From Sarcina sp. DSM 11001 (lineage in GTDB: Bacteria > Bacillota > Clostridia > Lachnospirales > Lachnospiraceae): a DNA stretch of 64,000 nucleotides. The stretch covers positions 23,159 to 87,158 of the forward strand of contig NZ_FNFZ01000016.1 of the NCBI RefSeq assembly GCF_900101015.1, given 5' to 3'. The position numbers were made by a program, and so were the translations under genes. How positions within the stretch are numbered: the first letter of the stretch is position 1; each line of letters starts with the position of its first letter. Shown here in pieces: positions 1-64,000 of the stretch. A model generated the notes under the pieces. That model saw only the letters and a program-made list of their open reading frames with translations, made no database searches and was not told where the DNA came from.

Positions 1-2
1 AT

Positions 3-104
3 GTTTGAGAGTGATGTAATTCTGAATGGTGGTCAAGCTTCCCATGATCTTTCCCTCCTTTTCTTTATGTTTGAGAGCGATGTAATTCTGAATACTGGTC
101 ACCC
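3..104 (+). CRISPR. Trailing end of a probable type II CRISPR array (two repeats, one spacer)
   Basis: Two 36-nt repeats begin with GTTTGAGAG at 3 and 69, exactly 66 nt apart, leaving a 30-nt spacer at 39-68. A 36-nt repeat, a 30-nt spacer and a GTTT-GAGAG start are typical of type II-A arrays. The second repeat matches the first over its first 25 bases (one change) and then degenerates at its 3' end, as the last repeat of an array usually does. The array would then run from outside the window rightwards and end here. Leader, cas genes and tracrRNA are not in the window, and I found no anti-repeat downstream. Two units are few, so a chance direct repeat is not excluded. Confidence 0.68.
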
Positions 105-280
105 CATGGGGTACATGTAATGAAGAAAAGGCGAAGGGTGAAGAGATGAACTAAAAATATCCCGAAACGCTAGGTTGCAGGTACCAGGATTTTCCATTAA
201 AACTAGATACTGTGACTAGAAAAGAGGTGACGATAAAGTTGGAGCCTGTCACGAAGTGACCTTTAGAGGAGGACTGAAAC

Positions 281-1885
281 ATGGGCACATATTTGAATCC
301 TGGAAATAAAGGATTCAAAAGAATCGTTAATGGGGAATATGTTGATAAAACCGGGCTGATCAGTCTGATTAACTCTGCAATCGGTACTACGAAGAATCTG
401 ATTTGTATCAGCAGGCCCCGCCGTTTCGGGAAATCCTACGCGGCGCAGATGCTGTGTGCCTATTATGATAGAAGCTGCGATTCGCGGGATTTGTTCGCGA
501 ATCTGGAAATTGCAGAGAAACCAGATTATGGCGATTATTTGAATAAGTATGATGTCATATATCTGGACATGACAAACCTCCTTGGAAAAGTAAAGCCGGA
601 AGAACTGGTTCCCTATATCGAGCAGAAAGTCCTGACAGACATCCAAAAAGACTATGACGGAGTAGAGGTTGACGGATCCTTTGATGAAGTGCTGATCCAT
701 ACAGTGGAACACACCGGCAGTCCGTTTATCATGATCATTGATGAATGGGACGCACCGATCAGGGAAACACCGGAAATCGAGATTGAATATCTGAAATTCC
801 TCAGAATGCTGTTTAAAGGCAGCGGGACAACTTCCCGAATCTTTGCTGCTGCTTATATGACAGGTATCCTCCCCATAAAAAAGGACGGGTCGCAGTCGGC
901 AATATCAGATTTTGAGGAATACTCCATGCTCGATCCCCGTTGTTATGCCGATTATGTCGGATTTACCGAGGATGAAGTTCGTACTCTGTGTGAGAAAAAA
1001 AGGGGGAATTTTCAGAGCATCAAAAAATGGTACGATGGTTACACCGTGGGATTACAGCACTCTGTATATAACCCCTATTCTGTGATGCAGGCTGTTGACT
1101 CCGGGAAATACAGATCTTATTGGAAAAAGACTTCCGCGGCAGAAACATTGATGACCTATATCGATATGGACATTGATGGTCTTCAGGAGGATATTGCCCG
1201 TCTGATCGCAGGTGAGAGCGTCACTGTGAACACTGATTTCTTCCAGAACGATGTTGAGACGTTTGCCGATAAAGACGATGTCCTTACGCTGCTCATTCAT
1301 CTGGGTTACCTCACTTACGAGGAGGTGTCGGATTCCTACAGCGCAGAACAGGACGAAGAACTGACCGGTCTTGCCCACATTCCGAATGAAGAAATCCGCA
1401 CGGAGTTCCGTCAGATTCTCCGTAAAGCAAAGCATCGCAGCCTGCTTGCTCTTGTTCAAAAATCGGATCAGCTTCTTGCCGATACTATTGCCGGAAATAC
1501 GGCAGCTGTTGCAAAAGCGATACAGGAAGTACATGATTCCGAATATGCCCCGACATTTTACAATAATGAGCAGAGTCTCCTATACGTAGTCAAGCTGGCT
1601 TACCTTTCCTGTATCGACCAGTATGCCAAAGTAGAAGAACTTCCTTCCGGGCACGGTATGGCCGACGTGGTTTTCATCCCGAAAAGAAGATCTCCCCTTC
1701 CTGCACTGATCGTTGAGTTAAAATGGAACAAGAGCCCGGAAGGGGCAATCCGGCAGATTAAAGAGAACGGCTATCAGAATATCCTGAAGAATTACGGCGG
1801 AGAAGTGATTCTGGTGGGGATTAATTACGATGAGAAGACCAAGGTTCATGAGTGCAGGATTGAATCTGCCAGAAGCAGACTATGA
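281..1885 (+). CDS. AAA-ATPase-like protein with C-terminal PD-(D/E)XK nuclease-type domain
   Basis: This 534-residue protein has the two-part layout of the AAA-ATPase-like / PD-(D/E)XK_9 family that is abundant in Lachnospiraceae. The N-terminus carries the YLNPGN signature and a P-loop of the form RPRRFGKS at residues 45-52. A hydrophobic strand ending in IIDEWD near residue 150 fits Walker B. Near the C-terminus, ADVVF followed by IVELKW fits the nuclease D...ExK core. Start choice is supported by a strong AGGAGG-type site 7-10 bases upstream. Closest relative in the window is the protein at 60583-62181, with the same N-terminal signature. The family's function is not established; roles in defence or mobile DNA are only inferred. 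Confidence 0.85.
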   Translation: MGTYLNPGNKGFKRIVNGEYVDKTGLISLINSAIGTTKNLICISRPRRFGKSYAAQMLCAYYDRSCDSRDLFANLEIAEKPDYGDYLNKYDVIYLDMTNLLGKVKPEELVPYIEQKVLTDIQKDYDGVEVDGSFDEVLIHTVEHTGSPFIMIIDEWDAPIRETPEIEIEYLKFLRMLFKGSGTTSRIFAAAYMTGILPIKKDGSQSAISDFEEYSMLDPRCYADYVGFTEDEVRTLCEKKRGNFQSIKKWYDGYTVGLQHSVYNPYSVMQAVDSGKYRSYWKKTSAAETLMTYIDMDIDGLQEDIARLIAGESVTVNTDFFQNDVETFADKDDVLTLLIHLGYLTYEEVSDSYSAEQDEELTGLAHIPNEEIRTEFRQILRKAKHRSLLALVQKSDQLLADTIAGNTAAVAKAIQEVHDSEYAPTFYNNEQSLLYVVKLAYLSCIDQYAKVEELPSGHGMADVVFIPKRRSPLPALIVELKWNKSPEGAIRQIKENGYQNILKNYGGEVILVGINYDEKTKVHECRIESARSRL

Positions 1886-2027
1886 ATCCAGGTTCCAGAT
1901 GGTTTAAAAAGTAAAAAAGAGAGCAGGATCAAATTCAGCGAAATCAGAATTTGAACTATGCATGCCTGGACAGTGGTTTGAGAGAAATATATTCACTTTA
2001 ATTGAAATTCAAACATGATATTTAAAT

Positions 2028-5000
2028 ATGATATTTAAAAAGGAAAAAAGACAGAAAGAAGTATTTCTGCTTCTTTATACTATTCTGTTTTCCGTTTCTG
2101 CAGGAGTTATGCTCTGGTATTTCTCTGCAGCGGGAAAGCAGATGGTCTGGAAGGGCGACGGGCTTTCGCAGCATTATCTGGCCCTGTGTTATTACGCGAG
2201 ATGGGGAAAGGCTGTTCTTGGCAGCCTTCTTTCGGGGCGCCCTGCTTTTCCGACCTTCAATATGCATATGGGATTCGGCTCGGATCTGTTTACGACCCTT
2301 CAGTATTATGTGATCGGAGATCCCTTCAGCCTGCCGGCAGTCTTCGTGCCGCAGCGGTATATGCTGGAGTTTCATGATACCATGATCGTGCTGCGCATGT
2401 ATCTCGCAGGCTTAAGTTTTGACGGATACTGCCGCACCATGGGGCGCAGAGACCTGACCGGGAACCTCTGCGGGGCTCTGGTCTATGTCTTCAGTACCTT
2501 TGCCCTCTTTGGCATGCGTCATCCTTATTTCCTGAACGCCATGATTTGGTTCCCTCTCCTTCTGACCGGGGCGGAAAGAATCCTGCGGGGTTCGAAAGGG
2601 AGACTTTTTACCATCGCTGTTTTCCTGTCCTGCATCAGCAACTTCTATTTTTTCTACATGCTGGTGCTGATGACTGTGGTTTATGTTGTCTGGCGCGCCT
2701 GCCGGATTTTTCTCCGGTATACAAAGGGGGTGAAGGTACTCCTTCTCCTGGCAGGTAAGTTTTTGGCGCGCGGTGTCCTCGGCAGTGCTATGGGAGCGTG
2801 CTTTTTGCTGCCGATTCTGATCCGCTTTGTCGGAGATCCCAGGGCGGCCGGAGAGACAGTGTATGGAAAACTCTATAGCCTGTCTTACTATACAAAACTG
2901 CCGGAAGCCTTTGTCGCTTTCGGAACAGATGCCACACTGGAATACTGGACCTGCCTGGGATTCGGGGGGATCGGATTAGTCTGCGTCCTCCTGCTGATTC
3001 TGGATGCAGACAGGGAAAAGAAACTCCTTGATTTAAGACTTGCCTTTGCCGGAATGCTCCTGTTGACAGTACTCCCTTCCGCAGGAGCGGCCCTGAACGG
3101 CTTTTCCTACCCTTCGAACCGGTGGACTTGGGCTTTTGCCCTGCTGGCGGGATATATCACGGCGGTCATGATCCCCTCGCTTGCGAGGATCTCCTGGAAA
3201 AAGGCAGTGCTGCTGCTTGTATGTATCAACCTTTATGCAGTGGTCTGCTACCTGGCTCATGCCCACAGGAGTACTTACCCGGAGATGGCGCTGGCGGCAG
3301 TCGCAGTCCTCGCGTCAGTGTTTCTGCGCGCGGCAATCCGTGGGAATGGGAATGGAGCAGTTCTCACAGCGGCAAAGCCTGAGGCAGATTGCGCAGCCGC
3401 AGAATCTGAGGCATCCCCTGCAGCGGAGGGCAGTCCGATCTCCTCCTGCCCGGCAGCAGGCTGTCCGTCAGCCGCTTCCTGTCCGCTCGCGGAAAGAACA
3501 GGTCAGGAAAGCCCGGCGCAGGTGTGCCCGGCTCAGGGAAGTGCAGCTCAGGGAAATGCGGAAGACGGCAGATTATCGGACAGATTATCAGGCAGACTAT
3601 CTGACAGATCAGCAGACTCTTACCGGGATTCTTACCGGACCCCCTACCGGATGACCTCTGTGTCTCCGGCGCTGAGCGCTGTCCTTTTGGCAGCAGTCAT
3701 CGGGACTACAGCTCTGCACGCCTATGTGGACTTCATTCCGGGCCGGATGAACAGCAGTCTTGAGGAATATCATTCCAGGCAGTATATTGAAGCTATGCAG
3801 GCCTCCGATGCGGCGGGAATGAAGACTCTGATCGGAAATGACCGGTTTTACAGATATTCCGGAAGGAATCTGGCCAACAATTTTTCCCTGCTCCATGATG
3901 TGTCCAACACCCAGTATTACTGGAGCCTGTCAGACGGAGCGATCGAGCAGTTTTTTACAGAGACAGGACAGAGCAACGGCATGGTCCATCTGTACGACAA
4001 CCTCGACAACCGGACGATGACAGACGAGATCGCAGGTGTCAGATATCAGATCCGCAGCGACGGCTCTCTCCTGCCTTTTGGATATGAGAAAGTGGAAGGG
4101 CTCCACTACGACAACAGGGAGCTTTTTGAGGAAAAAAAGGACGACCCGCTTCCGGTGTTCGCTTTTTCCATATATGAAAATCAGTACACGCTGCCTCTGG
4201 GCTTTACCTGTGCGAAATATCTTTCCAGGGAGACCTATGACAGCCTGACGATCCCGCAGAGGCAGGAAGCCCTGATGCAGGGGATCCTGCTGGAAGAAGA
4301 GGGGGGCAAAGAGAATACCCTTTCAGCCCTGAAGGAACTCAAGGGAGACGCGCTTTCCTTTACCGGAAGGACTCTCCCGAACAGAGCCCGCGCTGAAGAG
4401 GGGATCGAGATCCTGCAGAATGACGAAGCGGGCGTCTGCTTCGAGGTCCGCGACACAGAGAAAGCGGTTTTCCTGGAAAATACGGAGGAGACGGGAGGCT
4501 GTGAGACAGGAGTTCTGTTTACCGGTATGGACTACGCGGCGCTTCCGGATGTCTCTGCAGAAGAGCAGCTCCGCTGGACCAATACAGACCCGGTGGAGAT
4601 CAAGGTGACGGCAAAACGGGACGGCCACACTGTCTCCACAAAGAAAGTGGCTTATACTCTTCCGGACAATCCCTGGAAGACGGGGAGGACGGATTTCCTG
4701 AGCAGCTGCGGTTATTCCGACCAGCCTCTGTCCAAGATCCGCCTGAAGTTTTCCAGACCGGGAATCTATTCCTTCCGGAGCCTTCAGGTGGTCTGCCAGC
4801 CCATGGAAGCTTATCCCGCTCAGGCGGAAGCCCTGCGGGAATATGTGATGGAGGAAACAGACCTGCATGAACTGCCGGGGAGCGGTGCGACCGACAGGAT
4901 CACAGGAAAGGTGACCCTGCCGGAGAGACGGCTCCTGTGCCTGCAGATCCCGCGCTGCAGAGGGATGCGGGCCTTTGTGGACGGCCAGGAAACAGAACTT

Positions 5001-5186
5001 TTCCAGGCGGATACGATGTTTTCCGCTCTCCTTCTGGAGGCGGGGACCCACGAAATCGAGCTCCGTTACCGGACACCGGGCCTTGCGGCGGGCGCAGCAG
5101 TTTCCGTCATCGCGTTTGTGATCTTTTTCGCGGTTTTGTGCCGGCGGTCCAAAGGAAGAGGCGATCCGCAAAAGAAAAGCTGCTGA
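2028..5186 (+). CDS. yfhO: YfhO-family polytopic membrane glycosyltransferase (GT-C type)
   Basis: A 1052-residue membrane protein with about a dozen hydrophobic helices in the first 420 residues, a large extracytoplasmic region, and a final helix near residue 1030. The N-terminal FSAAGKQMVWKGDG segment after helix 1 is typical of YfhO. In Bacillus, Listeria and Staphylococcus, YfhO-type proteins transfer a sugar from an undecaprenyl-phosphate carrier onto lipoteichoic or wall teichoic acid, working with a CsbB-like GT2; such a GT2 lies 56 bases downstream. Odd feature: about 100 residues of Ala/Pro/Ser/Cys-rich low complexity (3355-3655), ending in Asp-Arg-Leu-Ser repeats, interrupt the membrane domain between two helices. 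No clear ribosome binding site precedes the ATG. The acceptor polymer is unknown. Confidence 0.85.
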   Translation: MIFKKEKRQKEVFLLLYTILFSVSAGVMLWYFSAAGKQMVWKGDGLSQHYLALCYYARWGKAVLGSLLSGRPAFPTFNMHMGFGSDLFTTLQYYVIGDPFSLPAVFVPQRYMLEFHDTMIVLRMYLAGLSFDGYCRTMGRRDLTGNLCGALVYVFSTFALFGMRHPYFLNAMIWFPLLLTGAERILRGSKGRLFTIAVFLSCISNFYFFYMLVLMTVVYVVWRACRIFLRYTKGVKVLLLLAGKFLARGVLGSAMGACFLLPILIRFVGDPRAAGETVYGKLYSLSYYTKLPEAFVAFGTDATLEYWTCLGFGGIGLVCVLLLILDADREKKLLDLRLAFAGMLLLTVLPSAGAALNGFSYPSNRWTWAFALLAGYITAVMIPSLARISWKKAVLLLVCINLYAVVCYLAHAHRSTYPEMALAAVAVLASVFLRAAIRGNGNGAVLTAAKPEADCAAAESEASPAAEGSPISSCPAAGCPSAASCPLAERTGQESPAQVCPAQGSAAQGNAEDGRLSDRLSGRLSDRSADSYRDSYRTPYRMTSVSPALSAVLLAAVIGTTALHAYVDFIPGRMNSSLEEYHSRQYIEAMQASDAAGMKTLIGNDRFYRYSGRNLANNFSLLHDVSNTQYYWSLSDGAIEQFFTETGQSNGMVHLYDNLDNRTMTDEIAGVRYQIRSDGSLLPFGYEKVEGLHYDNRELFEEKKDDPLPVFAFSIYENQYTLPLGFTCAKYLSRETYDSLTIPQRQEALMQGILLEEEGGKENTLSALKELKGDALSFTGRTLPNRARAEEGIEILQNDEAGVCFEVRDTEKAVFLENTEETGGCETGVLFTGMDYAALPDVSAEEQLRWTNTDPVEIKVTAKRDGHTVSTKKVAYTLPDNPWKTGRTDFLSSCGYSDQPLSKIRLKFSRPGIYSFRSLQVVCQPMEAYPAQAEALREYVMEETDLHELPGSGATDRITGKVTLPERRLLCLQIPRCRGMRAFVDGQETELFQADTMFSALLLEAGTHEIELRYRTPGLAAGAAVSVIAFVIFFAVLCRRSKGRGDPQKKSC

Positions 5187-5242
5187 CAATTGCAGCAGAA
5201 GCTTATAATTCCGAACAAATAAAAGTCTCAGATGGGGAAAAC

Positions 5243-6196
5243 ATGAAGGATCTGATCAGTATTATCGTGCCCTGTTACAATGAGGAAGAGTCTCTGCGGC
5301 TCTTTCACGAGGCGGTCAAAAAAACGGAGGCAAAGCTCCCGGATTACAGTTTTGAGATTCTGCTCGTGAACGATGGATCAAAGGACAGAACGCTGGAGGT
5401 CATGCGGGAACTGGCTCATCAGGACCCGGAGGTCAGCTATTTCAGCTTCTCGAGGAATTTCGGCAAGGAAGCGGCTATGTATGCCGGCTTCTGCCATGCC
5501 CGCGGGAAGTACGCGGCGGTCATGGATGCGGACCTGCAGGATCCGCCCGACCTGCTGCCCGAAATGCTTGAGATCCTCGAATCAGGCGAATATGACAGTG
5601 TGGCTGCCAGACGCGTGAGCAGGGCGGGAGAACCTCCCGTCCGGAGCTGGTTTGCCCGGCGTTTTTACAGCCTGATCAACAGCATTTCAGAGGCTGATAT
5701 CGTGGACGGCGCCAGGGATTTCCGCCTGATGAAAAGGGAGATGGTGGACGCGATCCTGGCGATGGGTGAATCCAACCGTTTTTCAAAAGGAATCTTTGGC
5801 TGGATCGGCTTCCGCACCTACTGGATGCCCTATGAAAATGTGGAGAGGGTCGCGGGCAAGACCAAATGGAATTTCTGGGGCCTGTTCGGATACGCGATCG
5901 ACGGCATCGTCAATTTTTCCCATGTACCTCTGGACATCGCTTCCTGGTTCGGGATCCTGATGACCATGGTCTCCTTTCTGGCGATCGCCTTTATCGTGAT
6001 CCGCAAACTCCTTTTTGGAGATCCGGTCGCGGGCTGGGCTTCGACAGCCTGTATCATCACTTTTATCGGAGGCATCCAGCTGCTCTGCCTGGGCATCATA
6101 GGCAAATATCTCGCGACTGTGTACCTGGAGGTCAAAAAAAGACCCCACTATATCATCAGCGAGAGCAGCCGGGAGGATGTAAAAAAGGTAGGGTGA
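5243..6196 (+). CDS. Family 2 glycosyltransferase, CsbB/GtrB-type (polyprenyl-phosphate sugar synthase)
   Basis: 317 residues: a GT-A domain starting ISIIVPCYNEEESL, with DADLQDPPDLL as the DxD region, then two C-terminal transmembrane helices. This is the architecture of CsbB, GtrB and DpmS-like enzymes, which load a sugar from a nucleotide donor onto undecaprenyl phosphate on the cytoplasmic face. The open frame extends upstream to 4937 but would overlap yfhO by 250 bases; the ATG at 5243 has a GGGG site and starts at the conserved domain edge. It is probably cotranscribed with yfhO, and the pair forms two of three parts of an envelope glycosylation system; no GtrA-like flippase is seen nearby. 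Its TGA lies inside a tandem 18-bp duplication. Confidence 0.88.
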   Translation: MKDLISIIVPCYNEEESLRLFHEAVKKTEAKLPDYSFEILLVNDGSKDRTLEVMRELAHQDPEVSYFSFSRNFGKEAAMYAGFCHARGKYAAVMDADLQDPPDLLPEMLEILESGEYDSVAARRVSRAGEPPVRSWFARRFYSLINSISEADIVDGARDFRLMKREMVDAILAMGESNRFSKGIFGWIGFRTYWMPYENVERVAGKTKWNFWGLFGYAIDGIVNFSHVPLDIASWFGILMTMVSFLAIAFIVIRKLLFGDPVAGWASTACIITFIGGIQLLCLGIIGKYLATVYLEVKKRPHYIISESSREDVKKVG

Positions 6197-6223
6197 TCCG
6201 TAGTAGTAGGGTGATCCGTAGTA
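6188..6223. repeat. 18-bp direct tandem duplication spanning a stop codon
   Basis: Two identical 18-bp units (GTAGGGTGATCCGTAGTA) sit side by side. The stop codon of the GT2 gene is the TGA in the first unit, so the duplication copied the gene's last codon and stop. Confidence 0.95.
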
Positions 6224-6280
6224 AATGAAAATGAAACGCGGCAGCAAAACCGCATTAACAGGGGAGGACAGCTTGCAGGC

Positions 6281-7798
6281 ATGACATTCCGAAAAAGACT
6301 GCTGGTGGCATTTTCCACGGTCATCGTGGTGCCGCTTCTGTTGTTTGCAGTCACCTTTTTAGCGCTGGGCAATTATCTGATCGGCGAGGGAGGCGAACTG
6401 CAGGGGTATACTTCCATAGTGGGCGGCTTTGACGACTATGAGTACAAGGCGGAGGAGCTGTATCAGGAGGCCTGGGCAGACAGGAAGTATCTGCAGGATG
6501 TGGAATATCTGGGGAAGCTTGCCTCGGAGATCCGCGACAGGAACCTCTACCTCGTTGTGCGGCGCAACACAGATCTGTATTTTGCCAGTGACGAACAGAT
6601 GGCGGCCGCAGACCTGGATGTGCTCCCTCCCTTTGATGAAGCGAGGATGAACGAGCGCCGCGGAGGCGCCTTTCTCCATGTGGGCAGACGGAGCCTGATG
6701 GTCAGGCAGGTGGATTTTTTCTTTCCTGACGGAGCGGAGGGAAGCCTGTTTGTCGTCACCAGGATCATGGGACTGATCTCAGGAAAATTTCTGAGCGGTC
6801 TCGTCGTCTCGATGCTCACGATCCTGGTTTTCACAGCCTTTCTGCTCACCCGATGGCTGGAGAGCAGTATTTTTACACCGATCAGCGCGATCAATATCGC
6901 GATGAACAATATCCGCGACGGCAATTTTACCTACACCCTGTCGACGGGCGAAGAGGGCGAGATCGGCGAGCTCTACCGCAATTATGAGGACATGCGCCTG
7001 CGGCTCAAGGAGTCCGCGGACGAGAAGCTGGAGAGGGAGAAGCAGAACCGGGAGCTGATCAGCAATATTTCCCATGACCTCAAGACCCCGATCACATCGA
7101 TCAAGGGTTATGTCGAAGGCCTTATCGACGGGGTCGCCAACACACCGGAGAAGCAGAAAAAGTATATACTCACGATCTACAACAAGGCCAACGACATGGA
7201 CCGCCTGATCGATGAGCTGACCCTCTACTCCCGCTTTGAGAGCGACCGCATCCCCTACAATTTCCACAGGATCAATGTCGGAGATTATTTCGGCGACTGT
7301 GTCGAGGAGATCGGCATGGACATGGAATCCCGCGGCTTCGAGCTCAATTACACGAATCTTGTCTCGCCGCAGACCATGATCGTCGCGGATCCCGAGCAGA
7401 TGAAACGTGTCATTAACAATATTGTGGGAAATAGTGTAAAATATATGGATAAAGAGAAGGGCCGGATCGATTTCCGCATCCTCGATGAGCACGACAGCAT
7501 CCGCATCGAGATCGAGGACAACGGACAGGGCATTGCCGCCCGAGACCTGCCCAAAATCTTCGACCGCTTTTACCGCACCGATTCCTCCCGCAATTCCTCC
7601 CGTGGAGGGAGCGGGATCGGCCTCTCCATCGTCCGCAAGATCATCGAGGACCACGGCGGATATATCTGGGCGACCAGCGTGGAGAAAGAAGGAACCTGCA
7701 TGCATTTTGTCATCCGCAAATACATTCCCAATGAGTCGGATTCCGGAGACTCCGTGGTATCCTCGGAGACAGAGGAATCCATGGAGGATGACATTTAA
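6281..7798 (+). CDS. Membrane sensor histidine kinase
   Basis: 505 residues. Helix 1 covers about residues 7-30, an extracytoplasmic sensor region about 31-170, helix 2 about 171-191, then a HAMP segment. The phosphoacceptor is H265 in SNISHDLKTP. The ATPase domain shows the N box (NNIVGNSVKY), G1 (DNGQGI), F box (FDRFYR) and G2 (GGSGIGLSIV). It should autophosphorylate and pass phosphate to the response regulator encoded 211 bases downstream. A GGGGAGGA site precedes the ATG. The sensor region is not recognisable, so the signal is unknown; the neighbourhood (envelope glycosyltransferases upstream, lipoprotein downstream) hints at envelope sensing, which is inference only. Confidence 0.92.
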   Translation: MTFRKRLLVAFSTVIVVPLLLFAVTFLALGNYLIGEGGELQGYTSIVGGFDDYEYKAEELYQEAWADRKYLQDVEYLGKLASEIRDRNLYLVVRRNTDLYFASDEQMAAADLDVLPPFDEARMNERRGGAFLHVGRRSLMVRQVDFFFPDGAEGSLFVVTRIMGLISGKFLSGLVVSMLTILVFTAFLLTRWLESSIFTPISAINIAMNNIRDGNFTYTLSTGEEGEIGELYRNYEDMRLRLKESADEKLEREKQNRELISNISHDLKTPITSIKGYVEGLIDGVANTPEKQKKYILTIYNKANDMDRLIDELTLYSRFESDRIPYNFHRINVGDYFGDCVEEIGMDMESRGFELNYTNLVSPQTMIVADPEQMKRVINNIVGNSVKYMDKEKGRIDFRILDEHDSIRIEIEDNGQGIAARDLPKIFDRFYRTDSSRNSSRGGSGIGLSIVRKIIEDHGGYIWATSVEKEGTCMHFVIRKYIPNESDSGDSVVSSETEESMEDDI

Positions 7799-7816
7799 TG
7801 AGTATAGCAGGACAAA

Positions 7817-7897
7817 AAGGATTCCTGAAGGACGACTGGACATGGAGTTCTGAAAGGATTCCTGAAGGACGACCGGACATGGAGTTCTGAAGGATTG
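7817..7897. repeat. 37-bp tandem repeat, about 2.2 copies
   Basis: Between the kinase and regulator genes, a 37-bp unit starting AAGGATTCCTGAAGGACGAC is repeated with one substitution, and a third copy is truncated. It begins 19 bases after the kinase stop codon. Confidence 0.93.
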
Positions 7898-8009
7898 AAG
7901 TTCATGGATCCCTGTCCTTCCCGGACAGCGGGGAAGAATAGAGACGAAGAATAGAGACTGTGAAGAGAAAGGCAGAGAAGATAAGAGGCAGGAAAAAAGG
8001 AGTAAAAAT

Positions 8010-8699
8010 ATGAGCAAAATACTGATCATTGAAGACGAAGAAGCAATCGCGGATCTGGAAAAGGATTATCTGGAACTGAGCGGATTTGAGGTGGAGATTG
8101 AGACCCGGGGCGACAAGGGCCTTATGGCAGCTCTTCACAAGGATTTTGACCTGATCGTACTGGACCTCATGCTTCCCGGGATCGACGGGTTTGACGTCTG
8201 CCGCAAGATTCGTGAAAAAAAGGACGTCCCGATCCTCATGGTGTCCGCCAAAAAAGATGACATCGACAAGATCCGGGGACTGGGACTCGGCGCCGACGAC
8301 TATATGACGAAGCCCTTCAGCCCCAGCGAACTCGTGGCCCGCGTCAAGGCGCATATGGCCCGTTACCAGCGCCTGGTTGGAGCAGGACAGAAGTCCAACG
8401 ACGTGGTCGAGATCCGCGGACTCAAGATCGACAAAACCGCCCGCCGCGTCTTTGTCGACGGGACAGAAAAGAACTTTACGACTAAGGAATTTGACCTTCT
8501 CACCTTCCTCGCGGAGAATCCCAACCACGTCTACAGCAAGGATGAGCTCTTCCGCCGGATCTGGAATATGGACAGCGTCGGCGACATCGCGACCGTAACC
8601 GTCCATATCAAAAAGATCCGTGAAAAGATTGAATTTGATACCTCCCATCCTCAGTACATCGAGACAATCTGGGGCGTGGGCTACAGATTCAGGGCATAA
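8010..8699 (+). CDS. OmpR/PhoB-family response regulator
   Basis: 229 residues with an N-terminal receiver domain and C-terminal winged-helix DNA-binding domain. The acidic pocket is ED at 9-10, the phosphoacceptor is D52 in VLDLMLPG, and the conserved lysine is K101 in MTKPF. The effector domain ends in the usual WGVGYRF. An AAAGGAG site precedes the ATG. It is the obvious partner of the upstream kinase. Target promoters are unknown. Confidence 0.94.
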   Translation: MSKILIIEDEEAIADLEKDYLELSGFEVEIETRGDKGLMAALHKDFDLIVLDLMLPGIDGFDVCRKIREKKDVPILMVSAKKDDIDKIRGLGLGADDYMTKPFSPSELVARVKAHMARYQRLVGAGQKSNDVVEIRGLKIDKTARRVFVDGTEKNFTTKEFDLLTFLAENPNHVYSKDELFRRIWNMDSVGDIATVTVHIKKIREKIEFDTSHPQYIETIWGVGYRFRA

Positions 8700-8860
8700 G
8701 CAGCCATAAAGATCAGCATCTGCATAACAGAAAAAAACATATAGATAATCATCTGCATGCCGGAAAACCGTGTAGACTGCCATCTGTATAACGCTGTATA
8801 ACAGAAAAAACTATATGGATAATTATCTGCATGCCGGAAAAACATTATAAAGTATCCTCT
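8700..8860. repeat. Imperfect tandem repeats between regulator and pseudouridine synthase
   Basis: Three or four diverged units of roughly 45 bp share CATCTGCATRMCRGAAAAA-like cores separated by AT-rich linkers. The array begins at the stop codon of the response regulator (its end reads GGGCATAAGCAG, close to the unit core) and runs up to the apparent start codon of the next gene. Confidence 0.75.
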
Positions 8861-8862
8861 GC

Positions 8863-9867
8863 ATGGCAGACATAAATACAAAAAAAACAGCTGCATCGAT
8901 GAAAAAGAAAAGCAGGAATAAAAATATCGAAGATAATACCGGGAAAAATATTGGAGAAAAAACCGGAAAAAATATCGGAGAAAATATCAGGGAAAATATC
9001 GGGCAAAAAAGTACGGAAACTCGCGTGATGCGCCTGGACCGCCTCCTTGCGCAGGAGGGGTTCGGGACACGAAGCGAGATCAAAAAAGCTATACGCAGCG
9101 GCAGAGCTGCTGTGAACGGAACAATTGAAAAAGATCCCGGACGGCAGATTTCCTCTGATGACGAGGTACGGTTTGACGATAATGTAATCGCCCGCGCGGA
9201 GTTTGTCTACTATATGCTCTATAAGCCTGCGGGAGTGATCACCGCGACAGAGGACAGCCGGACAGCCACTGTCCTGGACCTTCTGCGCACGCCGGAATCT
9301 TCAGGAAGTCCGTCAGAGAGACAGCCCGCTCAGTCTTCCAGGGCTGTTCAGCCCGTTCTGCGCCGGGACCTTTTCCCGGTCGGACGGCTCGACAGGGATA
9401 CCGAGGGTCTGCTCCTCATCACCGATGACGGACAGCTGGCCCACCGCCTCCTGTCTCCCGGCCGGCATGTGGATAAAGTCTATTACGCAGTAGTGACCGG
9501 ACAGGTGACAGAGGAGGACAGGCGCCGTTTTGCAGAGGGGCTCTGTGTGGATGAATCGCTGACAGCTATGCCCGCCCGCCTTCTCTCAGCGGCGGAAGCA
9601 GCCCGGGAAACAGAGCAGCTCTCGGGCCTCATCCCGGAGGACCCGCAGCAGCTGATCCCGCCGGGAACCACTTCTTTTTCCCCGGTCCTCGTCACGATCC
9701 GGGAGGGAAAATTTCACCAGATCAAGCGCATGTTCGCCGCCGTCGGGAAGGAAGTCCTGTATCTCCGACGCCTTTCTATGGGACCGCTGCTGCTGGATGA
9801 GGCACTGTCTCCAGGCGAATTCAGGGAACTGACACAGGAAGAGATCCGGCTTCTCAGGGAAACATGA
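8863..9867 (+). CDS. RsuA/RluB-family rRNA pseudouridine synthase
   Basis: The conserved protein starts at M56 (9028) with MRLDRLLAQEGFGTRSE, an S4-type RNA-binding domain, followed by the catalytic domain with GRLDRDTEGLLLIT carrying the catalytic aspartate, and KFHQIKRMF near the end. Members isomerise one uridine in 16S or 23S rRNA; the exact site cannot be told from sequence. Residues 1-55 are a Lys/Asn/Gly repeat tract of KNIGE-type units that is not part of the family. No good ribosome binding site precedes 8863, 8899 or 9028, so the true start is uncertain; the extension may be an in-frame minisatellite that captured an upstream ATG. A short Ser/Gln/Arg insert lies at about residues 146-165. 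Confidence 0.85.
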   Translation: MADINTKKTAASMKKKSRNKNIEDNTGKNIGEKTGKNIGENIRENIGQKSTETRVMRLDRLLAQEGFGTRSEIKKAIRSGRAAVNGTIEKDPGRQISSDDEVRFDDNVIARAEFVYYMLYKPAGVITATEDSRTATVLDLLRTPESSGSPSERQPAQSSRAVQPVLRRDLFPVGRLDRDTEGLLLITDDGQLAHRLLSPGRHVDKVYYAVVTGQVTEEDRRRFAEGLCVDESLTAMPARLLSAAEAARETEQLSGLIPEDPQQLIPPGTTSFSPVLVTIREGKFHQIKRMFAAVGKEVLYLRRLSMGPLLLDEALSPGEFRELTQEEIRLLRET

Positions 9868-9872
9868 CGGAG

Positions 9873-9889
9873 AGGCAGATCATCTGCCT
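9873..9889 (+). terminator. Possible weak terminator hairpin
   Basis: AGGCAGA and TCTGCCT flank a three-base loop just after the pseudouridine synthase stop codon. Only a short T run (ATTTT) follows at some distance, so termination may be weak. Confidence 0.35.
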
Positions 9890-9976
9890 GAGAGGGATTT
9901 TGACAGGGGAACGGCTGGGATAATCGTGAAACGTGTGAATGCGGTCTATGATCGATAAAAAACGAAAACAGGAAAG

Positions 9977-12274
9977 ATGAAAAAAGAAAATAAGAAAGGG
10001 ACCGGGCAGGATAAAGCCAAGTCAATTCTGTCCGGATGGAAAAAATCGATTTGCGTTTTTGCTGCTGTCCTGACAGCTGCGTGTTTTCTTGGCTCATGCG
10101 GTCCGGAACCCGGGCCCGGGGAGAGCGCGGGCGCCCTGTTTGGAGAAGGACAGCCTTTAGAGGAATCTTCAAAGCCGGAAGCGCAAAGCTCCCAGAGTTC
10201 TGTGCAGCCCGGAGTGGAAGCAGGGAACACAGCCGGGTCAGCAGGCGGAAATACAGCAGCTTCTGTGGGAGCGGCGGGGGAAATGCCGGATGCAGCACAG
10301 AACGGTGTCTCCGGCCAGGGATCAGACAGTGCTTTGTCTGCGGGAATCCGGGGTACGGTCTCGAAGATGGACAGTGGAAAGCTGGCAGAGCTGGAGGCTT
10401 ACCTCAATGAGGAAAGCAGCTACGGCTTCCTGCTCTCCTCCTATGAACAGCCTCAGGAGATCGACCTGAACCAGGTCTTTTATGCCGGCGCAGGATTCGA
10501 GCAGAAAGGAATTACTGAAAAAGAAAGAAAGCTCCTGGTGGAGCGCATGCCGGTAAAAGAGATCACGATGCCTGTCAACAAGGTGAGAGAGGAAGATGTC
10601 GAAGCTCTTTTAAAACAGAAGACAGGCCTGTCTCATGAGGAGTTTCTGCATCCTCTCGGAGACCTGGAGGAATGGGCTCACATCGGCAGATATAACAGCT
10701 GGTATACTTTGAACGCGGAAACAAACCGCAAACAGATCCTGTGCACCGACGCCTGGGAGCAGGGAGATCAGGTCATCGTACATTACCAGCTTGGGAAACC
10801 GGTCATCCATCCCTTGCCGGAAGACCCGAAAGAATCCTCAGGACCTGAAAAATCCGGAAGGGCTGAAAAAACCACAGGGACTGAAAAAACCGCAGGAACT
10901 GATAAGCCCTCAAAGACTGAAAAATCCTCAGAAGCTGAATTTTCCGGAACATCAGAAACAACCGCTGCTTATGCCGGCACCGCACAAACGACAGCGGATG
11001 CGGACATGGCCGCAGAAATTGCCGGCACCGCGCAAACGTCAGCGGATGCGAGTATGGCCGCAGAAATTGCCGGCACCGCAGAAACAGCAGCGGATGCGAA
11101 TATGGCCGCAGAAATTGCCGGCACTGCAGAAACAGCAACGGATGCGAATATGGCCGCAGAAATTGCCGGTACAGCGGACACTATTGCGGAAGCGGACATC
11201 GACGAGGAAAAAACGACCGCTTTTTACAGACCCTTTTATGAAGCACGGCTCAAAAAAACCACAGATGGCTGGCAGTTTTGTTCCAACATCCTCTGGGTGC
11301 AGAAGGACCTCATCGAGGCCCAGTCTTACTTGGCAGAGCTTGATGATGAGGGAGAAGTCCTTTTCGCTCCCTTCTTTCCGGACACATCCGTATCAGGAAA
11401 TGCGGACGTCTCTTTTGGTCTGGTCCGCCGGCATGCCCTGTTGGCCCTGCTTGACCCCATGGAAGAAGGAAACATCCGGACAGACCTGACTTTTGAAGGC
11501 GTCGATGCCGTGGATTTCACAGATTACAACGGCGACGGGTGCCAGGACATCCTGACGGTCTGCAGATATACCAGAACCGGCAGCGACAGCAGGAGAACGA
11601 ACGGGATCCGGGAGGCAAGAGTCTATACCGGGCAGAAAGAAGGTTTTCCTGTCCTCAATCTCAAAAAGACAGAGGAAGTGAATAAAAACGTCCATACCCT
11701 GGACATTACGGACATCACTCAATATCTCACCGGCGAGTCCGACGGCAGTACAAAAAAATATAACTCATGGAAAGAGGCTTTTGCAGACCGCATCCGGCAT
11801 ACGGACAAAAACGAATACGACGGTTTTGCCCTGATCTATCTCAACGACGACCGGGTGCCCGAACTCGTACAGGCCGGCGCGACTTCCGCCAAGGGAGCGA
11901 CCGTAGTGGTTTACAAAAACGGATCCCTTCAGGAGACCTGGCTCAACCGCCGTTCCTTCCGCTATCTCGAATACGAAAACCTGCTCTACAGCGCCTCGGG
12001 CATGGAAAACCTGCACTTTGACTCTTTTTACAGCATTACCGGAGGCCAGCTGGGCCTGTCCGTGCAGGGATACTATGGAAACAAAGAATTCGCTCGGGTA
12101 CGGTATGATGAGAAGGGAAAGGAAATCTACAATTATTTCTGGGACGGAGGAGAAGTCTCACGCAGCGGTTACAGTGACGGCATCATGTTCGTATTTGACT
12201 TGTCCAGAGCAAAGACCTGCGGAGAGGGCGAAAACATCCTCACCGCAGAGGAAATGCTGGAAAAACTGAAATAA
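9977..12274 (+). CDS. Large repeat-containing surface lipoprotein, function unknown
   Basis: 765 residues. The start has a basic N-region, a hydrophobic stretch and the lipobox-like FLGSCGP (cysteine near residue 42), so export and lipidation are likely. Residues 50-115 are Ala/Gly/Ser-rich. Two repeat tracts follow: short TEKTAG-type units at about 10830-10940, and 16-residue units of the form ADANMAAEIAGTAETA (48 bp, about 4.5 copies) at 10975-11190. The C-terminal half contains DYNGDGCQDIL and LIYLNDDRVPELV, reminiscent of Asp-rich FG-GAP-like strands, and resembles uncharacterised Clostridia lipoproteins. An AGGAAAG site supports the start. No enzymatic motif is evident; it could bind an external ligand or polymer. 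Confidence 0.75.
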   Translation: MKKENKKGTGQDKAKSILSGWKKSICVFAAVLTAACFLGSCGPEPGPGESAGALFGEGQPLEESSKPEAQSSQSSVQPGVEAGNTAGSAGGNTAASVGAAGEMPDAAQNGVSGQGSDSALSAGIRGTVSKMDSGKLAELEAYLNEESSYGFLLSSYEQPQEIDLNQVFYAGAGFEQKGITEKERKLLVERMPVKEITMPVNKVREEDVEALLKQKTGLSHEEFLHPLGDLEEWAHIGRYNSWYTLNAETNRKQILCTDAWEQGDQVIVHYQLGKPVIHPLPEDPKESSGPEKSGRAEKTTGTEKTAGTDKPSKTEKSSEAEFSGTSETTAAYAGTAQTTADADMAAEIAGTAQTSADASMAAEIAGTAETAADANMAAEIAGTAETATDANMAAEIAGTADTIAEADIDEEKTTAFYRPFYEARLKKTTDGWQFCSNILWVQKDLIEAQSYLAELDDEGEVLFAPFFPDTSVSGNADVSFGLVRRHALLALLDPMEEGNIRTDLTFEGVDAVDFTDYNGDGCQDILTVCRYTRTGSDSRRTNGIREARVYTGQKEGFPVLNLKKTEEVNKNVHTLDITDITQYLTGESDGSTKKYNSWKEAFADRIRHTDKNEYDGFALIYLNDDRVPELVQAGATSAKGATVVVYKNGSLQETWLNRRSFRYLEYENLLYSASGMENLHFDSFYSITGGQLGLSVQGYYGNKEFARVRYDEKGKEIYNYFWDGGEVSRSGYSDGIMFVFDLSRAKTCGEGENILTAEEMLEKLK

Positions 12275-12290
12275 GTAACAGATTTTAAAC

Positions 12291-12311
12291 GGGGACGGCT
12301 CTTTGTCTTTT
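12291..12311. repeat. Partial REP-like element (GGGGACGG family)
   Basis: Begins GGGGACGGCTCTTTGTC, one arm of the dispersed hairpin family described at 22721 and 56060; the second arm is missing. Confidence 0.6.
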
Positions 12312-12366
12312 CTTAATCCGCATAAAGCGGACCAGTCTGCTCCCTGCCTGTACTGCTGTGAAGCGA

Positions 12367-12545
12367 GTCATTTTAAACTGGTCAATAAAGCTTAAACGAG
12401 CCAATAAACGAAGCAATAGAGCTTAAACAAATCAATAAAGCTTAAACGAGCCAATAAACGAATTAATAGAGCTTAATCGAGTCAATAAAGCTTAAACGGG
12501 TCAAAAAACTTGAATGGGTAAATAGTTTTAACGAGTCAATGAAAA
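12367..12545. repeat. Tandem array of about 17-bp units in about 50-bp higher-order repeats
   Basis: Units of the form AATAAAGCTTAAACGAGYC alternate with AATAAACGAATTAATAGAG-type units to give roughly 50-bp higher-order copies. The array fills the gap between the lipoprotein gene and metF and ends at the metF ribosome binding site. No SAM or cobalamin riboswitch was recognised in this gap. Confidence 0.85.
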
Positions 12546-12563
12546 GGAGGCTCTGGTACGAAG

Positions 12564-13427
12564 ATGAAAATCATCGATATTCTGAATCAGAAAAAAGTCA
12601 CATTGTCGTTTGAAGTATTTCCTCCCAAAACCGAGGAGGCGCTTTTGTCCGTGGAGAAAGCGACGGAGATCATCGCTGCTCTTCGCCCTGATTTTATGAG
12701 CGTGACATATGGAGCCGGCGGGGGTACCAGTAAACACACCACCAGGATCGCCGCGGATCTGGAGAAGAAATACGGGACGAATGTGCTGGCGCACCTGACC
12801 TGCGTCTCTTCGACGAAGGAAACTGTCAGAAAGATGATCGATACCTACAAGGAGCATGGAATCAGGAATATCATGGCCCTGCGCGGCGATATTCCCGCTG
12901 AGGGACGCTCCGTTTTTGACTACAACTATGCGTCCGAACTGATCTATGACATCAAATCCCACGACGGGGACTTCTGCATCGGCGGCGCATGCTACCCCGA
13001 GGGGCACGTGGAAAGCGCGAGCCAGGCCGAAGATATCCGTCATCTGAAGGAAAAAGTGGATGCGGGCTGTGACTTCCTTACGACCCAGATGTTTTTTGAC
13101 AATTCCACCATGTACAGCTTCCTTTACAGGATCCGGGAAATCGGAATCGAAGTTCCCGTCGTCGCCGGGATCATGCCCATCACGACGAAAGCTCAGGTCA
13201 AGCGGACCGTCGCCCTTTCTGGAGCGACCATTCCCCACCGCTTCCGCGCAATGGTGGATCGCTTCGGTGACGATCCTCAGAAAATGAAACAGGCCGGAAT
13301 CGTCTATGCCGCGGAGCAGATCGTCGACCTGATCGCCAACGATGTCAGCCATATCCACGTTTACACCATGAACAAGCCCGAGATCGCGGCGGGCATCCAG
13401 AGCAGCCTCTCAGCGCTGTGGGGCTGA
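12564..13427 (+). CDS. metF: 5,10-methylenetetrahydrofolate reductase
   Basis: 287 residues forming a single TIM-barrel flavoprotein of MetF type: LSFEVFPPKTEEA with the active-site glutamate near the start, SVTYGAGG, LRGDIP and TTQMFFDNS motifs in order. It reduces methylene-THF to methyl-THF, the methyl donor of MetH. Length is normal, and an AAGGAGG site lies 12 bases upstream. It heads a compact set with the MetH reactivation protein (40 bases downstream) and the MetH core, so the three genes form a methionine-methylation unit. Confidence 0.95.
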   Translation: MKIIDILNQKKVTLSFEVFPPKTEEALLSVEKATEIIAALRPDFMSVTYGAGGGTSKHTTRIAADLEKKYGTNVLAHLTCVSSTKETVRKMIDTYKEHGIRNIMALRGDIPAEGRSVFDYNYASELIYDIKSHDGDFCIGGACYPEGHVESASQAEDIRHLKEKVDAGCDFLTTQMFFDNSTMYSFLYRIREIGIEVPVVAGIMPITTKAQVKRTVALSGATIPHRFRAMVDRFGDDPQKMKQAGIVYAAEQIVDLIANDVSHIHVYTMNKPEIAAGIQSSLSALWG

Positions 13428-13467
13428 GATAAAAGCCCGGTTTCACTACGAAACAGACCAGGAAATA

Positions 13468-14268
13468 ATGAATGTGGACAAAAGAGAGATTTACCGCTAT
13501 CTGGGTTATCAGGGCCGAGTCCCGGATGAAAATGTCCTCAGGGAAGTGGACAGGTGCCTGGAGGAGCTTCGGGAGGCAGTGACACCCAGATTCGTCTATC
13601 GGCAGTATCCTATAGAAAGATTTTTTACGGACAATATAGAAAGACCTTTTTTGGACGAAAAACCGGGGGCCGAACTTTTTATAGAAAAACCTTTTTTGGA
13701 CGAAAAACCGGGGACGGAACTTTTTATAGACAGACCTTTTTCGGAGGAAAAACCGGGGACAGAACTTCTGTCTATCGCCGGTATGAAGATTCAGAGCAGG
13801 AGCCTGTGCCGCAATCTGCGGGATTGTAAGAGTGCATATCTGATGGCTGCAACTCTGGGGATTGGTCCGGACCGCCTGATCGCAAGGGCGAGCGTGGCTA
13901 AGATGAGCCGGGCGGTGATCCTGCAGGCGGCGGCCGCCGCCATGATCGAAGCCTGGTGTGATGAAGTCAATCAGAAGATCATAAAAGAGGCGGAGGACCA
14001 GGGGCTTTACTGCAGACCCCGATTTTCTCCGGGGTACGGAGATTTTTCCCTGGAATATCAGAAGGACTTTGCGCAGATCCTGCGCATACAGAAAGAAATC
14101 GGAGTGTCTCTGACGCAGAGCCTGCTTATGATGCCGTCAAAATCCGTCACAGCCGTCATAGGCTTGTCCCCTGTAAAAAAAGAATGTGCGCTCCACGGCT
14201 GCGAGGTCTGTTCAAAAGCCGAAGAATGCAGTTTTTCCCGTATAAAGGCTTTGGAACAGCAGCCATAG
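13468..14268 (+). CDS. Stand-alone methionine synthase reactivation-domain protein
   Basis: 266 residues matching the vitamin B12-dependent methionine synthase activation domain, encoded as a separate gene; the MetH downstream lacks this domain. The domain binds S-adenosylmethionine and helps remethylate oxidised cob(II)alamin. Seen: YRYLGYQGRVPDE at the N-terminus, RARASVAKM-like helices, and RPRFSPGYGDFSLEYQ, the conserved RxxPGYG-type SAM-binding loop. An in-frame insert of three 15-residue repeats (45-bp units, 13638-13772; core FLDEKPGTELFI) splits the N-terminal part. The C-terminus adds a CALHGCEVCSKAEEC cysteine cluster, seen in clostridial homologues and possibly metal binding. The electron donor is unknown. 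Confidence 0.88.
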   Translation: MNVDKREIYRYLGYQGRVPDENVLREVDRCLEELREAVTPRFVYRQYPIERFFTDNIERPFLDEKPGAELFIEKPFLDEKPGTELFIDRPFSEEKPGTELLSIAGMKIQSRSLCRNLRDCKSAYLMAATLGIGPDRLIARASVAKMSRAVILQAAAAAMIEAWCDEVNQKIIKEAEDQGLYCRPRFSPGYGDFSLEYQKDFAQILRIQKEIGVSLTQSLLMMPSKSVTAVIGLSPVKKECALHGCEVCSKAEECSFSRIKALEQQP

Positions 14269-14451
14269 GGTACTGAAGCAATTCAGCCTGATACTGACTC
14301 AATACAGTAAAGATATACGAAAAGATAAATGAAACAATAAATGAAATAATAAAACAGGCAGCATTCAGGCAGACAAAATCATAATATTTTACAGCCGTAG
14401 TAATTAATAAGTCCTTTTAGTGCCTCTGCTGCTGAGCATGGAGAACTACGA

Positions 14452-17091
14452 ATGCCAGATAGAACACTTATGAGCACAGAAAAAAAAGAACCCATCCTGC
14501 CGGATCCTTCCGGCAGGCGGCCCCTGCTGGAACGGCTCGGCAGGGAGTGGCTCTTTTTTGACGGCGGGACAGGTACGATCCTGCAGGAAAAAGGACTGAA
14601 AGGCGGGGAACTGCCCGAAAAGTGGAACCTGTCGCGCCCGGAGGATATCATCGATCTGCACTGCGGCTACCTGAACGCCGGATGTGATATTTTCAACACA
14701 AACACTTTCGGCGCGAATGCGCTGAAATACCCGGAGGATCTCAGCCAGATCGTGGAAGCCGCTGTAGCCCTGGCAAAGGAAGCCCGCCGCCGCACCGGCC
14801 GCGAGGATGCCTATATTGCGCTGGACATCGGTCCGACGGGGCGTCTGCTGGAGCCTCTCGGAGACCTTCCCTTTGAAAAGGCTGTAGACCTCTTTGGCGA
14901 GGTCGTCCGCATTGGAGCGGCAGCCGGAGCAGACCTAGTCCTCATTGAGACCATGAGCGACAGCTATGAGTCCAAGGCGGCAGTACTGGCGGCAAAGGAA
15001 AATTGTGACCTTCCGGTCTTGATCACCAACGTTTACGACAGCACCGGGAAGCTCCTGACCGGAGGCACCGTGGATTCCACCGTAGCGATGCTGGAGGGAC
15101 TGCGGGTCGACGGTCTCGGCGTCAACTGCGGCATGGGACCCGAGCAGATGATCCCGATCGTAAAGCGGATGACCGAGACTGCTTCCGTTCCCATCCTGGT
15201 CAATCCCAACGCAGGTCTTCCGCGTACAGAAAACGGAAAAACGGTCTACGACGTGGATCCGGAGACCTTTGCTCAATGGATGAAAAAAATCGCCGCCATG
15301 GGCGTGCAGGCCATTGGCGGCTGCTGCGGAACAACGCCGGAACACATTCGGCGGACCGTGCAGTGCGTCAGGGGGACTGCCCCTGCGGCAGGCCATGAGG
15401 CACTGGAAGTACAGGGAGAGCAGGGCGTCCCCTTTGTTCCGAACACCCCGAAACACCGCACAGTGGTCTCTTCTTTTTCACAGGCAGTGGAGATCGGGGA
15501 AAAACCGGTCATTATCGGTGAGAGGATCAACCCCACCGGCAAAAAGAAATTCAAAGAGGCCCTTCGCGAAAACAACATTGAGTACATCCTGACGGAAGGG
15601 CTGAATCAGGAGGAGAGCGGCGCCCATATCCTGGACGTCAACGTTGGCCTGCCCGAGATCGATGAACCGCGGATGATGGAGACCGTAGTCACCAGGCTCC
15701 AGAGCATCCTGGCCCTGCCTCTGCAGATCGACACCTCCGACCCCGCCGCGCTGGAGCGCGGGATGCGCCTCTACAACGGCAAGCCCATGGTCAATTCGGT
15801 GAATGGGAAAAAAGAAAGCCTCGAGGCTGTTTTTCCCCTTGTCAGAAAATACGGAGGCGTAGTCGTCGGCCTTGTTCTGGACGAGAGCGGGATTCCGGAG
15901 ACTGCGGACGGCCGCATTGCGGTCGCGAAAAAAATCTATGAAGCCGCCGACCGCTATAGTGTACCCCGCGAGGATGTCGTGATCGACGGCCTGGCTATGA
16001 CAATTTCTTCTGATACGAAGGGCGCTCTGGTCACCCTGGAGACCCTCCGCCGCGTCAGGGACGAACTGCACGGGCACACGATCCTGGGCGTCTCCAACAT
16101 TTCTTTCGGCCTGCCCCAGCGCGCCATCATCAATGCCCATTTCCTGACCATGGCTCTGCAGATGGGCCTTTCCTGCGCCATCATGAATCCAGGAAATGAG
16201 GATATGATGTGCGCCTACCGTGCCTTCCTCGCCCTCTCGGACATGGATCCCCAGTGTATGGGATATATCAATGCTTATGCCAACGCCCAGAGGACAAAGG
16301 TGACGACAGCCGGCCTGCCGGCCCGGAATTCCATGGCAGATGGAAGGAACGACGGCACCCCCGCAGCAGACGGCAGGAACGACGGGAACTCCGCGGCAGG
16401 CGGCAGGAATACCGGAATCGATGCCGCAGATGGCAAAAACGGAGCCGGCGGAACCGGAACCGGATCCGGATCTGCCATGTCCCTCGGTCCATGCATAGAA
16501 CGCGGCATGGGAAAAAGCGCGGCGGATGCCGTGCGCAGGCTCCTTGACAGCGGAATCCCCGGATTGGAGATCATCAATAATGAACTCATCCCTGCCCTCG
16601 ACCGCGTCGGCAAGGGCTTTGAAAAAGGGACCATCTTCCTTCCCCAGCTTCTGATGAGCGCCGAGGCGGCAAAGGCTGCCTTCGAGGTGATCAAGGAAAC
16701 GATTCAGGGAGGAGAAGGAGAAAGCAGAGGCCGCATCATTCTCGCCACCGTCAAGGGGGACATCCATGACATCGGCAAAAACATCGTCAAAGTCATGCTT
16801 GAAAACTACGGCTATGACATCCTCGACCTCGGCAAAGACGTCGCCCCCGAGACCATCGTGGAGACCGCGCTGAAAGAGAACATTGCCCTCGTCGGCCTCA
16901 GTGCCCTCATGACAACGACAGTGGTCAGCATGGAAGAAACCATCCGCCTGCTCCGCGAAAAGAAACCGGATACCAGGGTAGTGGTCGGCGGCGCGGTCAT
17001 GACGCAGGAGTACGCTGATGCCATCGGCGCGGACTGCTACGCGCCGGATGCCATGGCGACCGTCCACTATGCGGAGAAAATCTTTGGTTAG
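14452..17091 (+). CDS. metH: Cobalamin-dependent methionine synthase, core without activation domain
   Basis: 879 residues. In order: homocysteine methyltransferase domain (about 1-320; zinc ligands in VNCGMG and GGCCGT), pterin-binding methyl-THF domain (about 340-610; IGERINPTGKKKF), cobalamin cap (about 690-760), and the Rossmann B12 domain with GDIHDIGKNI, whose histidine is the lower axial ligand. The usual C-terminal activation domain is absent and is supplied by the gene at 13468. An Asp/Gly/Asn-rich repeat tract (GRNDGTPAAD-like units, 16330-16480) sits between the pterin and cap domains, a position where a flexible linker is tolerated. An ATG with GGAG upstream starts the frame. The protein moves the methyl group of methyl-THF to homocysteine. 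Confidence 0.95.
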   Translation: MPDRTLMSTEKKEPILPDPSGRRPLLERLGREWLFFDGGTGTILQEKGLKGGELPEKWNLSRPEDIIDLHCGYLNAGCDIFNTNTFGANALKYPEDLSQIVEAAVALAKEARRRTGREDAYIALDIGPTGRLLEPLGDLPFEKAVDLFGEVVRIGAAAGADLVLIETMSDSYESKAAVLAAKENCDLPVLITNVYDSTGKLLTGGTVDSTVAMLEGLRVDGLGVNCGMGPEQMIPIVKRMTETASVPILVNPNAGLPRTENGKTVYDVDPETFAQWMKKIAAMGVQAIGGCCGTTPEHIRRTVQCVRGTAPAAGHEALEVQGEQGVPFVPNTPKHRTVVSSFSQAVEIGEKPVIIGERINPTGKKKFKEALRENNIEYILTEGLNQEESGAHILDVNVGLPEIDEPRMMETVVTRLQSILALPLQIDTSDPAALERGMRLYNGKPMVNSVNGKKESLEAVFPLVRKYGGVVVGLVLDESGIPETADGRIAVAKKIYEAADRYSVPREDVVIDGLAMTISSDTKGALVTLETLRRVRDELHGHTILGVSNISFGLPQRAIINAHFLTMALQMGLSCAIMNPGNEDMMCAYRAFLALSDMDPQCMGYINAYANAQRTKVTTAGLPARNSMADGRNDGTPAADGRNDGNSAAGGRNTGIDAADGKNGAGGTGTGSGSAMSLGPCIERGMGKSAADAVRRLLDSGIPGLEIINNELIPALDRVGKGFEKGTIFLPQLLMSAEAAKAAFEVIKETIQGGEGESRGRIILATVKGDIHDIGKNIVKVMLENYGYDILDLGKDVAPETIVETALKENIALVGLSALMTTTVVSMEETIRLLREKKPDTRVVVGGAVMTQEYADAIGADCYAPDAMATVHYAEKIFG

Positions 17092-17104
17092 AAAGGAGTC
17101 TGAA

Positions 17105-17740
17105 ATGGGAAAACTGAAACTGACCTGGAACGGACACAGCTGTTTTACATTGGAAGAGAATGGCTATGCCATTGTCCTGGATCCTTATGAGGATGGTGCA
17201 GTCCCCGGCTTCGGTCCGCTGAAGCTCACAGCGGATGAGGTGCTGTGCAGCCACGGACATGGGGACCACAACGCAGCCCAGTGTGTGAAAATTCGCAAAA
17301 ACAGCGGAGGAGCGAAGAATCCTTTCCGGATCACGGAGATCCACTCCTTCCATGATGAAGAAAAGGGAACAAAGAGAGGGAAAAACACGATCCGCATCTT
17401 TGATGACGGACAGTACAGGATCGCCCACATGGGCGATATCGGCTGCGTGCCGACCGCAGACCAGAAAGAACAGTTGAAAGGCATTGATGTCATGCTGATG
17501 CCGGTCGGAGGATTCTTTACTCTGGAGCCTGAGGACGTATATGCGCTGGTTAAAGAGCTCTCTCCCCGCATGCTCGTCCCCATGCACTATCGCGGAAAAG
17601 GCTTCGGCTATGATGTCATCGCTCCCCTGGAGAAATATACCGCCATGTGCGATGATGTTGTCCGCCTCGAAAAAAATACCCTTTCCCTGCCCGAAGACGA
17701 GGGAAAAGGCACTTTTGTCCTCACACCGCCTGTCAAATAA
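17105..17740 (+). CDS. MBL-fold metal-dependent hydrolase (UPF0173-like)
   Basis: 211 residues with the metallo-beta-lactamase fold signature SHGHGDHN (HxHxDH metal site), AHMGDIG and a C-terminal MHYRGKG histidine. The short, single-domain layout resembles UPF0173/YtkL-type hydrolases of unknown substrate. The open frame reaches back into metH, but the ATG at 17105 has an AAGGAG site eight bases before it and begins at the conserved edge. It starts only 13 bases after metH and may be cotranscribed. Substrate unknown. Confidence 0.85.
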   Translation: MGKLKLTWNGHSCFTLEENGYAIVLDPYEDGAVPGFGPLKLTADEVLCSHGHGDHNAAQCVKIRKNSGGAKNPFRITEIHSFHDEEKGTKRGKNTIRIFDDGQYRIAHMGDIGCVPTADQKEQLKGIDVMLMPVGGFFTLEPEDVYALVKELSPRMLVPMHYRGKGFGYDVIAPLEKYTAMCDDVVRLEKNTLSLPEDEGKGTFVLTPPVK

Positions 17741-17772
17741 TGACAAAATAACTACAGAATTGCTGCAAATAG

Positions 17773-17853
17773 CAGTTCTTCCGCACTGATCAGTAAATTG
17801 CGATCCTGAGACAGAGAGTTTCGGAGCAGGCACTGTTCAATGCGGAAGAACTG
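17773..17853. terminator. Inverted repeat between convergent genes, possible bidirectional terminator
   Basis: CAGTTCTTCCGCA at 17773-17785 and its exact complement at 17841-17853 form a 13-bp stem with a 55-base loop, between the MBL gene and the end of mnmA. The rightward arm is followed by ATTTTACTTT. The long loop is unusual for a terminator. Confidence 0.5.
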
Positions 17854-17856
17854 ATT

Positions 17857-19062
17857 TTACTTTACAATGATCCCGCCGCCGATCACACAGTCGTCCGCGT
17901 CATAAAAGACAGCGGACTGGCCGGGGGCCGCGGCGCGGACCGGATCATCAAACAAAATGCGGACACAGCCGTCCGCCTGCATTTCGAGCAAAGCATCCGC
18001 TGCCTGGTGATGGTAGCGGATCTTTGCTTTTGCGGGGATCTGCTGTCCCGGATCCATGCCGGGGATCGAGAGGAAATTGACATCCCGGCACAGGACTTCT
18101 CGGCTGAACAGGGCGGGCTCGTCGGACAGGACGACCTCGTTGGAATCGGCCCTGATCTCCTTGACATAGATGGGGTGTCCGAGAGCGATCCCGAGACCCT
18201 TGCGCTGCCCGATCGTGTAGTGCGTGATGCCCTTGTGCGTGCCCAGATAGTTCCCCTCTTCGTCCACAAAACAGCCGGGCCCCGGGACTTTTAACCCGCC
18301 AGCTCCACTGCCCGCAGAGTCTCCAATCTCTTTACTGCCCGCAGAGTCTCCAATCTCTTTACTGCCCGCGCTGCGTCCGCTGTCCTCATTCAGGCGGCTG
18401 TTCACGTTATCAAAGACTATTTCCCTGTTCCTTTTTTCCGCATACTGCTCGATAAAATCAGCATAGTGGCCGTCCGTCACGAAACAGATTTCCTGGGAAT
18501 CGGGCTTCTGTGCCACAGGCAGCCCCGCTTCCAGAGCGATCCTCCGGACTTCCTCCTTGGTGTAGTCTCCGAGGGGCATCAGGGTGGCGGCCAGCTGCTC
18601 CTGGGAAAGTTTATAGAGCATATAAGTCTGATCCTTGGCGGCATGCCTGGCTTTTTTGACAGTGTAACGGCCGTTTGCCAGACGGACGACATGGGCATAG
18701 TGGCCGGTGGCAACATAGTCCGCCTCCATGACCTTTGCCGCATAAAGCATCTTTTCCCACTTCACATAGCGGTTGCACTCAATGCAGGGATTGGGCGTCT
18801 GTCCTTCCAGATAGCTCCGCACAAAAGGATCCACAACTTTCCCGGAAAAATCTGCCACACAGTTCAGTGCGTAGTGGCGGATCCCCAGCCTGTGGGCTAC
18901 CCGCTGTGCGTCATCGATCTCACAGCAGCGGCTTTCGGAGCCGTCCCCCGCGTCCCAGGTCCTCAGCGTCACACCGCAGACTTCATACCCTTCTTTTTGC
19001 AGCAGATAAGCTGCCGCGGCGCTGTCCACACCGCCCGACATTCCTACCAGAACTCTTTTCAT
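17857..19062 (-). CDS. mnmA: tRNA-specific 2-thiouridylase MnmA
   Basis: 401 residues from the ATG at 19062, chosen because an AGGAG site ends seven bases before it; two in-frame ATGs lie just upstream. Motifs: VLVGMSGGVDSAAAAYLL (PP-loop ATP site), NPCIECNRYVKW with the nucleophilic cysteine, and DSQEICFV with the second catalytic cysteine. The enzyme thiolates U34 of Lys, Glu and Gln tRNAs with sulfur from a cysteine desulfurase relay. A 9-residue repeat (SKEIGDSAG, 27-bp units at 18307-18369) is inserted in frame between the catalytic and C-terminal beta domains, next to the conserved GCFVDEEGNYLGTHKG. The catalytic parts look intact. Confidence 0.94.
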   Translation of the reverse strand: MKRVLVGMSGGVDSAAAAYLLQKEGYEVCGVTLRTWDAGDGSESRCCEIDDAQRVAHRLGIRHYALNCVADFSGKVVDPFVRSYLEGQTPNPCIECNRYVKWEKMLYAAKVMEADYVATGHYAHVVRLANGRYTVKKARHAAKDQTYMLYKLSQEQLAATLMPLGDYTKEEVRRIALEAGLPVAQKPDSQEICFVTDGHYADFIEQYAEKRNREIVFDNVNSRLNEDSGRSAGSKEIGDSAGSKEIGDSAGSGAGGLKVPGPGCFVDEEGNYLGTHKGITHYTIGQRKGLGIALGHPIYVKEIRADSNEVVLSDEPALFSREVLCRDVNFLSIPGMDPGQQIPAKAKIRYHHQAADALLEMQADGCVRILFDDPVRAAAPGQSAVFYDADDCVIGGGIIVK

Positions 19063-19092
19063 CAGCATTCTCCTGTCCAAATAATAATGACA

Positions 19093-19141
19093 CCCCTATC
19101 ATAGCATATGCGGACTGGAAAAACACCATGGCGTGCTCCAG
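19093..19141 (-). promoter_or_regulatory. Putative extended -10 promoter of mnmA, shared module
   Basis: On the minus strand TGCTATGAT (extended -10; TATGAT at 19103-19098) lies about 36 bases before the mnmA start. About 45 bases around it are nearly identical to a segment at 26757-26805 upstream of another minus-strand gene, which supports a functional promoter copied as a unit. No convincing -35 box. Confidence 0.5.
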
Positions 19142-19192
19142 GCCATCGGAAAGGGCCATCGGAAAGAATTTCGGAAAGGGCCATCGGAAAGG
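19140..19192. repeat. Tandem repeat of about 14 bp upstream of mnmA
   Basis: Four copies of a GGCCATCGGAAAGG-like unit, the third diverged. Confidence 0.85.
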
Positions 19193-19231
19193 AAACAGGA
19201 GAAGATGACTGTTCTCTGTCTTTCGAGAAAA

Positions 19232-19258
19232 GGAGACAGAGAATCGTTCCCTGTCTCC
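19232..19258. repeat. REP-like hairpin, GGAGACA/TGTCTCC type
   Basis: GGAGACAGAGAATCGTTCCC begins a hairpin whose outer arms are GGAGACA and TGTCTCC variants. It lies 22 bases after the panD stop codon on the minus strand and may act as the operon's end. Confidence 0.65.
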
Positions 19259-19280
19259 GTGAGATCAGTCATATTAAGAT

Positions 19281-19673
19281 TTAATCCATGTCCTTCAAAA
19301 GGCCGTGTTTTTCATAGGTTGTCACGCGGAAGGGCTTGTTGTTGTCATCGACAAAGACGACGTTGGGGTGGTGCTCTTTTGCTTCTTCAGGTGTGATCTG
19401 GCAATAGCACATGATAATGACCTTGTCTCCCACGCAGACGCAGCGGGCGGCGGCGCCGTTGAGGCAGATCATGCCCGATCCCCGTTCTCCTGCTATGACA
19501 TATGTCGAAAAGCGGCTTCCGTTGTCGACGTCGACAATATCCACTTTTTCATATTCCAGGATTCCTGCCGCATCCATCAGATCTTCGTCGATGGTGATGG
19601 AACCCACATAGTCCAGTGCGGCCTGTATGACAGTTGCGCGATGGATCTTGCCTTTCAGCATATTCAGTACCAT
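19281..19673 (-). CDS. panD: Aspartate 1-decarboxylase (proenzyme)
   Basis: 130 residues. [20 protein letters not shown] aligns with PanD; self-cleavage between G24 and S25 generates the pyruvoyl cofactor. [14 protein letters not shown] and NGAAAR active-site segments follow. It makes beta-alanine from aspartate for pantothenate synthesis. The ATG follows the panC stop codon with no spacer, so translation is coupled. Length and cleavage position are those of the family. Confidence 0.96.
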
Positions 19674-20528
19674 TTATTTCAGCTCCTTAACGATGAAGTT
19701 GTCGATGAGGCGGGTTTTTCCGATGTAGACAGCCATGGCGACAAGGACGGTGCCCTGCATCTTTTCAACCTTCTCAAGTGTATCCATATCAACCGCGTCC
19801 ACGTAGTCGATGACAGCCAGGGGCTCTGTCCCGATCTCAGCCTTCATGGCGTTCACGATAACGCCTGCGTCCTTTTCGCCGTCCTCTGCCATCTTCTGTC
19901 CCAGTCTGACGGCTCGCGACAGGATCAGGGCAGCCTTGCGCTCTTCGGGATTGAGGTAGGTATTGCGGGAGGACTTTGCCAGGCCGTCCGCTTCGCGGAC
20001 AATGGGACAGCCTACGATCTCGATGCCGTAGGACATGTCGCGGACCATCTTGCGGATGATGGAGAGCTGCTGGGCGTCTTTCTGGCCGAAAAATGCCTTG
20101 TCGGGAAGGACGATATTAAAGAGCTTGGAAACAACTGTGCAGACACCGCGGAAGTGGATGGGGCGGGTCTTGCCGCAGAGCTGTTTCGGCATATCGTTGA
20201 GGATCTCCACGAAGGTCGCCGCGTTTTCCGGATACATTTCAGCGACGGAAGGATGGAAGACCATGCTGCATCCGTGCTCCCTTAAGAGCGCGCAGTCGTG
20301 TTCGAAATCCCTGGGGTAGGTCTCCAGGTCTTCGCCCGGGCCGAACTGTGTCGGGTTGACGAAATCCGAAACGACTACCCTGTCGCACATGGAGACAGCG
20401 CGGTCCACCAGGCTTGCATGTCCCTCGTGTAAAAATCCCATGGTCGGGACCAGGCCCACGGTCAGTCCCTCTTTTTTCCACTCTCTCACCTGTTCCCGCA
20501 CTTCGCGGATCGTTTCTGCGATGATCAT
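19674..20528 (-). CDS. panC: Pantothenate synthetase (pantoate-beta-alanine ligase)
   Basis: 284 residues with LVPTMGFLHEGHASLV (ATP-binding HIGH-like region), FVNPTQFGPGEDLETYPR and the KSSRNTYL nucleotide-binding loop. It ligates pantoate and beta-alanine with ATP. A GGAAGGA site lies upstream. Third gene of the four-gene pan operon; the gap to panB is filled by a tandem array. Confidence 0.96.
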   Translation of the reverse strand: MIIAETIREVREQVREWKKEGLTVGLVPTMGFLHEGHASLVDRAVSMCDRVVVSDFVNPTQFGPGEDLETYPRDFEHDCALLREHGCSMVFHPSVAEMYPENAATFVEILNDMPKQLCGKTRPIHFRGVCTVVSKLFNIVLPDKAFFGQKDAQQLSIIRKMVRDMSYGIEIVGCPIVREADGLAKSSRNTYLNPEERKAALILSRAVRLGQKMAEDGEKDAGVIVNAMKAEIGTEPLAVIDYVDAVDMDTLEKVEKMQGTVLVAMAVYIGKTRLIDNFIVKELK

Positions 20529-20544
20529 TTTTGTATTATTCCTT

Positions 20545-20705
20545 CCTGTTTTAATGTGCTCTGCCAGGCTCTTTAATGCGCTCTGTTAAGCTTTTTAATA
20601 CGTTCTGTCCAGCATTTTTAATGGGCTCTGCCAGGCTCTTTAATACGCTTTGCCCAGCATTTTTAATGCGCTCTGCCAAGCTCTTTAATACGCTCTGCCA
20701 AGCTG
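20545..20705. repeat. Tandem array of about 22-23 bp grown from the panB 3' end
   Basis: About seven units; on the minus strand each reads roughly CTTGGCAGAGCGTATTAAAG. The first unit is the real end of panB (Gln-Leu-Gly-Arg-Ala-Tyr-stop) and later units carry the same codons and TAA with substitutions. The array fills the panB-panC gap. Confidence 0.9.
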
Positions 20706-21533
20706 CGCGAGGAATTCCTCAGAGCTGTCGCTCTTGACAAAGGACTGGGCTTCCGTCGGGAAGACTCCCTCTTTGACTTCTTTGTCATAGGATTTGAAGG
20801 CATCGATGATCTGGTCACCGATTTTGGCATACTGCTTGACGAACTTGGGAACAAAGCTTCCGAACATGCCCAGAAGATCCTGGCAGACCAGGACCTGCGC
20901 GTCGCAGCAGCTGCCCGCACCGATCCCGATCGTGATGATGTCGAGCTTTTTGGTGATCAGGGCTGCAAGCCTGGGCGGAACACACTCAAGTGTGACTGCA
21001 AAGGCACCGGCTTCCTGGACAGCCAGGGCGTCTTCGAGGACGCGACGGGCGTTCTCCTCGCCCTTGCCCTGTACCTTGAAACCGCCGAAAGCGTTGGCGG
21101 ACTGAGGGGTCATTCCGACGTGGCCTACTACCGGTATGCCCGCCTCTGTGATGGCCTTGATCGCGGGCGCGACGGTCTTGCCGCCCTCCAGCTTGATGGC
21201 GGCGCAGCCCGTTTCTTTCATGATGCGGCCGGCGTTTTCCAGGGCCTGGGCGGGGGAGATCTGATAACTCATAAAAGGCATGTCTACAACTACCAGAGTA
21301 TTCTCGCATCCGCGCACAACGCTCCGTCCGTAGATGATCATCTCGTCGACCGTTACGGGCAGCGTATCTTTATAACCCTGCATGGTCATTCCCAGGCTGT
21401 CGCCGACCAGGATCATGTTTATGCCTGCCGCCTCCACCAGGCGGGCCATGGAATAATCGTAACAGGTGACCTGGGAGATCTTTTCTCCCCTCTCCTTCAT
21501 TGCCTTCAGTGTGATTACTGTGTTTTTGCCCAT
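20685..21533 (-). CDS. panB: 3-methyl-2-oxobutanoate hydroxymethyltransferase
   Basis: 282 residues from ATG at 21533 (a GTG three bases earlier is also possible). TCYDYSMARLVEAAGINMILVGDSLGM and GHVGMTPQS motifs with metal-binding aspartates identify ketopantoate hydroxymethyltransferase, which adds a hydroxymethyl group from methylene-THF to ketoisovalerate. The start overlaps the stop of the DUF2520 gene (GTGATG), so the two are translationally coupled. The last residues lie in the first unit of the downstream tandem array. Confidence 0.95.
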   Translation of the reverse strand: MGKNTVITLKAMKERGEKISQVTCYDYSMARLVEAAGINMILVGDSLGMTMQGYKDTLPVTVDEMIIYGRSVVRGCENTLVVVDMPFMSYQISPAQALENAGRIMKETGCAAIKLEGGKTVAPAIKAITEAGIPVVGHVGMTPQSANAFGGFKVQGKGEENARRVLEDALAVQEAGAFAVTLECVPPRLAALITKKLDIITIGIGAGSCCDAQVLVCQDLLGMFGSFVPKFVKQYAKIGDQIIDAFKSYDKEVKEGVFPTEAQSFVKSDSSEEFLAQLGRAY

Positions 21534-22390
21534 CACTCGGACTCCTTTCCTAGTACCTTTTTCATCTCTGTGTAATCTGTGTCCGGATGCTTTTGCTGCG
21601 CTGCCGCAAGCAGCTTTTTCGAAACCGTGCGGTAAAGCTCCCTGTCCTCGACTGTCGGGAACGCGTCGAGGTGGCTGTGCACGGTGCCGACATCATTTCT
21701 CTCCATAGGCCCGGTGAGTGCCCCCACAGGACCTTCCGAAATAATGTGCTCCATGTTGCTGCGTAGAAGAGGTGTGATCGCCTCAAGGGCATATGCGCGG
21801 GAAAAACCGCAGTCCTCAAGCAGGTCAAGACTTTCCTGCACCAGTGCACAGACCAGGTTGCTGGCGATCGCGCACGCGGCATGATAGAGCACCTTCCGTC
21901 CGGAAGGAATGATCTGGACCTGCGGCCCCAGAGCCTCAAGCCTCTCCTTCCATTCATTCAGATGCGCTTCACAGCCTTCAATGCAAAAAAAAGCATCCTT
22001 CAATTCCCTGTACGACGCATAACGGTCGCTGACCGGGAAAAGAGGATGGATGGAATAGCCCTCAGCACCTGTCTGCCCGATTCCGGGAAACGCTTTCTGC
22101 GCCGTCATGGAACCGCTGCAATGACAGATCTGCCTGCCTTTAAGATCGTAATCTTTCAACTTTTCAAATATTTCTGTGATCACTCCATCGGGAACAGTTA
22201 GAAAGACCGCGTCACAATCCGCGACAAGCCTGCCGGGATCATCATAGCACTTGCTTTCTGTAAACTTCGCTGCAGCTTCTGCTGATTCTTTGTGTCGGCT
22301 GTAATAACCGATCACCTGAAGTCCGCCTTCGGAAAAAACCTTTCCGAGAGAGAAGCCGACCTTGCCTGCTCCAATAAAGCCGATTTTCAT
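21533..22390 (-). CDS. Rossmann/DUF2520 dehydrogenase, probable ketopantoate reductase of the pan operon
   Basis: 285 residues: an NAD(P)-binding Rossmann start MKIGFIGAGKVGFSLG, CDAVFLTVPDGVI, HCSGSMTAQ and HPLFPVSD, then an all-helical DUF2520 domain. The open frame continues upstream to 22720, but the ATG at 22390 has an AAGGAG site and begins at the fold edge. The fold is related to ProC/PanE-type reductases. No classical panE is present, and its position as first gene, overlapping panB, suggests it reduces ketopantoate to pantoate; that is inference from context. Alternative: a different 2-oxoacid or imine reductase. Confidence 0.85.
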   Translation of the reverse strand: MKIGFIGAGKVGFSLGKVFSEGGLQVIGYYSRHKESAEAAAKFTESKCYDDPGRLVADCDAVFLTVPDGVITEIFEKLKDYDLKGRQICHCSGSMTAQKAFPGIGQTGAEGYSIHPLFPVSDRYASYRELKDAFFCIEGCEAHLNEWKERLEALGPQVQIIPSGRKVLYHAACAIASNLVCALVQESLDLLEDCGFSRAYALEAITPLLRSNMEHIISEGPVGALTGPMERNDVGTVHSHLDAFPTVEDRELYRTVSKKLLAAAQQKHPDTDYTEMKKVLGKESE

Positions 22391-22577
22391 TGTATCACAC
22401 TCCTTCCTGTCGGATACAGATTGATAAAATTCCGTTCCATATTCATTACGCGGGGGTGTGACGCAGTGACACTGCTCCTTCTGTGGAGGTAATGCAGAGC
22501 AATCTGGTACAGTTTCATGATTACATGAATACCATCCATCTTTGAATATATTTGCACATATCTGTACAAACGTCAGG

Positions 22578-22606
22578 ATTATAGCACCACATTGACCCAC
22601 GGTAAA
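22578..22606 (-). promoter_or_regulatory. Putative pan operon promoter
   Basis: On the minus strand TTTACC (22606-22601) and TATAAT (22583-22578) are separated by 17 bases. This places transcription start about 180 bases before the DUF2520 gene, leaving a long leader. I did not recognise a riboswitch or T-box in the leader. Confidence 0.6.
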
Positions 22607-22720
22607 GCGACGGTAAAAAGAAAGAGTGGCTTTTTTGAGGTACATGTTGCCTCTTTTGCGCGCGTATCCCCCGACTGAAGACATGGGTATTACGCGATGA
22701 AGAATATAATTAAATGTCAT

Positions 22721-22984
22721 AGGGACGGTTCTTTTGGAGGTGTCATAGGGACGGTTCTTTTGTATCTGTCCCCATGTTATGAATGTGGTGTCATTGGGAC
22801 GGTTCTTTTGTATCTGTCCCCCTGTTTTTACCTTGTTGATTCTGTGAATTGTTGGGAACGGTCTAACATTGGTGTCATTGGGACGGTCCTTTTGTATCTG
22901 TTCCCCTGTTTTTACCTTGTTGATTCTGTGAATTGTTGGGAACGGTCTAACATTACCCCGGAGGTTGAAATGTCTGCCGGGGTA
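22721..22984. repeat. Cluster of REP-like GGGACGG hairpins with a terminator-like palindrome
   Basis: Copies at 22748-22773, 22796-22822 and 22880-22906 start GGGACGGTYCTTTTGTATC and end in GTCCC or a variant, so each can fold. Two are followed by a shared segment ending GGGAACGGTCTAACATT. The cluster ends with a palindrome, TTACCCCGG ... CCGGGGTAA (22952-22984). The same composite recurs at 30998-31102. Open frames through this cluster are repeat-derived. From 22985 to 23364 I see no convincing gene. Confidence 0.8.
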
Positions 22985-23364
22985 ATCTGGTCCTGGTTAA
23001 TGGGGATTTCGGATTATTGTTAGTACTCTCTAAGATTCATTTAAATGGCATTATAATGAAACTGCAAACTTTTCAGTCATGGCATATTGCAATTATTGCT
23101 TTGCGCTGTTAAAATATTTGTATCCCAGAGTATTCCGGAGAAAGGGTCATAGGGCCTTCTCCGAAGTGCTTTGTCATAGATGCGGTGCTGGTCTTGCAGT
23201 ACTGCCGGGTCTTATTATTCCATGGGGCTCCGGCAGACTGCAGGCAGATGGGAGAACTATTGAACGCTAAAACAGGTTAAAACAGAGAAATCAATGGTCT
23301 TCCACTGCGTGAAAACTGCGCGCCGAAGCCCCTCCTTTTTTGCTCAACAGGGAGGTGCATAAAC

Positions 23365-24420
23365 ATGACAAATGCAAAAAAGAAACAGGAACAGGACAGA
23401 AAAAGCTGGGTAAAGAAAAAGCAGGAAGGGCAGAAATTGCAGATGCTTCCGGAGGAGAAGACGCAGAAACTTCCGGAGGAGAAGATGCAGAAACTTTCGG
23501 AGGAGAAGACGCAGAAACTTCCGGGGGAGAAAATGCAGAAGTTTCCTGCGGAGAAGCCGTTGGAAACCACAGATAATAAAATTAACCGGAATATTAAGGA
23601 TTCCGTTTTCTGTAATCTGTTCGGGATGCCTGAGTATCTGATGCAGCTCTATCAAGTGCTGCATCCTGATGATACGGAAACAACAGAGGACGATTTGACG
23701 ATCGTGACCCTGAGCAGGACAGTAGCCAGGAACATTTACAATGATCTGGGCTTCCTTGTTCGGAACAGGCTGCTCGTACTTGTGGAAGCCCAGAGCACCT
23801 GGTCAGAGAATATACTTGTCCGTTTCCTGATGTATCTGGGAGAGACGTACCGCAGATATATCAAAACAAAGGGGCTCAGGATTTATAGTGAAAAAAAAGT
23901 GTATATTCCAAAACCAGAACTGTATTTGGTTTTCACAGGAAAACGGGAGGATAATCCGGATACCATTTCTTTAAAGGAGAACTTTTTCGGAGGAGAGGAC
24001 TGCTGTGTGGATATTACTGCAAAAGTGATCTGCGAGAGCGAACAGGGCGACATCCTGAACCAGTACATCACTTTCAGCAGGGTTTTTGATGAACAGCAGA
24101 AGCTCTATCCGGGGGATAGAGAGAAGATCGTTCAAGAAACAATCAGAATCTGTAAGAATAAAAATGTGCTGAACGATTATCTTGCAAGAGAGGAGGCGGC
24201 TGCGATTATGTTTACTATTGCGGATCAGGCAGAGGCCATGAAGGAGGCTCTGGAAATGGAAAGAGCCGAGGGAAAAGCCGAGGGACTAGCCGAAGGTGAG
24301 GGCAGGATGGCTGCCTTGATGAAGAAACTCCTTTCTCTTGGGCGCATGGAGGATCTCCAGAAGGCCGCGACTGATCAGAAGTATCGGGAGGTCCTGTACA
24401 CAGAGTTCAAGATAAGTTGA
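23365..24420 (+). CDS. Rpn-family / PD-(D/E)XK nuclease-type protein
   Basis: 351 residues. The core (about residues 70-270) resembles Rpn-type recombination-promoting nuclease/putative transposase proteins common in Lachnospiraceae: DSVFCNLFGMPEYLMQLY, NDLGFLVRN, LLVLVEAQSTWSENI (a D...ExQ nuclease-like strand), PKPELYLVFTGKR and SRVFDEQQKLY. The C-terminus has a Glu/Ala/Gly-rich helix of AEGKAEGLAEGE type. Residues 27-66 are in-frame repeats of MLPEEKTQK-like units (23440-23560) before the domain. A GGAGG site supports the start. Nuclease activity is not shown by the sequence alone. A strong terminator follows. Confidence 0.75.
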   Translation: MTNAKKKQEQDRKSWVKKKQEGQKLQMLPEEKTQKLPEEKMQKLSEEKTQKLPGEKMQKFPAEKPLETTDNKINRNIKDSVFCNLFGMPEYLMQLYQVLHPDDTETTEDDLTIVTLSRTVARNIYNDLGFLVRNRLLVLVEAQSTWSENILVRFLMYLGETYRRYIKTKGLRIYSEKKVYIPKPELYLVFTGKREDNPDTISLKENFFGGEDCCVDITAKVICESEQGDILNQYITFSRVFDEQQKLYPGDREKIVQETIRICKNKNVLNDYLAREEAAAIMFTIADQAEAMKEALEMERAEGKAEGLAEGEGRMAALMKKLLSLGRMEDLQKAATDQKYREVLYTEFKIS

Positions 24421-24438
24421 TGTAACGGGGTGTAACGC

Positions 24439-24463
24439 GGGACGGAAACAAAAGGACCGTCCC
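24439..24463. repeat. REP-like hairpin
   Basis: GGGACGG and CCGTCCC arms flank an AAACAAAAGGA loop, 19 bases after the Rpn gene; same family as the cluster at 22721. Confidence 0.8.
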
Positions 24464-24516
24464 AATGACATTAAGCTAAGCACTCCCTGTGTCCAAAATA
24501 ATAGTTTCTAAGTTCT

Positions 24517-24556
24517 ATCAGAGGTGAAATACCCTCTGATTTTTTTGCTTTTTTTC
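24517..24556 (+). terminator. Rho-independent terminator
   Basis: ATCAGAGG and CCTCTGAT arms with a short loop, followed by TTTTTTTGCTTTTTTT. It is about 100 bases after the Rpn-type gene. Confidence 0.88.
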
Positions 24557-24630
24557 ACAAAAAAGCTTGACAAAGTAACAAAAATATGTAGCGCGCCTCG
24601 TTATATACATCATTTTTTGGAGGTGCCGCT

Positions 24631-24780
24631 ATGCAGTCTAGTCCCACTGCCCCTGTCCATATCAGGGAGTCACTAATCTCTTCGATCCAGATGAACGGGG
24701 GACGGATACAAAAGGACCGTCCCCATGTTACAGATGAACGGGAGACGGATACAAAAGGACCGTCCCCATGTTACAGATGA
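24631..24780 (+). other. Orphan gene start running into REP repeats
   Basis: A GGAGGT site eight bases before an ATG opens a 49-codon frame; a TTGACA lies further upstream at 24567. The first 20 codons have ordinary composition (MQSSPTAPVHIRESLISSIQ), after which the frame runs through two REP hairpins to a stop. It may be the 5' stub of a gene broken by repeat insertion. No homology recognised. Confidence 0.3.
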
Positions 24781-24796
24781 ACGGGGGATGGTCCCC
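24697..24796. repeat. Three tandem REP-like hairpins, the last partial
   Basis: Copies at 24697-24724 and 24740-24767 have GGACGG or GAGACGG arms, an ATACAAAAGGA loop and CCGTCCCC arms. A shortened copy keeps only GGGGGATGGTCCCC (24783-24796). They are joined by CATGTTACAGATGAACGG. Confidence 0.82.
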
Positions 24797-24858
24797 ATGT
24801 TATCCTCAAAGCATATAACAAAGCTTCGCATTGTTGAATCACCGCGCGCAAGCGTTAA

Positions 24859-24889
24859 ATGTCCACGCCCTCCGAGGGGGCGTGGACAT
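24859..24889 (-). terminator. Strong hairpin after the minus-strand AAA gene
   Basis: ATGTCCACGCCC and its exact complement form a 12-bp stem with a 7-base loop, 13 bases beyond the stop codon of the gene at 24902-26668. No long T tract follows, so it may be an mRNA-stabilising end or a repeat rather than a classical terminator. Confidence 0.5.
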
Positions 24890-24901
24890 GTTAGGGGAAT
24901 A

Positions 24902-26668
24902 TCACTGTTCATGCCGTACACGGCAGCTTTTTTTGTAGAAGGAGATACCATATTTATGAATCACAGTTATGTCTTCTTTTCGCAGAACAGCGGCGTAATC
25001 ATTATCTTCAATCTGATGCATGGCTTCTGCGCAGGCTGTGTCATAATTACCGTTTTCCGCATATTTTACTTCAATCGCGCACCCGATTTTACGGAAGGGA
25101 TCGATGACTTTGATGTCCAGATATCCGATGCCGGATTCCGCGTTGGACTGTATGATCAGCCGCCCATCTGCCTTTAGAAGGCCAAGGAGTATACCGTGAT
25201 AGAAGTTTTCTTTTCTTTCTTTACGAGCAGCGGTGTCACGGATACTGATGGATTCTTCCAGAAAACCATTGAGGCATTTTTCCACTTTTTCTGCGTCTCC
25301 GGCAAAAAGTGCATCGCAGAAAGCGCTCCATTCTTTTGTCTGTTTTCGGACTTTTCGCTTAAACCACGAGAGAATTTGAGCTTCGAAGATTTCCCGTATT
25401 TCTCTGTTAGGAATGACGAGGCGGTGCATTCTTCCGTTGGCAGAAAAATTCATTTCCTCTGTATTGTTACGGGAATCAGGTTTGTCTGCGCCGTAATCTG
25501 TTGTGTCGGTTCTTCTTTGGTCGGTCAAATATCCAGTTGCGTACAGAACGCTCCAGAGCCATGTCTGGCGGAGCTCTTCGTCCTCAGTGTCCAGATCAGC
25601 ATAGGTTGGTTCAGGAGCGATCGCTTTCGTGATCGCTTCCCCGGATATCAGCATTTCGATATCAGCCTGCGTCGATTTAGACGGATTATTCATGAGGTCG
25701 CGGACGATATAATTACTGCTGCTGTTTATCCAATGCGGCTCCATGGGGGCTTTCGGGCTGACAAGGAATTTCTTTACCTGTTTGATGACATCCCACGGAC
25801 AGTAGATTTCATGACCTCCGAAACAGTATCCGTCATACCATTCTTTCAGGATGGAAAATTGTTCCGGCATCTGATAATACGCGAGAATACCTCGAACTTC
25901 TTCATCCGTAAAGCCGAAGGAATCAGCAAATAATGTATCGGAAATGGAGTTGACCTCAAAATTGTTGATTCCTGTAAAGATGCTTTCCCTTGCGACCCGA
26001 AGGCATCCTGTGATTATGGCAAATTCCAGGAAAGGATTGGTTTTCAGCGCTTTGCTGAACATGAGACGAATATGCTCCACCATATCGGTGTAGTAGTGTT
26101 TCTGCCATGATTTGTCCAGCGGCACATCGTACTCATCAATCAGGAGGACAACGTTAGTGCCGTGATGCTTTGCCAGCATTTCACTCAGGAGGCGGAGGGC
26201 GGAACGCTGTGTACTCTCTTTTAATTCAAGCGAATAAAGCGGTTGCAGATATGACTTGTCGATCGCACTCAGCTTTTCGCTTTCTAAAAGATAAGCATGC
26301 CTGCGGGCTTCTTCTGTCAGGATTGAAGACATGCTGTCCAGAGCCTTTTCAAAGGTGGAGCCGTCTACATCTTTGAAACTGACAGATATGACAGGATATT
26401 TTCCCAGGTGGGCATCACAGACAGCTGTGTCGCGCATGATCGAGAGACCCTCAAAGAGGCCTGGATCCGCTCCTGTTTCCAGAAAAGACTTGAACATATC
26501 CATGTTCAGGCTTTTCCCAAAGCGGCGGGGACGCGTGAAGAGGTTGACACTCCCCCGGTTTCTCATAAAGTCCGCGATCATCTGGGTTTTGTCCACATAA
26601 TAAAAGCCTTTTCTGCGAATGGAAGTAAAAAATTCCTCCCCGATCGGGAGCTTCAACAGATCGGACAT
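24902..26668 (-). CDS. AAA-ATPase-like protein with PD-(D/E)XK domain
   Basis: 588 residues of the same two-domain family as 281-1885 but a different subgroup: LPIGEEFFTSIRRKGFYYVDKT start, P-loop RPRRFGKS at residues 46-53, VVLLIDEYDVPLDKS as Walker B, and a C-terminal nuclease-like core YLDIKV...CAIEVKY. An AAGGAG site lies upstream. A duplicated promoter module lies about 90 bases before the start. Function unknown. No tandem peptide repeat is visible in this copy, unlike many proteins here. Confidence 0.85.
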   Translation of the reverse strand: MSDLLKLPIGEEFFTSIRRKGFYYVDKTQMIADFMRNRGSVNLFTRPRRFGKSLNMDMFKSFLETGADPGLFEGLSIMRDTAVCDAHLGKYPVISVSFKDVDGSTFEKALDSMSSILTEEARRHAYLLESEKLSAIDKSYLQPLYSLELKESTQRSALRLLSEMLAKHHGTNVVLLIDEYDVPLDKSWQKHYYTDMVEHIRLMFSKALKTNPFLEFAIITGCLRVARESIFTGINNFEVNSISDTLFADSFGFTDEEVRGILAYYQMPEQFSILKEWYDGYCFGGHEIYCPWDVIKQVKKFLVSPKAPMEPHWINSSSNYIVRDLMNNPSKSTQADIEMLISGEAITKAIAPEPTYADLDTEDEELRQTWLWSVLYATGYLTDQRRTDTTDYGADKPDSRNNTEEMNFSANGRMHRLVIPNREIREIFEAQILSWFKRKVRKQTKEWSAFCDALFAGDAEKVEKCLNGFLEESISIRDTAARKERKENFYHGILLGLLKADGRLIIQSNAESGIGYLDIKVIDPFRKIGCAIEVKYAENGNYDTACAEAMHQIEDNDYAAVLRKEDITVIHKYGISFYKKSCRVRHEQ

Positions 26669-26756
26669 GGAAAATGCTCCTTTCTCAGACGCATCCTGTA
26701 CACTTTGCGGCTCATTGCCCGTGTCAGGTATTTGTTTTTAATAGTCTTGACGCCTT

Positions 26757-26805
26757 TATCATAGCATAAGTGGACTGGAAAAACACCATGGCGTGCTTCA
26801 GGACT
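26757..26805 (-). promoter_or_regulatory. Putative extended -10 promoter, copy of the mnmA module
   Basis: Minus-strand TGCTATGAT (TATGAT at 26763-26758) lies in about 45 bases nearly identical to the module upstream of mnmA (19093-19141), again oriented towards a minus-strand gene. Confidence 0.5.
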
Positions 26806-26821
26806 TCGGAAAGGGATGAAC

Positions 26822-26966
26822 GGGGGACGGTCCTTTTGTATCTGTCCCCCTGTTTTTACCTTGTTGATTTTGTGAATTGTTGGGAATGCATTGCGAAGCA
26901 ATGATTCCGCCCCTCGAGGGGGCGTGTACAGGAGTAACAGGTGACAAAGAACCGCCCCTTGTCTCC
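26822..26966. repeat. REP-like hairpins of both types with palindromes
   Basis: 26822-26850 is a GGGGGACGGTCC...TCCCCC hairpin followed by the same TGTTTTTACCTTGTTGAT segment seen at 22821 and 31022. Then come CATTGC-GAA-GCAATG and CGCCCCTCGAGGGGGCG palindromes and, at 26931-26966, the GACAAAGAACCG...TTGTCTCC type. No gene lies between 26669 and 27118. Confidence 0.75.
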
Positions 26967-27118
26967 TTTTGATCTATTGATTTTCTCTGTAATTATTTTT
27001 ATGATAGAAAAGCAGACTTTTGACTGGAAAGTATTCAGGCGAAGCCGCCGGCTTTTCCCTGCCCTTTTACAGAGCAGAGATTTGAAAAAATAATAAAACA
27101 ACAGTGGAGATTGTACTC

Positions 27119-27749
27119 ATGAAATTTGAGAAGGCTGTATGTCCCTATTGCGGAGCGGCTCTGAAGGTGGAGCCGGATCAGAGAAGTACTAAGTGTGAAT
27201 ATTGTAATTCTGTTGTTCTGATCAGTGGTCACCGTCAGGAGGATGCTTCTGGATTCAGCAATCAATCCGATAACAATGCCGGGAAGGAAAATACAAAGCC
27301 GGGGAACATCGGTAACAATGGGAGGGAGCTTCCCGGGGAGGCCGAATACTCAGATCTATACGGAGCACAGAGAAAAAACACTGTCCGGGGACAAAACAGA
27401 ACTGAAAGGAATATGGAAACAGCAAAGCGCTGGAGAGGAGCTGCCTCTCTTTTTCCGCCTCCCGGATTCAGGACAAAAGACGTTCCGCACATGATCCTGG
27501 CCGTGATTGGCTATCTGTTTATTCTGGGTGTAGCAGGCAGCCTGGGCGGCTTTAAAGATGCCCTTTTCTTGGACCATCGGGTGCCTGTCGGTCGTTGATC
27601 TCTGCACGGACTGGACAGGTTTCTACTCCCGCCTTCCTGGAATCGGGGATGATTCAAGGCTCGTCAGAGTTCTGACAAAGACATTCTGGGGATTTGTGAT
27701 TTTTCTGGCCTGGATAATCATTATGGTACTTCTGGATACGTTTATATAA
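27119..27749 (+). pseudogene. Zinc-ribbon membrane protein with probable frameshift
   Basis: From ATG at 27119 (GGAG upstream) the frame encodes a two-CxxC zinc ribbon (CPYCGAAL ... CEYCNS), a polar linker, and a hydrophobic helix MILAVIGYLFILGVAG, then leaves the coding pattern and stops at 27598. The next frame continues at once with FSWTIGCLSVVDLCTDWTGFY and a second helix FVIFLAWIIIMVLL to 27749. Removing one T in CCCTTTTCTTGG near 27562 would join them into about 210 residues, reading DALFWTIGCLSVVDL. It is either a real one-base frameshift or a sequencing error. Function unknown; similar ribbon-plus-helix proteins are common in Clostridia. Confidence 0.6.
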
Positions 27750-27901
27750 CGTTTGTTTCTGTATGCTTTTGCACTTTTTCCTTTTCTTATTCCTTAATCA
27801 ATCCTTCCTTAACCCGTGAAACTCAGTATTTTTCCGGGTTTCAATATTCTTTAACAACTTGAGCTTCATGGATTAAGGCAACAGCTTGTAAGAAAAAGAC
27901 A

Positions 27902-28061
27902 GGCGGTTTGTCAGAAAAAGGCGGTTTGTCAGAAAAAGGCGGTTTGTCAGAAAAAGGCAGTTTGTCGGGAAAAGGCAGTTTGTCAGAAAAAGGCAATTTA
28001 TTCGGAAAAAGGCAATTTTGTCGGAAGCAGGCAGTCTGTCAGAAAAACAGGCAGTCTGTCA
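27902..28061. repeat. 18-bp tandem array, about nine copies
   Basis: Units of GGCGGTTTGTCAGAAAAA drift to GGCAGTTTGTC... and GGCAGTCTGTC... with small indels in later copies. The array lies in a 600-base stretch (27750-28353) with no recognised gene. Confidence 0.9.
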
Positions 28062-28176
28062 ATTCTTTTGGTCAGATCGGGATTTCCATACTATTATGAT
28101 AATAAGTTAGGAACTGTTACGAAATTAACTATGCAGATTGCGCGGAATGATTTTCCGAGATCAAGGAAAAAACATA

Positions 28177-28206
28177 GCCGTACCGGGGTACGGCGAGGCT
28201 TTTTGA
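28177..28206 (+). terminator. Hairpin with T run, possible terminator
   Basis: GCCGTACC and GGTACGGC form an 8-bp stem (28177-28194), followed by GAGGCTTTTTG. No gene ends close upstream, so its partner is unclear. Confidence 0.4.
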
Positions 28207-28353
28207 CGCAGATATCGGGAAATCAGGCAAGCAAGATGTATAGATTAATTCGTGACAGGTCCTTAGCAATTGGACACTAACGCGCAACTGATCCGGGACA
28301 TATGCCCGTATCCGGGCAGGATGTTATGGGAGTGAGTTAAGAGAGGTACCGCG

Positions 28354-30945
28354 ATGAAAAGAGCTGTAAAGAGACTGAAGGTGATCCTTTCAATTGTCCT
28401 GATGGGGATTCTGATGTTGAACATGTGCTGCCTTGCCTTCTGCATGGAAAGGAATGGCTCCTGTATGGAAAGAAATGCCTTCTGTATGGAAAGGAATGGC
28501 TCCTACATGGAAAGAAATACCTTCTGCATGGAAAGGAATGCTTTCTGCATGGAGAGAAATCCTGCTGTTGCCGGAAATGCTGTACAGCAGATTTTCGGAA
28601 ATAAGACCGGGGTTACCATCCCGAAAGGCCTGACGCCGGAAGTGGCAGCAGAGTATCTGAAGATTGTAAAGGATCTCTGCAAAAAGTATGGGCCGGAGCG
28701 GCTGTGCTGGAGAGATGACGAGCTTGTACCTCACAGAGTAGGATTCTGCGGCGGCATGTTTCTCAATCTCGATGGAGATGGTGTGCCGGATATGGTCCTT
28801 GCCAGCAGAGAGGAAGACCGGAATACCGAGTACAGAAGCACAGCCAATGAACAGATATGGACATGGCGTAATGGAGCTCCTCACATGGCTTTTGAAAGCG
28901 ATACTCCTTTCGAAAGAGCCTATGATTCCGGCTATGGATGTATTTTGAAGGGAAAGGACCGTGACTATATAAAAAGCGGATCGGTATCGGACAGCGATGA
29001 TGTCCATTATACTAAGATCGGGGAAGACGGCGATATAGACACGATTGAGGACGGAGATTTTCCGGATGAGAGCAAGTTTACTACTGTAAGGTTTATGGAA
29101 GGAGATACAATCCTTCTGGCCAACAGTGATCATTTCCTCTATACGCTGGCCTGCGCCGCGGCAGAGGCGGATGGTTCAGACCCACAGATGATTCTGGCAG
29201 AGATGGGCTACGCGATCGACCCTTCCTCGATGCGGGGAGAGACAGAAGAGTACGATCCGGCAGAAGTTGCTGTGGGAAAAAACGGTGAAGTGGACTGGTA
29301 CGGACTTCTCAGGTCTCTTTATGACTACGATCCGCAGGCATTTGCGGATACTTCTACAGTGACATCCGTGGTGCATTCTGTCGATGACATGGGATGGCAT
29401 TCCCGGAACGGTATTCTGGGAGCAGATATCCTGGATATGGACGGAGACGGAAAAGACGACCTTGTTTTGTACAGATTAGTGTCTTCGCAGTTTCCGCTTC
29501 CCCACGAAGATGTGTATTTGAGTGTATACTCCAGAAGGGACGGGAAAATCAACGGATTCCTGGAAGGATGTGCCTATAATAGTGATATGGCTCCGCTTAC
29601 CGGTGTGTCATATGATTCAATCAGAATCGGTGTAGTGACATTAATAGGCGGACCTTATATATGGACGGAATATGCCCATGTCTCTCATTACGCAAACGGC
29701 AGTACATTCACTGCAGGTTTTCAGGGGATTGATGAAAACTACGGGGGAGTGTTTCTCCGTCCTTACTGGGAGATTGGCAAAACAGACGGACGGGAAAGCA
29801 GCCCGGCATATTCTCTGCGGTCTTACGGCGAACTCTCTGATGAACCGGATAGTGATGTAATACTCTGGACAGAGAGGGGTGAAGGCCCCTGCGCGGATGA
29901 AGCGGAAGCTGTGGGAGAGGGATATAAAAGGATCGGTATGCCGCTTCCTCTGGCCGGTGACAGTGATCCCACGACAGAAACCGACTCTATGGGAGACCAG
30001 TTCAGAGACCAATTCCCGACCTATTGGAATACAGAATTTTTGAAAAAATCCCTCAGAATCACGGAATCCGGTACAGGACCCAATGATAACAGAGAGATGA
30101 CGGCCACGATTGATGATTATACAAAGCTGGAAGAAAACATCCAGAAGAAAGACGGTGTATATTCCCAAATCAATACATTTCTTGAGAATATTGCATCCGG
30201 AGATCCTTCCAAAGTGACCGCTCCCGGCAGCACAGGAGAGAGCACTGCTCCTGCCCCCGGATCAGAGGGAACGACCGATTATGGCCCTGCATCCGGGTCA
30301 AGGGGATCCACCGGTTATGCCCCTGCACCCGGATCAGAGGGAACGACCGGTGTTGTTTCTGCAGATGCAGAAGTCGGAGATACCGTGAAATTTGGCTCTT
30401 TTGTGTCGGGGGCTGACCAGGAAGAATCCTCTCTTGAGTGGATGGTTTTAGAAAAGCAGGACGACAGGGCTCTTCTGATCAGCAAGTACGGGGTGGACTG
30501 CCTCCCCTATAATGATCAATGGGTTAAGACAACCTGGGCGGATTGTTCCCTGCGTTCCTGGCTCAACGATTCTTTCCTTGAGGAAGCCTTTTCTTCCGAT
30601 GAAAGAAAGAGCATTATTACTAAGTCAGTTGTCAACCGCGACAATGGCGGAAACTCCGGCGGGGAGATTACGGAAGACCAGGTGTTCATCCTCGATATAA
30701 AGGAACTGGAAAATTATTTTTCTTCTGACGAAGACAGGAAGATCATGCCAACTGAGTACGCGCAAAACAAGGGAGCCTTCGTAGACACGCAGAATCAAGC
30801 CTGCTGGTACTGGGTCAGAAATCCCGGAGATGATGCCAAATACGCAGCATATGTAAACTGCAAGGGCGATATCCTCCACCGCGGAAATCTGGTATTCGGG
30901 AACACCTTTGCCGTGCGCCCTGCTATCTGGGTGTATACGGAGTGA
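28354..30945 (+). CDS. Exported repeat protein with DUF6273-type C-terminal domain
   Basis: 863 residues. A basic start and hydrophobic stretch (about residues 8-28, ILMLNMCCLAFC) suggest a signal peptide. It is followed at once by six 7-residue repeats of MERNGSC / MERNAFC type (21-bp units, 28443-28568). Two Asp-rich FG-GAP-like segments follow (LNLDGDGVPDMVLA; ILDMDGDGKDDLVLY). A Pro/Gly/Ser linker of APGSEGTTG units (about residues 625-668) leads to a C-terminal domain with GDTVKFGSF, LEWMVLEKQDDRALLISKYGVD and SWLNDSFLEEAFS, typical of DUF6273. Probably a surface protein of unknown binding role. AGAGG precedes the ATG. Confidence 0.72.
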   Translation: MKRAVKRLKVILSIVLMGILMLNMCCLAFCMERNGSCMERNAFCMERNGSYMERNTFCMERNAFCMERNPAVAGNAVQQIFGNKTGVTIPKGLTPEVAAEYLKIVKDLCKKYGPERLCWRDDELVPHRVGFCGGMFLNLDGDGVPDMVLASREEDRNTEYRSTANEQIWTWRNGAPHMAFESDTPFERAYDSGYGCILKGKDRDYIKSGSVSDSDDVHYTKIGEDGDIDTIEDGDFPDESKFTTVRFMEGDTILLANSDHFLYTLACAAAEADGSDPQMILAEMGYAIDPSSMRGETEEYDPAEVAVGKNGEVDWYGLLRSLYDYDPQAFADTSTVTSVVHSVDDMGWHSRNGILGADILDMDGDGKDDLVLYRLVSSQFPLPHEDVYLSVYSRRDGKINGFLEGCAYNSDMAPLTGVSYDSIRIGVVTLIGGPYIWTEYAHVSHYANGSTFTAGFQGIDENYGGVFLRPYWEIGKTDGRESSPAYSLRSYGELSDEPDSDVILWTERGEGPCADEAEAVGEGYKRIGMPLPLAGDSDPTTETDSMGDQFRDQFPTYWNTEFLKKSLRITESGTGPNDNREMTATIDDYTKLEENIQKKDGVYSQINTFLENIASGDPSKVTAPGSTGESTAPAPGSEGTTDYGPASGSRGSTGYAPAPGSEGTTGVVSADAEVGDTVKFGSFVSGADQEESSLEWMVLEKQDDRALLISKYGVDCLPYNDQWVKTTWADCSLRSWLNDSFLEEAFSSDERKSIITKSVVNRDNGGNSGGEITEDQVFILDIKELENYFSSDEDRKIMPTEYAQNKGAFVDTQNQACWYWVRNPGDDAKYAAYVNCKGDILHRGNLVFGNTFAVRPAIWVYTE

Positions 30946-30997
30946 ATGATCGATCATGTCATTGGTGTGTCATAGGGTGTCATAGGGGTGTGTCATA

Positions 30998-31167
30998 GGG
31001 ACGGTCCTTTTGTATCTGTCCCCCTGTTTTTACCCTGTTGATTTTGTGAATTGTTGGGAACGGCCTGACATTACCCCGGAGGCAGAAATACCTGCCGGGG
31101 TAATTTCTCACAAATCACAAAATCTGATAAAGAAAAACATGGGGACGGAAACAAAAGGACCGTCCCC
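30998..31167. repeat. REP-like composite: hairpin, shared spacer, palindrome, second hairpin
   Basis: 30998-31024 is a GGGACGGTCC...GTCCCC hairpin. A conserved spacer and an ATTACCCCGG...CCGGGGTAAT palindrome (31071-31102) follow as at 22880-22984. A perfect GGGGACGG/CCGTCCCC hairpin ends it at 31141-31167, just beyond the helD stop. Confidence 0.85.
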
Positions 31168-31181
31168 ATGTTTTTTTACAC

Positions 31182-33797
31182 TCATTTTTGCAGCAGGGGA
31201 GTCAGCCCGCCCTTTGCCAGCACAGTCAGGCGTCTGGTGGCGCGGGACATCGCAGTATAGAGGCGGTGTCGGGTAAGTGCGGTATCAGGATAGATATCCG
31301 CGTCGGCATCCGGCAGGATCACGCCGTCAAATTCCAGGCCTTTTGCGTGGGCCAGTGTAATGAGAAAGACGCCTTTTTCCGGCAGGCTGTCACCGGAACG
31401 GATGACGGGGATCCGGCAGTCCTGCGAAAGCATTGCGGCGGTCTTTTCCAGGCTTCGGGCGCCTGCGCAGAGGACAGCGGTGAGCCCCTCTTCTTTTTCC
31501 GCCTGTTGTATTGCCCGAAGGAGATTACCCGCGTGCTCTTCCTGAGTCTTCCCGATGCGGAAAACCGGCTCGGTGCCGGAGGGCTGCACAGAGGAGACGA
31601 GGATCTGTTTTTCTTTTGGAAGAAGGCCTGCGAAAAGGGCTGTGATCTCGGGGGAAGAGCGGTAACTGGTGGTCAGTTGAAGCTCCGACACGCGGCCGGG
31701 TTTTCCCGCACCCCCTGCGGGGCCGGGGCCTGGAACCGGCGCGTCCTCAAAGAGGTCGTGGATCTCTGCAAAGGTCGCGGTTCCCTCCCGGATCGCCTGG
31801 AATTCGTCTCCGAGGAGCATAAATCTTGCCCTGGGGAAATATTTTTTCAGCACCATGAGCTGGGCTGCGGTGTAGTCCTGCACTTCGTCCACCATGACAT
31901 ATTTGGTGTGCAGATCCTTCTGCCCGGTGAGAAGCATTTTGAGATAAAGCCATTCGACAGCGCTCAGTCTCTTTTTGCCCAGGAGCCGCTTGCCGATCTT
32001 TCCGATATCGAGCCACTGGCAGGTGTTGATCGCGTGGAAGGCGCCGCCGTACTGACTCTGGATGCGGTTTTCCTCCGCAGGACTGCCGTCGTTCAGGAAA
32101 TCCCCACTGCCGGCTTTACCCGCGACGTTACCCGTGACGGAAAATGAGTCGGAGCCGTCCTCCTTATCTGCCAGTAAATTCCCGGCGGGATCGTTTTTCG
32201 CATCATCGCGCTCTTTGCGGCGGATCTCTGCTTTTGCCTGTTCCTTCAGTTCATCGAGGACGATCTGGACCAGGCGCTCGCCGGTGGGGATATTTTCATG
32301 CGAAGCAAGGAGGGCTGCGATCCTTTCGGGAGAAAGAATCTGTATGTTTTTCTGATGAATTGGCCGGAGATCTCCCGGCTCCAGACGCAGGGCGGGGAGA
32401 GTTTCCTCGATCTGCCGGAGGGTCTGCGGGAGAGTCTTTCCTGTTCCTCCTTCTCCGCCCTGTCCGGACAGAAATCCCTTCGAGACGCCCGCCATGGACA
32501 AAAATTCTGTCCAGGTCAGGGAGACCGGGTTCATCTCGCCCATATCGGGCAGGACCTGGTCGATATAGCTGCGGAAAATGGGGTTGAGGGTCATCAGGAC
32601 AACTTCATCTGGACGGAGGGTATCCCGCTGACGGTAAAAAAGCCAGGCGATGCGCTGCAGGAGGACACTTGTCTTGCCGCTTCCTGCGATGCCGTTGACA
32701 AGCAGGACAGGGACATTTTCATGGCGCACGACCGCGTTCTGCTCCTTCTGGATGGTTGCCGTAATCGCCTGCATCTTGTCACTGCGCTGCCGAGTGAGAG
32801 ACCGGATGAGGAGCGGATCCTCTATAGCGATCTGTGTGTCAAAAAAGCTCTGGAGCCGGTCGCCGGAAAGGACAAACTGCCTCCGGAGCAGGAGTTCGAC
32901 ATCGATCCGGTGCCCGTCCACAGTATAAAAAGTCTGCCCGTTATCCTGGTTGTAGTAGGTCTCCGCGACGGGGGAGCGCCAGTCGATCACCAGCGGTTCC
33001 ACCACATTTTCAGAGATCCCGGCACTGCCGATATAGTACTCCTCAGGCTCTTCATCGGGCTCATAGCGAAGCTGCACTTTGGCAAAATAAGGTGCCTTGA
33101 GCAGGTGCTTTACGCGGGTGAGCTCCTCCTGGGCCGCGTCCCGGGTGATGTTATAACGGTCTATGGTGTGGTTCATGACCTCGAACTCGATATAGGTCTC
33201 CATGGACTCGGTGTCGCCGTCAAAGTTCAAAGCCAGATTTTCGCGAATCTCCCGCTTTTCCGCCGCAGCCTGCGCCGCGATGGAGTCGATCTTCTCCTCC
33301 AGCTCCCTTTCCATTTTTTTCAGCTTTTCAACGGTCAGAGAGAGATGCGCCTGCTCCTCTTTAAAGGTTTCGGACCTTTCCTGCAGCAGATCGTCCGTCA
33401 GATCATCCGTCAGAACGTTCATCTGATTGTCCGCCAGATCATCTGCCAGATTGTCCGTCTCCTGCGAAGGCCTGTCCGGACCTGTCGAAACGGTGCCGCT
33501 GATACCTGCGGGAAAATCATCTCTGGAAAAATCATCGGAGGCTCCGTTCCCGTAGATACCTTTTCTGGAGACATCATCACCGGAGACTCCGTTCCCGGAA
33601 CCGCCATCTCTGGAGATACTTTTCCCGGAGGCGGCATTTCCGTAAACTCCATCATGGGAGACTCCGTTCCCGGAGCCGCCTTCACCGGAAACACCATCTG
33701 CAGAAATACTGATCTCCGGAGTAGATGTATCGGAAAGGCGCTCTCTGGCCTGGGCGGAAAGCATATTCATCGATGAGTAATCGGATCTGTGTTTCAA
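31182..33797 (-). CDS. helD: HelD-type UvrD/Rep-like helicase (RNA polymerase recycling factor)
   Basis: 871 residues. An N-terminal coiled coil (about 145-205), the HelD landmark VIDWRSPVAETYY, Walker A NGIAGSGKTSVLL, VMVDEVQDYT (Walker B), TTSYRSSPEI and a C-terminal AMSRATRRLTVL motif match HelD. HelD removes stalled RNA polymerase from nucleic acid using ATP. The start is a TTG with an AAGGGGG site six bases upstream. Residues 25-125 are Gly/Ser/Asn/Asp-rich degenerate 5-residue repeats (15-bp units at about 33520-33735) before the coiled coil, not part of the family. A second acidic insert lies near residues 535-580. Confidence 0.88.
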   Translation of the reverse strand: MKHRSDYSSMNMLSAQARERLSDTSTPEISISADGVSGEGGSGNGVSHDGVYGNAASGKSISRDGGSGNGVSGDDVSRKGIYGNGASDDFSRDDFPAGISGTVSTGPDRPSQETDNLADDLADNQMNVLTDDLTDDLLQERSETFKEEQAHLSLTVEKLKKMERELEEKIDSIAAQAAAEKREIRENLALNFDGDTESMETYIEFEVMNHTIDRYNITRDAAQEELTRVKHLLKAPYFAKVQLRYEPDEEPEEYYIGSAGISENVVEPLVIDWRSPVAETYYNQDNGQTFYTVDGHRIDVELLLRRQFVLSGDRLQSFFDTQIAIEDPLLIRSLTRQRSDKMQAITATIQKEQNAVVRHENVPVLLVNGIAGSGKTSVLLQRIAWLFYRQRDTLRPDEVVLMTLNPIFRSYIDQVLPDMGEMNPVSLTWTEFLSMAGVSKGFLSGQGGEGGTGKTLPQTLRQIEETLPALRLEPGDLRPIHQKNIQILSPERIAALLASHENIPTGERLVQIVLDELKEQAKAEIRRKERDDAKNDPAGNLLADKEDGSDSFSVTGNVAGKAGSGDFLNDGSPAEENRIQSQYGGAFHAINTCQWLDIGKIGKRLLGKKRLSAVEWLYLKMLLTGQKDLHTKYVMVDEVQDYTAAQLMVLKKYFPRARFMLLGDEFQAIREGTATFAEIHDLFEDAPVPGPGPAGGAGKPGRVSELQLTTSYRSSPEITALFAGLLPKEKQILVSSVQPSGTEPVFRIGKTQEEHAGNLLRAIQQAEKEEGLTAVLCAGARSLEKTAAMLSQDCRIPVIRSGDSLPEKGVFLITLAHAKGLEFDGVILPDADADIYPDTALTRHRLYTAMSRATRRLTVLAKGGLTPLLQK

Positions 33798-33824
33798 GGA
33801 AATCCCCCTTCTTTTACAATTTTT

Positions 33825-34787
33825 CTAATTGACAACATTCTGCGGATGGCCCTCAATATAGCTTTTGACGTTATCTACAGTGATGTCCATGATGCGCTGG
33901 CGCGCGGCCTGCGCCGCCCAGGATATGTGGGGCGTGATGATCGTGTTCTTTGCAGTCTTGAGCGGGTTGTCAGGCCTGATCGGCTCAGTGGAAACGACAT
34001 CGAGGCCTGCTGCAAACACTTTTCCGCTGTTCAGGGCGTCGGCCAGGTCCTGCTCGACGACCAGCTGGCCGCGGCTGTTGTTGATCAGGATGACGCCGTC
34101 TTTCATTTTGGCGATGTTGTCCTTATTGATGATTCCTTCGGTGGAAGGGAAGAGCGGGCAGTGCAGGAAAATGACGTCGGACCGGGCAAAAAGCTCGTCC
34201 AGCGTCACATATTCGGCGACCTGACGGCCTGTTTCCGATTCGACCGCGTCATAGGCCAGAACCTTCATGTTCATGGCATTCAGGATCTTCGCCGTTGCCT
34301 GACCGATGCGGCCAAGACCGATGATGCCGGCGGTCTTACCATAGAGCTCAATCAGGGGATAGTCCCAATAGCACCAGTCATCATTGTTCTCCCAGGCGCC
34401 GGCCTTGACGGTTTGGTCGTGGTGACCGTAGTGCGAGCAGATCTCCAGAAGCAGGCCGACCGCATACTGGCCGACAATCTGGGTTCCGTACGTGGGAACA
34501 TTCTGCACGATGATCCCCTTTTCCTTCGCGTATTCATAATTTACGACATTATACCCGGTCGCGAGAACCGCAATAGCTTTCAGGTTGGGGCATGCGTCGA
34601 TGGTTTCTCTGGAAATCGGAGTCTTGTTGATGACCGCGACCTCTGCGCCCCCGATGCGCTCTGCGATCAGAGGGGATTCCTGATAAGCGGTTCTGTCGTA
34701 GACCGTCAGATCCCCGAGTTTTTCCAGCTCTCCCCAGCTCAGATCACCGGGATTCTCTGTATATCCATCCAAAACAACAATTTTCAT
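33825..34787 (-). CDS. D-2-hydroxyacid dehydrogenase
   Basis: 320 residues. NAD-binding GIIGLGRIGQATAKIL, substrate-loop VLATGYN, the catalytic Arg/Glu/His set in NNSRGQLVVEQDL and ITPHISWAA. It reduces a 2-keto acid such as hydroxypyruvate or glyoxylate with NAD(P)H; the substrate cannot be fixed. Start at 34787 begins the conserved MKIVVLDGY; GGGAG lies upstream. It ends 28 bases before helD and may share its transcript. Confidence 0.92.
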   Translation of the reverse strand: MKIVVLDGYTENPGDLSWGELEKLGDLTVYDRTAYQESPLIAERIGGAEVAVINKTPISRETIDACPNLKAIAVLATGYNVVNYEYAKEKGIIVQNVPTYGTQIVGQYAVGLLLEICSHYGHHDQTVKAGAWENNDDWCYWDYPLIELYGKTAGIIGLGRIGQATAKILNAMNMKVLAYDAVESETGRQVAEYVTLDELFARSDVIFLHCPLFPSTEGIINKDNIAKMKDGVILINNSRGQLVVEQDLADALNSGKVFAAGLDVVSTEPIRPDNPLKTAKNTIITPHISWAAQAARQRIMDITVDNVKSYIEGHPQNVVN

Positions 34788-35577
34788 ACATATCTCCCTC
34801 TTAATCACATCTTCTCTCTATGTATTATTATAATTGCCTTCTATGTATTGCTTATAACTGCTGCATTGCTTACAGGATATTTCTGCTATGTGGTATTTCC
34901 GTTACAGGGCATTTCCCTTGCATGATATATCCGTGGTATTTCTGTGTTTTCGGCCCACTCACTTTTGAACCTGATCTTCCAATATTCTCCATACCCTGTG
35001 CAGGAGTTACATGCATGTTCTATTGTACTCCATTTTCTGGCTGCTTTCGAGGGGGTCATGCCTGTTTTTCTTTTTCACATTTTCTACGGTTTTCTCACTT
35101 TATTTTTCCATCACCTATGTTTCTAAAAGCGAAGCGACCGAGGCATCGAAAAAGGGAAAGGTCACCCCATCGGGCTGGAGATCAAAGCGACAAGAGCAGA
35201 TGGCAGAAAAAAGGTCACCCATGTTTCCCCAAAGCGAAGCATAAAATAGATATGTACAGAATCAATCTATAGTGAAATGATCTGTGAAATGATCTGTGAA
35301 ATGATCTGTGAAATGATCTGTGAAATGATCTGTGAATTGATCTGTGAACTAATCTGCGAACTGATCTGTAAACTGAACTGTGACTGATCCGCATCGAACT
35401 GATATGGAATCAGCGGTCTTTGTTGTGTATAATGGTAAAACAATCCAAGATACCTGACAGAGGCAGCATACATTCTGCATCGGGATGACACGCAGAACAA
35501 AGCCGCAGAACAGAACAACAGTATTTTTCTGCTTTCTGCAGCCTTCAATTTGCTTTGCGATAATCCGGAGAACATAT
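34788..35577. other. 790-base stretch without a recognised gene
   Basis: Contains AT-rich sequence after the dehydrogenase start and a near-duplicated pair of AAAGCGAAGC / AAAGGTCACCC segments (35128-35240). A 12-bp tandem array follows. The longest plus-strand frame (34820-35272) is Tyr/Cys/Phe-rich with no recognisable domain or ribosome binding site. Confidence 0.6.
35273..35390. repeat. 12-bp tandem array, about nine copies
   Basis: GAAATGATCTGT repeated; the first five copies are exact and later ones change to GAATTGATCTGT, GAACTAATCTGC and similar. Confidence 0.95.
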
Positions 35578-36612
35578 ATGATAAAAAACAAAAAAAAAAT
35601 GACCGGCAACCTTCTGCTGACGCTGACGGCGCTCATCTGGGGAATGGCGTTCGTCTTTCAGCGCAAGGGAATGGAATCTATTGAACCGATCACCTTTACC
35701 TCCGCCAGAATGGCTCTGGCGGCTGTTGCGGTAAGTATTGCGGCGTTAATATTTACTAAAAAAACTGCTGCGGAAACTGCCCCGTTTTCTGAATCGGAAG
35801 GAACACTTTCCGAACCGGAAATAACGTTTTCTGGGGCAGAAAGAACTTTTTCTGAACCGGAAGGAACACTTTCCGAACCGGAAATAACATTCGCTGAAAG
35901 GGAAAGAGAAACCCGCCGGAAAAACACAGTTCTCGGCGGTATTTGCTGCGGGTCATTTCTGGCCTGCGCCAGCATTTTCCAGCAGATGGGCATTGTCTAT
36001 ACGACGGCGGGAAAAGCCGGTTTCATCACGGCAATGTATATGATCATAGTCCCGGTGATAGGTTTTGTCCTTTTTAAAAAGAGAAACACCTGGCTTGTCT
36101 GGCTGGCGGTCCTGATCGGTGTGGCCGGGATGTACCTCCTGTGCATGACAGAAGGATTTACCCTGACACGCGGGGACACACTGGTCTGTATCTGCGCGGT
36201 GCTTTTCAGCGGCCATATCCTGTGCTGCGACTATTTTGTTCAGAGGGGAGAGGCAATCTGGATTTCCGCCATTCAGTTTGTCACATGTTCCGCGCTTTCT
36301 GCTGTCACCGCCTGCATCCTGGAGAATCCGACCTGGGAAAAGGTCTTCTCGGCTGCCATCCCGATTCTCTACTGCGGGATACTCTCGGGAGGTGTCGGAT
36401 ATACACTGCAGATCATAGCGCAGAAGTTTACGGATCCGACAATTGCGTCACTTTTGATGAGCCTGGAGTCTGTGTTTGCGGTGCTGGCCGGAGCGATCCT
36501 CCTGGGCGAACGCATGACGCTGCGCGAAATGGCAGGCTGCGTGGTCATGTTTGTTGCTATTATTCTGGTCCAGATTCCTCTTCCTGATCCCTTCAGCAGA
36601 GAATCAGTCTGA
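35578..36612 (+). CDS. EamA/DMT-family transporter
   Basis: 344 residues with ten predicted helices in two EamA halves; TLTALIWGMAFVFQRKGM and TSARM in the first and SLESVFAVLAGAILLGERMTLREMAGC in the second are typical. It probably exports or imports a small metabolite across the membrane; substrate unknown. The ATG at 35578 has GGAG upstream. After helix 2 an in-frame insert of five 7-residue units (LSEPEIT / FSEPEGT, 21-bp units at 35785-35889) enlarges a cytoplasmic loop that is normally only a few residues. Confidence 0.9.
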   Translation: MIKNKKKMTGNLLLTLTALIWGMAFVFQRKGMESIEPITFTSARMALAAVAVSIAALIFTKKTAAETAPFSESEGTLSEPEITFSGAERTFSEPEGTLSEPEITFAERERETRRKNTVLGGICCGSFLACASIFQQMGIVYTTAGKAGFITAMYMIIVPVIGFVLFKKRNTWLVWLAVLIGVAGMYLLCMTEGFTLTRGDTLVCICAVLFSGHILCCDYFVQRGEAIWISAIQFVTCSALSAVTACILENPTWEKVFSAAIPILYCGILSGGVGYTLQIIAQKFTDPTIASLLMSLESVFAVLAGAILLGERMTLREMAGCVVMFVAIILVQIPLPDPFSRESV

Positions 36613-36849
36613 TGAGCAGAATACTGGATAATATCCCGCATAATCAGGAAAATGTGCTGCCGACAGACGTTAACCCCTGATTTTAGTTTCAAGTTACAAA
36701 ATGACCGGCTGACTTTGTCAGAATCGGACGGTCATTCCTGTGACTTCAATTCAGAGCTGGCTCTGAATTGTTTCTTCCTCCTGAAAACAGGGTTGCTGTC
36801 ACATGTCTGTTTGTCTTATTATAAAGGAAATGTTATAGAGGAAAAAATA

Positions 36850-36984
36850 AAAGGATGGGCTATGATAGCAGGATTAAGACACAGGCTGGTTCATGACTAT
36901 GATGGTACGAACTGGAACATAATTGTCGCGGTGGTTTTTGATGAACTTCCGGTTTTTGTGAACCAAATTGAAAAACTATTGTGA
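36850..36984 (+). pseudogene. C-terminal remnant of a HepT-like (DUF86) toxin gene
   Basis: The last 45 codons read GWAMIAGLRHRLVHDYDGTNW...ELPVFVNQIEKLL, matching the end of HepT RNases including the RX4HXY motif (RHRLVHDY). The upstream sequence in the same frame does not resemble the HepT helices, and no MntA-type nucleotidyltransferase antitoxin is present. A terminator follows. It is probably a decayed toxin-antitoxin locus. Confidence 0.7.
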
Positions 36985-37066
36985 GCCACTATATTCGTTG
37001 TCGGACGCAATAGACCGGATAACTTGCCCTGGATGTCAGCCAATCAAAAGCGATTGTCTGCAAGAC

Positions 37067-37102
37067 TAGCCGCTCATCTTGTCGGGACGGGGCGGCTATT
37101 TC
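37067..37102 (+). terminator. Terminator after the HepT remnant
   Basis: TAGCCGC (37067-37073) and GCGGCTA (37092-37098) with an 18-base loop, then TTTCTGTGTCTTT. Confidence 0.6.
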
Positions 37103-37170
37103 TGTGTCTTTGATTCAGAGTTGCTTATTCCTCATTTCACTGGATTCATTGGGGGTTTTTCCCTGATTGT

Positions 37171-37264
37171 GAATAGATAAATGCAAATAGATAAATGCAA
37201 ATAGATAAATGCAAATAGATAAATGCAAATAGATAAATGTGAACAGATAAATGTGAACAGATGG
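37171..37264. repeat. 14-bp tandem array, about seven copies
   Basis: Exact ATGCAAATAGATAA units followed by two ATGTGAACAGATAA variants. It lies upstream of the three-gene membrane operon. Confidence 0.95.
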
Positions 37265-37371
37265 TTATGAACAGGCGATGTACCCGCGGACAACACTCTG
37301 GCTGGCCGGGGTTTTACGCACCGTTATCGATAATAATATTTTCATAACACATAACAGAAATAGGCGGACAG

Positions 37372-37905
37372 ATGTTTTTTTCAACACAAAACAAACAACA
37401 AAAGGAGCCCCGGGAGATTACCCTGAGACGTAACCAGGACACGCTGATCATTGTCGGGACAGGTGTCATCATTTTCGGGCTATGGAGCCTTCTGAAAGCA
37501 GTGTTTACTCTCCTGCTGAATATGGGGAGCATGTATGACATGATTATGCAGGAGGATACTCTGGTGGGGAGGATCGCTGCCTCTGTTGCGGTGGTCCTGG
37601 TTTTGTTAATTGATCTGGGACTTCGTCTGTTTGTGGGCATGTCCGCGATCTCAGTGGGAAGAGGGGGAAAGAGCAGGTTTGTTTTTGTTGCAATAGCCCT
37701 GTTCCTGGCTTTTTCTTCGGCAACTCTGGTAACTGCACAGATCAGGGCGATCGTGACAGGGGAGAGGGTCGCAACGATCTCTCATGTAACGGCTGCCGTA
37801 GAGCTCACTTCCCTGATCACCCTGACACAGCTGATCAACTCTGCAATGGCCATCAGAGGCATCCGCAAAGAATTAAAGAAGCAGGGAAAAAGCAATGCAG
37901 CTTGA
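37372..37905 (+). CDS. Small membrane protein, function unknown
   Basis: 177 residues with four hydrophobic helices (about residues 22-44, 60-83, 98-118 and 130-152) and basic ends. No family recognised. It overlaps the next gene by 11 bases and is the first of a three-gene operon. Membrane location is supported by composition only. Confidence 0.7.
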   Translation: MFFSTQNKQQKEPREITLRRNQDTLIIVGTGVIIFGLWSLLKAVFTLLLNMGSMYDMIMQEDTLVGRIAASVAVVLVLLIDLGLRLFVGMSAISVGRGGKSRFVFVAIALFLAFSSATLVTAQIRAIVTGERVATISHVTAAVELTSLITLTQLINSAMAIRGIRKELKKQGKSNAA

Positions 37906-39328
37906 TTTTCATTACTATGCGACATACTGCGCCGCTTTTCTGGCGGGCTATACTCATGAAGAGAGTCTCGAGATTTGTTACAGTGCCCAGATGGTAGACT
38001 GCTGTTCACGCAGCTTCCTTTCCAGGATCAAAGGACCCAGGGCCGCAGCCACGACCCAGGAGAAACTGGAGCTCGTGGATGCAAAGGCAGATATCCTGAG
38101 TCTGCAGGAAATGACCAGGATATGGGCTTCATTTCATTTCCTGCCCAGAGACCTGTATGCGGAGACCGGGAAATGGACCGCAAAGAGTTACCGGAACAAA
38201 TACAGGCTGATCTGCGGCCCCAACGGCGAGCTCGTGTCCGACACGGTCGAACTGGCAAAAAACGACGGCAGCCTGCAGGCGGTCGGAATCGCCATGCATA
38301 TCCTTGCGGATACCTGGGCCCATCAATTCTTTGCCGGCACACCGTCCCTGGTCATCAACAATACCAATCCCGTCTTTTTTGAACTGATTCCGGATCCTGC
38401 CGCAGAAACATTTTCCCCGCTGCAGGAGAAAAAAGATCAGAATCCGCCTGCAAAAACATTTTCTCCGCTGCAGGAGAAAAAGGATCAGAATCCGCCTGCA
38501 GAAACACTTTCCCCGCTGCGGGAGAAAAAAGATCAGAATCCGCCTGCAGAAACATTTTCCCCGTCGCAGGAGAAAAAGGATCAGGACAAAGAGAAAGCCG
38601 CTGAACACATCATATTTTTCAACGAAGAAGGGACTGCCACCCATATCCATCTCCCTGACGGAAGACATTGTACCCTCCTTCCGATAAAGTTCATCCACAA
38701 TCCCGGTCAGGAGGATGACCCGGAGCATCAGATCTATATCAATACCTTCTATCAGGTGAGGGAGAATTCCCCCATGAACCTCGGCCACGGGAGGGCGGGG
38801 CACCTGCCGGATTACAGCTATGCCCGGTACCGGTATATGCCTGCCTGGGGAAATTATGCGGAAATCGTCAAAGACAATCCATCGGATTATTACCATGCCT
38901 TCTGTCAGATGATCTACGCGATGAAATATCTGCGCGGGTCCTGTGACACCTTTGAAAGAAAGAAATATGACACAGAAGCCGTGGCGCCGTGGGAGCCCGG
39001 GATCAGACAGATCCTCGAAAAGAGACAGACTGATGCCTCTGCAGACTGGAAAGCGTTCGCGCAGGAACTATCAGGCAGAGAGATCGAGGATTTTGATCAG
39101 GAGGCTTATACGCGGGAATACACCTTTGCTCCCGAAGAGACCCGGGATGATACTTTTCTGGGGAAATTCATCCTGGCCGCCATGGAACAGAAGAGTATGG
39201 TGACCAACAAGATCTTCAAATCTGGAAATATGCTCGCCGGCTTTTCCATTGATTTCAGACAAAAAGGATTCAAAGGGATCAAGGATTTCATGAAGTTGGT
39301 GGAAAAGGATGACAGGAGGAAAGCATGA
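37895..39328 (+). CDS. DUF6765-family protein with four 16-residue repeats
   Basis: 477 residues. The N-terminus, QLDFHYYATYCAAFLAGYTHEES, and HILADTWAHQFFAG contain conserved His/Asp positions of the DUF6765 family, which recall zinc-dependent phospholipase-like helical folds; that relation is inferred. GHGRAGHLPDYSYARY is a second conserved block. Between them lie four 16-residue repeats (unit TFSPLQEKKDQNPP with two joining residues; 48-bp units at 38400-38590), which look like an expanded loop. It is flanked by two membrane proteins with overlapping genes. Its reaction, if any, is unknown. Confidence 0.75.
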   Translation: MQLDFHYYATYCAAFLAGYTHEESLEICYSAQMVDCCSRSFLSRIKGPRAAATTQEKLELVDAKADILSLQEMTRIWASFHFLPRDLYAETGKWTAKSYRNKYRLICGPNGELVSDTVELAKNDGSLQAVGIAMHILADTWAHQFFAGTPSLVINNTNPVFFELIPDPAAETFSPLQEKKDQNPPAKTFSPLQEKKDQNPPAETLSPLREKKDQNPPAETFSPSQEKKDQDKEKAAEHIIFFNEEGTATHIHLPDGRHCTLLPIKFIHNPGQEDDPEHQIYINTFYQVRENSPMNLGHGRAGHLPDYSYARYRYMPAWGNYAEIVKDNPSDYYHAFCQMIYAMKYLRGSCDTFERKKYDTEAVAPWEPGIRQILEKRQTDASADWKAFAQELSGREIEDFDQEAYTREYTFAPEETRDDTFLGKFILAAMEQKSMVTNKIFKSGNMLAGFSIDFRQKGFKGIKDFMKLVEKDDRRKA

Positions 39329-39858
39329 GCACTCTTCAACGGATCGAATATTCACTGGCAGGCCTGGTGAGAGTACTGTTCGGCATATTCATGATCTATA
39401 AGCCCTTTGAATCCTATGTCCCGATCGCCAGGATCCTTGTGGCAGTCCTGGTTCTGATGGGACTGAGAAATCTGCTGTACTACGTGCTGATGGCCCGGCA
39501 TATGGTCGGAGGAAAGATGATCCTCTTTATCGGCATGCTCTTCATGGATTTCGGGATATTCTCCTATTCCCTGGTCGAGAGGCCAAAGCTGTTCCTCATC
39601 AGCTACCTGATCGTCTCCCACTTCTTCTGGGGAAGCCTCAATATCATAAAAGCGGTCGTGGAAAAAAGAAACCTCACGCCGACCTGGAGGAGAGACTGCA
39701 TGCAGGGAATTCTCCACATGCTGATCATGGCGGCAGCCATCCGATACGCCTCTTCCGTCCGCAGGCTCGTTATTTTATTCTGCGCCGGAATCATATACTC
39801 CGGAATTGTCCACATTGTATCGGCCTTACGCAGCACCGCAATCGTGTATATCCAGTAA
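39325..39858 (+). CDS. DUF308/HdeD-like membrane protein
   Basis: 177 residues with about six hydrophobic helices in the evenly spaced style of DUF308/HdeD proteins (LVRVLFGIFMIYKPF; GMLFMDFGIFSY). The ATG overlaps the stop of the DUF6765 gene (ATGA), so translation is coupled. Role unknown; probably acts with the two upstream products in the membrane. Confidence 0.7.
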   Translation: MSTLQRIEYSLAGLVRVLFGIFMIYKPFESYVPIARILVAVLVLMGLRNLLYYVLMARHMVGGKMILFIGMLFMDFGIFSYSLVERPKLFLISYLIVSHFFWGSLNIIKAVVEKRNLTPTWRRDCMQGILHMLIMAAAIRYASSVRRLVILFCAGIIYSGIVHIVSALRSTAIVYIQ

Positions 39859-39990
39859 GGTTGGATACTATAAACAGTACCTTAAATATCTCCTTCCACT
39901 TTGCTGCTTTCGGCATTTATTCGTATAGATTTCGTATAGATCATAATCAAAAAAAGCTGATAATCCTCTAAAAACAGGTCATAAAACGAT

Positions 39991-40036
39991 ATTTCAGAGA
40001 AATATAGCACATTTTATACGCATATTTCTCTGAAAT
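39991..40036. terminator. Perfect 15-bp inverted repeat, possible terminator
   Basis: ATTTCAGAGAAATAT and its exact complement are separated by 16 bases, 133 bases after the DUF308-like gene. AT-rich arms and no T tract leave open an operator or mRNA-end role. Confidence 0.45.
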
Positions 40037-40088
40037 TGTTGTGGTGCCCTTCGCCGCCGGCTGTCAACAGAATCAGGACAGCGCATCA

Positions 40089-40192
40089 GTGAAGTAACTG
40101 AGAAGGTGACTGAAAAGGTATCTGAAAAGATATCTCAAAAGGCAACTGAAAAAGTAACTGAAAAAGTGAATGAAAAAGGCAACTGAAAACGC
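40089..40192. repeat. 12-bp tandem array
   Basis: Eight or nine AAGGTGACTGAA-like units with substitutions, directly upstream of the importer promoter. Confidence 0.85.
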
Positions 40193-40234
40193 TGAAAACA
40201 CTTATGGAATTACAAGAACATTGTTCAGGAGATG

Positions 40235-40243
40235 TGCTATACT
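40235..40243 (+). promoter_or_regulatory. Putative extended -10 promoter of the corrinoid importer
   Basis: TGCTATACT (TATACT at 40238-40243), 51 bases before the substrate-binding protein gene. No clear -35 box; no cobalamin riboswitch was recognised between 39859 and 40293. Confidence 0.45.
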
Positions 40244-40293
40244 GTACTCTCAACTGATTTTATCCAGGCAAACGATGAGGGGAATAAAAGCTG

Positions 40294-42543
40294 ATGCTCA
40301 GGAAAAAGCTGTATACACAAATCTTGTCTATATTTTTTACAATGCTGATTTTCACGGCAGCCTGCGGCAGAACCGGCAGAGCAGATGAGAGCAGACCGGA
40401 TGAAGGGGGAACCCCCGGTCTGTCTGCTGAATCTGTGACTCTCTCTGAGTCCGTGCCTGTGACAGAAGCGGATGCCGCTGCTTTCCCTAAAACCTGTAAA
40501 CCTGCCTTTTTTTCGTTTTCAGGCGGAACAGGCAAAGTAACCATCACTTGCCCTGAAGTAACGATCAACAGCCAGACAAGCAATCAAATAAGCAATCAAA
40601 TAAGCAGCCAGACAAGCACCCAGATAAACGGCCAAATATCAGACGGGGAAAAGGATAAAAATAGGGATAAAATTGCGGAAGCAGTCCTTGTCTTCAGCAG
40701 TCCCCACTATGAATGGGTAAAATCGGATGGGATCGAGTATCTCCCGGATAATACAGAGGAATCCAATAGAGAGACATCAATCTTTACCATTCCCGTCCTC
40801 CTGGATGAGGAGATGAAGATCAGTGCGCTGACGACGGCAATGTCGGAGCCTCATGAAATCGAATACACGATTTTTATCAGCCTGAATGAGGAAACGCAGG
40901 ATTCCCCAAATACAGACGCGCTTGAAAATATTGACACATCTGAGAAAACAGACGCACCTGAAAAAGCAGATGCTTCTGAAGAAACAGACGCACCTGAAAA
41001 AGCAGATGCTCCTGAAGAAACAGACGCACCTGAAAAAGCAGATGCCCCTGAAGGAACAGACACATCTGAGAAAACAGGTGCACTCGAAAAATCTGAAACC
41101 AGTATCCTCCCGGATAGCGAAGATGAGGAAATCTATGAACGGGAAAAGCCTGAAAGCCACACAGCACCGGAGATTCCGGGCCTGACTTTTGTCTCGGAGA
41201 AAGAACTGGCTTATGCGGAGGCCTTCGCAGTCTACAATTACAGAGCTGCAGAGTCGGGGATCGCCCAAGACGCAGTTTCCAATAATACTCCAGGCGGCGT
41301 TACCATAGATTCTGCGGGAGACACTTCCGGAAATATTACTACAGATGCTGCTTCAGATTCTTCCACAGACGGACTTTTCCGTCTGATCGATGTGTACGGA
41401 AATGGCGGCGCACGCTACCTGCTCGTGCCTGAAGGCGCAAAAATACCAAAAGAACTGCAGAAAGCGCTGCAGCAAGAGCAGCAGAAAACACCGCAGAAAG
41501 AACAGCAGAAAACGTTACAAAACGAGCAGCAGAAAACACCGCAGCAAGAGCAGCAGAAAGCGCTGCAGCAAGATCAGCAGGAAACCCTGCGCGGGGAAAA
41601 GGATTCCCCGGCAAACATAAACATAAACACAAACACAGACAGTTCCGCAATAACCGGGAAAATCACGGTTTTGCAGGCACCGCTGGATAACCTCTATGTC
41701 GCCGCGACTTCCTCCATGGCCCTTTTTGACGCAGCGGGCGCGATCAGCCAGGTGAAGCTGACCGGTACAGATGCAAAGGGATGGTATATCGATGCCCCCA
41801 GGCAGGCACTGGAAAACGGAAGCATGGTCTATGCCGGCAAGTACAGCGCACCGGACTACGAGCTTCTGACAGTCTCCGGATGTGACCTCGCAGTCGAGTC
41901 AATGATGATCCTGCACACGCCCGAGGTTAAAGAAAAACTGGAGGAGCTTGGCATCCCGGTCTTCATTGACACCTCCAGTTCAGAAACCCATCCCATGGGC
42001 CGGACCGAATGGGTGCGCCTCTACGGTATCCTGACCGGACACGAAAAAGAAGCGGATGAGTTTTTTGAAAAACAGATTGAAATATTTGCAGAGTCGGATT
42101 CCTATACCGATACCGGGAAAACGACGGCATTTTTCTCAATCACTTCCAACGGAAATGTAATCGTGCGCGCCGCTGACGACTACATACCTAAAATGATCAG
42201 CCTGGCCGGCGGACACTATATTTTTACGGATCTGACAAAAGGGACCGGAAACAGCGCCTCCGTCCGCCTGTCCATGGAGGACTTCTACAACACCGCAAAG
42301 GATGCGGATTACCTCATCTACAACGCCACCATTGAGAAGCCGGTGGGCAGTATCCGTGAACTTTGCAGCAAATTCGCCCTCCTTTCAGAGTTTAAGGCAG
42401 TGCAGGAAGGACACGTCTGGCAAGTCAGGAGCAGCCTCTACCAGTCCCCGGACATTGCCGCCCGGATGATCACCGACCTCCGGCGCATGCTGACAGAACA
42501 AAACGGAACAGAAATGACTTTCCTGGAACCGGTCAGTGACTGA
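40294..42543 (+). CDS. ABC-importer substrate-binding lipoprotein, probably for corrinoid
   Basis: 749 residues. A lipoprotein signal (helix then FTAACGRTG, cysteine near residue 23) precedes low complexity. The C-terminal 350 residues resemble a FecB/BtuF-type binding protein: VYAGKYSAPDYELLTVSGCDLAVES, IPVFIDTSSSETHPMGRTEW, DDYIPKMISLAGGHYIF. Three in-frame repeat tracts precede or split it: QISSQTS-like (40560-40640), TDAPEKADAPEE units (40925-41090) and QQEQQKTPQ units (41455-41585). FecCD permease and ATPase genes follow, and the ATPase is fused to CbiA, so a corrinoid substrate is the best inference; iron-siderophore or haem is the alternative. Confidence 0.8.
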   Translation: MLRKKLYTQILSIFFTMLIFTAACGRTGRADESRPDEGGTPGLSAESVTLSESVPVTEADAAAFPKTCKPAFFSFSGGTGKVTITCPEVTINSQTSNQISNQISSQTSTQINGQISDGEKDKNRDKIAEAVLVFSSPHYEWVKSDGIEYLPDNTEESNRETSIFTIPVLLDEEMKISALTTAMSEPHEIEYTIFISLNEETQDSPNTDALENIDTSEKTDAPEKADASEETDAPEKADAPEETDAPEKADAPEGTDTSEKTGALEKSETSILPDSEDEEIYEREKPESHTAPEIPGLTFVSEKELAYAEAFAVYNYRAAESGIAQDAVSNNTPGGVTIDSAGDTSGNITTDAASDSSTDGLFRLIDVYGNGGARYLLVPEGAKIPKELQKALQQEQQKTPQKEQQKTLQNEQQKTPQQEQQKALQQDQQETLRGEKDSPANININTNTDSSAITGKITVLQAPLDNLYVAATSSMALFDAAGAISQVKLTGTDAKGWYIDAPRQALENGSMVYAGKYSAPDYELLTVSGCDLAVESMMILHTPEVKEKLEELGIPVFIDTSSSETHPMGRTEWVRLYGILTGHEKEADEFFEKQIEIFAESDSYTDTGKTTAFFSITSNGNVIVRAADDYIPKMISLAGGHYIFTDLTKGTGNSASVRLSMEDFYNTAKDADYLIYNATIEKPVGSIRELCSKFALLSEFKAVQEGHVWQVRSSLYQSPDIAARMITDLRRMLTEQNGTEMTFLEPVSD

Positions 42544-42552
42544 AAAGCAGGA

Positions 42553-42573
42553 AGGGGACGGTTCTTTGTCTCC
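42553..42573. repeat. REP-like element, partial
   Basis: GGAAGGGGACGGTTCTTTGT followed by CTCC; only one arm is clear. It lies just after the binding-protein gene. Confidence 0.6.
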
Positions 42574-42695
42574 TTTTCTCCAGCCTCCCACATTGGCTGG
42601 TTTTCGGACGGTCTGCCCTGTCACGGAAAAAGAAAAAAATCCGATAAATGCTGTGCCGCTGTCCCGCTTTATGCGGCTCAGGCATCTTTTACACG

Positions 42696-42839
42696 TACAT
42701 CACTTACAAATTACATCGCTTACAAATTACATCACTTACAGATTACATCACTTACAAATTACATCACTTACAAATTGCATCACTTACAGATTGCATCACT
42801 TACAGATTGCATCACTTACAAATTACATTACTTACAAAT
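42696..42839. repeat. 16-bp tandem array, nine copies
   Basis: TTACAAATTACATCAC units with A/G and C/T/G variants. The array stays open in the frame of the downstream DUF896 gene but has no start signal of its own. Confidence 0.95.
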
Positions 42840-42854
42840 AAAGAATGGATGAAT

Positions 42855-43070
42855 ATGAATCAGAAAAGACTTGATCGAATCAATGAACTGGCGCGCAAAT
42901 CAAAAAGTGTCGGTCTGACAGAAGAAGAGAAGGAGGAACAGAAGGTTCTTCGTCAGGAATATCTTCGTGATTTCAGGGAGGCTCTTCGCGGGCAGATTGA
43001 GAATATAACGATCGTGGAACCGGATGGGAGCCTTACTCCGGTCAGGACTTTGCGGAAAAAGAAAAAATAG
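42855..43070 (+). CDS. DUF896 (YnzC-like) small protein
   Basis: 71 residues: NQKRLDRINELARKSKSVGL, then EEEKEEQKVLRQEYLRDFREALRG, the conserved DUF896 helical hairpin. Homologues such as YnzC are small cytoplasmic proteins of unclear role. An in-frame ATG two codons earlier (42849) is possible; neither has a strong ribosome binding site. It sits between the importer's binding-protein and permease genes, where it has no known link to transport. Confidence 0.85.
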   Translation: MNQKRLDRINELARKSKSVGLTEEEKEEQKVLRQEYLRDFREALRGQIENITIVEPDGSLTPVRTLRKKKK

Positions 43071-43108
43071 AATCGAAATAATCAAGCATTGCAGGTAAGA
43101 ACTGAAAA

Positions 43109-44143
43109 ATGAGTGGTACAGAGAAGACAGTTTCAGCGCGGAGGCTGCGTTATACGGTGGTTTTCACCATGCTCGCAGCAGCTATTCTGATCGTCACGGT
43201 TTTAAATATAAATACCGGCAGTGTGCATATCCCTGCGGGGAGGATCCTTCGGATCCTGTTTACCGGCCGGGGGGAGACCAGTGAAGTCGGCATTATCTGG
43301 AAGATCCGTATGCCGCGGATCCTGCTGTCAGCAGTGCTGGGCGGAGGGCTTGCCCTCTCCGGTTTTCTGCTGCAGACTTTTTTTGGAAACCCTATAGCAG
43401 GTCCCTTTGTGCTGGGCATTTCCTCAGGGGCAAAAATGTGTGTTGCCCTGGTGATGATCGCCCTGCTCGGAAGATTCGGCGAAGTGTCTTCATGGATATT
43501 GATTCTGGCAGCTTTTGCGGGCGCCATGCTTTCGACTGCTTTTATTCTCGTGGTCTCACGTTCCGTCCGGCATATGGCCGGCCTGCTCGTCGCTGGTATT
43601 ATGATCGGATATATCTGCAGCGCGGTGACAGAGTTTCTCATCACTTTCGCGGAGGATTCCGACATCGTAAATCTTCACGGTTGGTCTCAGGGAAGCTTTT
43701 CCGGCGCAAACTGGTCCAGCACAGGAACAGCGGCTCTCATCACCGGGACCGCCTTTGTCTGCGTCTTTTTTCTCTCCAAACCGATCGGTGCCTATCAGAT
43801 GGGAGAGGCCTACGCGCAGAGCATGGGCGTGAACATCCGCCGCTTCCGCGTGGCTCTGATCCTGCTTTCCGGCATCCTGTCTGCCTGCGTCACCGCCTTT
43901 GCCGGACCGGTATCCTTTGTCGGCATCGCCGTGCCTTTTCTGGTCAAACAGGCCCTGGGAACCTCGAAACCTATCGTCGTCATCCCTGCGGCCTTTCTGG
44001 GCGGCGCTGTTTTCTGCATGATCAGCGACCTGATCGCCCGCATGGCCTTCGCCCCGACGGAACTCAATATCAGCACAGTGACCAGCGTGCTCGGTGCCCC
44101 GATCGTCATTTACATGCTGATCAGGAAGAAACGTGCTTTTTAA
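43109..44143 (+). CDS. FecCD-family ABC permease (BtuC-like)
   Basis: 344 residues with about ten helices. RMPRILLSAVLGGGLALSGFLLQTFFGNPIAGPFVLGISSGA is the family hallmark near residues 65-110, and GPVSFVGIAVPFLVKQALG is the cytoplasmic coupling segment near residue 270. It forms the membrane channel of the importer, pairing with the binding protein upstream and the ATPase downstream. Only a weak GCAGG site precedes the ATG. Length is normal and no tandem repeat is present. Confidence 0.93.
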   Translation: MSGTEKTVSARRLRYTVVFTMLAAAILIVTVLNINTGSVHIPAGRILRILFTGRGETSEVGIIWKIRMPRILLSAVLGGGLALSGFLLQTFFGNPIAGPFVLGISSGAKMCVALVMIALLGRFGEVSSWILILAAFAGAMLSTAFILVVSRSVRHMAGLLVAGIMIGYICSAVTEFLITFAEDSDIVNLHGWSQGSFSGANWSSTGTAALITGTAFVCVFFLSKPIGAYQMGEAYAQSMGVNIRRFRVALILLSGILSACVTAFAGPVSFVGIAVPFLVKQALGTSKPIVVIPAAFLGGAVFCMISDLIARMAFAPTELNISTVTSVLGAPIVIYMLIRKKRAF

Positions 44144-44171
44144 AGAAGCTTCGCATTAAAGGTTGTTAAAT

Positions 44172-46997
44172 ATGTCAGGAGTTCATTTACATCTGCACCA
44201 GCTGGCGGTCGGCTATAACGGTCGCGCCTTGATCCACGGAATCGAGATTGGCGTGCGGCGCGGCGAGATCGTGACGCTGATTGGCCCAAACGGCGCGGGA
44301 AAATCGACGATCCTCAAAAGTATCACCCGTCAGCTGGAACCGATTGACGGGAAAGTCCTGCTGGAGATGAAAAATCTCCTGCAGTTTACCCCCGGAGAGC
44401 TGGCCCGGCGCATGGCTGTAGTGCTTACGGGACGGATCCAGACCGAACTGATGACCTGCCGCGATGTGACAGCGATGGGAAGATATCCCTATACCGGGTG
44501 GCTGGGCATCCTTTCTCCGCATGATGAAAAAAAGGTAGATGAAGCTCTGGCCGCAGTGCATGCGGAACATCTGGCGGAGCGTCCCTTCGACGCGGTCAGC
44601 GACGGCGAACGGCAGCGGATTCTCCTTGCCCGCGCGATCTGCCAGGAACCGGAGATCATTGTCCTTGACGAACCGACCTCCTTTCTGGACATACGACACA
44701 AGCTGGAACTCCTTTCAATCCTCCACAAAATGGCAAAACAGGAGCAGATCACGGTCGTCATGTCCCTGCATGAGACAGATCTCGCGATGAAAATTTCCGA
44801 CCGGATCATATGCGTCAAAGGAGACCGGATCTTTGCCTGCGGTGCGCCGGGAGAGGTCCTGAACGACGAAGCGATCCGGCAGCTTTACGACCTTGACCCT
44901 GCCCTTGGTCGTTTTGATACACAGACAGGAAGCCTGGAACTGAATTTTGTAAAAAACCGGAAACCAGGGGAAGATAAAGATAATGAGAAAGATAAAGATA
45001 ATGAGAAAGATAAAGACACAGTAGTTAAAGGCTGGGAAGACAAAGAAAAGGGAGACAAGAATAAAGAAGGGAAAGATAGTAAAGGCAAAGATAAGGAAGA
45101 CAAAAATAAAGAAGAAAAAGGAATATCCGCCCCCCGCGTCCTGATAGCTGCGCCGGGCAGCGGCAGCGGCAAGACGCTCGTTACCTGCGGGATCCTGAGG
45201 CTTTTGCAGAAAAAAGGCTTCAGTCCCGTTGCCTTTAAGTGTGGTCCTGACTACATTGACCCCATGTTCCACCGGCAGGTACTCGGAATACCGTCCAGAG
45301 ACCTCGACACCTTCTTTTCCCCGGACGGTCAGACCCTTGAAATCCTGCAGAAGGCAGTCAGAAAAAATAAAGCAGACATCGCAATCATAGAAGGCGTTAT
45401 GGGATATTTTGACGGAACCGGCAAAACCGGGATGGAAGCATCTTCCTTTGACCTGGCAATGCAGACACAGACTCCGGTCATCCTGCTTGTCAACGCGAAA
45501 GGCATGGGCCGTTCCATTGTCTCCCTGATTAAAGGCTTCTGTGATTACGAAATCAGAGCGGCAGAAAAGCTGCCGATACTGGCGGCAGATAAGAGAGCAG
45601 AAAAACCAGCAGAAAAACGAATAGGAGAACTAATAGAAGAACCGATAGAAGAATCAATTGAAGAATCATCAATAGATGAATCAGTAGATAAATCAGTAGA
45701 TAAAACACCAAATAAAACAACAGATAAAACAACAGTTAAAACAGCACACACGTCCCCCGGGAAAATCCGCGGCGTTATCCTCAACTGCATTTCCCCGGGA
45801 ATGGCTCCGGTCATGAAAAAATGGATCGAAGAGGAGACCGGATTGAGTGTCGTAGGCTATCTTCCTCAGGATACATCTTTCTCTTGGGGCAGCCGGCATC
45901 TGGGACTGATGCAGCCGGAAGAGATTGCAGATTTTCAGGAGCAGATCGACCGCCTGGCTGATAAGCTGGAGACGACCCTGGACACGGAACTCCTGCTGAA
46001 GATCGGGCGCGAAGTCTCTGAATCAGGCTGCCCTGTTCAGGAAGAATCCTCAGAACAAAACCCGGAAACAAAAAAGTCCCTGTCTGTCAGTCTGGTTCAG
46101 GAAGAACTCGCAGAACAAAACCTGAAGCCAGAGAAAAACTTACGATCCAGTCCTGTCCGGATTGCAGTGGCCCGCGATGAGGCATTCAATTTTTACTATG
46201 AGGACAATCTGGAGCTTTTGCAGGAATGCGGTGCGGACCTGATCTTTTTTTCACCGATTCATGACAGCGAACTGCCGGAAGCAGACGGCCTGATTTTGGG
46301 CGGCGGTTATCCCGAACTGTATGCCCAATCCCTTGCGGAAAATACACGGATGAAAGAACAGATTCGGACCCGTGTGGCAGAGGGCATGCCGGTCCTGGCA
46401 GAATGCGGTGGGTTTATGTATTTGCAGGAATACCTGGAAGTTACTTCAGATGAAAAACAGGCTTCTGAAAAACAGGCCCCTGAAAAACAGGCTCCCGAAA
46501 AGCAATATTCTGAAAAACAGAATCTCGAAAAGCAGGATTCTGGAGAACGCGATTCCGCAGAAAAATCAGTCAAACCACTGAGTACGCGGGAACCACAAAA
46601 AACACGGGAACCACAGAGAACGCAAAAATATACTATGTGCGGCATTTTAGAAGGCACATGCAAAAAAACTGATCACCTGGTACGGTTTGGATATATCGAG
46701 ATTTCTCCAAAATCAGAATCAGGTGCCGGAACTGTGATCAGGGGTCATGAATTCCATTACTTTGATTCTACAAACAACGGTGAATACTGTACTGCTGTAA
46801 AACCTGGAGGAAAACGCACATGGGACTGTATGATTGTACAGGGAAATGTTGTGGCGGGTTTTCCGCATCTGTATTACAGATCCAATCCTGGATTTATAAA
46901 TAGATTTCTGGATCGGTGCAGGATGTATTCAGGCTGTAAAATAAGGAAACTGACGGAGAGGATAAAGAGAAGGATAACGAAAAGAGCAACGCAATAG
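44172..46997 (+). CDS. cbiA: Fusion of ABC-importer ATPase (BtuD/FecE-like) and cobyrinate a,c-diamide synthase (CbiA)
   Basis: 941 residues. Residues 1-255: ABC ATPase with GPNGAGKST, SDGERQRILLARA signature and IIVLDEPTSF. A Lys/Asp/Glu-rich linker (44960-45125; KDNEKDK units) follows. Residues about 320-935: CbiA, with the ATP loop LIAAPGSGSGKTLVTCG, KCGPDYIDPMFH, EGVMGYFDG, and a type 3 glutamine amidotransferase domain with catalytic cysteine in LAECGGFMYL and histidine in AGFPHLYY. CbiA amidates cobyrinate side chains a and c with glutamine and ATP. Two more repeat inserts split CbiA (Glu/Lys/Thr-rich at 45590-45750; EKQAPEKQ units at 46450-46560). The start at 44172 has AAAGG nine bases before. 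Fusing uptake and amidation is unusual. Confidence 0.9.
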   Translation: MSGVHLHLHQLAVGYNGRALIHGIEIGVRRGEIVTLIGPNGAGKSTILKSITRQLEPIDGKVLLEMKNLLQFTPGELARRMAVVLTGRIQTELMTCRDVTAMGRYPYTGWLGILSPHDEKKVDEALAAVHAEHLAERPFDAVSDGERQRILLARAICQEPEIIVLDEPTSFLDIRHKLELLSILHKMAKQEQITVVMSLHETDLAMKISDRIICVKGDRIFACGAPGEVLNDEAIRQLYDLDPALGRFDTQTGSLELNFVKNRKPGEDKDNEKDKDNEKDKDTVVKGWEDKEKGDKNKEGKDSKGKDKEDKNKEEKGISAPRVLIAAPGSGSGKTLVTCGILRLLQKKGFSPVAFKCGPDYIDPMFHRQVLGIPSRDLDTFFSPDGQTLEILQKAVRKNKADIAIIEGVMGYFDGTGKTGMEASSFDLAMQTQTPVILLVNAKGMGRSIVSLIKGFCDYEIRAAEKLPILAADKRAEKPAEKRIGELIEEPIEESIEESSIDESVDKSVDKTPNKTTDKTTVKTAHTSPGKIRGVILNCISPGMAPVMKKWIEEETGLSVVGYLPQDTSFSWGSRHLGLMQPEEIADFQEQIDRLADKLETTLDTELLLKIGREVSESGCPVQEESSEQNPETKKSLSVSLVQEELAEQNLKPEKNLRSSPVRIAVARDEAFNFYYEDNLELLQECGADLIFFSPIHDSELPEADGLILGGGYPELYAQSLAENTRMKEQIRTRVAEGMPVLAECGGFMYLQEYLEVTSDEKQASEKQAPEKQAPEKQYSEKQNLEKQDSGERDSAEKSVKPLSTREPQKTREPQRTQKYTMCGILEGTCKKTDHLVRFGYIEISPKSESGAGTVIRGHEFHYFDSTNNGEYCTAVKPGGKRTWDCMIVQGNVVAGFPHLYYRSNPGFINRFLDRCRMYSGCKIRKLTERIKRRITKRATQ

Positions 46998-47041
46998 CTG
47001 TTTCTAAGCAGGGATAAAACGATGTCATGGTTATGGCTGCG

Positions 47042-47208
47042 CTAGTGTGACGTCTCAATCATAATTAGAATTAAAATCACCATCTCGTCGCCGCCCGCTG
47101 CGTTGTCATCAGTCGTCGATGGGTTCACATCGACTCCTTCTTCCGCCTTGCGGGAACGACGACGATCTGGCAATTTTAACTTCAAAAATGATTGAGACGG
47201 CACACTAG
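47042..47208. mobile_element. MITE-like element with about 50-bp terminal inverted repeats
   Basis: The ends CTAGTGTGACGTCTCAATCA and, on the other strand, CTAGTGTGCCGTCTCAATCA open inverted repeats about 80 percent identical over 50 bases. The 167-bp element has no gene; its centre has a GTCGATG...CATCGAC hairpin. Ends are CTAG on both sides, so a TA or CTAG target duplication is possible. The transposase family is unknown. Confidence 0.7.
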
Positions 47209-47256
47209 GGACGATGTGTCACATTTCTAATCGGTTCCGGGAACTTTACCTTTTGA

Positions 47257-47334
47257 CCAAATCCCTCGCAAAATCTTTACTTATTAGCAAATCCCTCGCA
47301 AAATCTTTACTTATTACCGCGCTGCGGGTACAAT
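47257..47334 (+). promoter_or_regulatory. fic promoter overlapped by a 30-bp direct repeat
   Basis: TTTACT (47306-47311), 17 bases, TACAAT (47329-47334), 25 bases before the fic ATG. Two copies of a 30-bp unit containing AAATCCCTCGCAAAATCTTT (47257-47316) end over the -35 box, a good position for an operator. Confidence 0.6.
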
Positions 47335-47359
47335 AAAGTAAAGACAGGGGGCACTTCGA

Positions 47360-48274
47360 ATGTATTCATATGAAAAACTTGAAAAGAAACTGGCTGCCGG
47401 GGGATTGAACAAAACAGATTTGACACGTGATCTCAGGATTTCCTCCCGTACAATTGCAAAGATTGGGAAAGGAGAAAAACTTTCTCGTATCGTTTTACAT
47501 AAAATCGCCGGCTACCTCGCCTGTGAGCCGGATGAACTCTATCAAATCATTTCCGATAATCCGATCCTGCAGTGTCTGCGGGAGGAAAAGGAGGCAAAGC
47601 TATCCAGCGGTTTATATCATGAGCTGCAGGTCAGAATGACCTATAATTCTAATCACATGGAAGGCAGTGCTCTGTCTGAAGAGCAGACACGCCTGATCTT
47701 TGAGACCAATACCATCGATGCCGATGATGGTATTCCTGTTGATGACATTTTAGAAACAGTACATCACTTTCGGGCAATCGATTATGTAATTGAACACGCT
47801 GAAGAAGTATTGACAGAAGACTTCATCAAGGAGCTCCATTACATTCTGAAACATGACACCAAAGCTGCCTCGCTTTCATGGTTTGCGGTCGGCGAGTATA
47901 AGCGCAGAGTAAACGTTGTGGGAGGGCATGAGACTACAAAACCCAAAGACGTTCCAGTAAAAATGAAGGAACTGCTGGCCGAATACAATAGAAAAACGAA
48001 TATTACAATCGAGGACATCATTACATTTCACTCGGATTTTGAACACATTCATCCGTTTCAGGATGGAAACGGAAGGGTTGGGCGGCTGATCGCACTGAAG
48101 GAATGCCTTCACTGGAATATCGTTCCCTTTATTATCGAGGATTCAAAGAAGGCTTTTTATTACCGCGGGCTTTCAGAATGGGACATCGAAAAAGGGTATC
48201 TGACAGACACATGTCTGGACGGACAGGATACTTTTCACAGACTCCTTGATCTGTTTGATATAGAGGCAGATTGA
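47360..48274 (+). CDS. Fic-domain protein with N-terminal HTH
   Basis: 304 residues. Residues 1-65 form an XRE/HTH-like domain (LTRDLRISSRTIAKIGKGEKLS). SNHMEG near residue 96 fits the Fic inhibitory motif (S/T)xxxE(G/N) placed before the Fic core (class II). The catalytic loop HPFQDGNGRVGRLI is intact, so it should transfer AMP, or another nucleotide moiety, from a donor to a target protein. The inhibitory glutamate suggests self-restraint. The HTH and the direct repeats at its promoter suggest autoregulation. A GGGGG site precedes the ATG. Target unknown. Confidence 0.9.
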   Translation: MYSYEKLEKKLAAGGLNKTDLTRDLRISSRTIAKIGKGEKLSRIVLHKIAGYLACEPDELYQIISDNPILQCLREEKEAKLSSGLYHELQVRMTYNSNHMEGSALSEEQTRLIFETNTIDADDGIPVDDILETVHHFRAIDYVIEHAEEVLTEDFIKELHYILKHDTKAASLSWFAVGEYKRRVNVVGGHETTKPKDVPVKMKELLAEYNRKTNITIEDIITFHSDFEHIHPFQDGNGRVGRLIALKECLHWNIVPFIIEDSKKAFYYRGLSEWDIEKGYLTDTCLDGQDTFHRLLDLFDIEAD

Positions 48275-48367
48275 AGACTGATTATGAAAATATAATTATG
48301 AAAATATACTGCTTTGGCAGTTTATTCAACTTTGAGATAACAAATTTTTTACGAGGGAGAAAACACT

Positions 48368-48736
48368 ATGAAAAAAATCGAAACAAAAAACGCACCCGGC
48401 GCAATCGGTCCCTATTCCCAGGGCTTTGTGATCAACGGTTTTGTTTTCACATCCGGTCAGATCGCGATCGATCCCGCGACAGGAGAGATGCCGGAAGGGA
48501 TCGCAGCACAGACAGAGCAGTGCTGCAAAAACGTGCTGGCAATCCTGGAGGCGGCCGGCTCCGGTGCCGGGAAAGTCATTAAAACCACCTGCTTCCTCGC
48601 CGAGATTGCTGATTTTGCTGCCTTCAATGAAGCTTATGCCAGGTACTTCACATCTAAACCGGCGAGAAGTTGTGTTGCGGTAAAGGATCTGCCCAAGGGC
48701 GCGCTCTGCGAGATCGAGTGCATCGCGGAAGCCTGA
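48368..48736 (+). CDS. ridA: RidA-family enamine/imine deaminase
   Basis: 122 residues. APGAIGPYSQGF, TSGQIAIDPATGEMP, and the C-terminal signature RSCVAVKDLPKGALCEIECIA with the conserved arginine near residue 100 that hydrolyses 2-aminoacrylate-type intermediates. A GGGAG site lies upstream. Length normal. Confidence 0.95.
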   Translation: MKKIETKNAPGAIGPYSQGFVINGFVFTSGQIAIDPATGEMPEGIAAQTEQCCKNVLAILEAAGSGAGKVIKTTCFLAEIADFAAFNEAYARYFTSKPARSCVAVKDLPKGALCEIECIAEA

Positions 48737-48850
48737 TGATTCCTGAGAATCAGACTTTTCGACACATATCTGATGAATCCTGAGAATCAGACTTTTCGAT
48801 ACATATCAGATGAATCCTGAGAATCAGACTTTTCGATACATATCAGATGA
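48734..48850. repeat. 37-bp tandem repeat, three copies, starting at the ridA stop codon
   Basis: Each copy holds TGAATCCTGAGAATCAGACT or a close variant; the first reads TGATTC-CTGA-GAATCA and can form a short hairpin followed by CTTTTCG. The tandem copies may therefore multiply a weak terminator. Confidence 0.93.
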
Positions 48851-49031
48851 ATCCTGCGCAAAAAGGTATTAATTCAGATATTATCAGTCCTTCCTTTTTA
48901 TCATGAACCTTTAAATTATGAAGAAGTATGAAAAAATAGAAGATTTATGATAAAATATGAACGTCAGGCGGAATTATGAAAAAAGCTGCATTGTGATCGT
49001 ACAGGCACAATAGATGTAACCGGATAGATAA

Positions 49032-49130
49032 AACAGAAAAAAGATATAACAAGAAAGATACAGCAGAAAAAAGATGCAATAGGAAAGATACAGCAGAAAA
49101 AAGATGCAATAGGAAAGATACAGAAGAAAA
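49032..49130. repeat. 30-bp tandem array, about three copies
   Basis: Units contain ATACAGCAGAAAAAAGATGC; flanks are also A-rich. No gene is seen between 48737 and 49236. Confidence 0.93.
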
Positions 49131-49236
49131 ACAACATAAAAAGAAACAGCCGGATGGATACAATTGCATAGATCAGTAACAAAACAGAAAGTAAAAACAA
49201 AACTGATTTGAACAAGAAGGAATGCAGTAGAGTGCT

Positions 49237-50277
49237 ATGAAGAAAAACAATCCTTTTACCCTGACGTTTGGAAGAAAACCATCGGAGTATATCGAGAGGT
49301 ATGAAAACACAGATACGATCATCAGCACTTTTACCGCAGACAATCCCATCAGCCAGGTATATTTGATTGAGGGAATCCGTGGAAGCGGGAAAACCGTTCT
49401 AATGACATCGATTGAAAGCCAACTGGCAGCATCACAGGAATGGATAGTTGTGGACCTTAACTCTACCCAGGACCTGATGACTGACCTTGCTGTACGCCTT
49501 TCAGATTCCTGTAAAAAGATTCCTGATCTGCGTCATGAAAGTTTCAGTGTATCGGCTGCCGGCTTTGGCTTTAGCCTGGATCGAAGTTCCAGCTTCCATG
49601 ATTCTGTCAGTGTGATACAGGAGATATTGTCTTCTCTGCAGAAAAAAGGGAAAAAAGTCCTGATTACCATTGACGAAGTGCAGCATGACCGCAACATGCG
49701 GCACTTTGCCAGCGAGTACCAGATACTCTTAAGAAAAGACTATCCCGTATTTCTGCTGATGACCGGACTGTATGAGAATATTTATGCTATTCAAAACGAT
49801 CCTGCCCTGACCTTCCTGCTCAGAGCACCAAAAATCAGACTGACTCCACTCAGTATGCATCAGATTACAAAGCAGTATCAGGATATATTTAACCTTGATT
49901 TTGAAGAAGCCAGGGGAATGGCGTATCTGACAAAGGGATATGCTTTCGCCTTTCAGGCGCTGGGCATGCTGTATTACGAATACCGGGAAAAACTGCCTCT
50001 GGAGCAGATACTTTTAAAACTGGATGACATCCTGGATGATTTCGTCTACCAGAAAATCTGGGAAGGCCTTTCCGGACAGGAACGCAGAATCGTACGTGCA
50101 ATGGGAGACACCCCTGTTAAAGTACAAGAACTATGCATCTCAGCAGCTATGACATCCGCTACATTTTCCAAATACAGAGAACGCCTTCTCAGGAGAGGAC
50201 TGATCGTCGCCCCGCAACATGGATACGTGGCACTGGCGCTCCCGCGATTTTCTTCAGTAGCCCGCGCTTATCAATAA
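49237..50277 (+). CDS. Small AAA-type ATPase with C-terminal winged helix, paralog 1
   Basis: 346 residues. NPFTLTFGRKPSEYIER start, Walker A GIRGSGKT at 46-53, Walker B VLITIDEVQH with DE at 146-147, sensor-like LLMTGLYENI near residue 185, and a C-terminal winged-helix-like stretch (LCISAAMTSATFSKYRERLLRRGLI). The layout resembles STAND/AAA_16-type ATPases. It shares the whole layout with the genes at 50433 and 56327. No effector domain is seen. Function unknown; possible regulatory or defence ATPase. A strong terminator follows. Confidence 0.8.
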   Translation: MKKNNPFTLTFGRKPSEYIERYENTDTIISTFTADNPISQVYLIEGIRGSGKTVLMTSIESQLAASQEWIVVDLNSTQDLMTDLAVRLSDSCKKIPDLRHESFSVSAAGFGFSLDRSSSFHDSVSVIQEILSSLQKKGKKVLITIDEVQHDRNMRHFASEYQILLRKDYPVFLLMTGLYENIYAIQNDPALTFLLRAPKIRLTPLSMHQITKQYQDIFNLDFEEARGMAYLTKGYAFAFQALGMLYYEYREKLPLEQILLKLDDILDDFVYQKIWEGLSGQERRIVRAMGDTPVKVQELCISAAMTSATFSKYRERLLRRGLIVAPQHGYVALALPRFSSVARAYQ

Positions 50278-50294
50278 CCGTCCACTTGTCTCTC

Positions 50295-50318
50295 GGGGGG
50301 AGTATCCCCCCCTTTTTT
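50295..50318 (+). terminator. Rho-independent terminator
   Basis: GGGGGGA-GTA-TCCCCCC stem (50295-50311) followed by a six-T run, 17 bases after paralog 1. Confidence 0.92.
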
Positions 50319-50432
50319 ACAGAACACGATTGCACGATTGTGCACAAGGATTTACAATATGAGCAAGAGTAAACACGGATGCACATCACAGCACTTGATG
50401 CACACGTATGCACAAAGAAGGGGATGACAAAA

Positions 50433-51497
50433 ATGCAAAATCCATTTACCTATACATTTGGAGTCAGGCCCAGAGAATATATACGCAACGAACAATCTGA
50501 GGTGATCCTGCAGAATTTTTCTTATGATGACCCCGTAGAAAAAGCATATATGATAACAGGCATCCGAGGCTCCGGAAAAACCGTAATGCTTACTGAGGTT
50601 TCCAACCAGATTGGAAGCAGGCAGGACTGGATCGTTATTGATTTGAACCCTTCCAGAGACCTTTTGCAGTCTCTTGGTGCCAGGCTCTATGAACTTCCTT
50701 TTATGAAACGCTTTTTTATTGAAGCGAAGATAGATCTCTCTTTGTTTGGACTGGGTGTTTCGATAGAAAAAGGAAACGAGATCTTTGATATCGAATCCGC
50801 CATAGAGAAGATGCTGAGAGCTGTGCAAAAGGAAAAGAAAAAAGTACTGATCACGATCGACGAAGCCGGAACTAATAAATCCATGCAGGTATTTTGTCTG
50901 ACTTTTCAACGTCTGATCCGGGAAAACCTCCCGGTTTATATGATCCTGACAGGATTGTATCAAAATATCCACCACATTAAGAATATGGAGGGATGTACAT
51001 TCTTACAGCGTGCTCCCTTTATCATCCTCCAGTCTCTGGATCTCAGTGCTATTACGGTCTGCTATAAACGGGTATTTGGAATAACCAAAGAGGAAGCAGT
51101 TCGGTTATCCAGACTGACAAACGGATATGCATTCGCATTTCAGGTACTTGGCAAACTGTATTTTGATAAAGCAGACACGACTTCCATAGAAGATATTATT
51201 TTGGAATATGAAAGCGAATTGATCATTTACTCTTACAACAAAATATGGTCAGAGCTTTCCGGAAAAGACAGGCTGGTTGTTAAAGGAATGGTAAAATGCG
51301 GTGCAGAAGGGACAAATCCCGTGAATCGTCAGGTTCTGATGAACGAGACCGGCTTTTCTTCTTCTATGATGAATCGGTATCAGAGCAGACTAAGAGAAAA
51401 GGGAATTCTTGGCGTTTCCTCTGGAATTGAGCGCGGCTACTACCTTACGCTTCCTCGTTTCGGGAATTTTGTTAAGGACTACCATATGGATGAATGA
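50433..51497 (+). CDS. Small AAA-type ATPase with C-terminal winged helix, paralog 2
   Basis: 354 residues from ATG 50433, which has GGGG nine bases before it and begins the conserved MQNPFTYTFGVRPREYI. Walker A GIRGSGKT at 43-50, Walker B VLITIDEAGT with DE at 143-144, LTGLYQNI, and NRYQSRLREKGILGVSSG near the end as the winged helix. Diverged from paralog 1 but colinear with it, so an old duplication. A terminator separates the two genes. Function unknown. Confidence 0.8.
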   Translation: MQNPFTYTFGVRPREYIRNEQSEVILQNFSYDDPVEKAYMITGIRGSGKTVMLTEVSNQIGSRQDWIVIDLNPSRDLLQSLGARLYELPFMKRFFIEAKIDLSLFGLGVSIEKGNEIFDIESAIEKMLRAVQKEKKKVLITIDEAGTNKSMQVFCLTFQRLIRENLPVYMILTGLYQNIHHIKNMEGCTFLQRAPFIILQSLDLSAITVCYKRVFGITKEEAVRLSRLTNGYAFAFQVLGKLYFDKADTTSIEDIILEYESELIIYSYNKIWSELSGKDRLVVKGMVKCGAEGTNPVNRQVLMNETGFSSSMMNRYQSRLREKGILGVSSGIERGYYLTLPRFGNFVKDYHMDE

Positions 51498-51549
51498 AGC
51501 TGCATTTCCGACCGTATAGCAGGCAGAGTAAGCAGGCTGCTCCACTCGG

Positions 51550-51577
51550 GTTTTTGCGTTGGAAATTACGCAAAAAC
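51550..51577. other. Hairpin between paralog 2 and cbiB
   Basis: GTTTTTGCGT and ACGCAAAAAC form a perfect 10-bp stem with an 8-base loop. No T tract follows; role unclear. Confidence 0.5.
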
Positions 51578-51628
51578 GCTTCGAATTTCGAGACGGTCTG
51601 TAACAGCAGGCCTTTCTCCGATCATCCC

Positions 51629-51716
51629 CCTGCGGATTCCATATAGAATCCGCAGGGTTCTTTGTGTATAATGAATCATGCATTGTTTATGTCATGGAGG
51701 CATAAAGATGAAATGA
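51629..51716 (+). promoter_or_regulatory. Hairpin plus TATAAT leader module upstream of cbiB
   Basis: An 11-bp perfect hairpin (CCTGCGGATTC and its complement, 51629-51656) is followed by GTTCTTTGTG and TATAAT (51667-51672), then 23 bases and GGAGG (51696-51700) before ATGAAATGA. The same arrangement with identical spacing lies at 54291-54362 before an AAA gene. The two-codon frame here looks like a leftover gene start. Confidence 0.65.
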
Positions 51717-51749
51717 TACATAGTGCCTGATAGTTGTACGGTTAAAGAA

Positions 51750-53075
51750 ATGCCAGTCATCGCAATTGCAGCCCGAAACAGAATATGGATTTTGCTGATT
51801 GCGGCCATCGTCGATCTTTCAGTCGGAGATCCGCCCGGACTCTGGCACCCTGTACAGGGCATCGGAGCCCTCATCAGCAGAACAGAATCCGGCCTTCGCC
51901 GACTCTTTAAAATCCCCGTGGGAAAAGAGAAACTGTCTCACAACATTAACAACATTAACAATGCTGATAATGCTCGCAGCGCTCAAGACACTCAAGACAC
52001 TCAAGACAACCAAGACACTCAAAACACTCAACACACACAAAACACTCAAAACACACAAAGCACACAAAACGCTCAAGACACTCAAGACATTCAAAATGCT
52101 CAAGATACTCAAAACGCGAGAGAGTCTCGGGAGCGTGCCGCGGGCGGTGTTTTGGTTCTGCTGGTCCTCATTGCCAGTACAGGCCTGGTCCTCCTTCTCC
52201 TTGCCCTCTGCCGCAGGATCAACCCCTGGCTCGGGATCATAGCGGAAGGAATCCTCTGCGGACGCCTGCTCGCGCTCCGGAGCCTGAGGGAAGCTGCTTA
52301 TGCTGTGCGCGACCCTCTGCTGCAGGGAGATGTGGACGGGGCCAGAAGGGCAGTCTCCATGATCGTCGGTCGGGATACAGACCCCCTCAACGCAGAAGGC
52401 ATCGCCAAAGCCGCTGTGGAAACCGTTGCTGAAAACACCTCCGACGGCGTGACTGCTCCTCTTTTTTATATGATTTTGTTCGGAGGCATCGGAGGGATTT
52501 TCTACAAAGCCGTCAACACCATGGATTCCATGATCGGTTATAAAAATGACCGCTACCGCTTTTTCGGAACCGCTGCGGCAAGGCTCGATGACGTCATGAA
52601 CTACATTCCGTCCAGACTCTCAGCTTTGCTGATGATCCTGACCTGTGCGGTGCCCTTCAAAGGGATATCCAATCCTCAGAGCCCAAAAGGTATATTTCAA
52701 AGTAAATCACGGGGCAGATTAAAAGAAGAATCGCCGGACAGCCAGCAAGGGGAATCACAGGACAAAGTACGAAAGGAATTGCCGGACATGCGCGCCGCCT
52801 TTCGAATCTGGCGAAGAGACAGGAGGAAGAGCCCCAGCCCCAATTCCGCCCAGACAGAATCCGTCTGTGCAGGTGCCCTGCATCTGCGCCTGCTCGGAGA
52901 CACCTGGTATTTCGGGAAACTCCACCATAAGGCTGAAATCGGTGACGGAGACCGGACTGTAGAGCCGCATGATATCACCCGCGCAGTCTCTTTAATGGTC
53001 CGCACCTCCCTTTTGCTCTATGTGATTGGAACAGCTGTCCTGCTGGCCCTGATTAAGTTATTGTGCTGGCCCTGA
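51750..53075 (+). CDS. cbiB: Adenosylcobinamide-phosphate synthase
   Basis: 441 residues from ATG 51750 (a GTG at 51723 is possible; neither has a good ribosome binding site). VDLSVGDPPGLWHPVQGIG, GRDTDPLNAEGIAKAAVETVAENTSDGVTAPLFY and a C-terminal DTWYFGK are CbiB landmarks in a membrane protein. It attaches aminopropanol (phosphate) to adenosylcobyrate. Two in-frame inserts break it: 9-bp CAAGACACT-type repeats giving DTQNTQ units (51985-52120) in the first loop, and a polar Ser/Glu/Arg tract (52680-52850) before the C-terminal helices. Conserved segments remain intact. Confidence 0.92.
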   Translation: MPVIAIAARNRIWILLIAAIVDLSVGDPPGLWHPVQGIGALISRTESGLRRLFKIPVGKEKLSHNINNINNADNARSAQDTQDTQDNQDTQNTQHTQNTQNTQSTQNAQDTQDIQNAQDTQNARESRERAAGGVLVLLVLIASTGLVLLLLALCRRINPWLGIIAEGILCGRLLALRSLREAAYAVRDPLLQGDVDGARRAVSMIVGRDTDPLNAEGIAKAAVETVAENTSDGVTAPLFYMILFGGIGGIFYKAVNTMDSMIGYKNDRYRFFGTAAARLDDVMNYIPSRLSALLMILTCAVPFKGISNPQSPKGIFQSKSRGRLKEESPDSQQGESQDKVRKELPDMRAAFRIWRRDRRKSPSPNSAQTESVCAGALHLRLLGDTWYFGKLHHKAEIGDGDRTVEPHDITRAVSLMVRTSLLLYVIGTAVLLALIKLLCWP

Positions 53076-53111
53076 TTGAGTTGTCCCGCCGGGCCCCGAC
53101 TGCGATTGCCT

Positions 53112-53190
53112 CTAAAGCAATACCCTGAAAAATGCCTTTACAGAAATACTCTGAAAAAAGGCTTTACAGCAATACCTGAAAATAAGCGGT
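53112..53190. repeat. About 27-bp tandem repeat, three copies
   Basis: AATACYCTGAAAAAWGSCTT-like units between cbiB and cobS. Confidence 0.75.
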
Positions 53191-53224
53191 TTCAGAAAAT
53201 CAGTAGAACCAGGAGATTTATGGA

Positions 53225-53980
53225 ATGCTGACCTCTTTTTTCATGGCTTTTTCTTTATATTCCAGAATACCGGTTCCCCAGACAGAGTGGAATGAAAAAA
53301 GCATGCGCTGGTGTATTTGTTTTCTTCCCGCGGTGGGCGCAGCCATCGGGGCAGCCCAGGGCCTTCTGTACTGGCTGCTGGCACATCTGTCCGCCGGCGC
53401 GGTCTTTTGCGGGGCTGCCTTCACAGCTCTTCCGGTCCTTTTGTCCGGGGGCATTCATCTGGACGGATTTCTGGATACCTGCGACGCGATCCATTCCTAT
53501 GGAACACGTGAAAAACGGCTGGAGATCCTCAAAGACCCCCACGTCGGCGCCTTTGCGGTAATCGGCGGCCTTGTCTGGTTCACCCTCCAGCTGGGTGTGT
53601 GGTCAGAAGCCCAAAACCGGACCATTGTCCCGCTCTGCATCACCTTTGCCCTGTCCCGTGCCCTCAGCGCATTTTCCGCATTGTTTTTTCCAAAGGCAAA
53701 AAAAGACGGCATGCTCCGCCAGGAGACAGACCCTGCCGCGAAAAGCTCCGCCGCTGCCATGGCGGCAGTATCCCTTGCACTAGCCGCCGTAATGATATAC
53801 ACGGGCGGCCTGCCCGGCGCTGCCGCTGTATTGGCTTCTGTTCTCACACTGGCCTTTTACTACCGAATGGCCGTCACAGTCTTCGGAGGAATCACAGGTG
53901 ATCTGTCCGGATGGTTCACCCAACTGTGCGAACTGGTGACCGGCGGAGCCATCGTCATCACCGCAGCGGTTCTGCGATGA
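53225..53980 (+). CDS. cobS: Adenosylcobinamide-GDP ribazoletransferase
   Basis: 251 residues, polytopic. SRIPVPQTEWNEKSMRW start, GGIHLDGFLDTCDAI (metal-binding aspartates) and GGITGDLSGWFTQLCELV are CobS hallmarks. It joins adenosyl-GDP-cobinamide to alpha-ribazole at the membrane, completing the nucleotide loop. AGGAG precedes the ATG. Length normal, no inserted repeat, but the last 50 bp are duplicated downstream. Confidence 0.95.
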   Translation: MLTSFFMAFSLYSRIPVPQTEWNEKSMRWCICFLPAVGAAIGAAQGLLYWLLAHLSAGAVFCGAAFTALPVLLSGGIHLDGFLDTCDAIHSYGTREKRLEILKDPHVGAFAVIGGLVWFTLQLGVWSEAQNRTIVPLCITFALSRALSAFSALFFPKAKKDGMLRQETDPAAKSSAAAMAAVSLALAAVMIYTGGLPGAAAVLASVLTLAFYYRMAVTVFGGITGDLSGWFTQLCELVTGGAIVITAAVLR

Positions 53981-54178
53981 AAATACTTCCTTAAGGTGCT
54001 GCCGGAGTCGTCGCTGTAGTGACATCACTGCAGCGATTCTACGATAAGAAAGACATCCTTAGAGTGCCACCGGACAGAGTGCCACCGGACAGAGTGCCAC
54101 CGGATAGAGTGCCACTAGATAGAGTTTTACCAGATAAAGTGTCACCAGACAGAGAAGCAACAGATAAAGTGTAACCAG
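53957..54178. repeat. Duplicated cobS 3' end plus 15-bp tandem array
   Basis: The segment 53957-54009 (end of cobS, stop and following bases) recurs, diverged, at 54022-54078. The last part of the second copy then seeds AGAGTGCCACCGGAC units that repeat with drift to 54178. Confidence 0.8.
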
Positions 54179-54290
54179 ATTGTTTCCCCATAATAGTTAT
54201 CCATGGTATGGCACAATCGAGAAACCAAAGTGCTTAGGACCTGAAGAGACCAGATCTTTCTTCTGCCAGTCCCTCCAGTCCCTGCCAGCC

Positions 54291-54362
54291 CCTGCGGAAT
54301 CCTTATGGAATCCGCAGGGTTCTTTGTGTATAATGAAGATTACATCGAAATTGATATGGAGG
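54291..54362 (+). promoter_or_regulatory. Hairpin plus TATAAT leader module, second copy
   Basis: CCTGCGGA ... TCCGCAGG hairpin (54291-54318), GTTCTTTGTG, TATAAT (54329-54334), 23 bases, GGAGG (54358-54362), then the AAA gene ATG. It matches 51629-51700 in order and spacing. No good -35 box. Confidence 0.65.
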
Positions 54363-54368
54363 CACAAT

Positions 54369-56012
54369 ATGAAATCATTTGTCAGCCAGGGAAGATGCAT
54401 TGAATCTATCCATTACATGGTAAAAATGAGCGAAAATATAGAGAAAATGGAAGCTATGGTAAAGGCCGGAGAATATTTTATCGTCAGCCGGCCCAGGCAG
54501 TTTGGCAAGACTACAACTCTCTATTCCCTGGCACAGGTGCTCTCAAAGGAATATATCATTATCAATATGGATATGATCGATTTGGATCACGAGGCATTTT
54601 CATCCGGCAGGGCATTTTCAAAAGCTTTTTGCCTTCAGGTTATGGATCATATCCTGGAGAGGAGAGAAAGTGACTTGCTCCTTCCTGATACTGTCTCAGA
54701 CAGTATAGCCTCCATTGCAAGGGGAGAGACCACGGCAAACCTTCAGCAGTTGTTTTCCCTGATTCGAAAATGGTGCAGGAATTCCTTTAAACCGGTCGTT
54801 TTGTTTATTGATGAAGTTGACGCAGCGGAAGGAAGCGACGTATTCCGCGATTTTCTGGGAAAACTCCGCAGCGCCTTTATCAAAAGGGATCCTGAGAACA
54901 TGAACATCACATTCCAGTCCGTCATCCTGGCGGGCGTCACCGATGTCGAACACCTCAAGAGCGGGATCAGACCGGATGACGAGACCCGGCGCAGGGGAAG
55001 CCCCTGGAACATCGCCTCCAATATCACGATCCCCATGGAGCTGCCCGCAAAAGGTGTTCAGCAGATGCTGCAGGAATATAAGAAAGACCACGGGATCCGG
55101 ATGAATGTCAAAAAAGTCACGGACGCCATCATGAAATGGACCAATGGTTATCCCTACCTGGTCTCCCGCATCTGCGAGATCCTGGACACCGAAATGGTGC
55201 CCGGCCGGTTCAAAAGCCTCACAAAAGCCTGGACCACTGCCGGAGTCGACGAAGCCGCCACAAAGATCGTCACAGAAGACAGCAGCCTGATGAGTTCCCT
55301 GATGGGAAAGATCAATAACGATCCGGCGCTTGCGCAGGACCTGAGCGATTTCCTCTATAAAGGGAAAAATATCAGTTTCAGCATCGACAACGAGCGGCAG
55401 AGATCCTTCCTGCTCTATGGCTTTGCCCGCGTCTCCGGGGCTCGCCTTATGATTGCGAACGAGATCTTCCGAGTGCGCCTGTGCAGAAAGTTTGATGATG
55501 ACTTCCATAATAAAAGTCCCCGGGACAAAGCTGTCTGGGATGCCGGGGAAGCGTCAAAAAATAAATACGTGGACCCTGCCGGCGACCTCAATGTCTACCG
55601 CATCCTGGAAGACTTCCTGAGCACCTTCACACGCGTCAGGAAGATTTCCGCCCTTCCCGATGAGGAAGCACAGGAAAACGAGTTTATCGAAGACGTCGGC
55701 TGCAGACAGTTCCTCCTCTACCTCACTCCCATTATCAATGGCGCTGGAACCTATTCCATCGAAGAACAGACCCTGGACAGACGCCGCATGGACGTGGTCA
55801 TCCACTATCACGGAAAGCGCTACATCCTGGAAATCAAGATCTGGCACGGCGCGAAATATAACAGCGATGGCGAAGAACAGCTCAGGGGATATCTGGATTA
55901 TTTCAATCTCAATGTCGGATACATGCTGACATTCAGCTTCAATAAACACAAGAAAGTCGGAATCGACACTCACACCATCGATGGCAGGATCCTTCACGAA
56001 GCCATTGTGTGA
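54369..56012 (+). CDS. AAA-ATPase-like protein with PD-(D/E)XK domain, third subgroup
   Basis: 547 residues from ATG 54369, chosen for its GGAGG site and its leader module although the frame is open to 54180. P-loop RPRQFGKTTT at 41-50, VVLFIDEVDAAEGSD as Walker B, LAGVTDVEHLK, and a C-terminal DRRRMDVVIHYHGKRYILEIKIWHG nuclease-like core. It belongs to the same broad family as 281, 24902 and 60583 but to a separate subgroup. Base composition shifts to higher GC from about 54830. Function unknown. Confidence 0.85.
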   Translation: MKSFVSQGRCIESIHYMVKMSENIEKMEAMVKAGEYFIVSRPRQFGKTTTLYSLAQVLSKEYIIINMDMIDLDHEAFSSGRAFSKAFCLQVMDHILERRESDLLLPDTVSDSIASIARGETTANLQQLFSLIRKWCRNSFKPVVLFIDEVDAAEGSDVFRDFLGKLRSAFIKRDPENMNITFQSVILAGVTDVEHLKSGIRPDDETRRRGSPWNIASNITIPMELPAKGVQQMLQEYKKDHGIRMNVKKVTDAIMKWTNGYPYLVSRICEILDTEMVPGRFKSLTKAWTTAGVDEAATKIVTEDSSLMSSLMGKINNDPALAQDLSDFLYKGKNISFSIDNERQRSFLLYGFARVSGARLMIANEIFRVRLCRKFDDDFHNKSPRDKAVWDAGEASKNKYVDPAGDLNVYRILEDFLSTFTRVRKISALPDEEAQENEFIEDVGCRQFLLYLTPIINGAGTYSIEEQTLDRRRMDVVIHYHGKRYILEIKIWHGAKYNSDGEEQLRGYLDYFNLNVGYMLTFSFNKHKKVGIDTHTIDGRILHEAIV

Positions 56013-56059
56013 AAAAATGCTGAAGGAAGAGACCAGTAGAGGAGATAGAGCTTTCCAGA

Positions 56060-56128
56060 GGAGACAAGGAACGGTTTTTTTGTCTCCTCCTAAGCTGAAC
56101 AGGAGACAGAGAACCGTCCCTTGTCTCC
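56060..56128. repeat. Two REP-like hairpins, GGAGACA/TGTCTCC type
   Basis: Copies at 56060-56087 and 56102-56128 have GGAGACA and TGTCTCC arms around an ACCGTCCC-like loop. From 56150 to 56310 the sequence is very AT-rich (AATAATT runs) with no gene, likely holding the promoter of paralog 3. Confidence 0.8.
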
Positions 56129-56326
56129 TGAAAACAGTCACTTAAGCAGCCATTGACAATCTTGCATTCTCTAAATTGTTTTACTAAAATAATTTCAAGA
56201 AATAAAAATAATTTAAAATAATTAGAATTAATAAATAATTACGGAAATAATTATAAAATAAGCAAAAAATTGGAAGTAATAAAATTATTTTAGATAATTA
56301 GCTGATTTTAGTAATTGGAGAATGCC

Positions 56327-57662
56327 ATGAATAATCCATTTTCTCTTTTATTTGGAGCAAAACCCCTGGAACTTGTTTCCCGGACAATGCAGCGTGAGGA
56401 AGTGATTGAAGCCTTCAGCGCTGAACCGACGTATCAGAACGTCTTTATGATCACCGGCATACGAGGATCCGGGAAAACAGTCTTGATGACAGATATTTGT
56501 AATGAATTGAAAACGAGGGATCATTGGATCGTTATCTCTGTCAACCCCGAAGATGATATTCTGCATTCGATTGCAGCAGAACTGAGTTATACCAGAAAAT
56601 ACAGAGAGCTGTTTCAGGATGCGAAAATCAGCATTTCTCTGCCGGGTATCAATTTTGAGATCGACGGGGAACCTCCGATCACAGATACCCGGACAGCAGT
56701 TAAACGTATGCTGCAGAGCATAAAGAAGAAAGGGGACAGAGTCCTGTTCGCCATTGATGAGGTCACCAGCAACAGTTATGTAAAAAAGTTTGTGGCGGAG
56801 TTTCAGATCATGACCCGTGAGGAACTGCCTGTTTTCCTCCTGATGACCGGACTATATGAGAACATCAACAGCCTTCAGAATGAAAAGAGTCTTACCTTTT
56901 TATATAGAGCACCGAAAATATTGATCACTCCGCTGAATATCAGGGCAATGGCGGTCAGATACCAGAACGTATTCCGGTTTGAAGACGATGAGATCTCTTT
57001 TAAAATGGCCAGGGAGACGAAAGGTTACGCCTTTGCATTTCAGGTTCTGGGCTTTCTGCAGACAGCCATCTAAACCGGCCAATAAAGACGCAATGCACGG
57101 CCAAGAAAAGACACTATCTCTGGCCAGATGATGACAGCGTCACGGCCAGATAACTCCCCTTTGCACCAAACGGCATCACTCTCTTACGGAAACCCCAAAG
57201 CGATAAACCTCGGGGGTTCGGGGGCTGGCCCCTGATACAACTATCAATTATGCTGACCGGGAATAATGACAATTATTGACCGCGCATTATGTCTTTACAT
57301 GACCGGGAAATGTGTCCTTACTGGCCGGATACGTGTTCAATCTGCACTTTCTGACCTTTCGGAATCCGGAACATGATTACAAGAAGGTATATGATGAATA
57401 CAGACAGCTTCTCGAAGAGTATGTCTATGATAAACTCTGGTCTGAGATGAGCGCAAAAGAAAGACTTATCGTATCTGCAATGACAGAGACAGATGAAGTA
57501 TCAAAAATCCAGAGCCTGGCAAAAATGGGAAACAGTGCTTTTTCTCCATACAGAAGGCGGCTGATTAAAAAAGGAATTGTCAGAGGAGAAGAATACGGGA
57601 AGCTGTCCTTCACATTGCCTTTGTTTAGAGAATATGTGCGGGACCTGTACAGAGGCTTATGA
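56327..57662 (+). pseudogene. Small AAA-type ATPase paralog 3, disrupted by an insertion
   Basis: From ATG 56327 (GGAG upstream) the protein matches paralogs 1 and 2: NNPFSLLFGAKPLELV, GIRGSGKT at 44-51, VLFAIDEVTS, LLMTGLYENI, and FAFQVLGFL, then stops at 57073 inside a 290-bp insertion. Beyond it the C-terminal part resumes (TFRNPEHDYKKVYDEY ... YDKLWSEMSAKERLIVSAM ... YRRRLIKKGIV) to 57662. Deleting the insertion and one 5-bp target copy restores FQVLGFLTFRNPEHDY in frame at the length of the paralogs. The truncated product would keep the ATPase core and lose the winged helix. Confidence 0.88.
57057..57346. mobile_element. 290-bp IS21-like non-autonomous insertion (MITE) with 5-bp target duplication
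   Basis: The element starts TGCAGA and ends TCTGCA, flanked by CTTTC on both sides (57052-57056 and 57347-57351). CCGGCCARTAARGAC lies inside both ends in inverted orientation, and further CGGYCA motifs recur at intervals near each end. TG...CA termini with repeated internal end motifs and a short target duplication fit the IS21 family, but no transposase is encoded. Family assignment is inference. Confidence 0.8.
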
Positions 57663-57721
57663 TGAACTGATTTTAAAAAAATTCTCGTCTTTTGAGGACC
57701 CTTACTGGCGTTCTTATTTTT

Positions 57722-57785
57722 ATAGGTGTTCGTATAGGTATTCGTATGGGTATTCGTATGGGTATTTGTATGGGTATTCTTATAG
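57722..57785. repeat. 12-bp tandem array, about five copies
   Basis: TATTCGTATGGG units, ending at the cobU ribosome binding site. Confidence 0.93.
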
Positions 57786-57794
57786 AGGATAGCA

Positions 57795-58379
57795 ATGTTT
57801 ACATTGGTCATCGGCGGGAGCGCCAGCGGAAAGAGCGAATATGCGGAACAGCACGTGCTGTCACTTTCCACTCCTGAGAAAATATCCCCGCAATCTGGAA
57901 ACAGGATCTATATAGCGACAATGCAGCCCTTTGGCGAGGACGCCCGGGCGCGCATCGCGCACCACCATGCCATGCGCAGAGACCGTGGATTTGTGACGAT
58001 TGAGCGATATACTGACCTCTCCGGCCTTAAAGTTCCTGAGAGCAGCAGCGTGCTGCTGGAGGATATGGGAAACCTTGTCGCCAATGAGATGTTTTCCAAA
58101 AAGAACGCTGCTGATGAGATGCTTCCTGATAAAATACACTCCGGTGAGACACATGCACCTTCCGGCACAGTCACAGCCGTACTTACAGGCGTAGACCATC
58201 TGCTCCTGCAGTGCGCCCACCTGACTATCGTGACAAATGAAGTCTTTTCCGATGGAAAAACCTACGAAAAGGAGACGATCCAGTATCTTCGCGAGCTGGC
58301 AGCCGTAAACCGCACGCTCGCCGCCCGCGCCGACCACGTGGTGGAAGTCGTCTGCGGGATCCCAAATATAATAAAATGA
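57795..58379 (+). CDS. cobU: Adenosylcobinamide kinase / adenosylcobinamide-phosphate guanylyltransferase
   Basis: 194 residues. P-loop LVIGGSASGKSEYAE at the start, IATMQPFGEDARARIAHHHAMR containing the guanylylated histidine region, LLEDMGNLVANEMF, IVTNEVF and the C-terminal ARADHVVEVVCGIP. It phosphorylates adenosylcobinamide and adds GMP, giving the CobS substrate. AGAGGAT site upstream. About 20 residues of insert (near 100-125) are less conserved. Confidence 0.93.
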   Translation: MFTLVIGGSASGKSEYAEQHVLSLSTPEKISPQSGNRIYIATMQPFGEDARARIAHHHAMRRDRGFVTIERYTDLSGLKVPESSSVLLEDMGNLVANEMFSKKNAADEMLPDKIHSGETHAPSGTVTAVLTGVDHLLLQCAHLTIVTNEVFSDGKTYEKETIQYLRELAAVNRTLAARADHVVEVVCGIPNIIK

Positions 58380-58556
58380 ACTGTTGCAATAGCCTGTTGA
58401 AATGAGCTGCTTAAACGGGCTGCTGCAATGAGATGCAAAAATGAGTCACTGAAACAGGCTGCTGCAATGAGCCGCAAAATGAGTCGCTGAAAAAGGCTGC
58501 TGTAATGAGCCGCAAAAATGAGTTGTTGTAATAGGCTGCTGCAATGAGCCATTATA
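58380..58556. repeat. Imperfect tandem array after cobU
   Basis: GGCTGCTGCAATGAGCCGCA-like units with AAAATGAGTCRCTGAAAM linkers, about four higher-order copies, starting at the cobU stop codon. Confidence 0.85.
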
Positions 58557-58594
58557 ATGATGTGCTCTAAGCTGATACAAGACAGGAAACAGAC

Positions 58595-58975
58595 ATGATT
58601 TTTGTGATTGGCCCCCTTTTTTCCGGAAAACAGGACTATATTATGCAGGCACTCGGGTGGTCAGAAACAGACTTTCTTGAAAAGGCGGTCCGCGATGTGC
58701 AGAACCTTGCCGCGGAAGCTGCCGAAGCGGTTGAAGCTTCACACTCTCCCCTGGATGACCTGCAGGAAAAGCTGCGAAGCCTTGCAGACAGACTTTCTCA
58801 AAAGGAAGTTGTCATAGCCACTGAGACGGGGTGCGGCGTTATCCCGCTGGATCCTCAGGAGCGAAGAAACCGGGAGGCAGCAGGACGCCTGTCCTGCCTG
58901 CTGGCGGAACGCGCGGAAACCGTCGTCAGAGTCTGCTGCGGAATACCGCAGGTGCTGAAAGGATCAGGCTTTTGA
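58595..58975 (+). CDS. Short CobU-like P-loop protein
   Basis: 126 residues. It begins IFVIGPLFSGKQDYIM, a CobU-type P-loop, and ends RAETVVRVCCGIPQVLKG, parallel to CobU's ARADHVVEVVCGIP. The middle keeps EVVIATETGCGVIPLDPQERRNREAAGRL, like the end of CobU, but the ATMQ...H guanylylation segment is missing. It may be a kinase-only or regulatory derivative of CobU; similar short proteins sit in corrinoid loci of other Clostridia. No strong ribosome binding site. Confidence 0.75.
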   Translation: MIFVIGPLFSGKQDYIMQALGWSETDFLEKAVRDVQNLAAEAAEAVEASHSPLDDLQEKLRSLADRLSQKEVVIATETGCGVIPLDPQERRNREAAGRLSCLLAERAETVVRVCCGIPQVLKGSGF

Positions 58976-59068
58976 GACCGGGGATCAGATCTTTGAGACC
59001 TTTGCTGAAAAGGAGAGGCGCGGGCCTAGTAAAAAACTGTGTTAACGGGAAAGAACTGGTGGAAGTCC

Positions 59069-59077
59069 TGGTATAAT
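59069..59077 (+). promoter_or_regulatory. Putative extended -10 promoter of the amidase gene
   Basis: TGGTATAAT, 40 bases before the amidase start; no clear -35 box. Confidence 0.55.
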
Positions 59078-59117
59078 TAAAGCCTGTACACCAACAACAA
59101 AGAATTCTGGAGCATAA

Positions 59118-60470
59118 ATGAAATATAACATAAAGACACAAAAACACTCAAAAAGACACTTAAAAAAAACCTTGAAAAAACAGAAAAAACACCTGTTAAA
59201 GACCGCAGCAACCGCACTCAGCGCCCTGTTCATGGCAGCTATGCTGCTTCTATGCACAGCCTGTTCCCGGAAAGAGGACGGCGGAACACAGAATACAGAG
59301 ACTGTACAGAATACAGAGACCACACAGAATACAGAGAACACACAGAATACAGACGGCGAAACTACACCGGACACTGTGAATGATTCTTCGGGCGCAGATG
59401 GAACCTCAGCGGCCGCAATGATCTCAGCCACCGCGCAGCCGACAGGTACGTCAGATCCTTCAGAGTCCTCAGGCGCTGAAACATCACCCACCGCAGCCAC
59501 ATCATCCGCCGCCGCAGCCACATCCGCCCCGGCAGTCTCAGCTGTTGCGGGGACCGCATCCACTGCCGCAGCCCCGGAGTACAAAGGCCTGGTCGTCATC
59601 GACCCGGGACACCAGCAGTACGCCAACACAGAACAGGAACCGGTCGGCCCCGGCGCTTCCGAGACCAAGATCAAGGTCAGCGGCGGCACTACCGGCACAG
59701 CCACCGGCGTGCCGGAATACGAGCTCACCCTCGACATCGGCCTCCAGCTGCGGGATAAACTACTGGAGCGCGGCTACCGGGTCATCATGGTCCGCGACAC
59801 CAACGAAGTCGACATCAGCAACTCGGAGCGCGCCGAGATCGCCAACGAAGCCGATGCGGACGTATTTATCAGGCTCCACGCCAACGGATCCCCCGATTCC
59901 AGTGTCACAGGCGCCATGACCATCTGCCAGACCCCGGCCAATCCTTACAACGGCGACATCTACGAACAGTCCCGCGCACTCTCCGAAAACATACTGGATT
60001 CCTACATATTTAAAACCGGCATCAACCGCCAAAACATCTGGGAGACAGACACCATGAGCGGCATCAACTGGAGCGAAGTCCCTACAACGATTCTCGAGAT
60101 GGGCTTCATGTCAAATACCGGCGAAGACCGCAGCATGCAGGACGACGACATGCAGCAAAAAATGGTCGAAGGCATAGCGGACGGGATCGACGAATATATG
60201 AAACAATTCCCGCCCAAAGAACGGGATGAGACTTTCTTCAGGCAAAACGAAGAGGAAGAAGCCTCTTCTGAGCAGAACAACTCCCGGGAAACCTCTGAAG
60301 AAGATCTTTCTAAAGAAGAAACCTCCGGAGAGACAGAAGAGTCCTCTGAAGAAGAGTCCTCTGAAGAAGAGTCAGTCCCTGACGGGAAAACAAAAGCCGA
60401 AACAAAAGAAGGAATAAAAGAAGAAACAGAAGGCCCGCCCGAAGGAACCGCAGCAGCAGAAGACAATTGA
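59118..60470 (+). CDS. N-acetylmuramoyl-L-alanine amidase lipoprotein
   Basis: 450 residues. A Lys-rich N-region, helix and LLLCTACSRKE lipobox (cysteine near 52) are followed by TQNTET repeats (59284-59360) and an Ala/Ser/Thr linker. The Amidase_3 domain (about 155-370) shows VVIDPGHQQ (zinc His), PEYELTLDIGLQL (zinc Glu), FIRLHANGS (zinc His) and LEMGFMSN with the catalytic Glu. It cleaves the amide between MurNAc and the stem peptide. The C-terminus is an EESSEEES-type acidic repeat tail. GGAG site upstream. Confidence 0.92.
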   Translation: MKYNIKTQKHSKRHLKKTLKKQKKHLLKTAATALSALFMAAMLLLCTACSRKEDGGTQNTETVQNTETTQNTENTQNTDGETTPDTVNDSSGADGTSAAAMISATAQPTGTSDPSESSGAETSPTAATSSAAAATSAPAVSAVAGTASTAAAPEYKGLVVIDPGHQQYANTEQEPVGPGASETKIKVSGGTTGTATGVPEYELTLDIGLQLRDKLLERGYRVIMVRDTNEVDISNSERAEIANEADADVFIRLHANGSPDSSVTGAMTICQTPANPYNGDIYEQSRALSENILDSYIFKTGINRQNIWETDTMSGINWSEVPTTILEMGFMSNTGEDRSMQDDDMQQKMVEGIADGIDEYMKQFPPKERDETFFRQNEEEEASSEQNNSRETSEEDLSKEETSGETEESSEEESSEEESVPDGKTKAETKEGIKEETEGPPEGTAAAEDN

Positions 60471-60582
60471 GATAAAAAATATTGACAGTAATTAAAGCAA
60501 TTAATAATGCAGGAACACAGAGACATCCGGGAACGCCTCTCCATGTAAAGAGAAGCGCGAAGAAGGAAGAACAAAGACGAAG

Positions 60583-62181
60583 ATGGGCATTTATTTAAAC
60601 CCGGGAAATGAAAATTTCAGGGAAGCCGCAAACGCTGAAATCTATGTCGATAAGACGATGATGATAGAAGCAGTGAATCACATGATGAAAAAAGGGAATA
60701 AATACATCTGTAATTCGCGCCCCAGACGTTTCGGTAAGACCACTACATGTGAAATGCTCTGCGCCTATTATTCCAGGGGATGTGATTCCGGAGAACTTTT
60801 TGCGCCTTACAAAATCGCTTCATCTCCCTCCTATGAGGAAATGCGGAATAAATACAATGTCATCAGAATCGACATGAACAGCGAATATCAGAATGCCGGC
60901 AATAAAGAGCAGTTTCTGAAAGAACTGACCAGGGAAATCATCAGCGAATTCAGAACCGCCTGGCCTGGCGTGTCCTTTAATGAAGACGATTCGCTGGCCA
61001 GGTCTATATTGCGTGTATACGCGGCGACCGGCGAGACCTTTGTGATCCTCATGGATGAATATGATGTCCTTGTCAGGGAACAGGCTTCGCAGACCCTGTT
61101 TGAGGAATACCTGTCCTTCTTAAACGGCCTTTTTAAAAGCAGCACCGTCAGACCTGCCGTCTCTCTTGCCTATTTGACCGGTATCTTGCCTGTAGTCAGG
61201 GATAAAATCCAGTCCAAACTGAATAATTTCCGGGAGTATACCATTCTGGATGCGGGGCCGCTGGCGGAGTTCATCGGTTTCACGGGAGAAGAAGTAAAGG
61301 CTCTGTGTGACACGCACGGAATCAATTTTGAAGAGTGCCGCCGCTGGTACGATGGATATTCGCAGCACGGGTATGAGATTTACAACCCGGAATCTGTAGT
61401 GGTCTGCATTGAACAGAAGGAATTTGGCAGTTACTGGGGGAAAACATCCTCCTACGAGGTTATTTCAGACCGGATCCGTATGAATTTTGCGGGGACAAAA
61501 GATGCCGTCATCAGGATGCTTGCCGGGGAGGAAGTGGATGTCAACGTGACCCGCTATCTGAATACCATGACCTCCTTCAGGACCAAAGACGATCTGTTCA
61601 CCTACCTGATCCACCTGGGCTATCTCGCTTATCGCAGAGTAACAGGAAATGAAGGAACCTGCAGAATCCCCAACTGGGAGGTGCGCCAGGAATGGTTCAA
61701 TGCCATCGAAGAAGAGGAGGAGTATGCCATCACGTCGCAGATCATCAGCGATTCCAAAGAACTTTTGAAAAAAAACCTGGAAGGGGACGAACAGGCTGTT
61801 GCAAAAGCACTGGACGTCTCCCACATCCATGTTACCAGTAATCGGAGCTACAACAATGAGGACGCCCTGCAAAGCGCTATCTATCTCGCTTATATATATG
61901 CTTTAAACCGCTACACCATAGTCAGGGAGATGACAGCCGGAAAAGGCTTTGCCGACGTAGTGTTCCTTCCCGTTCAAAGAACAGACACGGCAATGATCAT
62001 CGAGCTGAAAAAGAACGGGAATGATGGCGGCGCCGCGGGAGCCCTTGACCAGATTCGCCGGAAACAGTACTTTGACAGCCTGACGCATTACCAGGGGAAC
62101 CTCCTTTTTGTGGGAATCGACTACGACGAAAAAGAGAAAACCCATGCCTGCAGGATGGAGAGATTTTATAAGGATCAGTGA
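60583..62181 (+). CDS. AAA-ATPase-like protein with PD-(D/E)XK domain
   Basis: 532 residues, close in layout to the protein at 281: YLNPGNENF start, P-loop RPRRFGKTT at 46-54, FVILMDEYDVLV as Walker B, and FADVVFLPVQ...MIIELKKNG as the nuclease-like core. GAAGGAAG lies upstream. Two members of one subgroup bracketing the window suggests a mobile or repeatedly duplicated family. Function unknown. Confidence 0.85.
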   Translation: MGIYLNPGNENFREAANAEIYVDKTMMIEAVNHMMKKGNKYICNSRPRRFGKTTTCEMLCAYYSRGCDSGELFAPYKIASSPSYEEMRNKYNVIRIDMNSEYQNAGNKEQFLKELTREIISEFRTAWPGVSFNEDDSLARSILRVYAATGETFVILMDEYDVLVREQASQTLFEEYLSFLNGLFKSSTVRPAVSLAYLTGILPVVRDKIQSKLNNFREYTILDAGPLAEFIGFTGEEVKALCDTHGINFEECRRWYDGYSQHGYEIYNPESVVVCIEQKEFGSYWGKTSSYEVISDRIRMNFAGTKDAVIRMLAGEEVDVNVTRYLNTMTSFRTKDDLFTYLIHLGYLAYRRVTGNEGTCRIPNWEVRQEWFNAIEEEEEYAITSQIISDSKELLKKNLEGDEQAVAKALDVSHIHVTSNRSYNNEDALQSAIYLAYIYALNRYTIVREMTAGKGFADVVFLPVQRTDTAMIIELKKNGNDGGAAGALDQIRRKQYFDSLTHYQGNLLFVGIDYDEKEKTHACRMERFYKDQ

Positions 62182-62283
62182 TCCCCGCCTGCATAAATTC
62201 CCGCTGACGTAAAACGAAAACAGCCGACTTGGAGAAAAAAGAAAGAATCAGAGGGAAAAGGAAATCCCCAGAAAAAAAGAAAA

Positions 62284-63543
62284 ATGAAAAAAAGAATAAC
62301 CAGAATCATCACAATTGTCTTCATCTGCGCCCTTGTCGCCTCCTGCTTTCTGCAGGGATGCGCGCAGAAAGACGGCAATTCCACATCACAGGGACAGGAG
62401 AATGCAGAACAGGGTATGACTGACGACAATAATAAAAACGGATCCAGGTCCGGCTCCGCTGCCGGAGCAAATACAGACGCAGAAAAGAATAACACCACAA
62501 AAGGGAATATCTCTGTAAATAAGGATACTCAGGCCGGCACGGGAGGGACTTCAGATGCAGCCGGTCATGCAGGCTCTGCCTCGACTGCCGCACCCTCTTC
62601 CGGAACCGCTGGCTCCTCCGCGTCTTCCTCCACGGCTTCCACCGCTGGCTCCGCCGCCACTAAAAAAGATTCCACCCTCTCCCCGGAAATGTCCGCCCTG
62701 GACAAAAAACTCCGCGAGGAGCTCGAAAACAAGAGCGGCGACTGGGCCCTCTACCTGTACCGCCTTGACACAGACGAAGAGATCGCCATCAACGCCGACC
62801 AGCCCATGGTCTCCGCCAGCCTCATCAAACTCTACATCGCCGGCTGCTACCTCGAGCGCGTCAAAAAGGGCAAACTGGACGACAACTACGACTACCAGCT
62901 CTTCAAGATGCTCTCGGAAAGCGACAATGGAGCCACCAACACCCTGATCGATGTCCTCGGCATGGACAGGATCAACCGCTTCATGAAAAAACACCACTTC
63001 AAGGCCGGCAAGCTCAACCGCAAAATGCTGGTGCAGAACGGCACGGAAAACTACACCTCCTCTGCCGACTGCGGCAAAGTCCTCCGCGAGGTCTACAACT
63101 GGGACTACGTCAACCCCGACAGCTCCGCCCGCGTCATGAGAGCCCTCTGGGCCCAGATCCCCAGAAACCGCCAGAAGATCCCCGCAGGCGTCCCCTCGGA
63201 CATCGAGACCGCCAACAAGACCGGAGAACTCTACACACATGACCAGAACGGCACCGGCATAACCGTCCAGAACGACGCCGCCGTCATCTTCGCCCCCGAC
63301 CACCCCTACATCCTCGTCGTCATGACTGCAGTCCCCGGCGGAGGCGAAGGCCAGCTCCACAGAGAGATCGCCGGCCTCTCCGCCCAGGTGTACGAGGCCA
63401 TCTGCGGAACCAAGGAAGAGGAGTCGGAAACGGGCGAAAGTGCCATAAGTGGCGGAACTGACCAAAGCGGCGAAAGTGCCGTAAGTGGCGGAACTGCCCA
63501 AAGCGGCGAAGGCGCCGCCACAGGAAGCACAGGGAACAAATAA
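62284..63543 (+). CDS. Class A beta-lactamase-like serine hydrolase lipoprotein
   Basis: 419 residues. Signal with FLQGCAQKD lipobox (cysteine near 22), then about 115 residues of Ser/Thr/Ala/Gly linker. The catalytic domain (about 135-375) has SASLIK (nucleophile SxxK), SDNG (SDN motif) and NKTGEL (KTG motif). It is beta-lactamase2-like; such lipoproteins can be penicillin-hydrolysing or peptidoglycan-related enzymes, and a class A Glu166-type ELN loop is not obvious. The C-terminus has SGGTDQSGESA repeats (63448-63515). No clear ribosome binding site. Confidence 0.85.
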   Translation: MKKRITRIITIVFICALVASCFLQGCAQKDGNSTSQGQENAEQGMTDDNNKNGSRSGSAAGANTDAEKNNTTKGNISVNKDTQAGTGGTSDAAGHAGSASTAAPSSGTAGSSASSSTASTAGSAATKKDSTLSPEMSALDKKLREELENKSGDWALYLYRLDTDEEIAINADQPMVSASLIKLYIAGCYLERVKKGKLDDNYDYQLFKMLSESDNGATNTLIDVLGMDRINRFMKKHHFKAGKLNRKMLVQNGTENYTSSADCGKVLREVYNWDYVNPDSSARVMRALWAQIPRNRQKIPAGVPSDIETANKTGELYTHDQNGTGITVQNDAAVIFAPDHPYILVVMTAVPGGGEGQLHREIAGLSAQVYEAICGTKEEESETGESAISGGTDQSGESAVSGGTAQSGEGAATGSTGNK

Positions 63544-63556
63544 GAGATCTGAACGG

Positions 63557-63581
63557 TCAAAAAGTGCGGCTGCCTTTTTGA
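63557..63581 (+). terminator. Possible terminator after the serine hydrolase gene
   Basis: TCAAAAAG and CTTTTTGA arms with a GC-rich loop, followed by TATCTTTTGATATCTTT. Confidence 0.5.
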
Positions 63582-63611
63582 TATCTTTTGATATCTTTCC
63601 CTTATTTTCCA

Positions 63612-63640
63612 TTGAACACTCAGAATAAAGCCTGTATAAT
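63612..63640 (+). promoter_or_regulatory. Putative promoter near the right edge
   Basis: TTGAAC (63612-63617), 17 bases, TATAAT (63635-63640), directed rightwards. No convincing gene follows before 64000; the target is probably outside the window. Confidence 0.55.
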
Positions 63641-64000
63641 GTAATCGGCTATTTGCCGGAATGGCGCGCAAAAATACTTCAAATGCCTGTGTGTTTTGAC
63701 GCATGTTTTGACGCGGCCCCCTTTATAATGGCTGTAACTGGATAAAGTGTCTACTGGCGCCATTCTCTGCTGTCCGCTGTCAGATGATTTGATGAGCGGT
63801 TTCCGACCGGCTCCAGTGCAGGATCTTCCCGCATCCGGGACTAAAAGCCCCGCCTGGACATCATTTGATTTACCCACGAGTCTCCCGAGTCCGCAGATAA
63901 ACCTTTTGCGACATCGAAATAATCAATATTTCAGAAGACGGCTGGAAGACAAAACGGATGACGAAATATTCCACGCATTTATAACCTAATCCTATTTCAG

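Follow-up and report, generated by a model that had tools for sequence, protein, structure and literature searches.

Tandem repeats in a rumen Lachnospiraceae genome point to an unusually active process of short duplication

Introduction

Bacterial tandem arrays are commonly ascribed to slippage, and VNTR/MLVA schemes usually comprise a few dozen typed loci per genome. In the type represented by the Rickettsia palindromic element, one in-frame sequence recurs at different loci. Yeast FEN1/rad27 mutators form more tandem duplications, tens of bp long and with short direct repeats at their flanks.

Ehrlichia ruminantium is described as having a genome of ~1.3 Mb, obligately intracellular and ~64% coding, in which tandem repeats lie between genes, in noncoding regions, and undergo active expansion and contraction (PMC10710844). 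In the mammalian cells described in PMC8355091, fill-in at staggered breaks produces short tandem duplications, mostly with little homology, that require NHEJ and, at 3′ overhangs, also CST and Pol alpha-primase. In the ordinary bacterial species surveyed in PMC2884548, direct repeats border no more than 10-18% of the small variable segments, and illegitimate recombination is favoured; most of the segments there are replacements rather than tandem duplications, and among the tabulated variable loci of E. coli only 2-4% are minisatellites.

Here we describe the tandem arrays of a window (the whole 64-kb stretch of DNA analysed) from the 4.15 Mb genome of a rumen Lachnospiraceae bacterium (G000), together with a 787 kb sample of this genome (19%) and data from relatives; G000 and the relatives are multi-contig draft assemblies. 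As in the account of E. ruminantium, the arrays are mainly intergenic: the sample contains 393 arrays, of which 211 are intergenic, 138 coding and 44 mixed, that is, 1.38 arrays per kb between genes against 0.22 within them (6.4-fold). Unlike E. ruminantium as there described, however, the host is a Firmicute with about 80% coding DNA (0.79 in 388 kb, 0.81 in 787 kb), and arrays also occur in 92 of 514 called genes of the sample (18%), nearly always in frame. The arrays resemble VNTR/MLVA loci in type, with about 390 of them in 787 kb. In contrast to the Rickettsia palindromic element type, the units are locus-specific, given that 29 of 391 arrays match another array compared with 35 of 391 random segments. 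Unlike in the FEN1/rad27 mutators, most of the duplications have no flanking repeats; G000 also encodes a PolA 5′ nuclease domain. The lack of flanking direct repeats is shared with most of the segments tabulated in PMC2884548, which nevertheless are replacements whereas the changes seen here are tandem duplications. The NHEJ route described in PMC8355091 also differs, as Ku was found in 0 of 25 genus genomes and an ATP-dependent ligase (PF01068) in 0 of 31 genomes.

The data point to an unusually active mutation process, open to direct study, behind the short duplications in this bacterium and several close relatives; a limited literature search found no prior account of a tandem-repeat burst in Lachnospiraceae. 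The birth of repeats is usually masked by later slippage, whereas here young duplications are common and the birth signature is readable, with the low-repeat species of the genus serving as natural controls. The array-bearing genes, among them those for MutS, for another MutS-like protein and for a UvrD-like helicase, amount to a natural experiment on the tolerance of proteins to insertions, and the responsible locus, if one exists, would reveal a determinant of the bacterial tandem-duplication rate.

Tandem arrays in the window

Tandem Repeats Finder returned 88 rows for the window, which after merging give 56 arrays totalling 5,153 bp (8% of the window), whereas ten dinucleotide-preserving shuffles yielded 0, 0, 1, 0, 0, 0, 1, 0, 1 and 0 arrays; the excess is real. 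By location, 26 arrays fall within genes, 22 between them and 8 across a called gene edge, and every coding period (26/26) is a multiple of 3. A gene model retrained on more DNA changes the split to 25 coding, 25 intergenic and 6 straddling, again with every coding period (25/25) a multiple of 3. Within the window there are 1.93 arrays per kb between genes against 0.49 inside them. The window lies above the genome average, with 8.8 arrays per 10 kb; a further 400 kb taken elsewhere in this genome has 4.6. The arrays in genes are the following.

3531..3617, plus strand: YfhO, 15-bp unit x1.9 and 12-bp unit x4.1, in frame, within the YfhO family region
8920..9019, plus strand: RsuA-like pseudouridine synthase, 24-bp x3.5, N-terminal tail preceding the S4 domain
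10828..11169, plus strand: lipoprotein, 18-bp x5.7 (10828-10930) and 48-bp x4.1 (10972-11169), linker that differs or is missing in relatives
13635..13767, plus strand: MetH reactivation protein, 45-bp x3.0
16336..16409, plus strand: MetH, 30-bp x2.5, linker between the pterin-binding and B12-binding domains
18307..18369, minus strand: MnmA, perfect 27-bp x2.3, within a 50-residue insert between the HUP and PRC-barrel domains; PDB 2der has no insert there
23432..23556, plus strand: Rpn-like protein, 48/24-bp array, N-terminal
28434..28567, plus strand: DUF6273 protein, 42/21-bp array, close to the N-terminus
30246..30351, plus strand: DUF6273 protein, 36-bp x2.9, preceding the DUF6273 domain
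33387..33616, minus strand: HelD-like helicase, 12-bp x6.1 and 45-bp x1.9, N-terminal region
35785..35907, plus strand: EamA transporter, 63/21-bp array, first half of the protein
38394..38584, plus strand: DUF6765 protein, 48-bp x4.0, within the domain
40569..41590, plus strand: periplasmic-binding protein, three tracts (36, 36 and 24 bp) preceding the binding domain
44971..45120, plus strand: BtuD-CbiA fusion, 18- and 15-bp arrays between the ABC and CbiA domains
45599..45743, plus strand: BtuD-CbiA fusion, 12-bp arrays within the CbiA match
46451..46623, plus strand: BtuD-CbiA fusion, 30/15- and 18-bp arrays, GATase_3 region
51982..52112, plus strand: CbiB, 9-bp x14.6, within the family region, directly ahead of the best-matched stretch
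59286..59353, plus strand: amidase, 18-bp x3.8, N-terminal linker
60335..60373, plus strand: amidase, 15-bp x2.6, C-terminal tail
63433..63510, plus strand: serine hydrolase (Beta-lactamase2), 36-bp x2.2, C-terminal tail

A preliminary description of this DNA had reported in-frame tandem repeats in named proteins, and all 16 of these bear an array at or near the place reported, with identical coordinates in the case of MnmA. Its placement of the repeats at domain edges, judged from Pfam and PDB sequence alignments, is borne out for most arrays but not for those of DUF6765, CbiB, YfhO and EamA or for two BtuD-CbiA tracts, which fall inside Pfam family matches (the lipoprotein and the Rpn-like protein have no Pfam match). 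At five compared protein sites, relatives have different inserts or none, rather than inserts of the same length. The coding arrays listed there are confirmed; the intergenic ones had been missed although arrays are denser between genes. The intergenic and edge arrays, with no strand assigned, include:

6188..6223: two-copy 18-bp duplication without flanking homology, spanning the end of a glycosyltransferase-like gene
7816..7958: intergenic 37-bp x2.2 and perfect 13-bp x2
12382..12540: intergenic 50/19-bp array
14325..14353: intergenic 12-bp x2.4
20550..20704: 45/22-bp array between panB-like and panC-like genes
22715..22954: 26-bp and 84-bp arrays containing the dispersed GGGACGGTYCTTTTG element
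24688..24785: intergenic 43-bp x2.3 containing the dispersed GGGACGGTYCTTTTG element
27901..28061: intergenic 18-bp x8.7
35272..35383: intergenic 12-bp x9.3
37172..37253: intergenic 14-bp x5.9, period not divisible by 3
40094..40189: intergenic 12-bp x7.9
42692..42839: intergenic 16-bp x9.0
47258..47316: intergenic 30-bp x2.0
48281..48308: intergenic perfect 14-bp x2 without flanking homology
48735..49131: intergenic 37-bp x3.3 and 30-bp x4.0
53107..53182: intergenic 26-bp x3.0
54060..54180: intergenic 15/30-bp array
57715..57785: intergenic 24/12-bp array
58400..58550: intergenic 39/77-bp array

Reading frame and the proposed history of the arrays

In the 787 kb sample, the period is divisible by 3 in 134 of 138 coding arrays (other periods in 4/138) but only in 85 of 211 intergenic ones (85/63/63 for the three residues modulo 3), which argues for a process of mutation that is general, with reading frame and protein fold acting as the filter. 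The in-frame filter itself is ordinary and not peculiar to this lineage: of 68 coding arrays counted at 72 other named loci, 62 likewise have a period that is a multiple of three. The suggestion, made from the window, of a genome-wide minisatellite-making process tolerated where proteins are flexible agrees with the occurrence of arrays across 787 kb, the restriction of the filter to genes and the position of the inserts at inter-domain sites or sites variable among relatives.

The reading that we favour, and consider probable, is that a tandem-duplication process acts genome-wide, runs at a higher level in this lineage than in the majority of the relatives sampled, and is followed by filtering; confidence in it is moderated because high array densities also occur outside the clade described below. 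A segment of ~9-50 bp would be copied head to tail, usually without a flanking direct repeat, as the statistics of young duplications indicate. Once two copies are present, slippage or unequal exchange could extend them to ~15 copies, as the long homogeneous arrays suggest, and point mutation would then erode the units, as the imperfect ones suggest. Any unit length survives between genes, whereas within genes almost only multiples of 3 persist, mostly in linkers, tails and loops, as the observed periods and positions show.

Distribution among relatives and the strength of purging

Array density is 2.36-5.34 per 10 kb in seven genomes and 0-1.47 in 18 other genus members, with the dividing line drawn after the densities had been seen; tiny samples mislead (3.3 per 10 kb from 3 kb in G007, 0 from <5 kb readable in G014), and larger-sample densities were used instead. 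In a MetH tree of 26 rows out of 32 (plus-strand matches only, leaving out G010, G006, G013, G015, G016 and G019), the six high-density genomes present, of the seven, fall within one 9-row clade with 100/100 support. The high and low labels need four changes on this tree, at least three of them forced, and 40 of 500 shuffles are as low (L029, L032 and L035 counted as unlabelled). At named loci, the seven close relatives have 33 arrays in 126.5 kb (2.6 per 10 kb) compared with 117 in 1,293 kb (0.90 per 10 kb, median 0.55) for the 72 others. This recount rules out an excess confined to a single clade: eight of the 72 loci outside it reach 2.5-5.7 arrays per 10 kb (L051, L070, L087, L075, L038, L090, L042 and L063), array-poor loci occur inside it (L032, 0 in 12.7 kb; L035, 3 in 22.5 kb), and the distribution is patchy. 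Outside the genus, among ten genomes sampled at 19-40 kb each, G036 has 2.5, G027 and G028 2.0 and G034 1.75 arrays per 10 kb. G042, a genome counted separately, has 2.0 (20 kb). The clade genomes thus exceed most sampled genus members, a comparison that covers mainly the GTDB genus and the 72 named loci.

Such a patchy spread would suit differences in selection, and the mutation rate need not be raised if small insertions are merely removed less efficiently from looser genomes under weaker selection. The coding fraction is indeed lower in clade genomes (0.79-0.90; low genomes with samples of more than 7 kb have 0.86-0.95), several of them are large, as G000 is, and similar homology-free duplications arise at low frequency in other genomes. 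Weaker purging may therefore contribute to the pattern, the clade genomes being less gene-dense; as the whole explanation, we regard it as rather unlikely. The enrichment concerns the larger units: exact intergenic duplications with a unit length p of at least 13 number 30 in 82 kb of G000 and 15 in the 55 kb taken from six further clade genomes, with none in 58 kb from 16 low genomes, whereas for p=4-7 the excess is no greater in G000 than in low genomes. The contrast is also greatest for young perfect duplications, which are least exposed to selection. Furthermore, in the L030/L032 pair within the clade (~90% identity), 5 of 10 indels are tandem events compared with 1 of 51 in six control pairs at 88-91% identity (p=2.4e-4), whereas the 5 non-tandem indels in 12.4 kb lie inside the control range. 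Two further control pairs (85-86% identity) show 1 tandem event in 38 indels. At 81-83% identity, pairs from within the clade do not exceed the controls (4 tandem events among 109 indels), perhaps owing to decay of the copies.

Birth signature and the role of slippage

The favoured reading, a raised rate of duplication, is also consistent with the flanks of the youngest copies. Among 66 isolated exact duplications, a set from which the isolation filter drops multi-copy arrays and also any flanking homology (h) of 0.6p or more, h is 0 in 36, 1 in 12, 2 in 8, 3 in 2 and at least 4 in 8, whereas 36.8, 18.6, 7.1, 2.4 and about 1, respectively, are expected without homology. Direct repeats at the unit flanks are therefore scarce (h of 3 or less in 58/66, near the no-homology expectation). 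The fit is poorer in the other clade genomes, where 5 of 13 isolated duplications have h of at least 3. In low and distant genomes h is 0-1 in 14 of 18, so that homology-free birth is probably universal and only the rate is special in this lineage.

These counts bear on the classical alternative, in which a defect of replication or repair, such as loss of mismatch repair or of flap or exonuclease processing, makes slippage between short direct repeats frequent. Slippage could account for the 8 duplications with at least 4 bases of flanking homology, a class that rises to 27 of 66 before multi-copy arrays are removed, and growth to high copy number surely requires slippage or exchange. As the source of new duplications, however, slippage appears unlikely: flanking homology is absent from most isolated births in G000, and because units of at least 13 bp are enriched but those of 4-7 bp, expected to rise, are not, slippage and mismatch-repair loss fit poorly.

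The gene content of G000 likewise gives no sign of such a defect. Loss of MutS (975 aa, complete in its five Pfam domains), MutL (match 1-554 of 555 in a 795-aa frame), the PolA 5′ nuclease or RecJ (both full-length matches) is ruled out. The clade member G011 (75% completeness) has no full MutS and no MutL over the cut-off, as a repair defect would predict, but this gap may reflect missing contigs. SbcC is not supported as the cause: a long frame (1,211-1,361 aa) is present in all seven high-repeat genomes, a split-match form (1,147-1,155 aa) occurs also in low-repeat genomes such as G005 and G007, and G000 has both SbcC-like forms, so the form does not sort high from low genomes (the SbcC profile cut-off was reached by no genome). 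PolX was not found in the genus, which is weak evidence as the model matched 3 of 14 control genomes, none above the cut-off. Among the replication and repair candidates searched (MutS, MutL, PolA, RecJ, Ku, ligase, PolX and SbcC), none accounts for the rate.

Mobile elements, contingency loci and artefacts

Homology-free duplications look like target-site duplications, and four window arrays (22715-22770, 22786-22954, 24688-24785 and 30964-31000) lie in or beside dispersed GGGACGGTYCTTTTG copies; the history of these four may be partly different from that of the other arrays. As a general source, nevertheless, mobile in-frame elements or transposon footprints left after excision are very improbable, considering that unit lengths are not fixed but range broadly from 10 to 51 bp, and their spread is rejected by the comparison of array units, which match one another no more often than random segments do. 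Retention of repeats as contingency loci for gene switching by copy number might be suggested by the arrays upstream of genes or in exported proteins, but the in-frame coding periods imply that gain or loss of units would not switch frame, and arrays reside in housekeeping enzymes including MutS, MnmA and MetH, which makes such selection extremely unlikely. An assembly or sequencing artefact, conceivable in multi-contig drafts where long homogeneous arrays could be miscounted, is equally implausible in view of the imperfect units, the in-frame filter and the comparable excess in relatives from separately named projects, e.g. RUG375 (L029) and RUG12566 (L033).

Possible physical cause

With regard to how the favoured duplication process might operate, repair of staggered breaks is the best candidate for the cause of duplication birth, put forward tentatively. 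Fill-in and joining at staggered breaks, or at nicks on opposite strands, would duplicate the segment lying between the cuts with no need for homology, and both ends would be treated alike, through a putative fill-in step and a hypothetical joining enzyme; because neither Ku nor ATP-dependent ligase nor PolX turned up in the genus, this route would operate without a known joiner. A more specific and doubtful version is that in this lineage a nuclease, a topoisomerase or another repair activity, dedicated or altered, introduces staggered cuts in pairs and weakly prefers T two bases inside each, the ends being filled in and joined without Ku. If true, this would be a bacterial tandem-duplication mutator independent of NHEJ and homology that continually lengthens protein linkers.

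Counting inward from either side of the unit, T occupies the third base at 42 of 84 ends (p=1.3e-4, with no correction for 19 positions) and, in held-out DNA, at 24 of 50 (p=8e-4 against flank composition, 0.016 against unit composition), a modest signal. In the discovery set T was strongest at the second base, which did not replicate in held-out DNA (17/50). Hairpins are found at 8 of 48 duplication sites compared with 3.5 +- 1.9 in controls, a weak difference.

Abundance and reading-frame bias of the arrays

The window (C27:23159-87158 of G000, the source genome, a 4.15 Mb draft in 76 contigs) contains 56 merged Tandem Repeats Finder arrays spanning 5,153 bp: 26 coding, 22 intergenic and 8 mixed, i.e., straddling the edge of a called gene. 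These arrays are real; ten dinucleotide shuffles of the window yielded at most one array apiece, and 50 kb of E. coli K-12 under identical settings yielded one. All 16 window proteins that the preliminary description had listed as repeat-bearing include at least one array, and the period is a multiple of 3 bp in all 26 coding arrays. At 8.8 arrays per 10 kb, the window exceeds the genome average, as judged from a separate 400 kb (4.6).

The proposed genome-wide process is supported by 787 kb of G000 (19% of the genome; 514 genes called with a simple home-made gene finder), in which 138 coding, 211 intergenic and 44 mixed arrays were detected and one or more arrays occur in 92 of the 514 genes. 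Within genes, the arrays are frame-filtered: the period is divisible by three in 134 of the 138 coding arrays. The intergenic periods (85/63/63 modulo 3) show a slight surplus of multiples of three (p=0.03) that may reflect missed short genes. The density is 1.38 per kb in intergenic regions vs 0.22 per kb in coding regions, so that the repeats are not specific to enzymes. Comparison of the coding density with one third of the intergenic density (0.46 per kb) implies that about half of the frame-preserving arrays survive inside genes relative to intergenic regions. A frame filter is seen outside G000 too: of the 68 coding arrays in 72 other named loci, 62 have a period that is a multiple of three.

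Location of the inserts in proteins

By Pfam, the window tracts mostly occupy tails or interdomain regions, as had been proposed, but those of DUF6765, CbiB, YfhO and EamA, and two BtuD-CbiA tracts, lie inside a family match; two of the array proteins of the window had no Pfam match. Two inserts were placed by sequence alignment with proteins of solved structure. The MnmA array belongs to a 50-residue insert that falls precisely at the junction of the HUP and PRC-barrel domains, where the solved MnmA 2der (from E. coli) has no residues. In the MutS of G000, encoded outside the window, about 65 extra residues (411-475) bear arrays; the solved MutS 7ai5 has three residues at this place. In a MutS-like protein of the fetched locus L211 (3381-5312), an array-bearing insert separates two halves of the MutS_V match and falls, as read by eye, between Walker A and Walker B; G011 and G014 show a match split at nearly the same position. 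A UvrD-like helicase also has an array. Two fused frames were observed as well, one joining a BtuD-like ABC-transporter ATPase to CbiA and GATase_3 (window 44163-46997) and the other RNase HI to dUTPase (L211 5347-6366; PF00075, PF00692).

Among the 80 loci retained, the named relatives closest in MetH are MAGs of rumen Lachnospiraceae, e.g., RUG375, UBA4380, RUG12263 and RUG12566 (78-82% identity). The YfhO-to-MetH genes are found together in the loci of several relatives. At the five sites aligned (the MetH linker, the MetH-reactivation insert, the RsuA tail, the YfhO insert and the lipoprotein linker; for MnmA, HelD, EamA and others, the loci included too few close relatives), the inserts of the relatives differ in sequence and length or are absent, the opposite of inserts conserved at the same length.

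Distribution among genomes

Arrays are far denser in G000 than in most sampled members of the genus, and this genome ranks first among those sampled over at least 20 kb. In seven genomes (G000, G018, G008, G014, G010, G011 and G009), the density is 2.36-5.34 arrays per 10 kb, and in the remaining 18 genus members it is 0-1.47, with the dividing line set after the densities were seen and some low-group samples being small (G021, 3 kb; G023, 6.8 kb). Outside the genus, four of ten genomes (G036, G027, G028 and G034) reach 1.75-2.5; G043, G042 and G045, which lack a tree position, have 1.75, 2.0 and 0, respectively. In the MetH tree, from which G010 is absent, the other six high-repeat genomes fall in one nine-row clade (100/100 support). 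The density is 2.6 per 10 kb in seven named loci near this clade (33 arrays over 126.5 kb) and 0.90 (median 0.55) in the 72 other named loci (117 arrays over 1,293 kb). The pattern is not clean: clade loci L032 and L035 have no arrays in 12.7 kb and three in 22.5 kb, respectively, and 8 of the 72 loci outside the clade have 2.5-5.7 per 10 kb. Four single loci from other lineages (L051, L070, L087 and L075; 3.7-5.7) show clade-like density and are independent repeat-dense cases worth comparing.

Among indels of at least 6 bp, tandem events account for 5 of 10 in the in-clade pair L030/L032 (~90% identity) vs 1 of 51 in six control pairs of 88-91% identity (Fisher p=2.4e-4); two further control pairs (85-86%) gave 1 of 38, and the sister-clade pair L037/L038, 1 of 31. 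In-clade pairs that are less similar (4 of 109) do not exceed the controls.

Birth of the duplications

The units at different loci are unrelated, which rules out a single spreading element as the chief origin of the arrays. Ordinary slippage differs from the raised process in size specificity. Exact intergenic duplications of at least 13 bp are absent from 58 kb of 16 low-repeat genomes but number 30 in 82 kb of G000 and 15 in 55 kb of the six further clade genomes, whereas the excess of 4-7 bp units is no greater in G000 than in the low-repeat genomes; the process is thus specific to unit size. The 8 bp units are in between (8 vs 2.0 expected in G000, 2 vs 0.8 in the low-repeat genomes). The birth rate itself appears to be raised, rather than purging merely weakened.

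Most G000 duplications were born without homology. The youngest events were taken to be perfect two-copy duplications without further copies; in 66 of these from the 787 kb, matching continues past the two copies by 0, 1, 2 and at least 3 bases in 36, 12, 8 and 10 cases, respectively, against the 36.8, 18.6, 7.1 and ~3.5 expected with no homology requirement, so that most births need no flanking repeat. A minority (8 of 66 with at least 4 bases) may have used one. The filter affects this result: before removal of multi-copy arrays, 27 of 66 had at least 4 bases (first 328 kb). Other clade genomes fit the model less well (at least 3 bases in 5 of 13). In low-repeat and distant genomes, 14 of 18 isolated events have 0-1 extra bases, and accordingly homology-free birth looks general.

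At the third base inward from both unit ends, on opposite strands, T occurs in 42 of 84 cases overall. A preference was first spotted at bases two and three; in 25 held-out events, it recurred at base three (24 of 50; p=8e-4 by flank composition, 0.016 by unit composition) and was not replicated at base two (17 of 50). Such symmetry, a modest signal, is what paired opposite-strand cuts would leave.

Arrays probably grow through slippage and decay through substitution, and could, hypothetically, be born by fill-in of staggered breaks. Such fill-in duplications depend on NHEJ in mammalian cells (PMC8355091), so that the joiner in G000 would have to be different. Ku was not detected in the 25 genus genomes, nor were ATP-dependent DNA ligase and the PolX palm in 31 genomes. 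The PolA 5' nuclease and the MutS family are present in all 25 genus genomes, RecJ in 30 of 31 (26 over the cut-off), and MutL exceeds the cut-off in 28 of 31; G011 (75% complete) has MutS paralogues only and no MutL over the cut-off. None of the tested genes sorts high- from low-repeat genomes. Two distinct SbcC-like proteins are encoded in G000 (C33:40127-44101 and C69:3208-6444); a long form (1,211-1,361 aa) is shared by the seven high-repeat genomes, G041 and G043, and a shorter, continuous-match form by G000 and 11 low-repeat genomes.

Active arrays in repeat-rich bacterial genomes have precedents, most clearly in E. ruminantium (PMC10710844). Unlike that genome, G000 is gene-dense with in-frame coding arrays, contrasts strongly with most sampled members of its genus and retains a readable birth signature.

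Other features of the window

A dispersed element with the core GGGACGGTYCTTTTG has 10 exact copies at 22722-31166 and two near copies, at 42555 and 56068 (0.3 expected by chance in the window with up to two mismatches). Of the 255 loci fetched, six have exact copies: four from G000 (L115, L122, L241 and L245) and two from G014 and G011 (L192 and L198). Three AAA-ATPase_like/PDDEXK_9 proteins are encoded within 62 kb:
281-1885, with related DNA elsewhere in G000 (66-81% identity)
24902-26668
60583-62181
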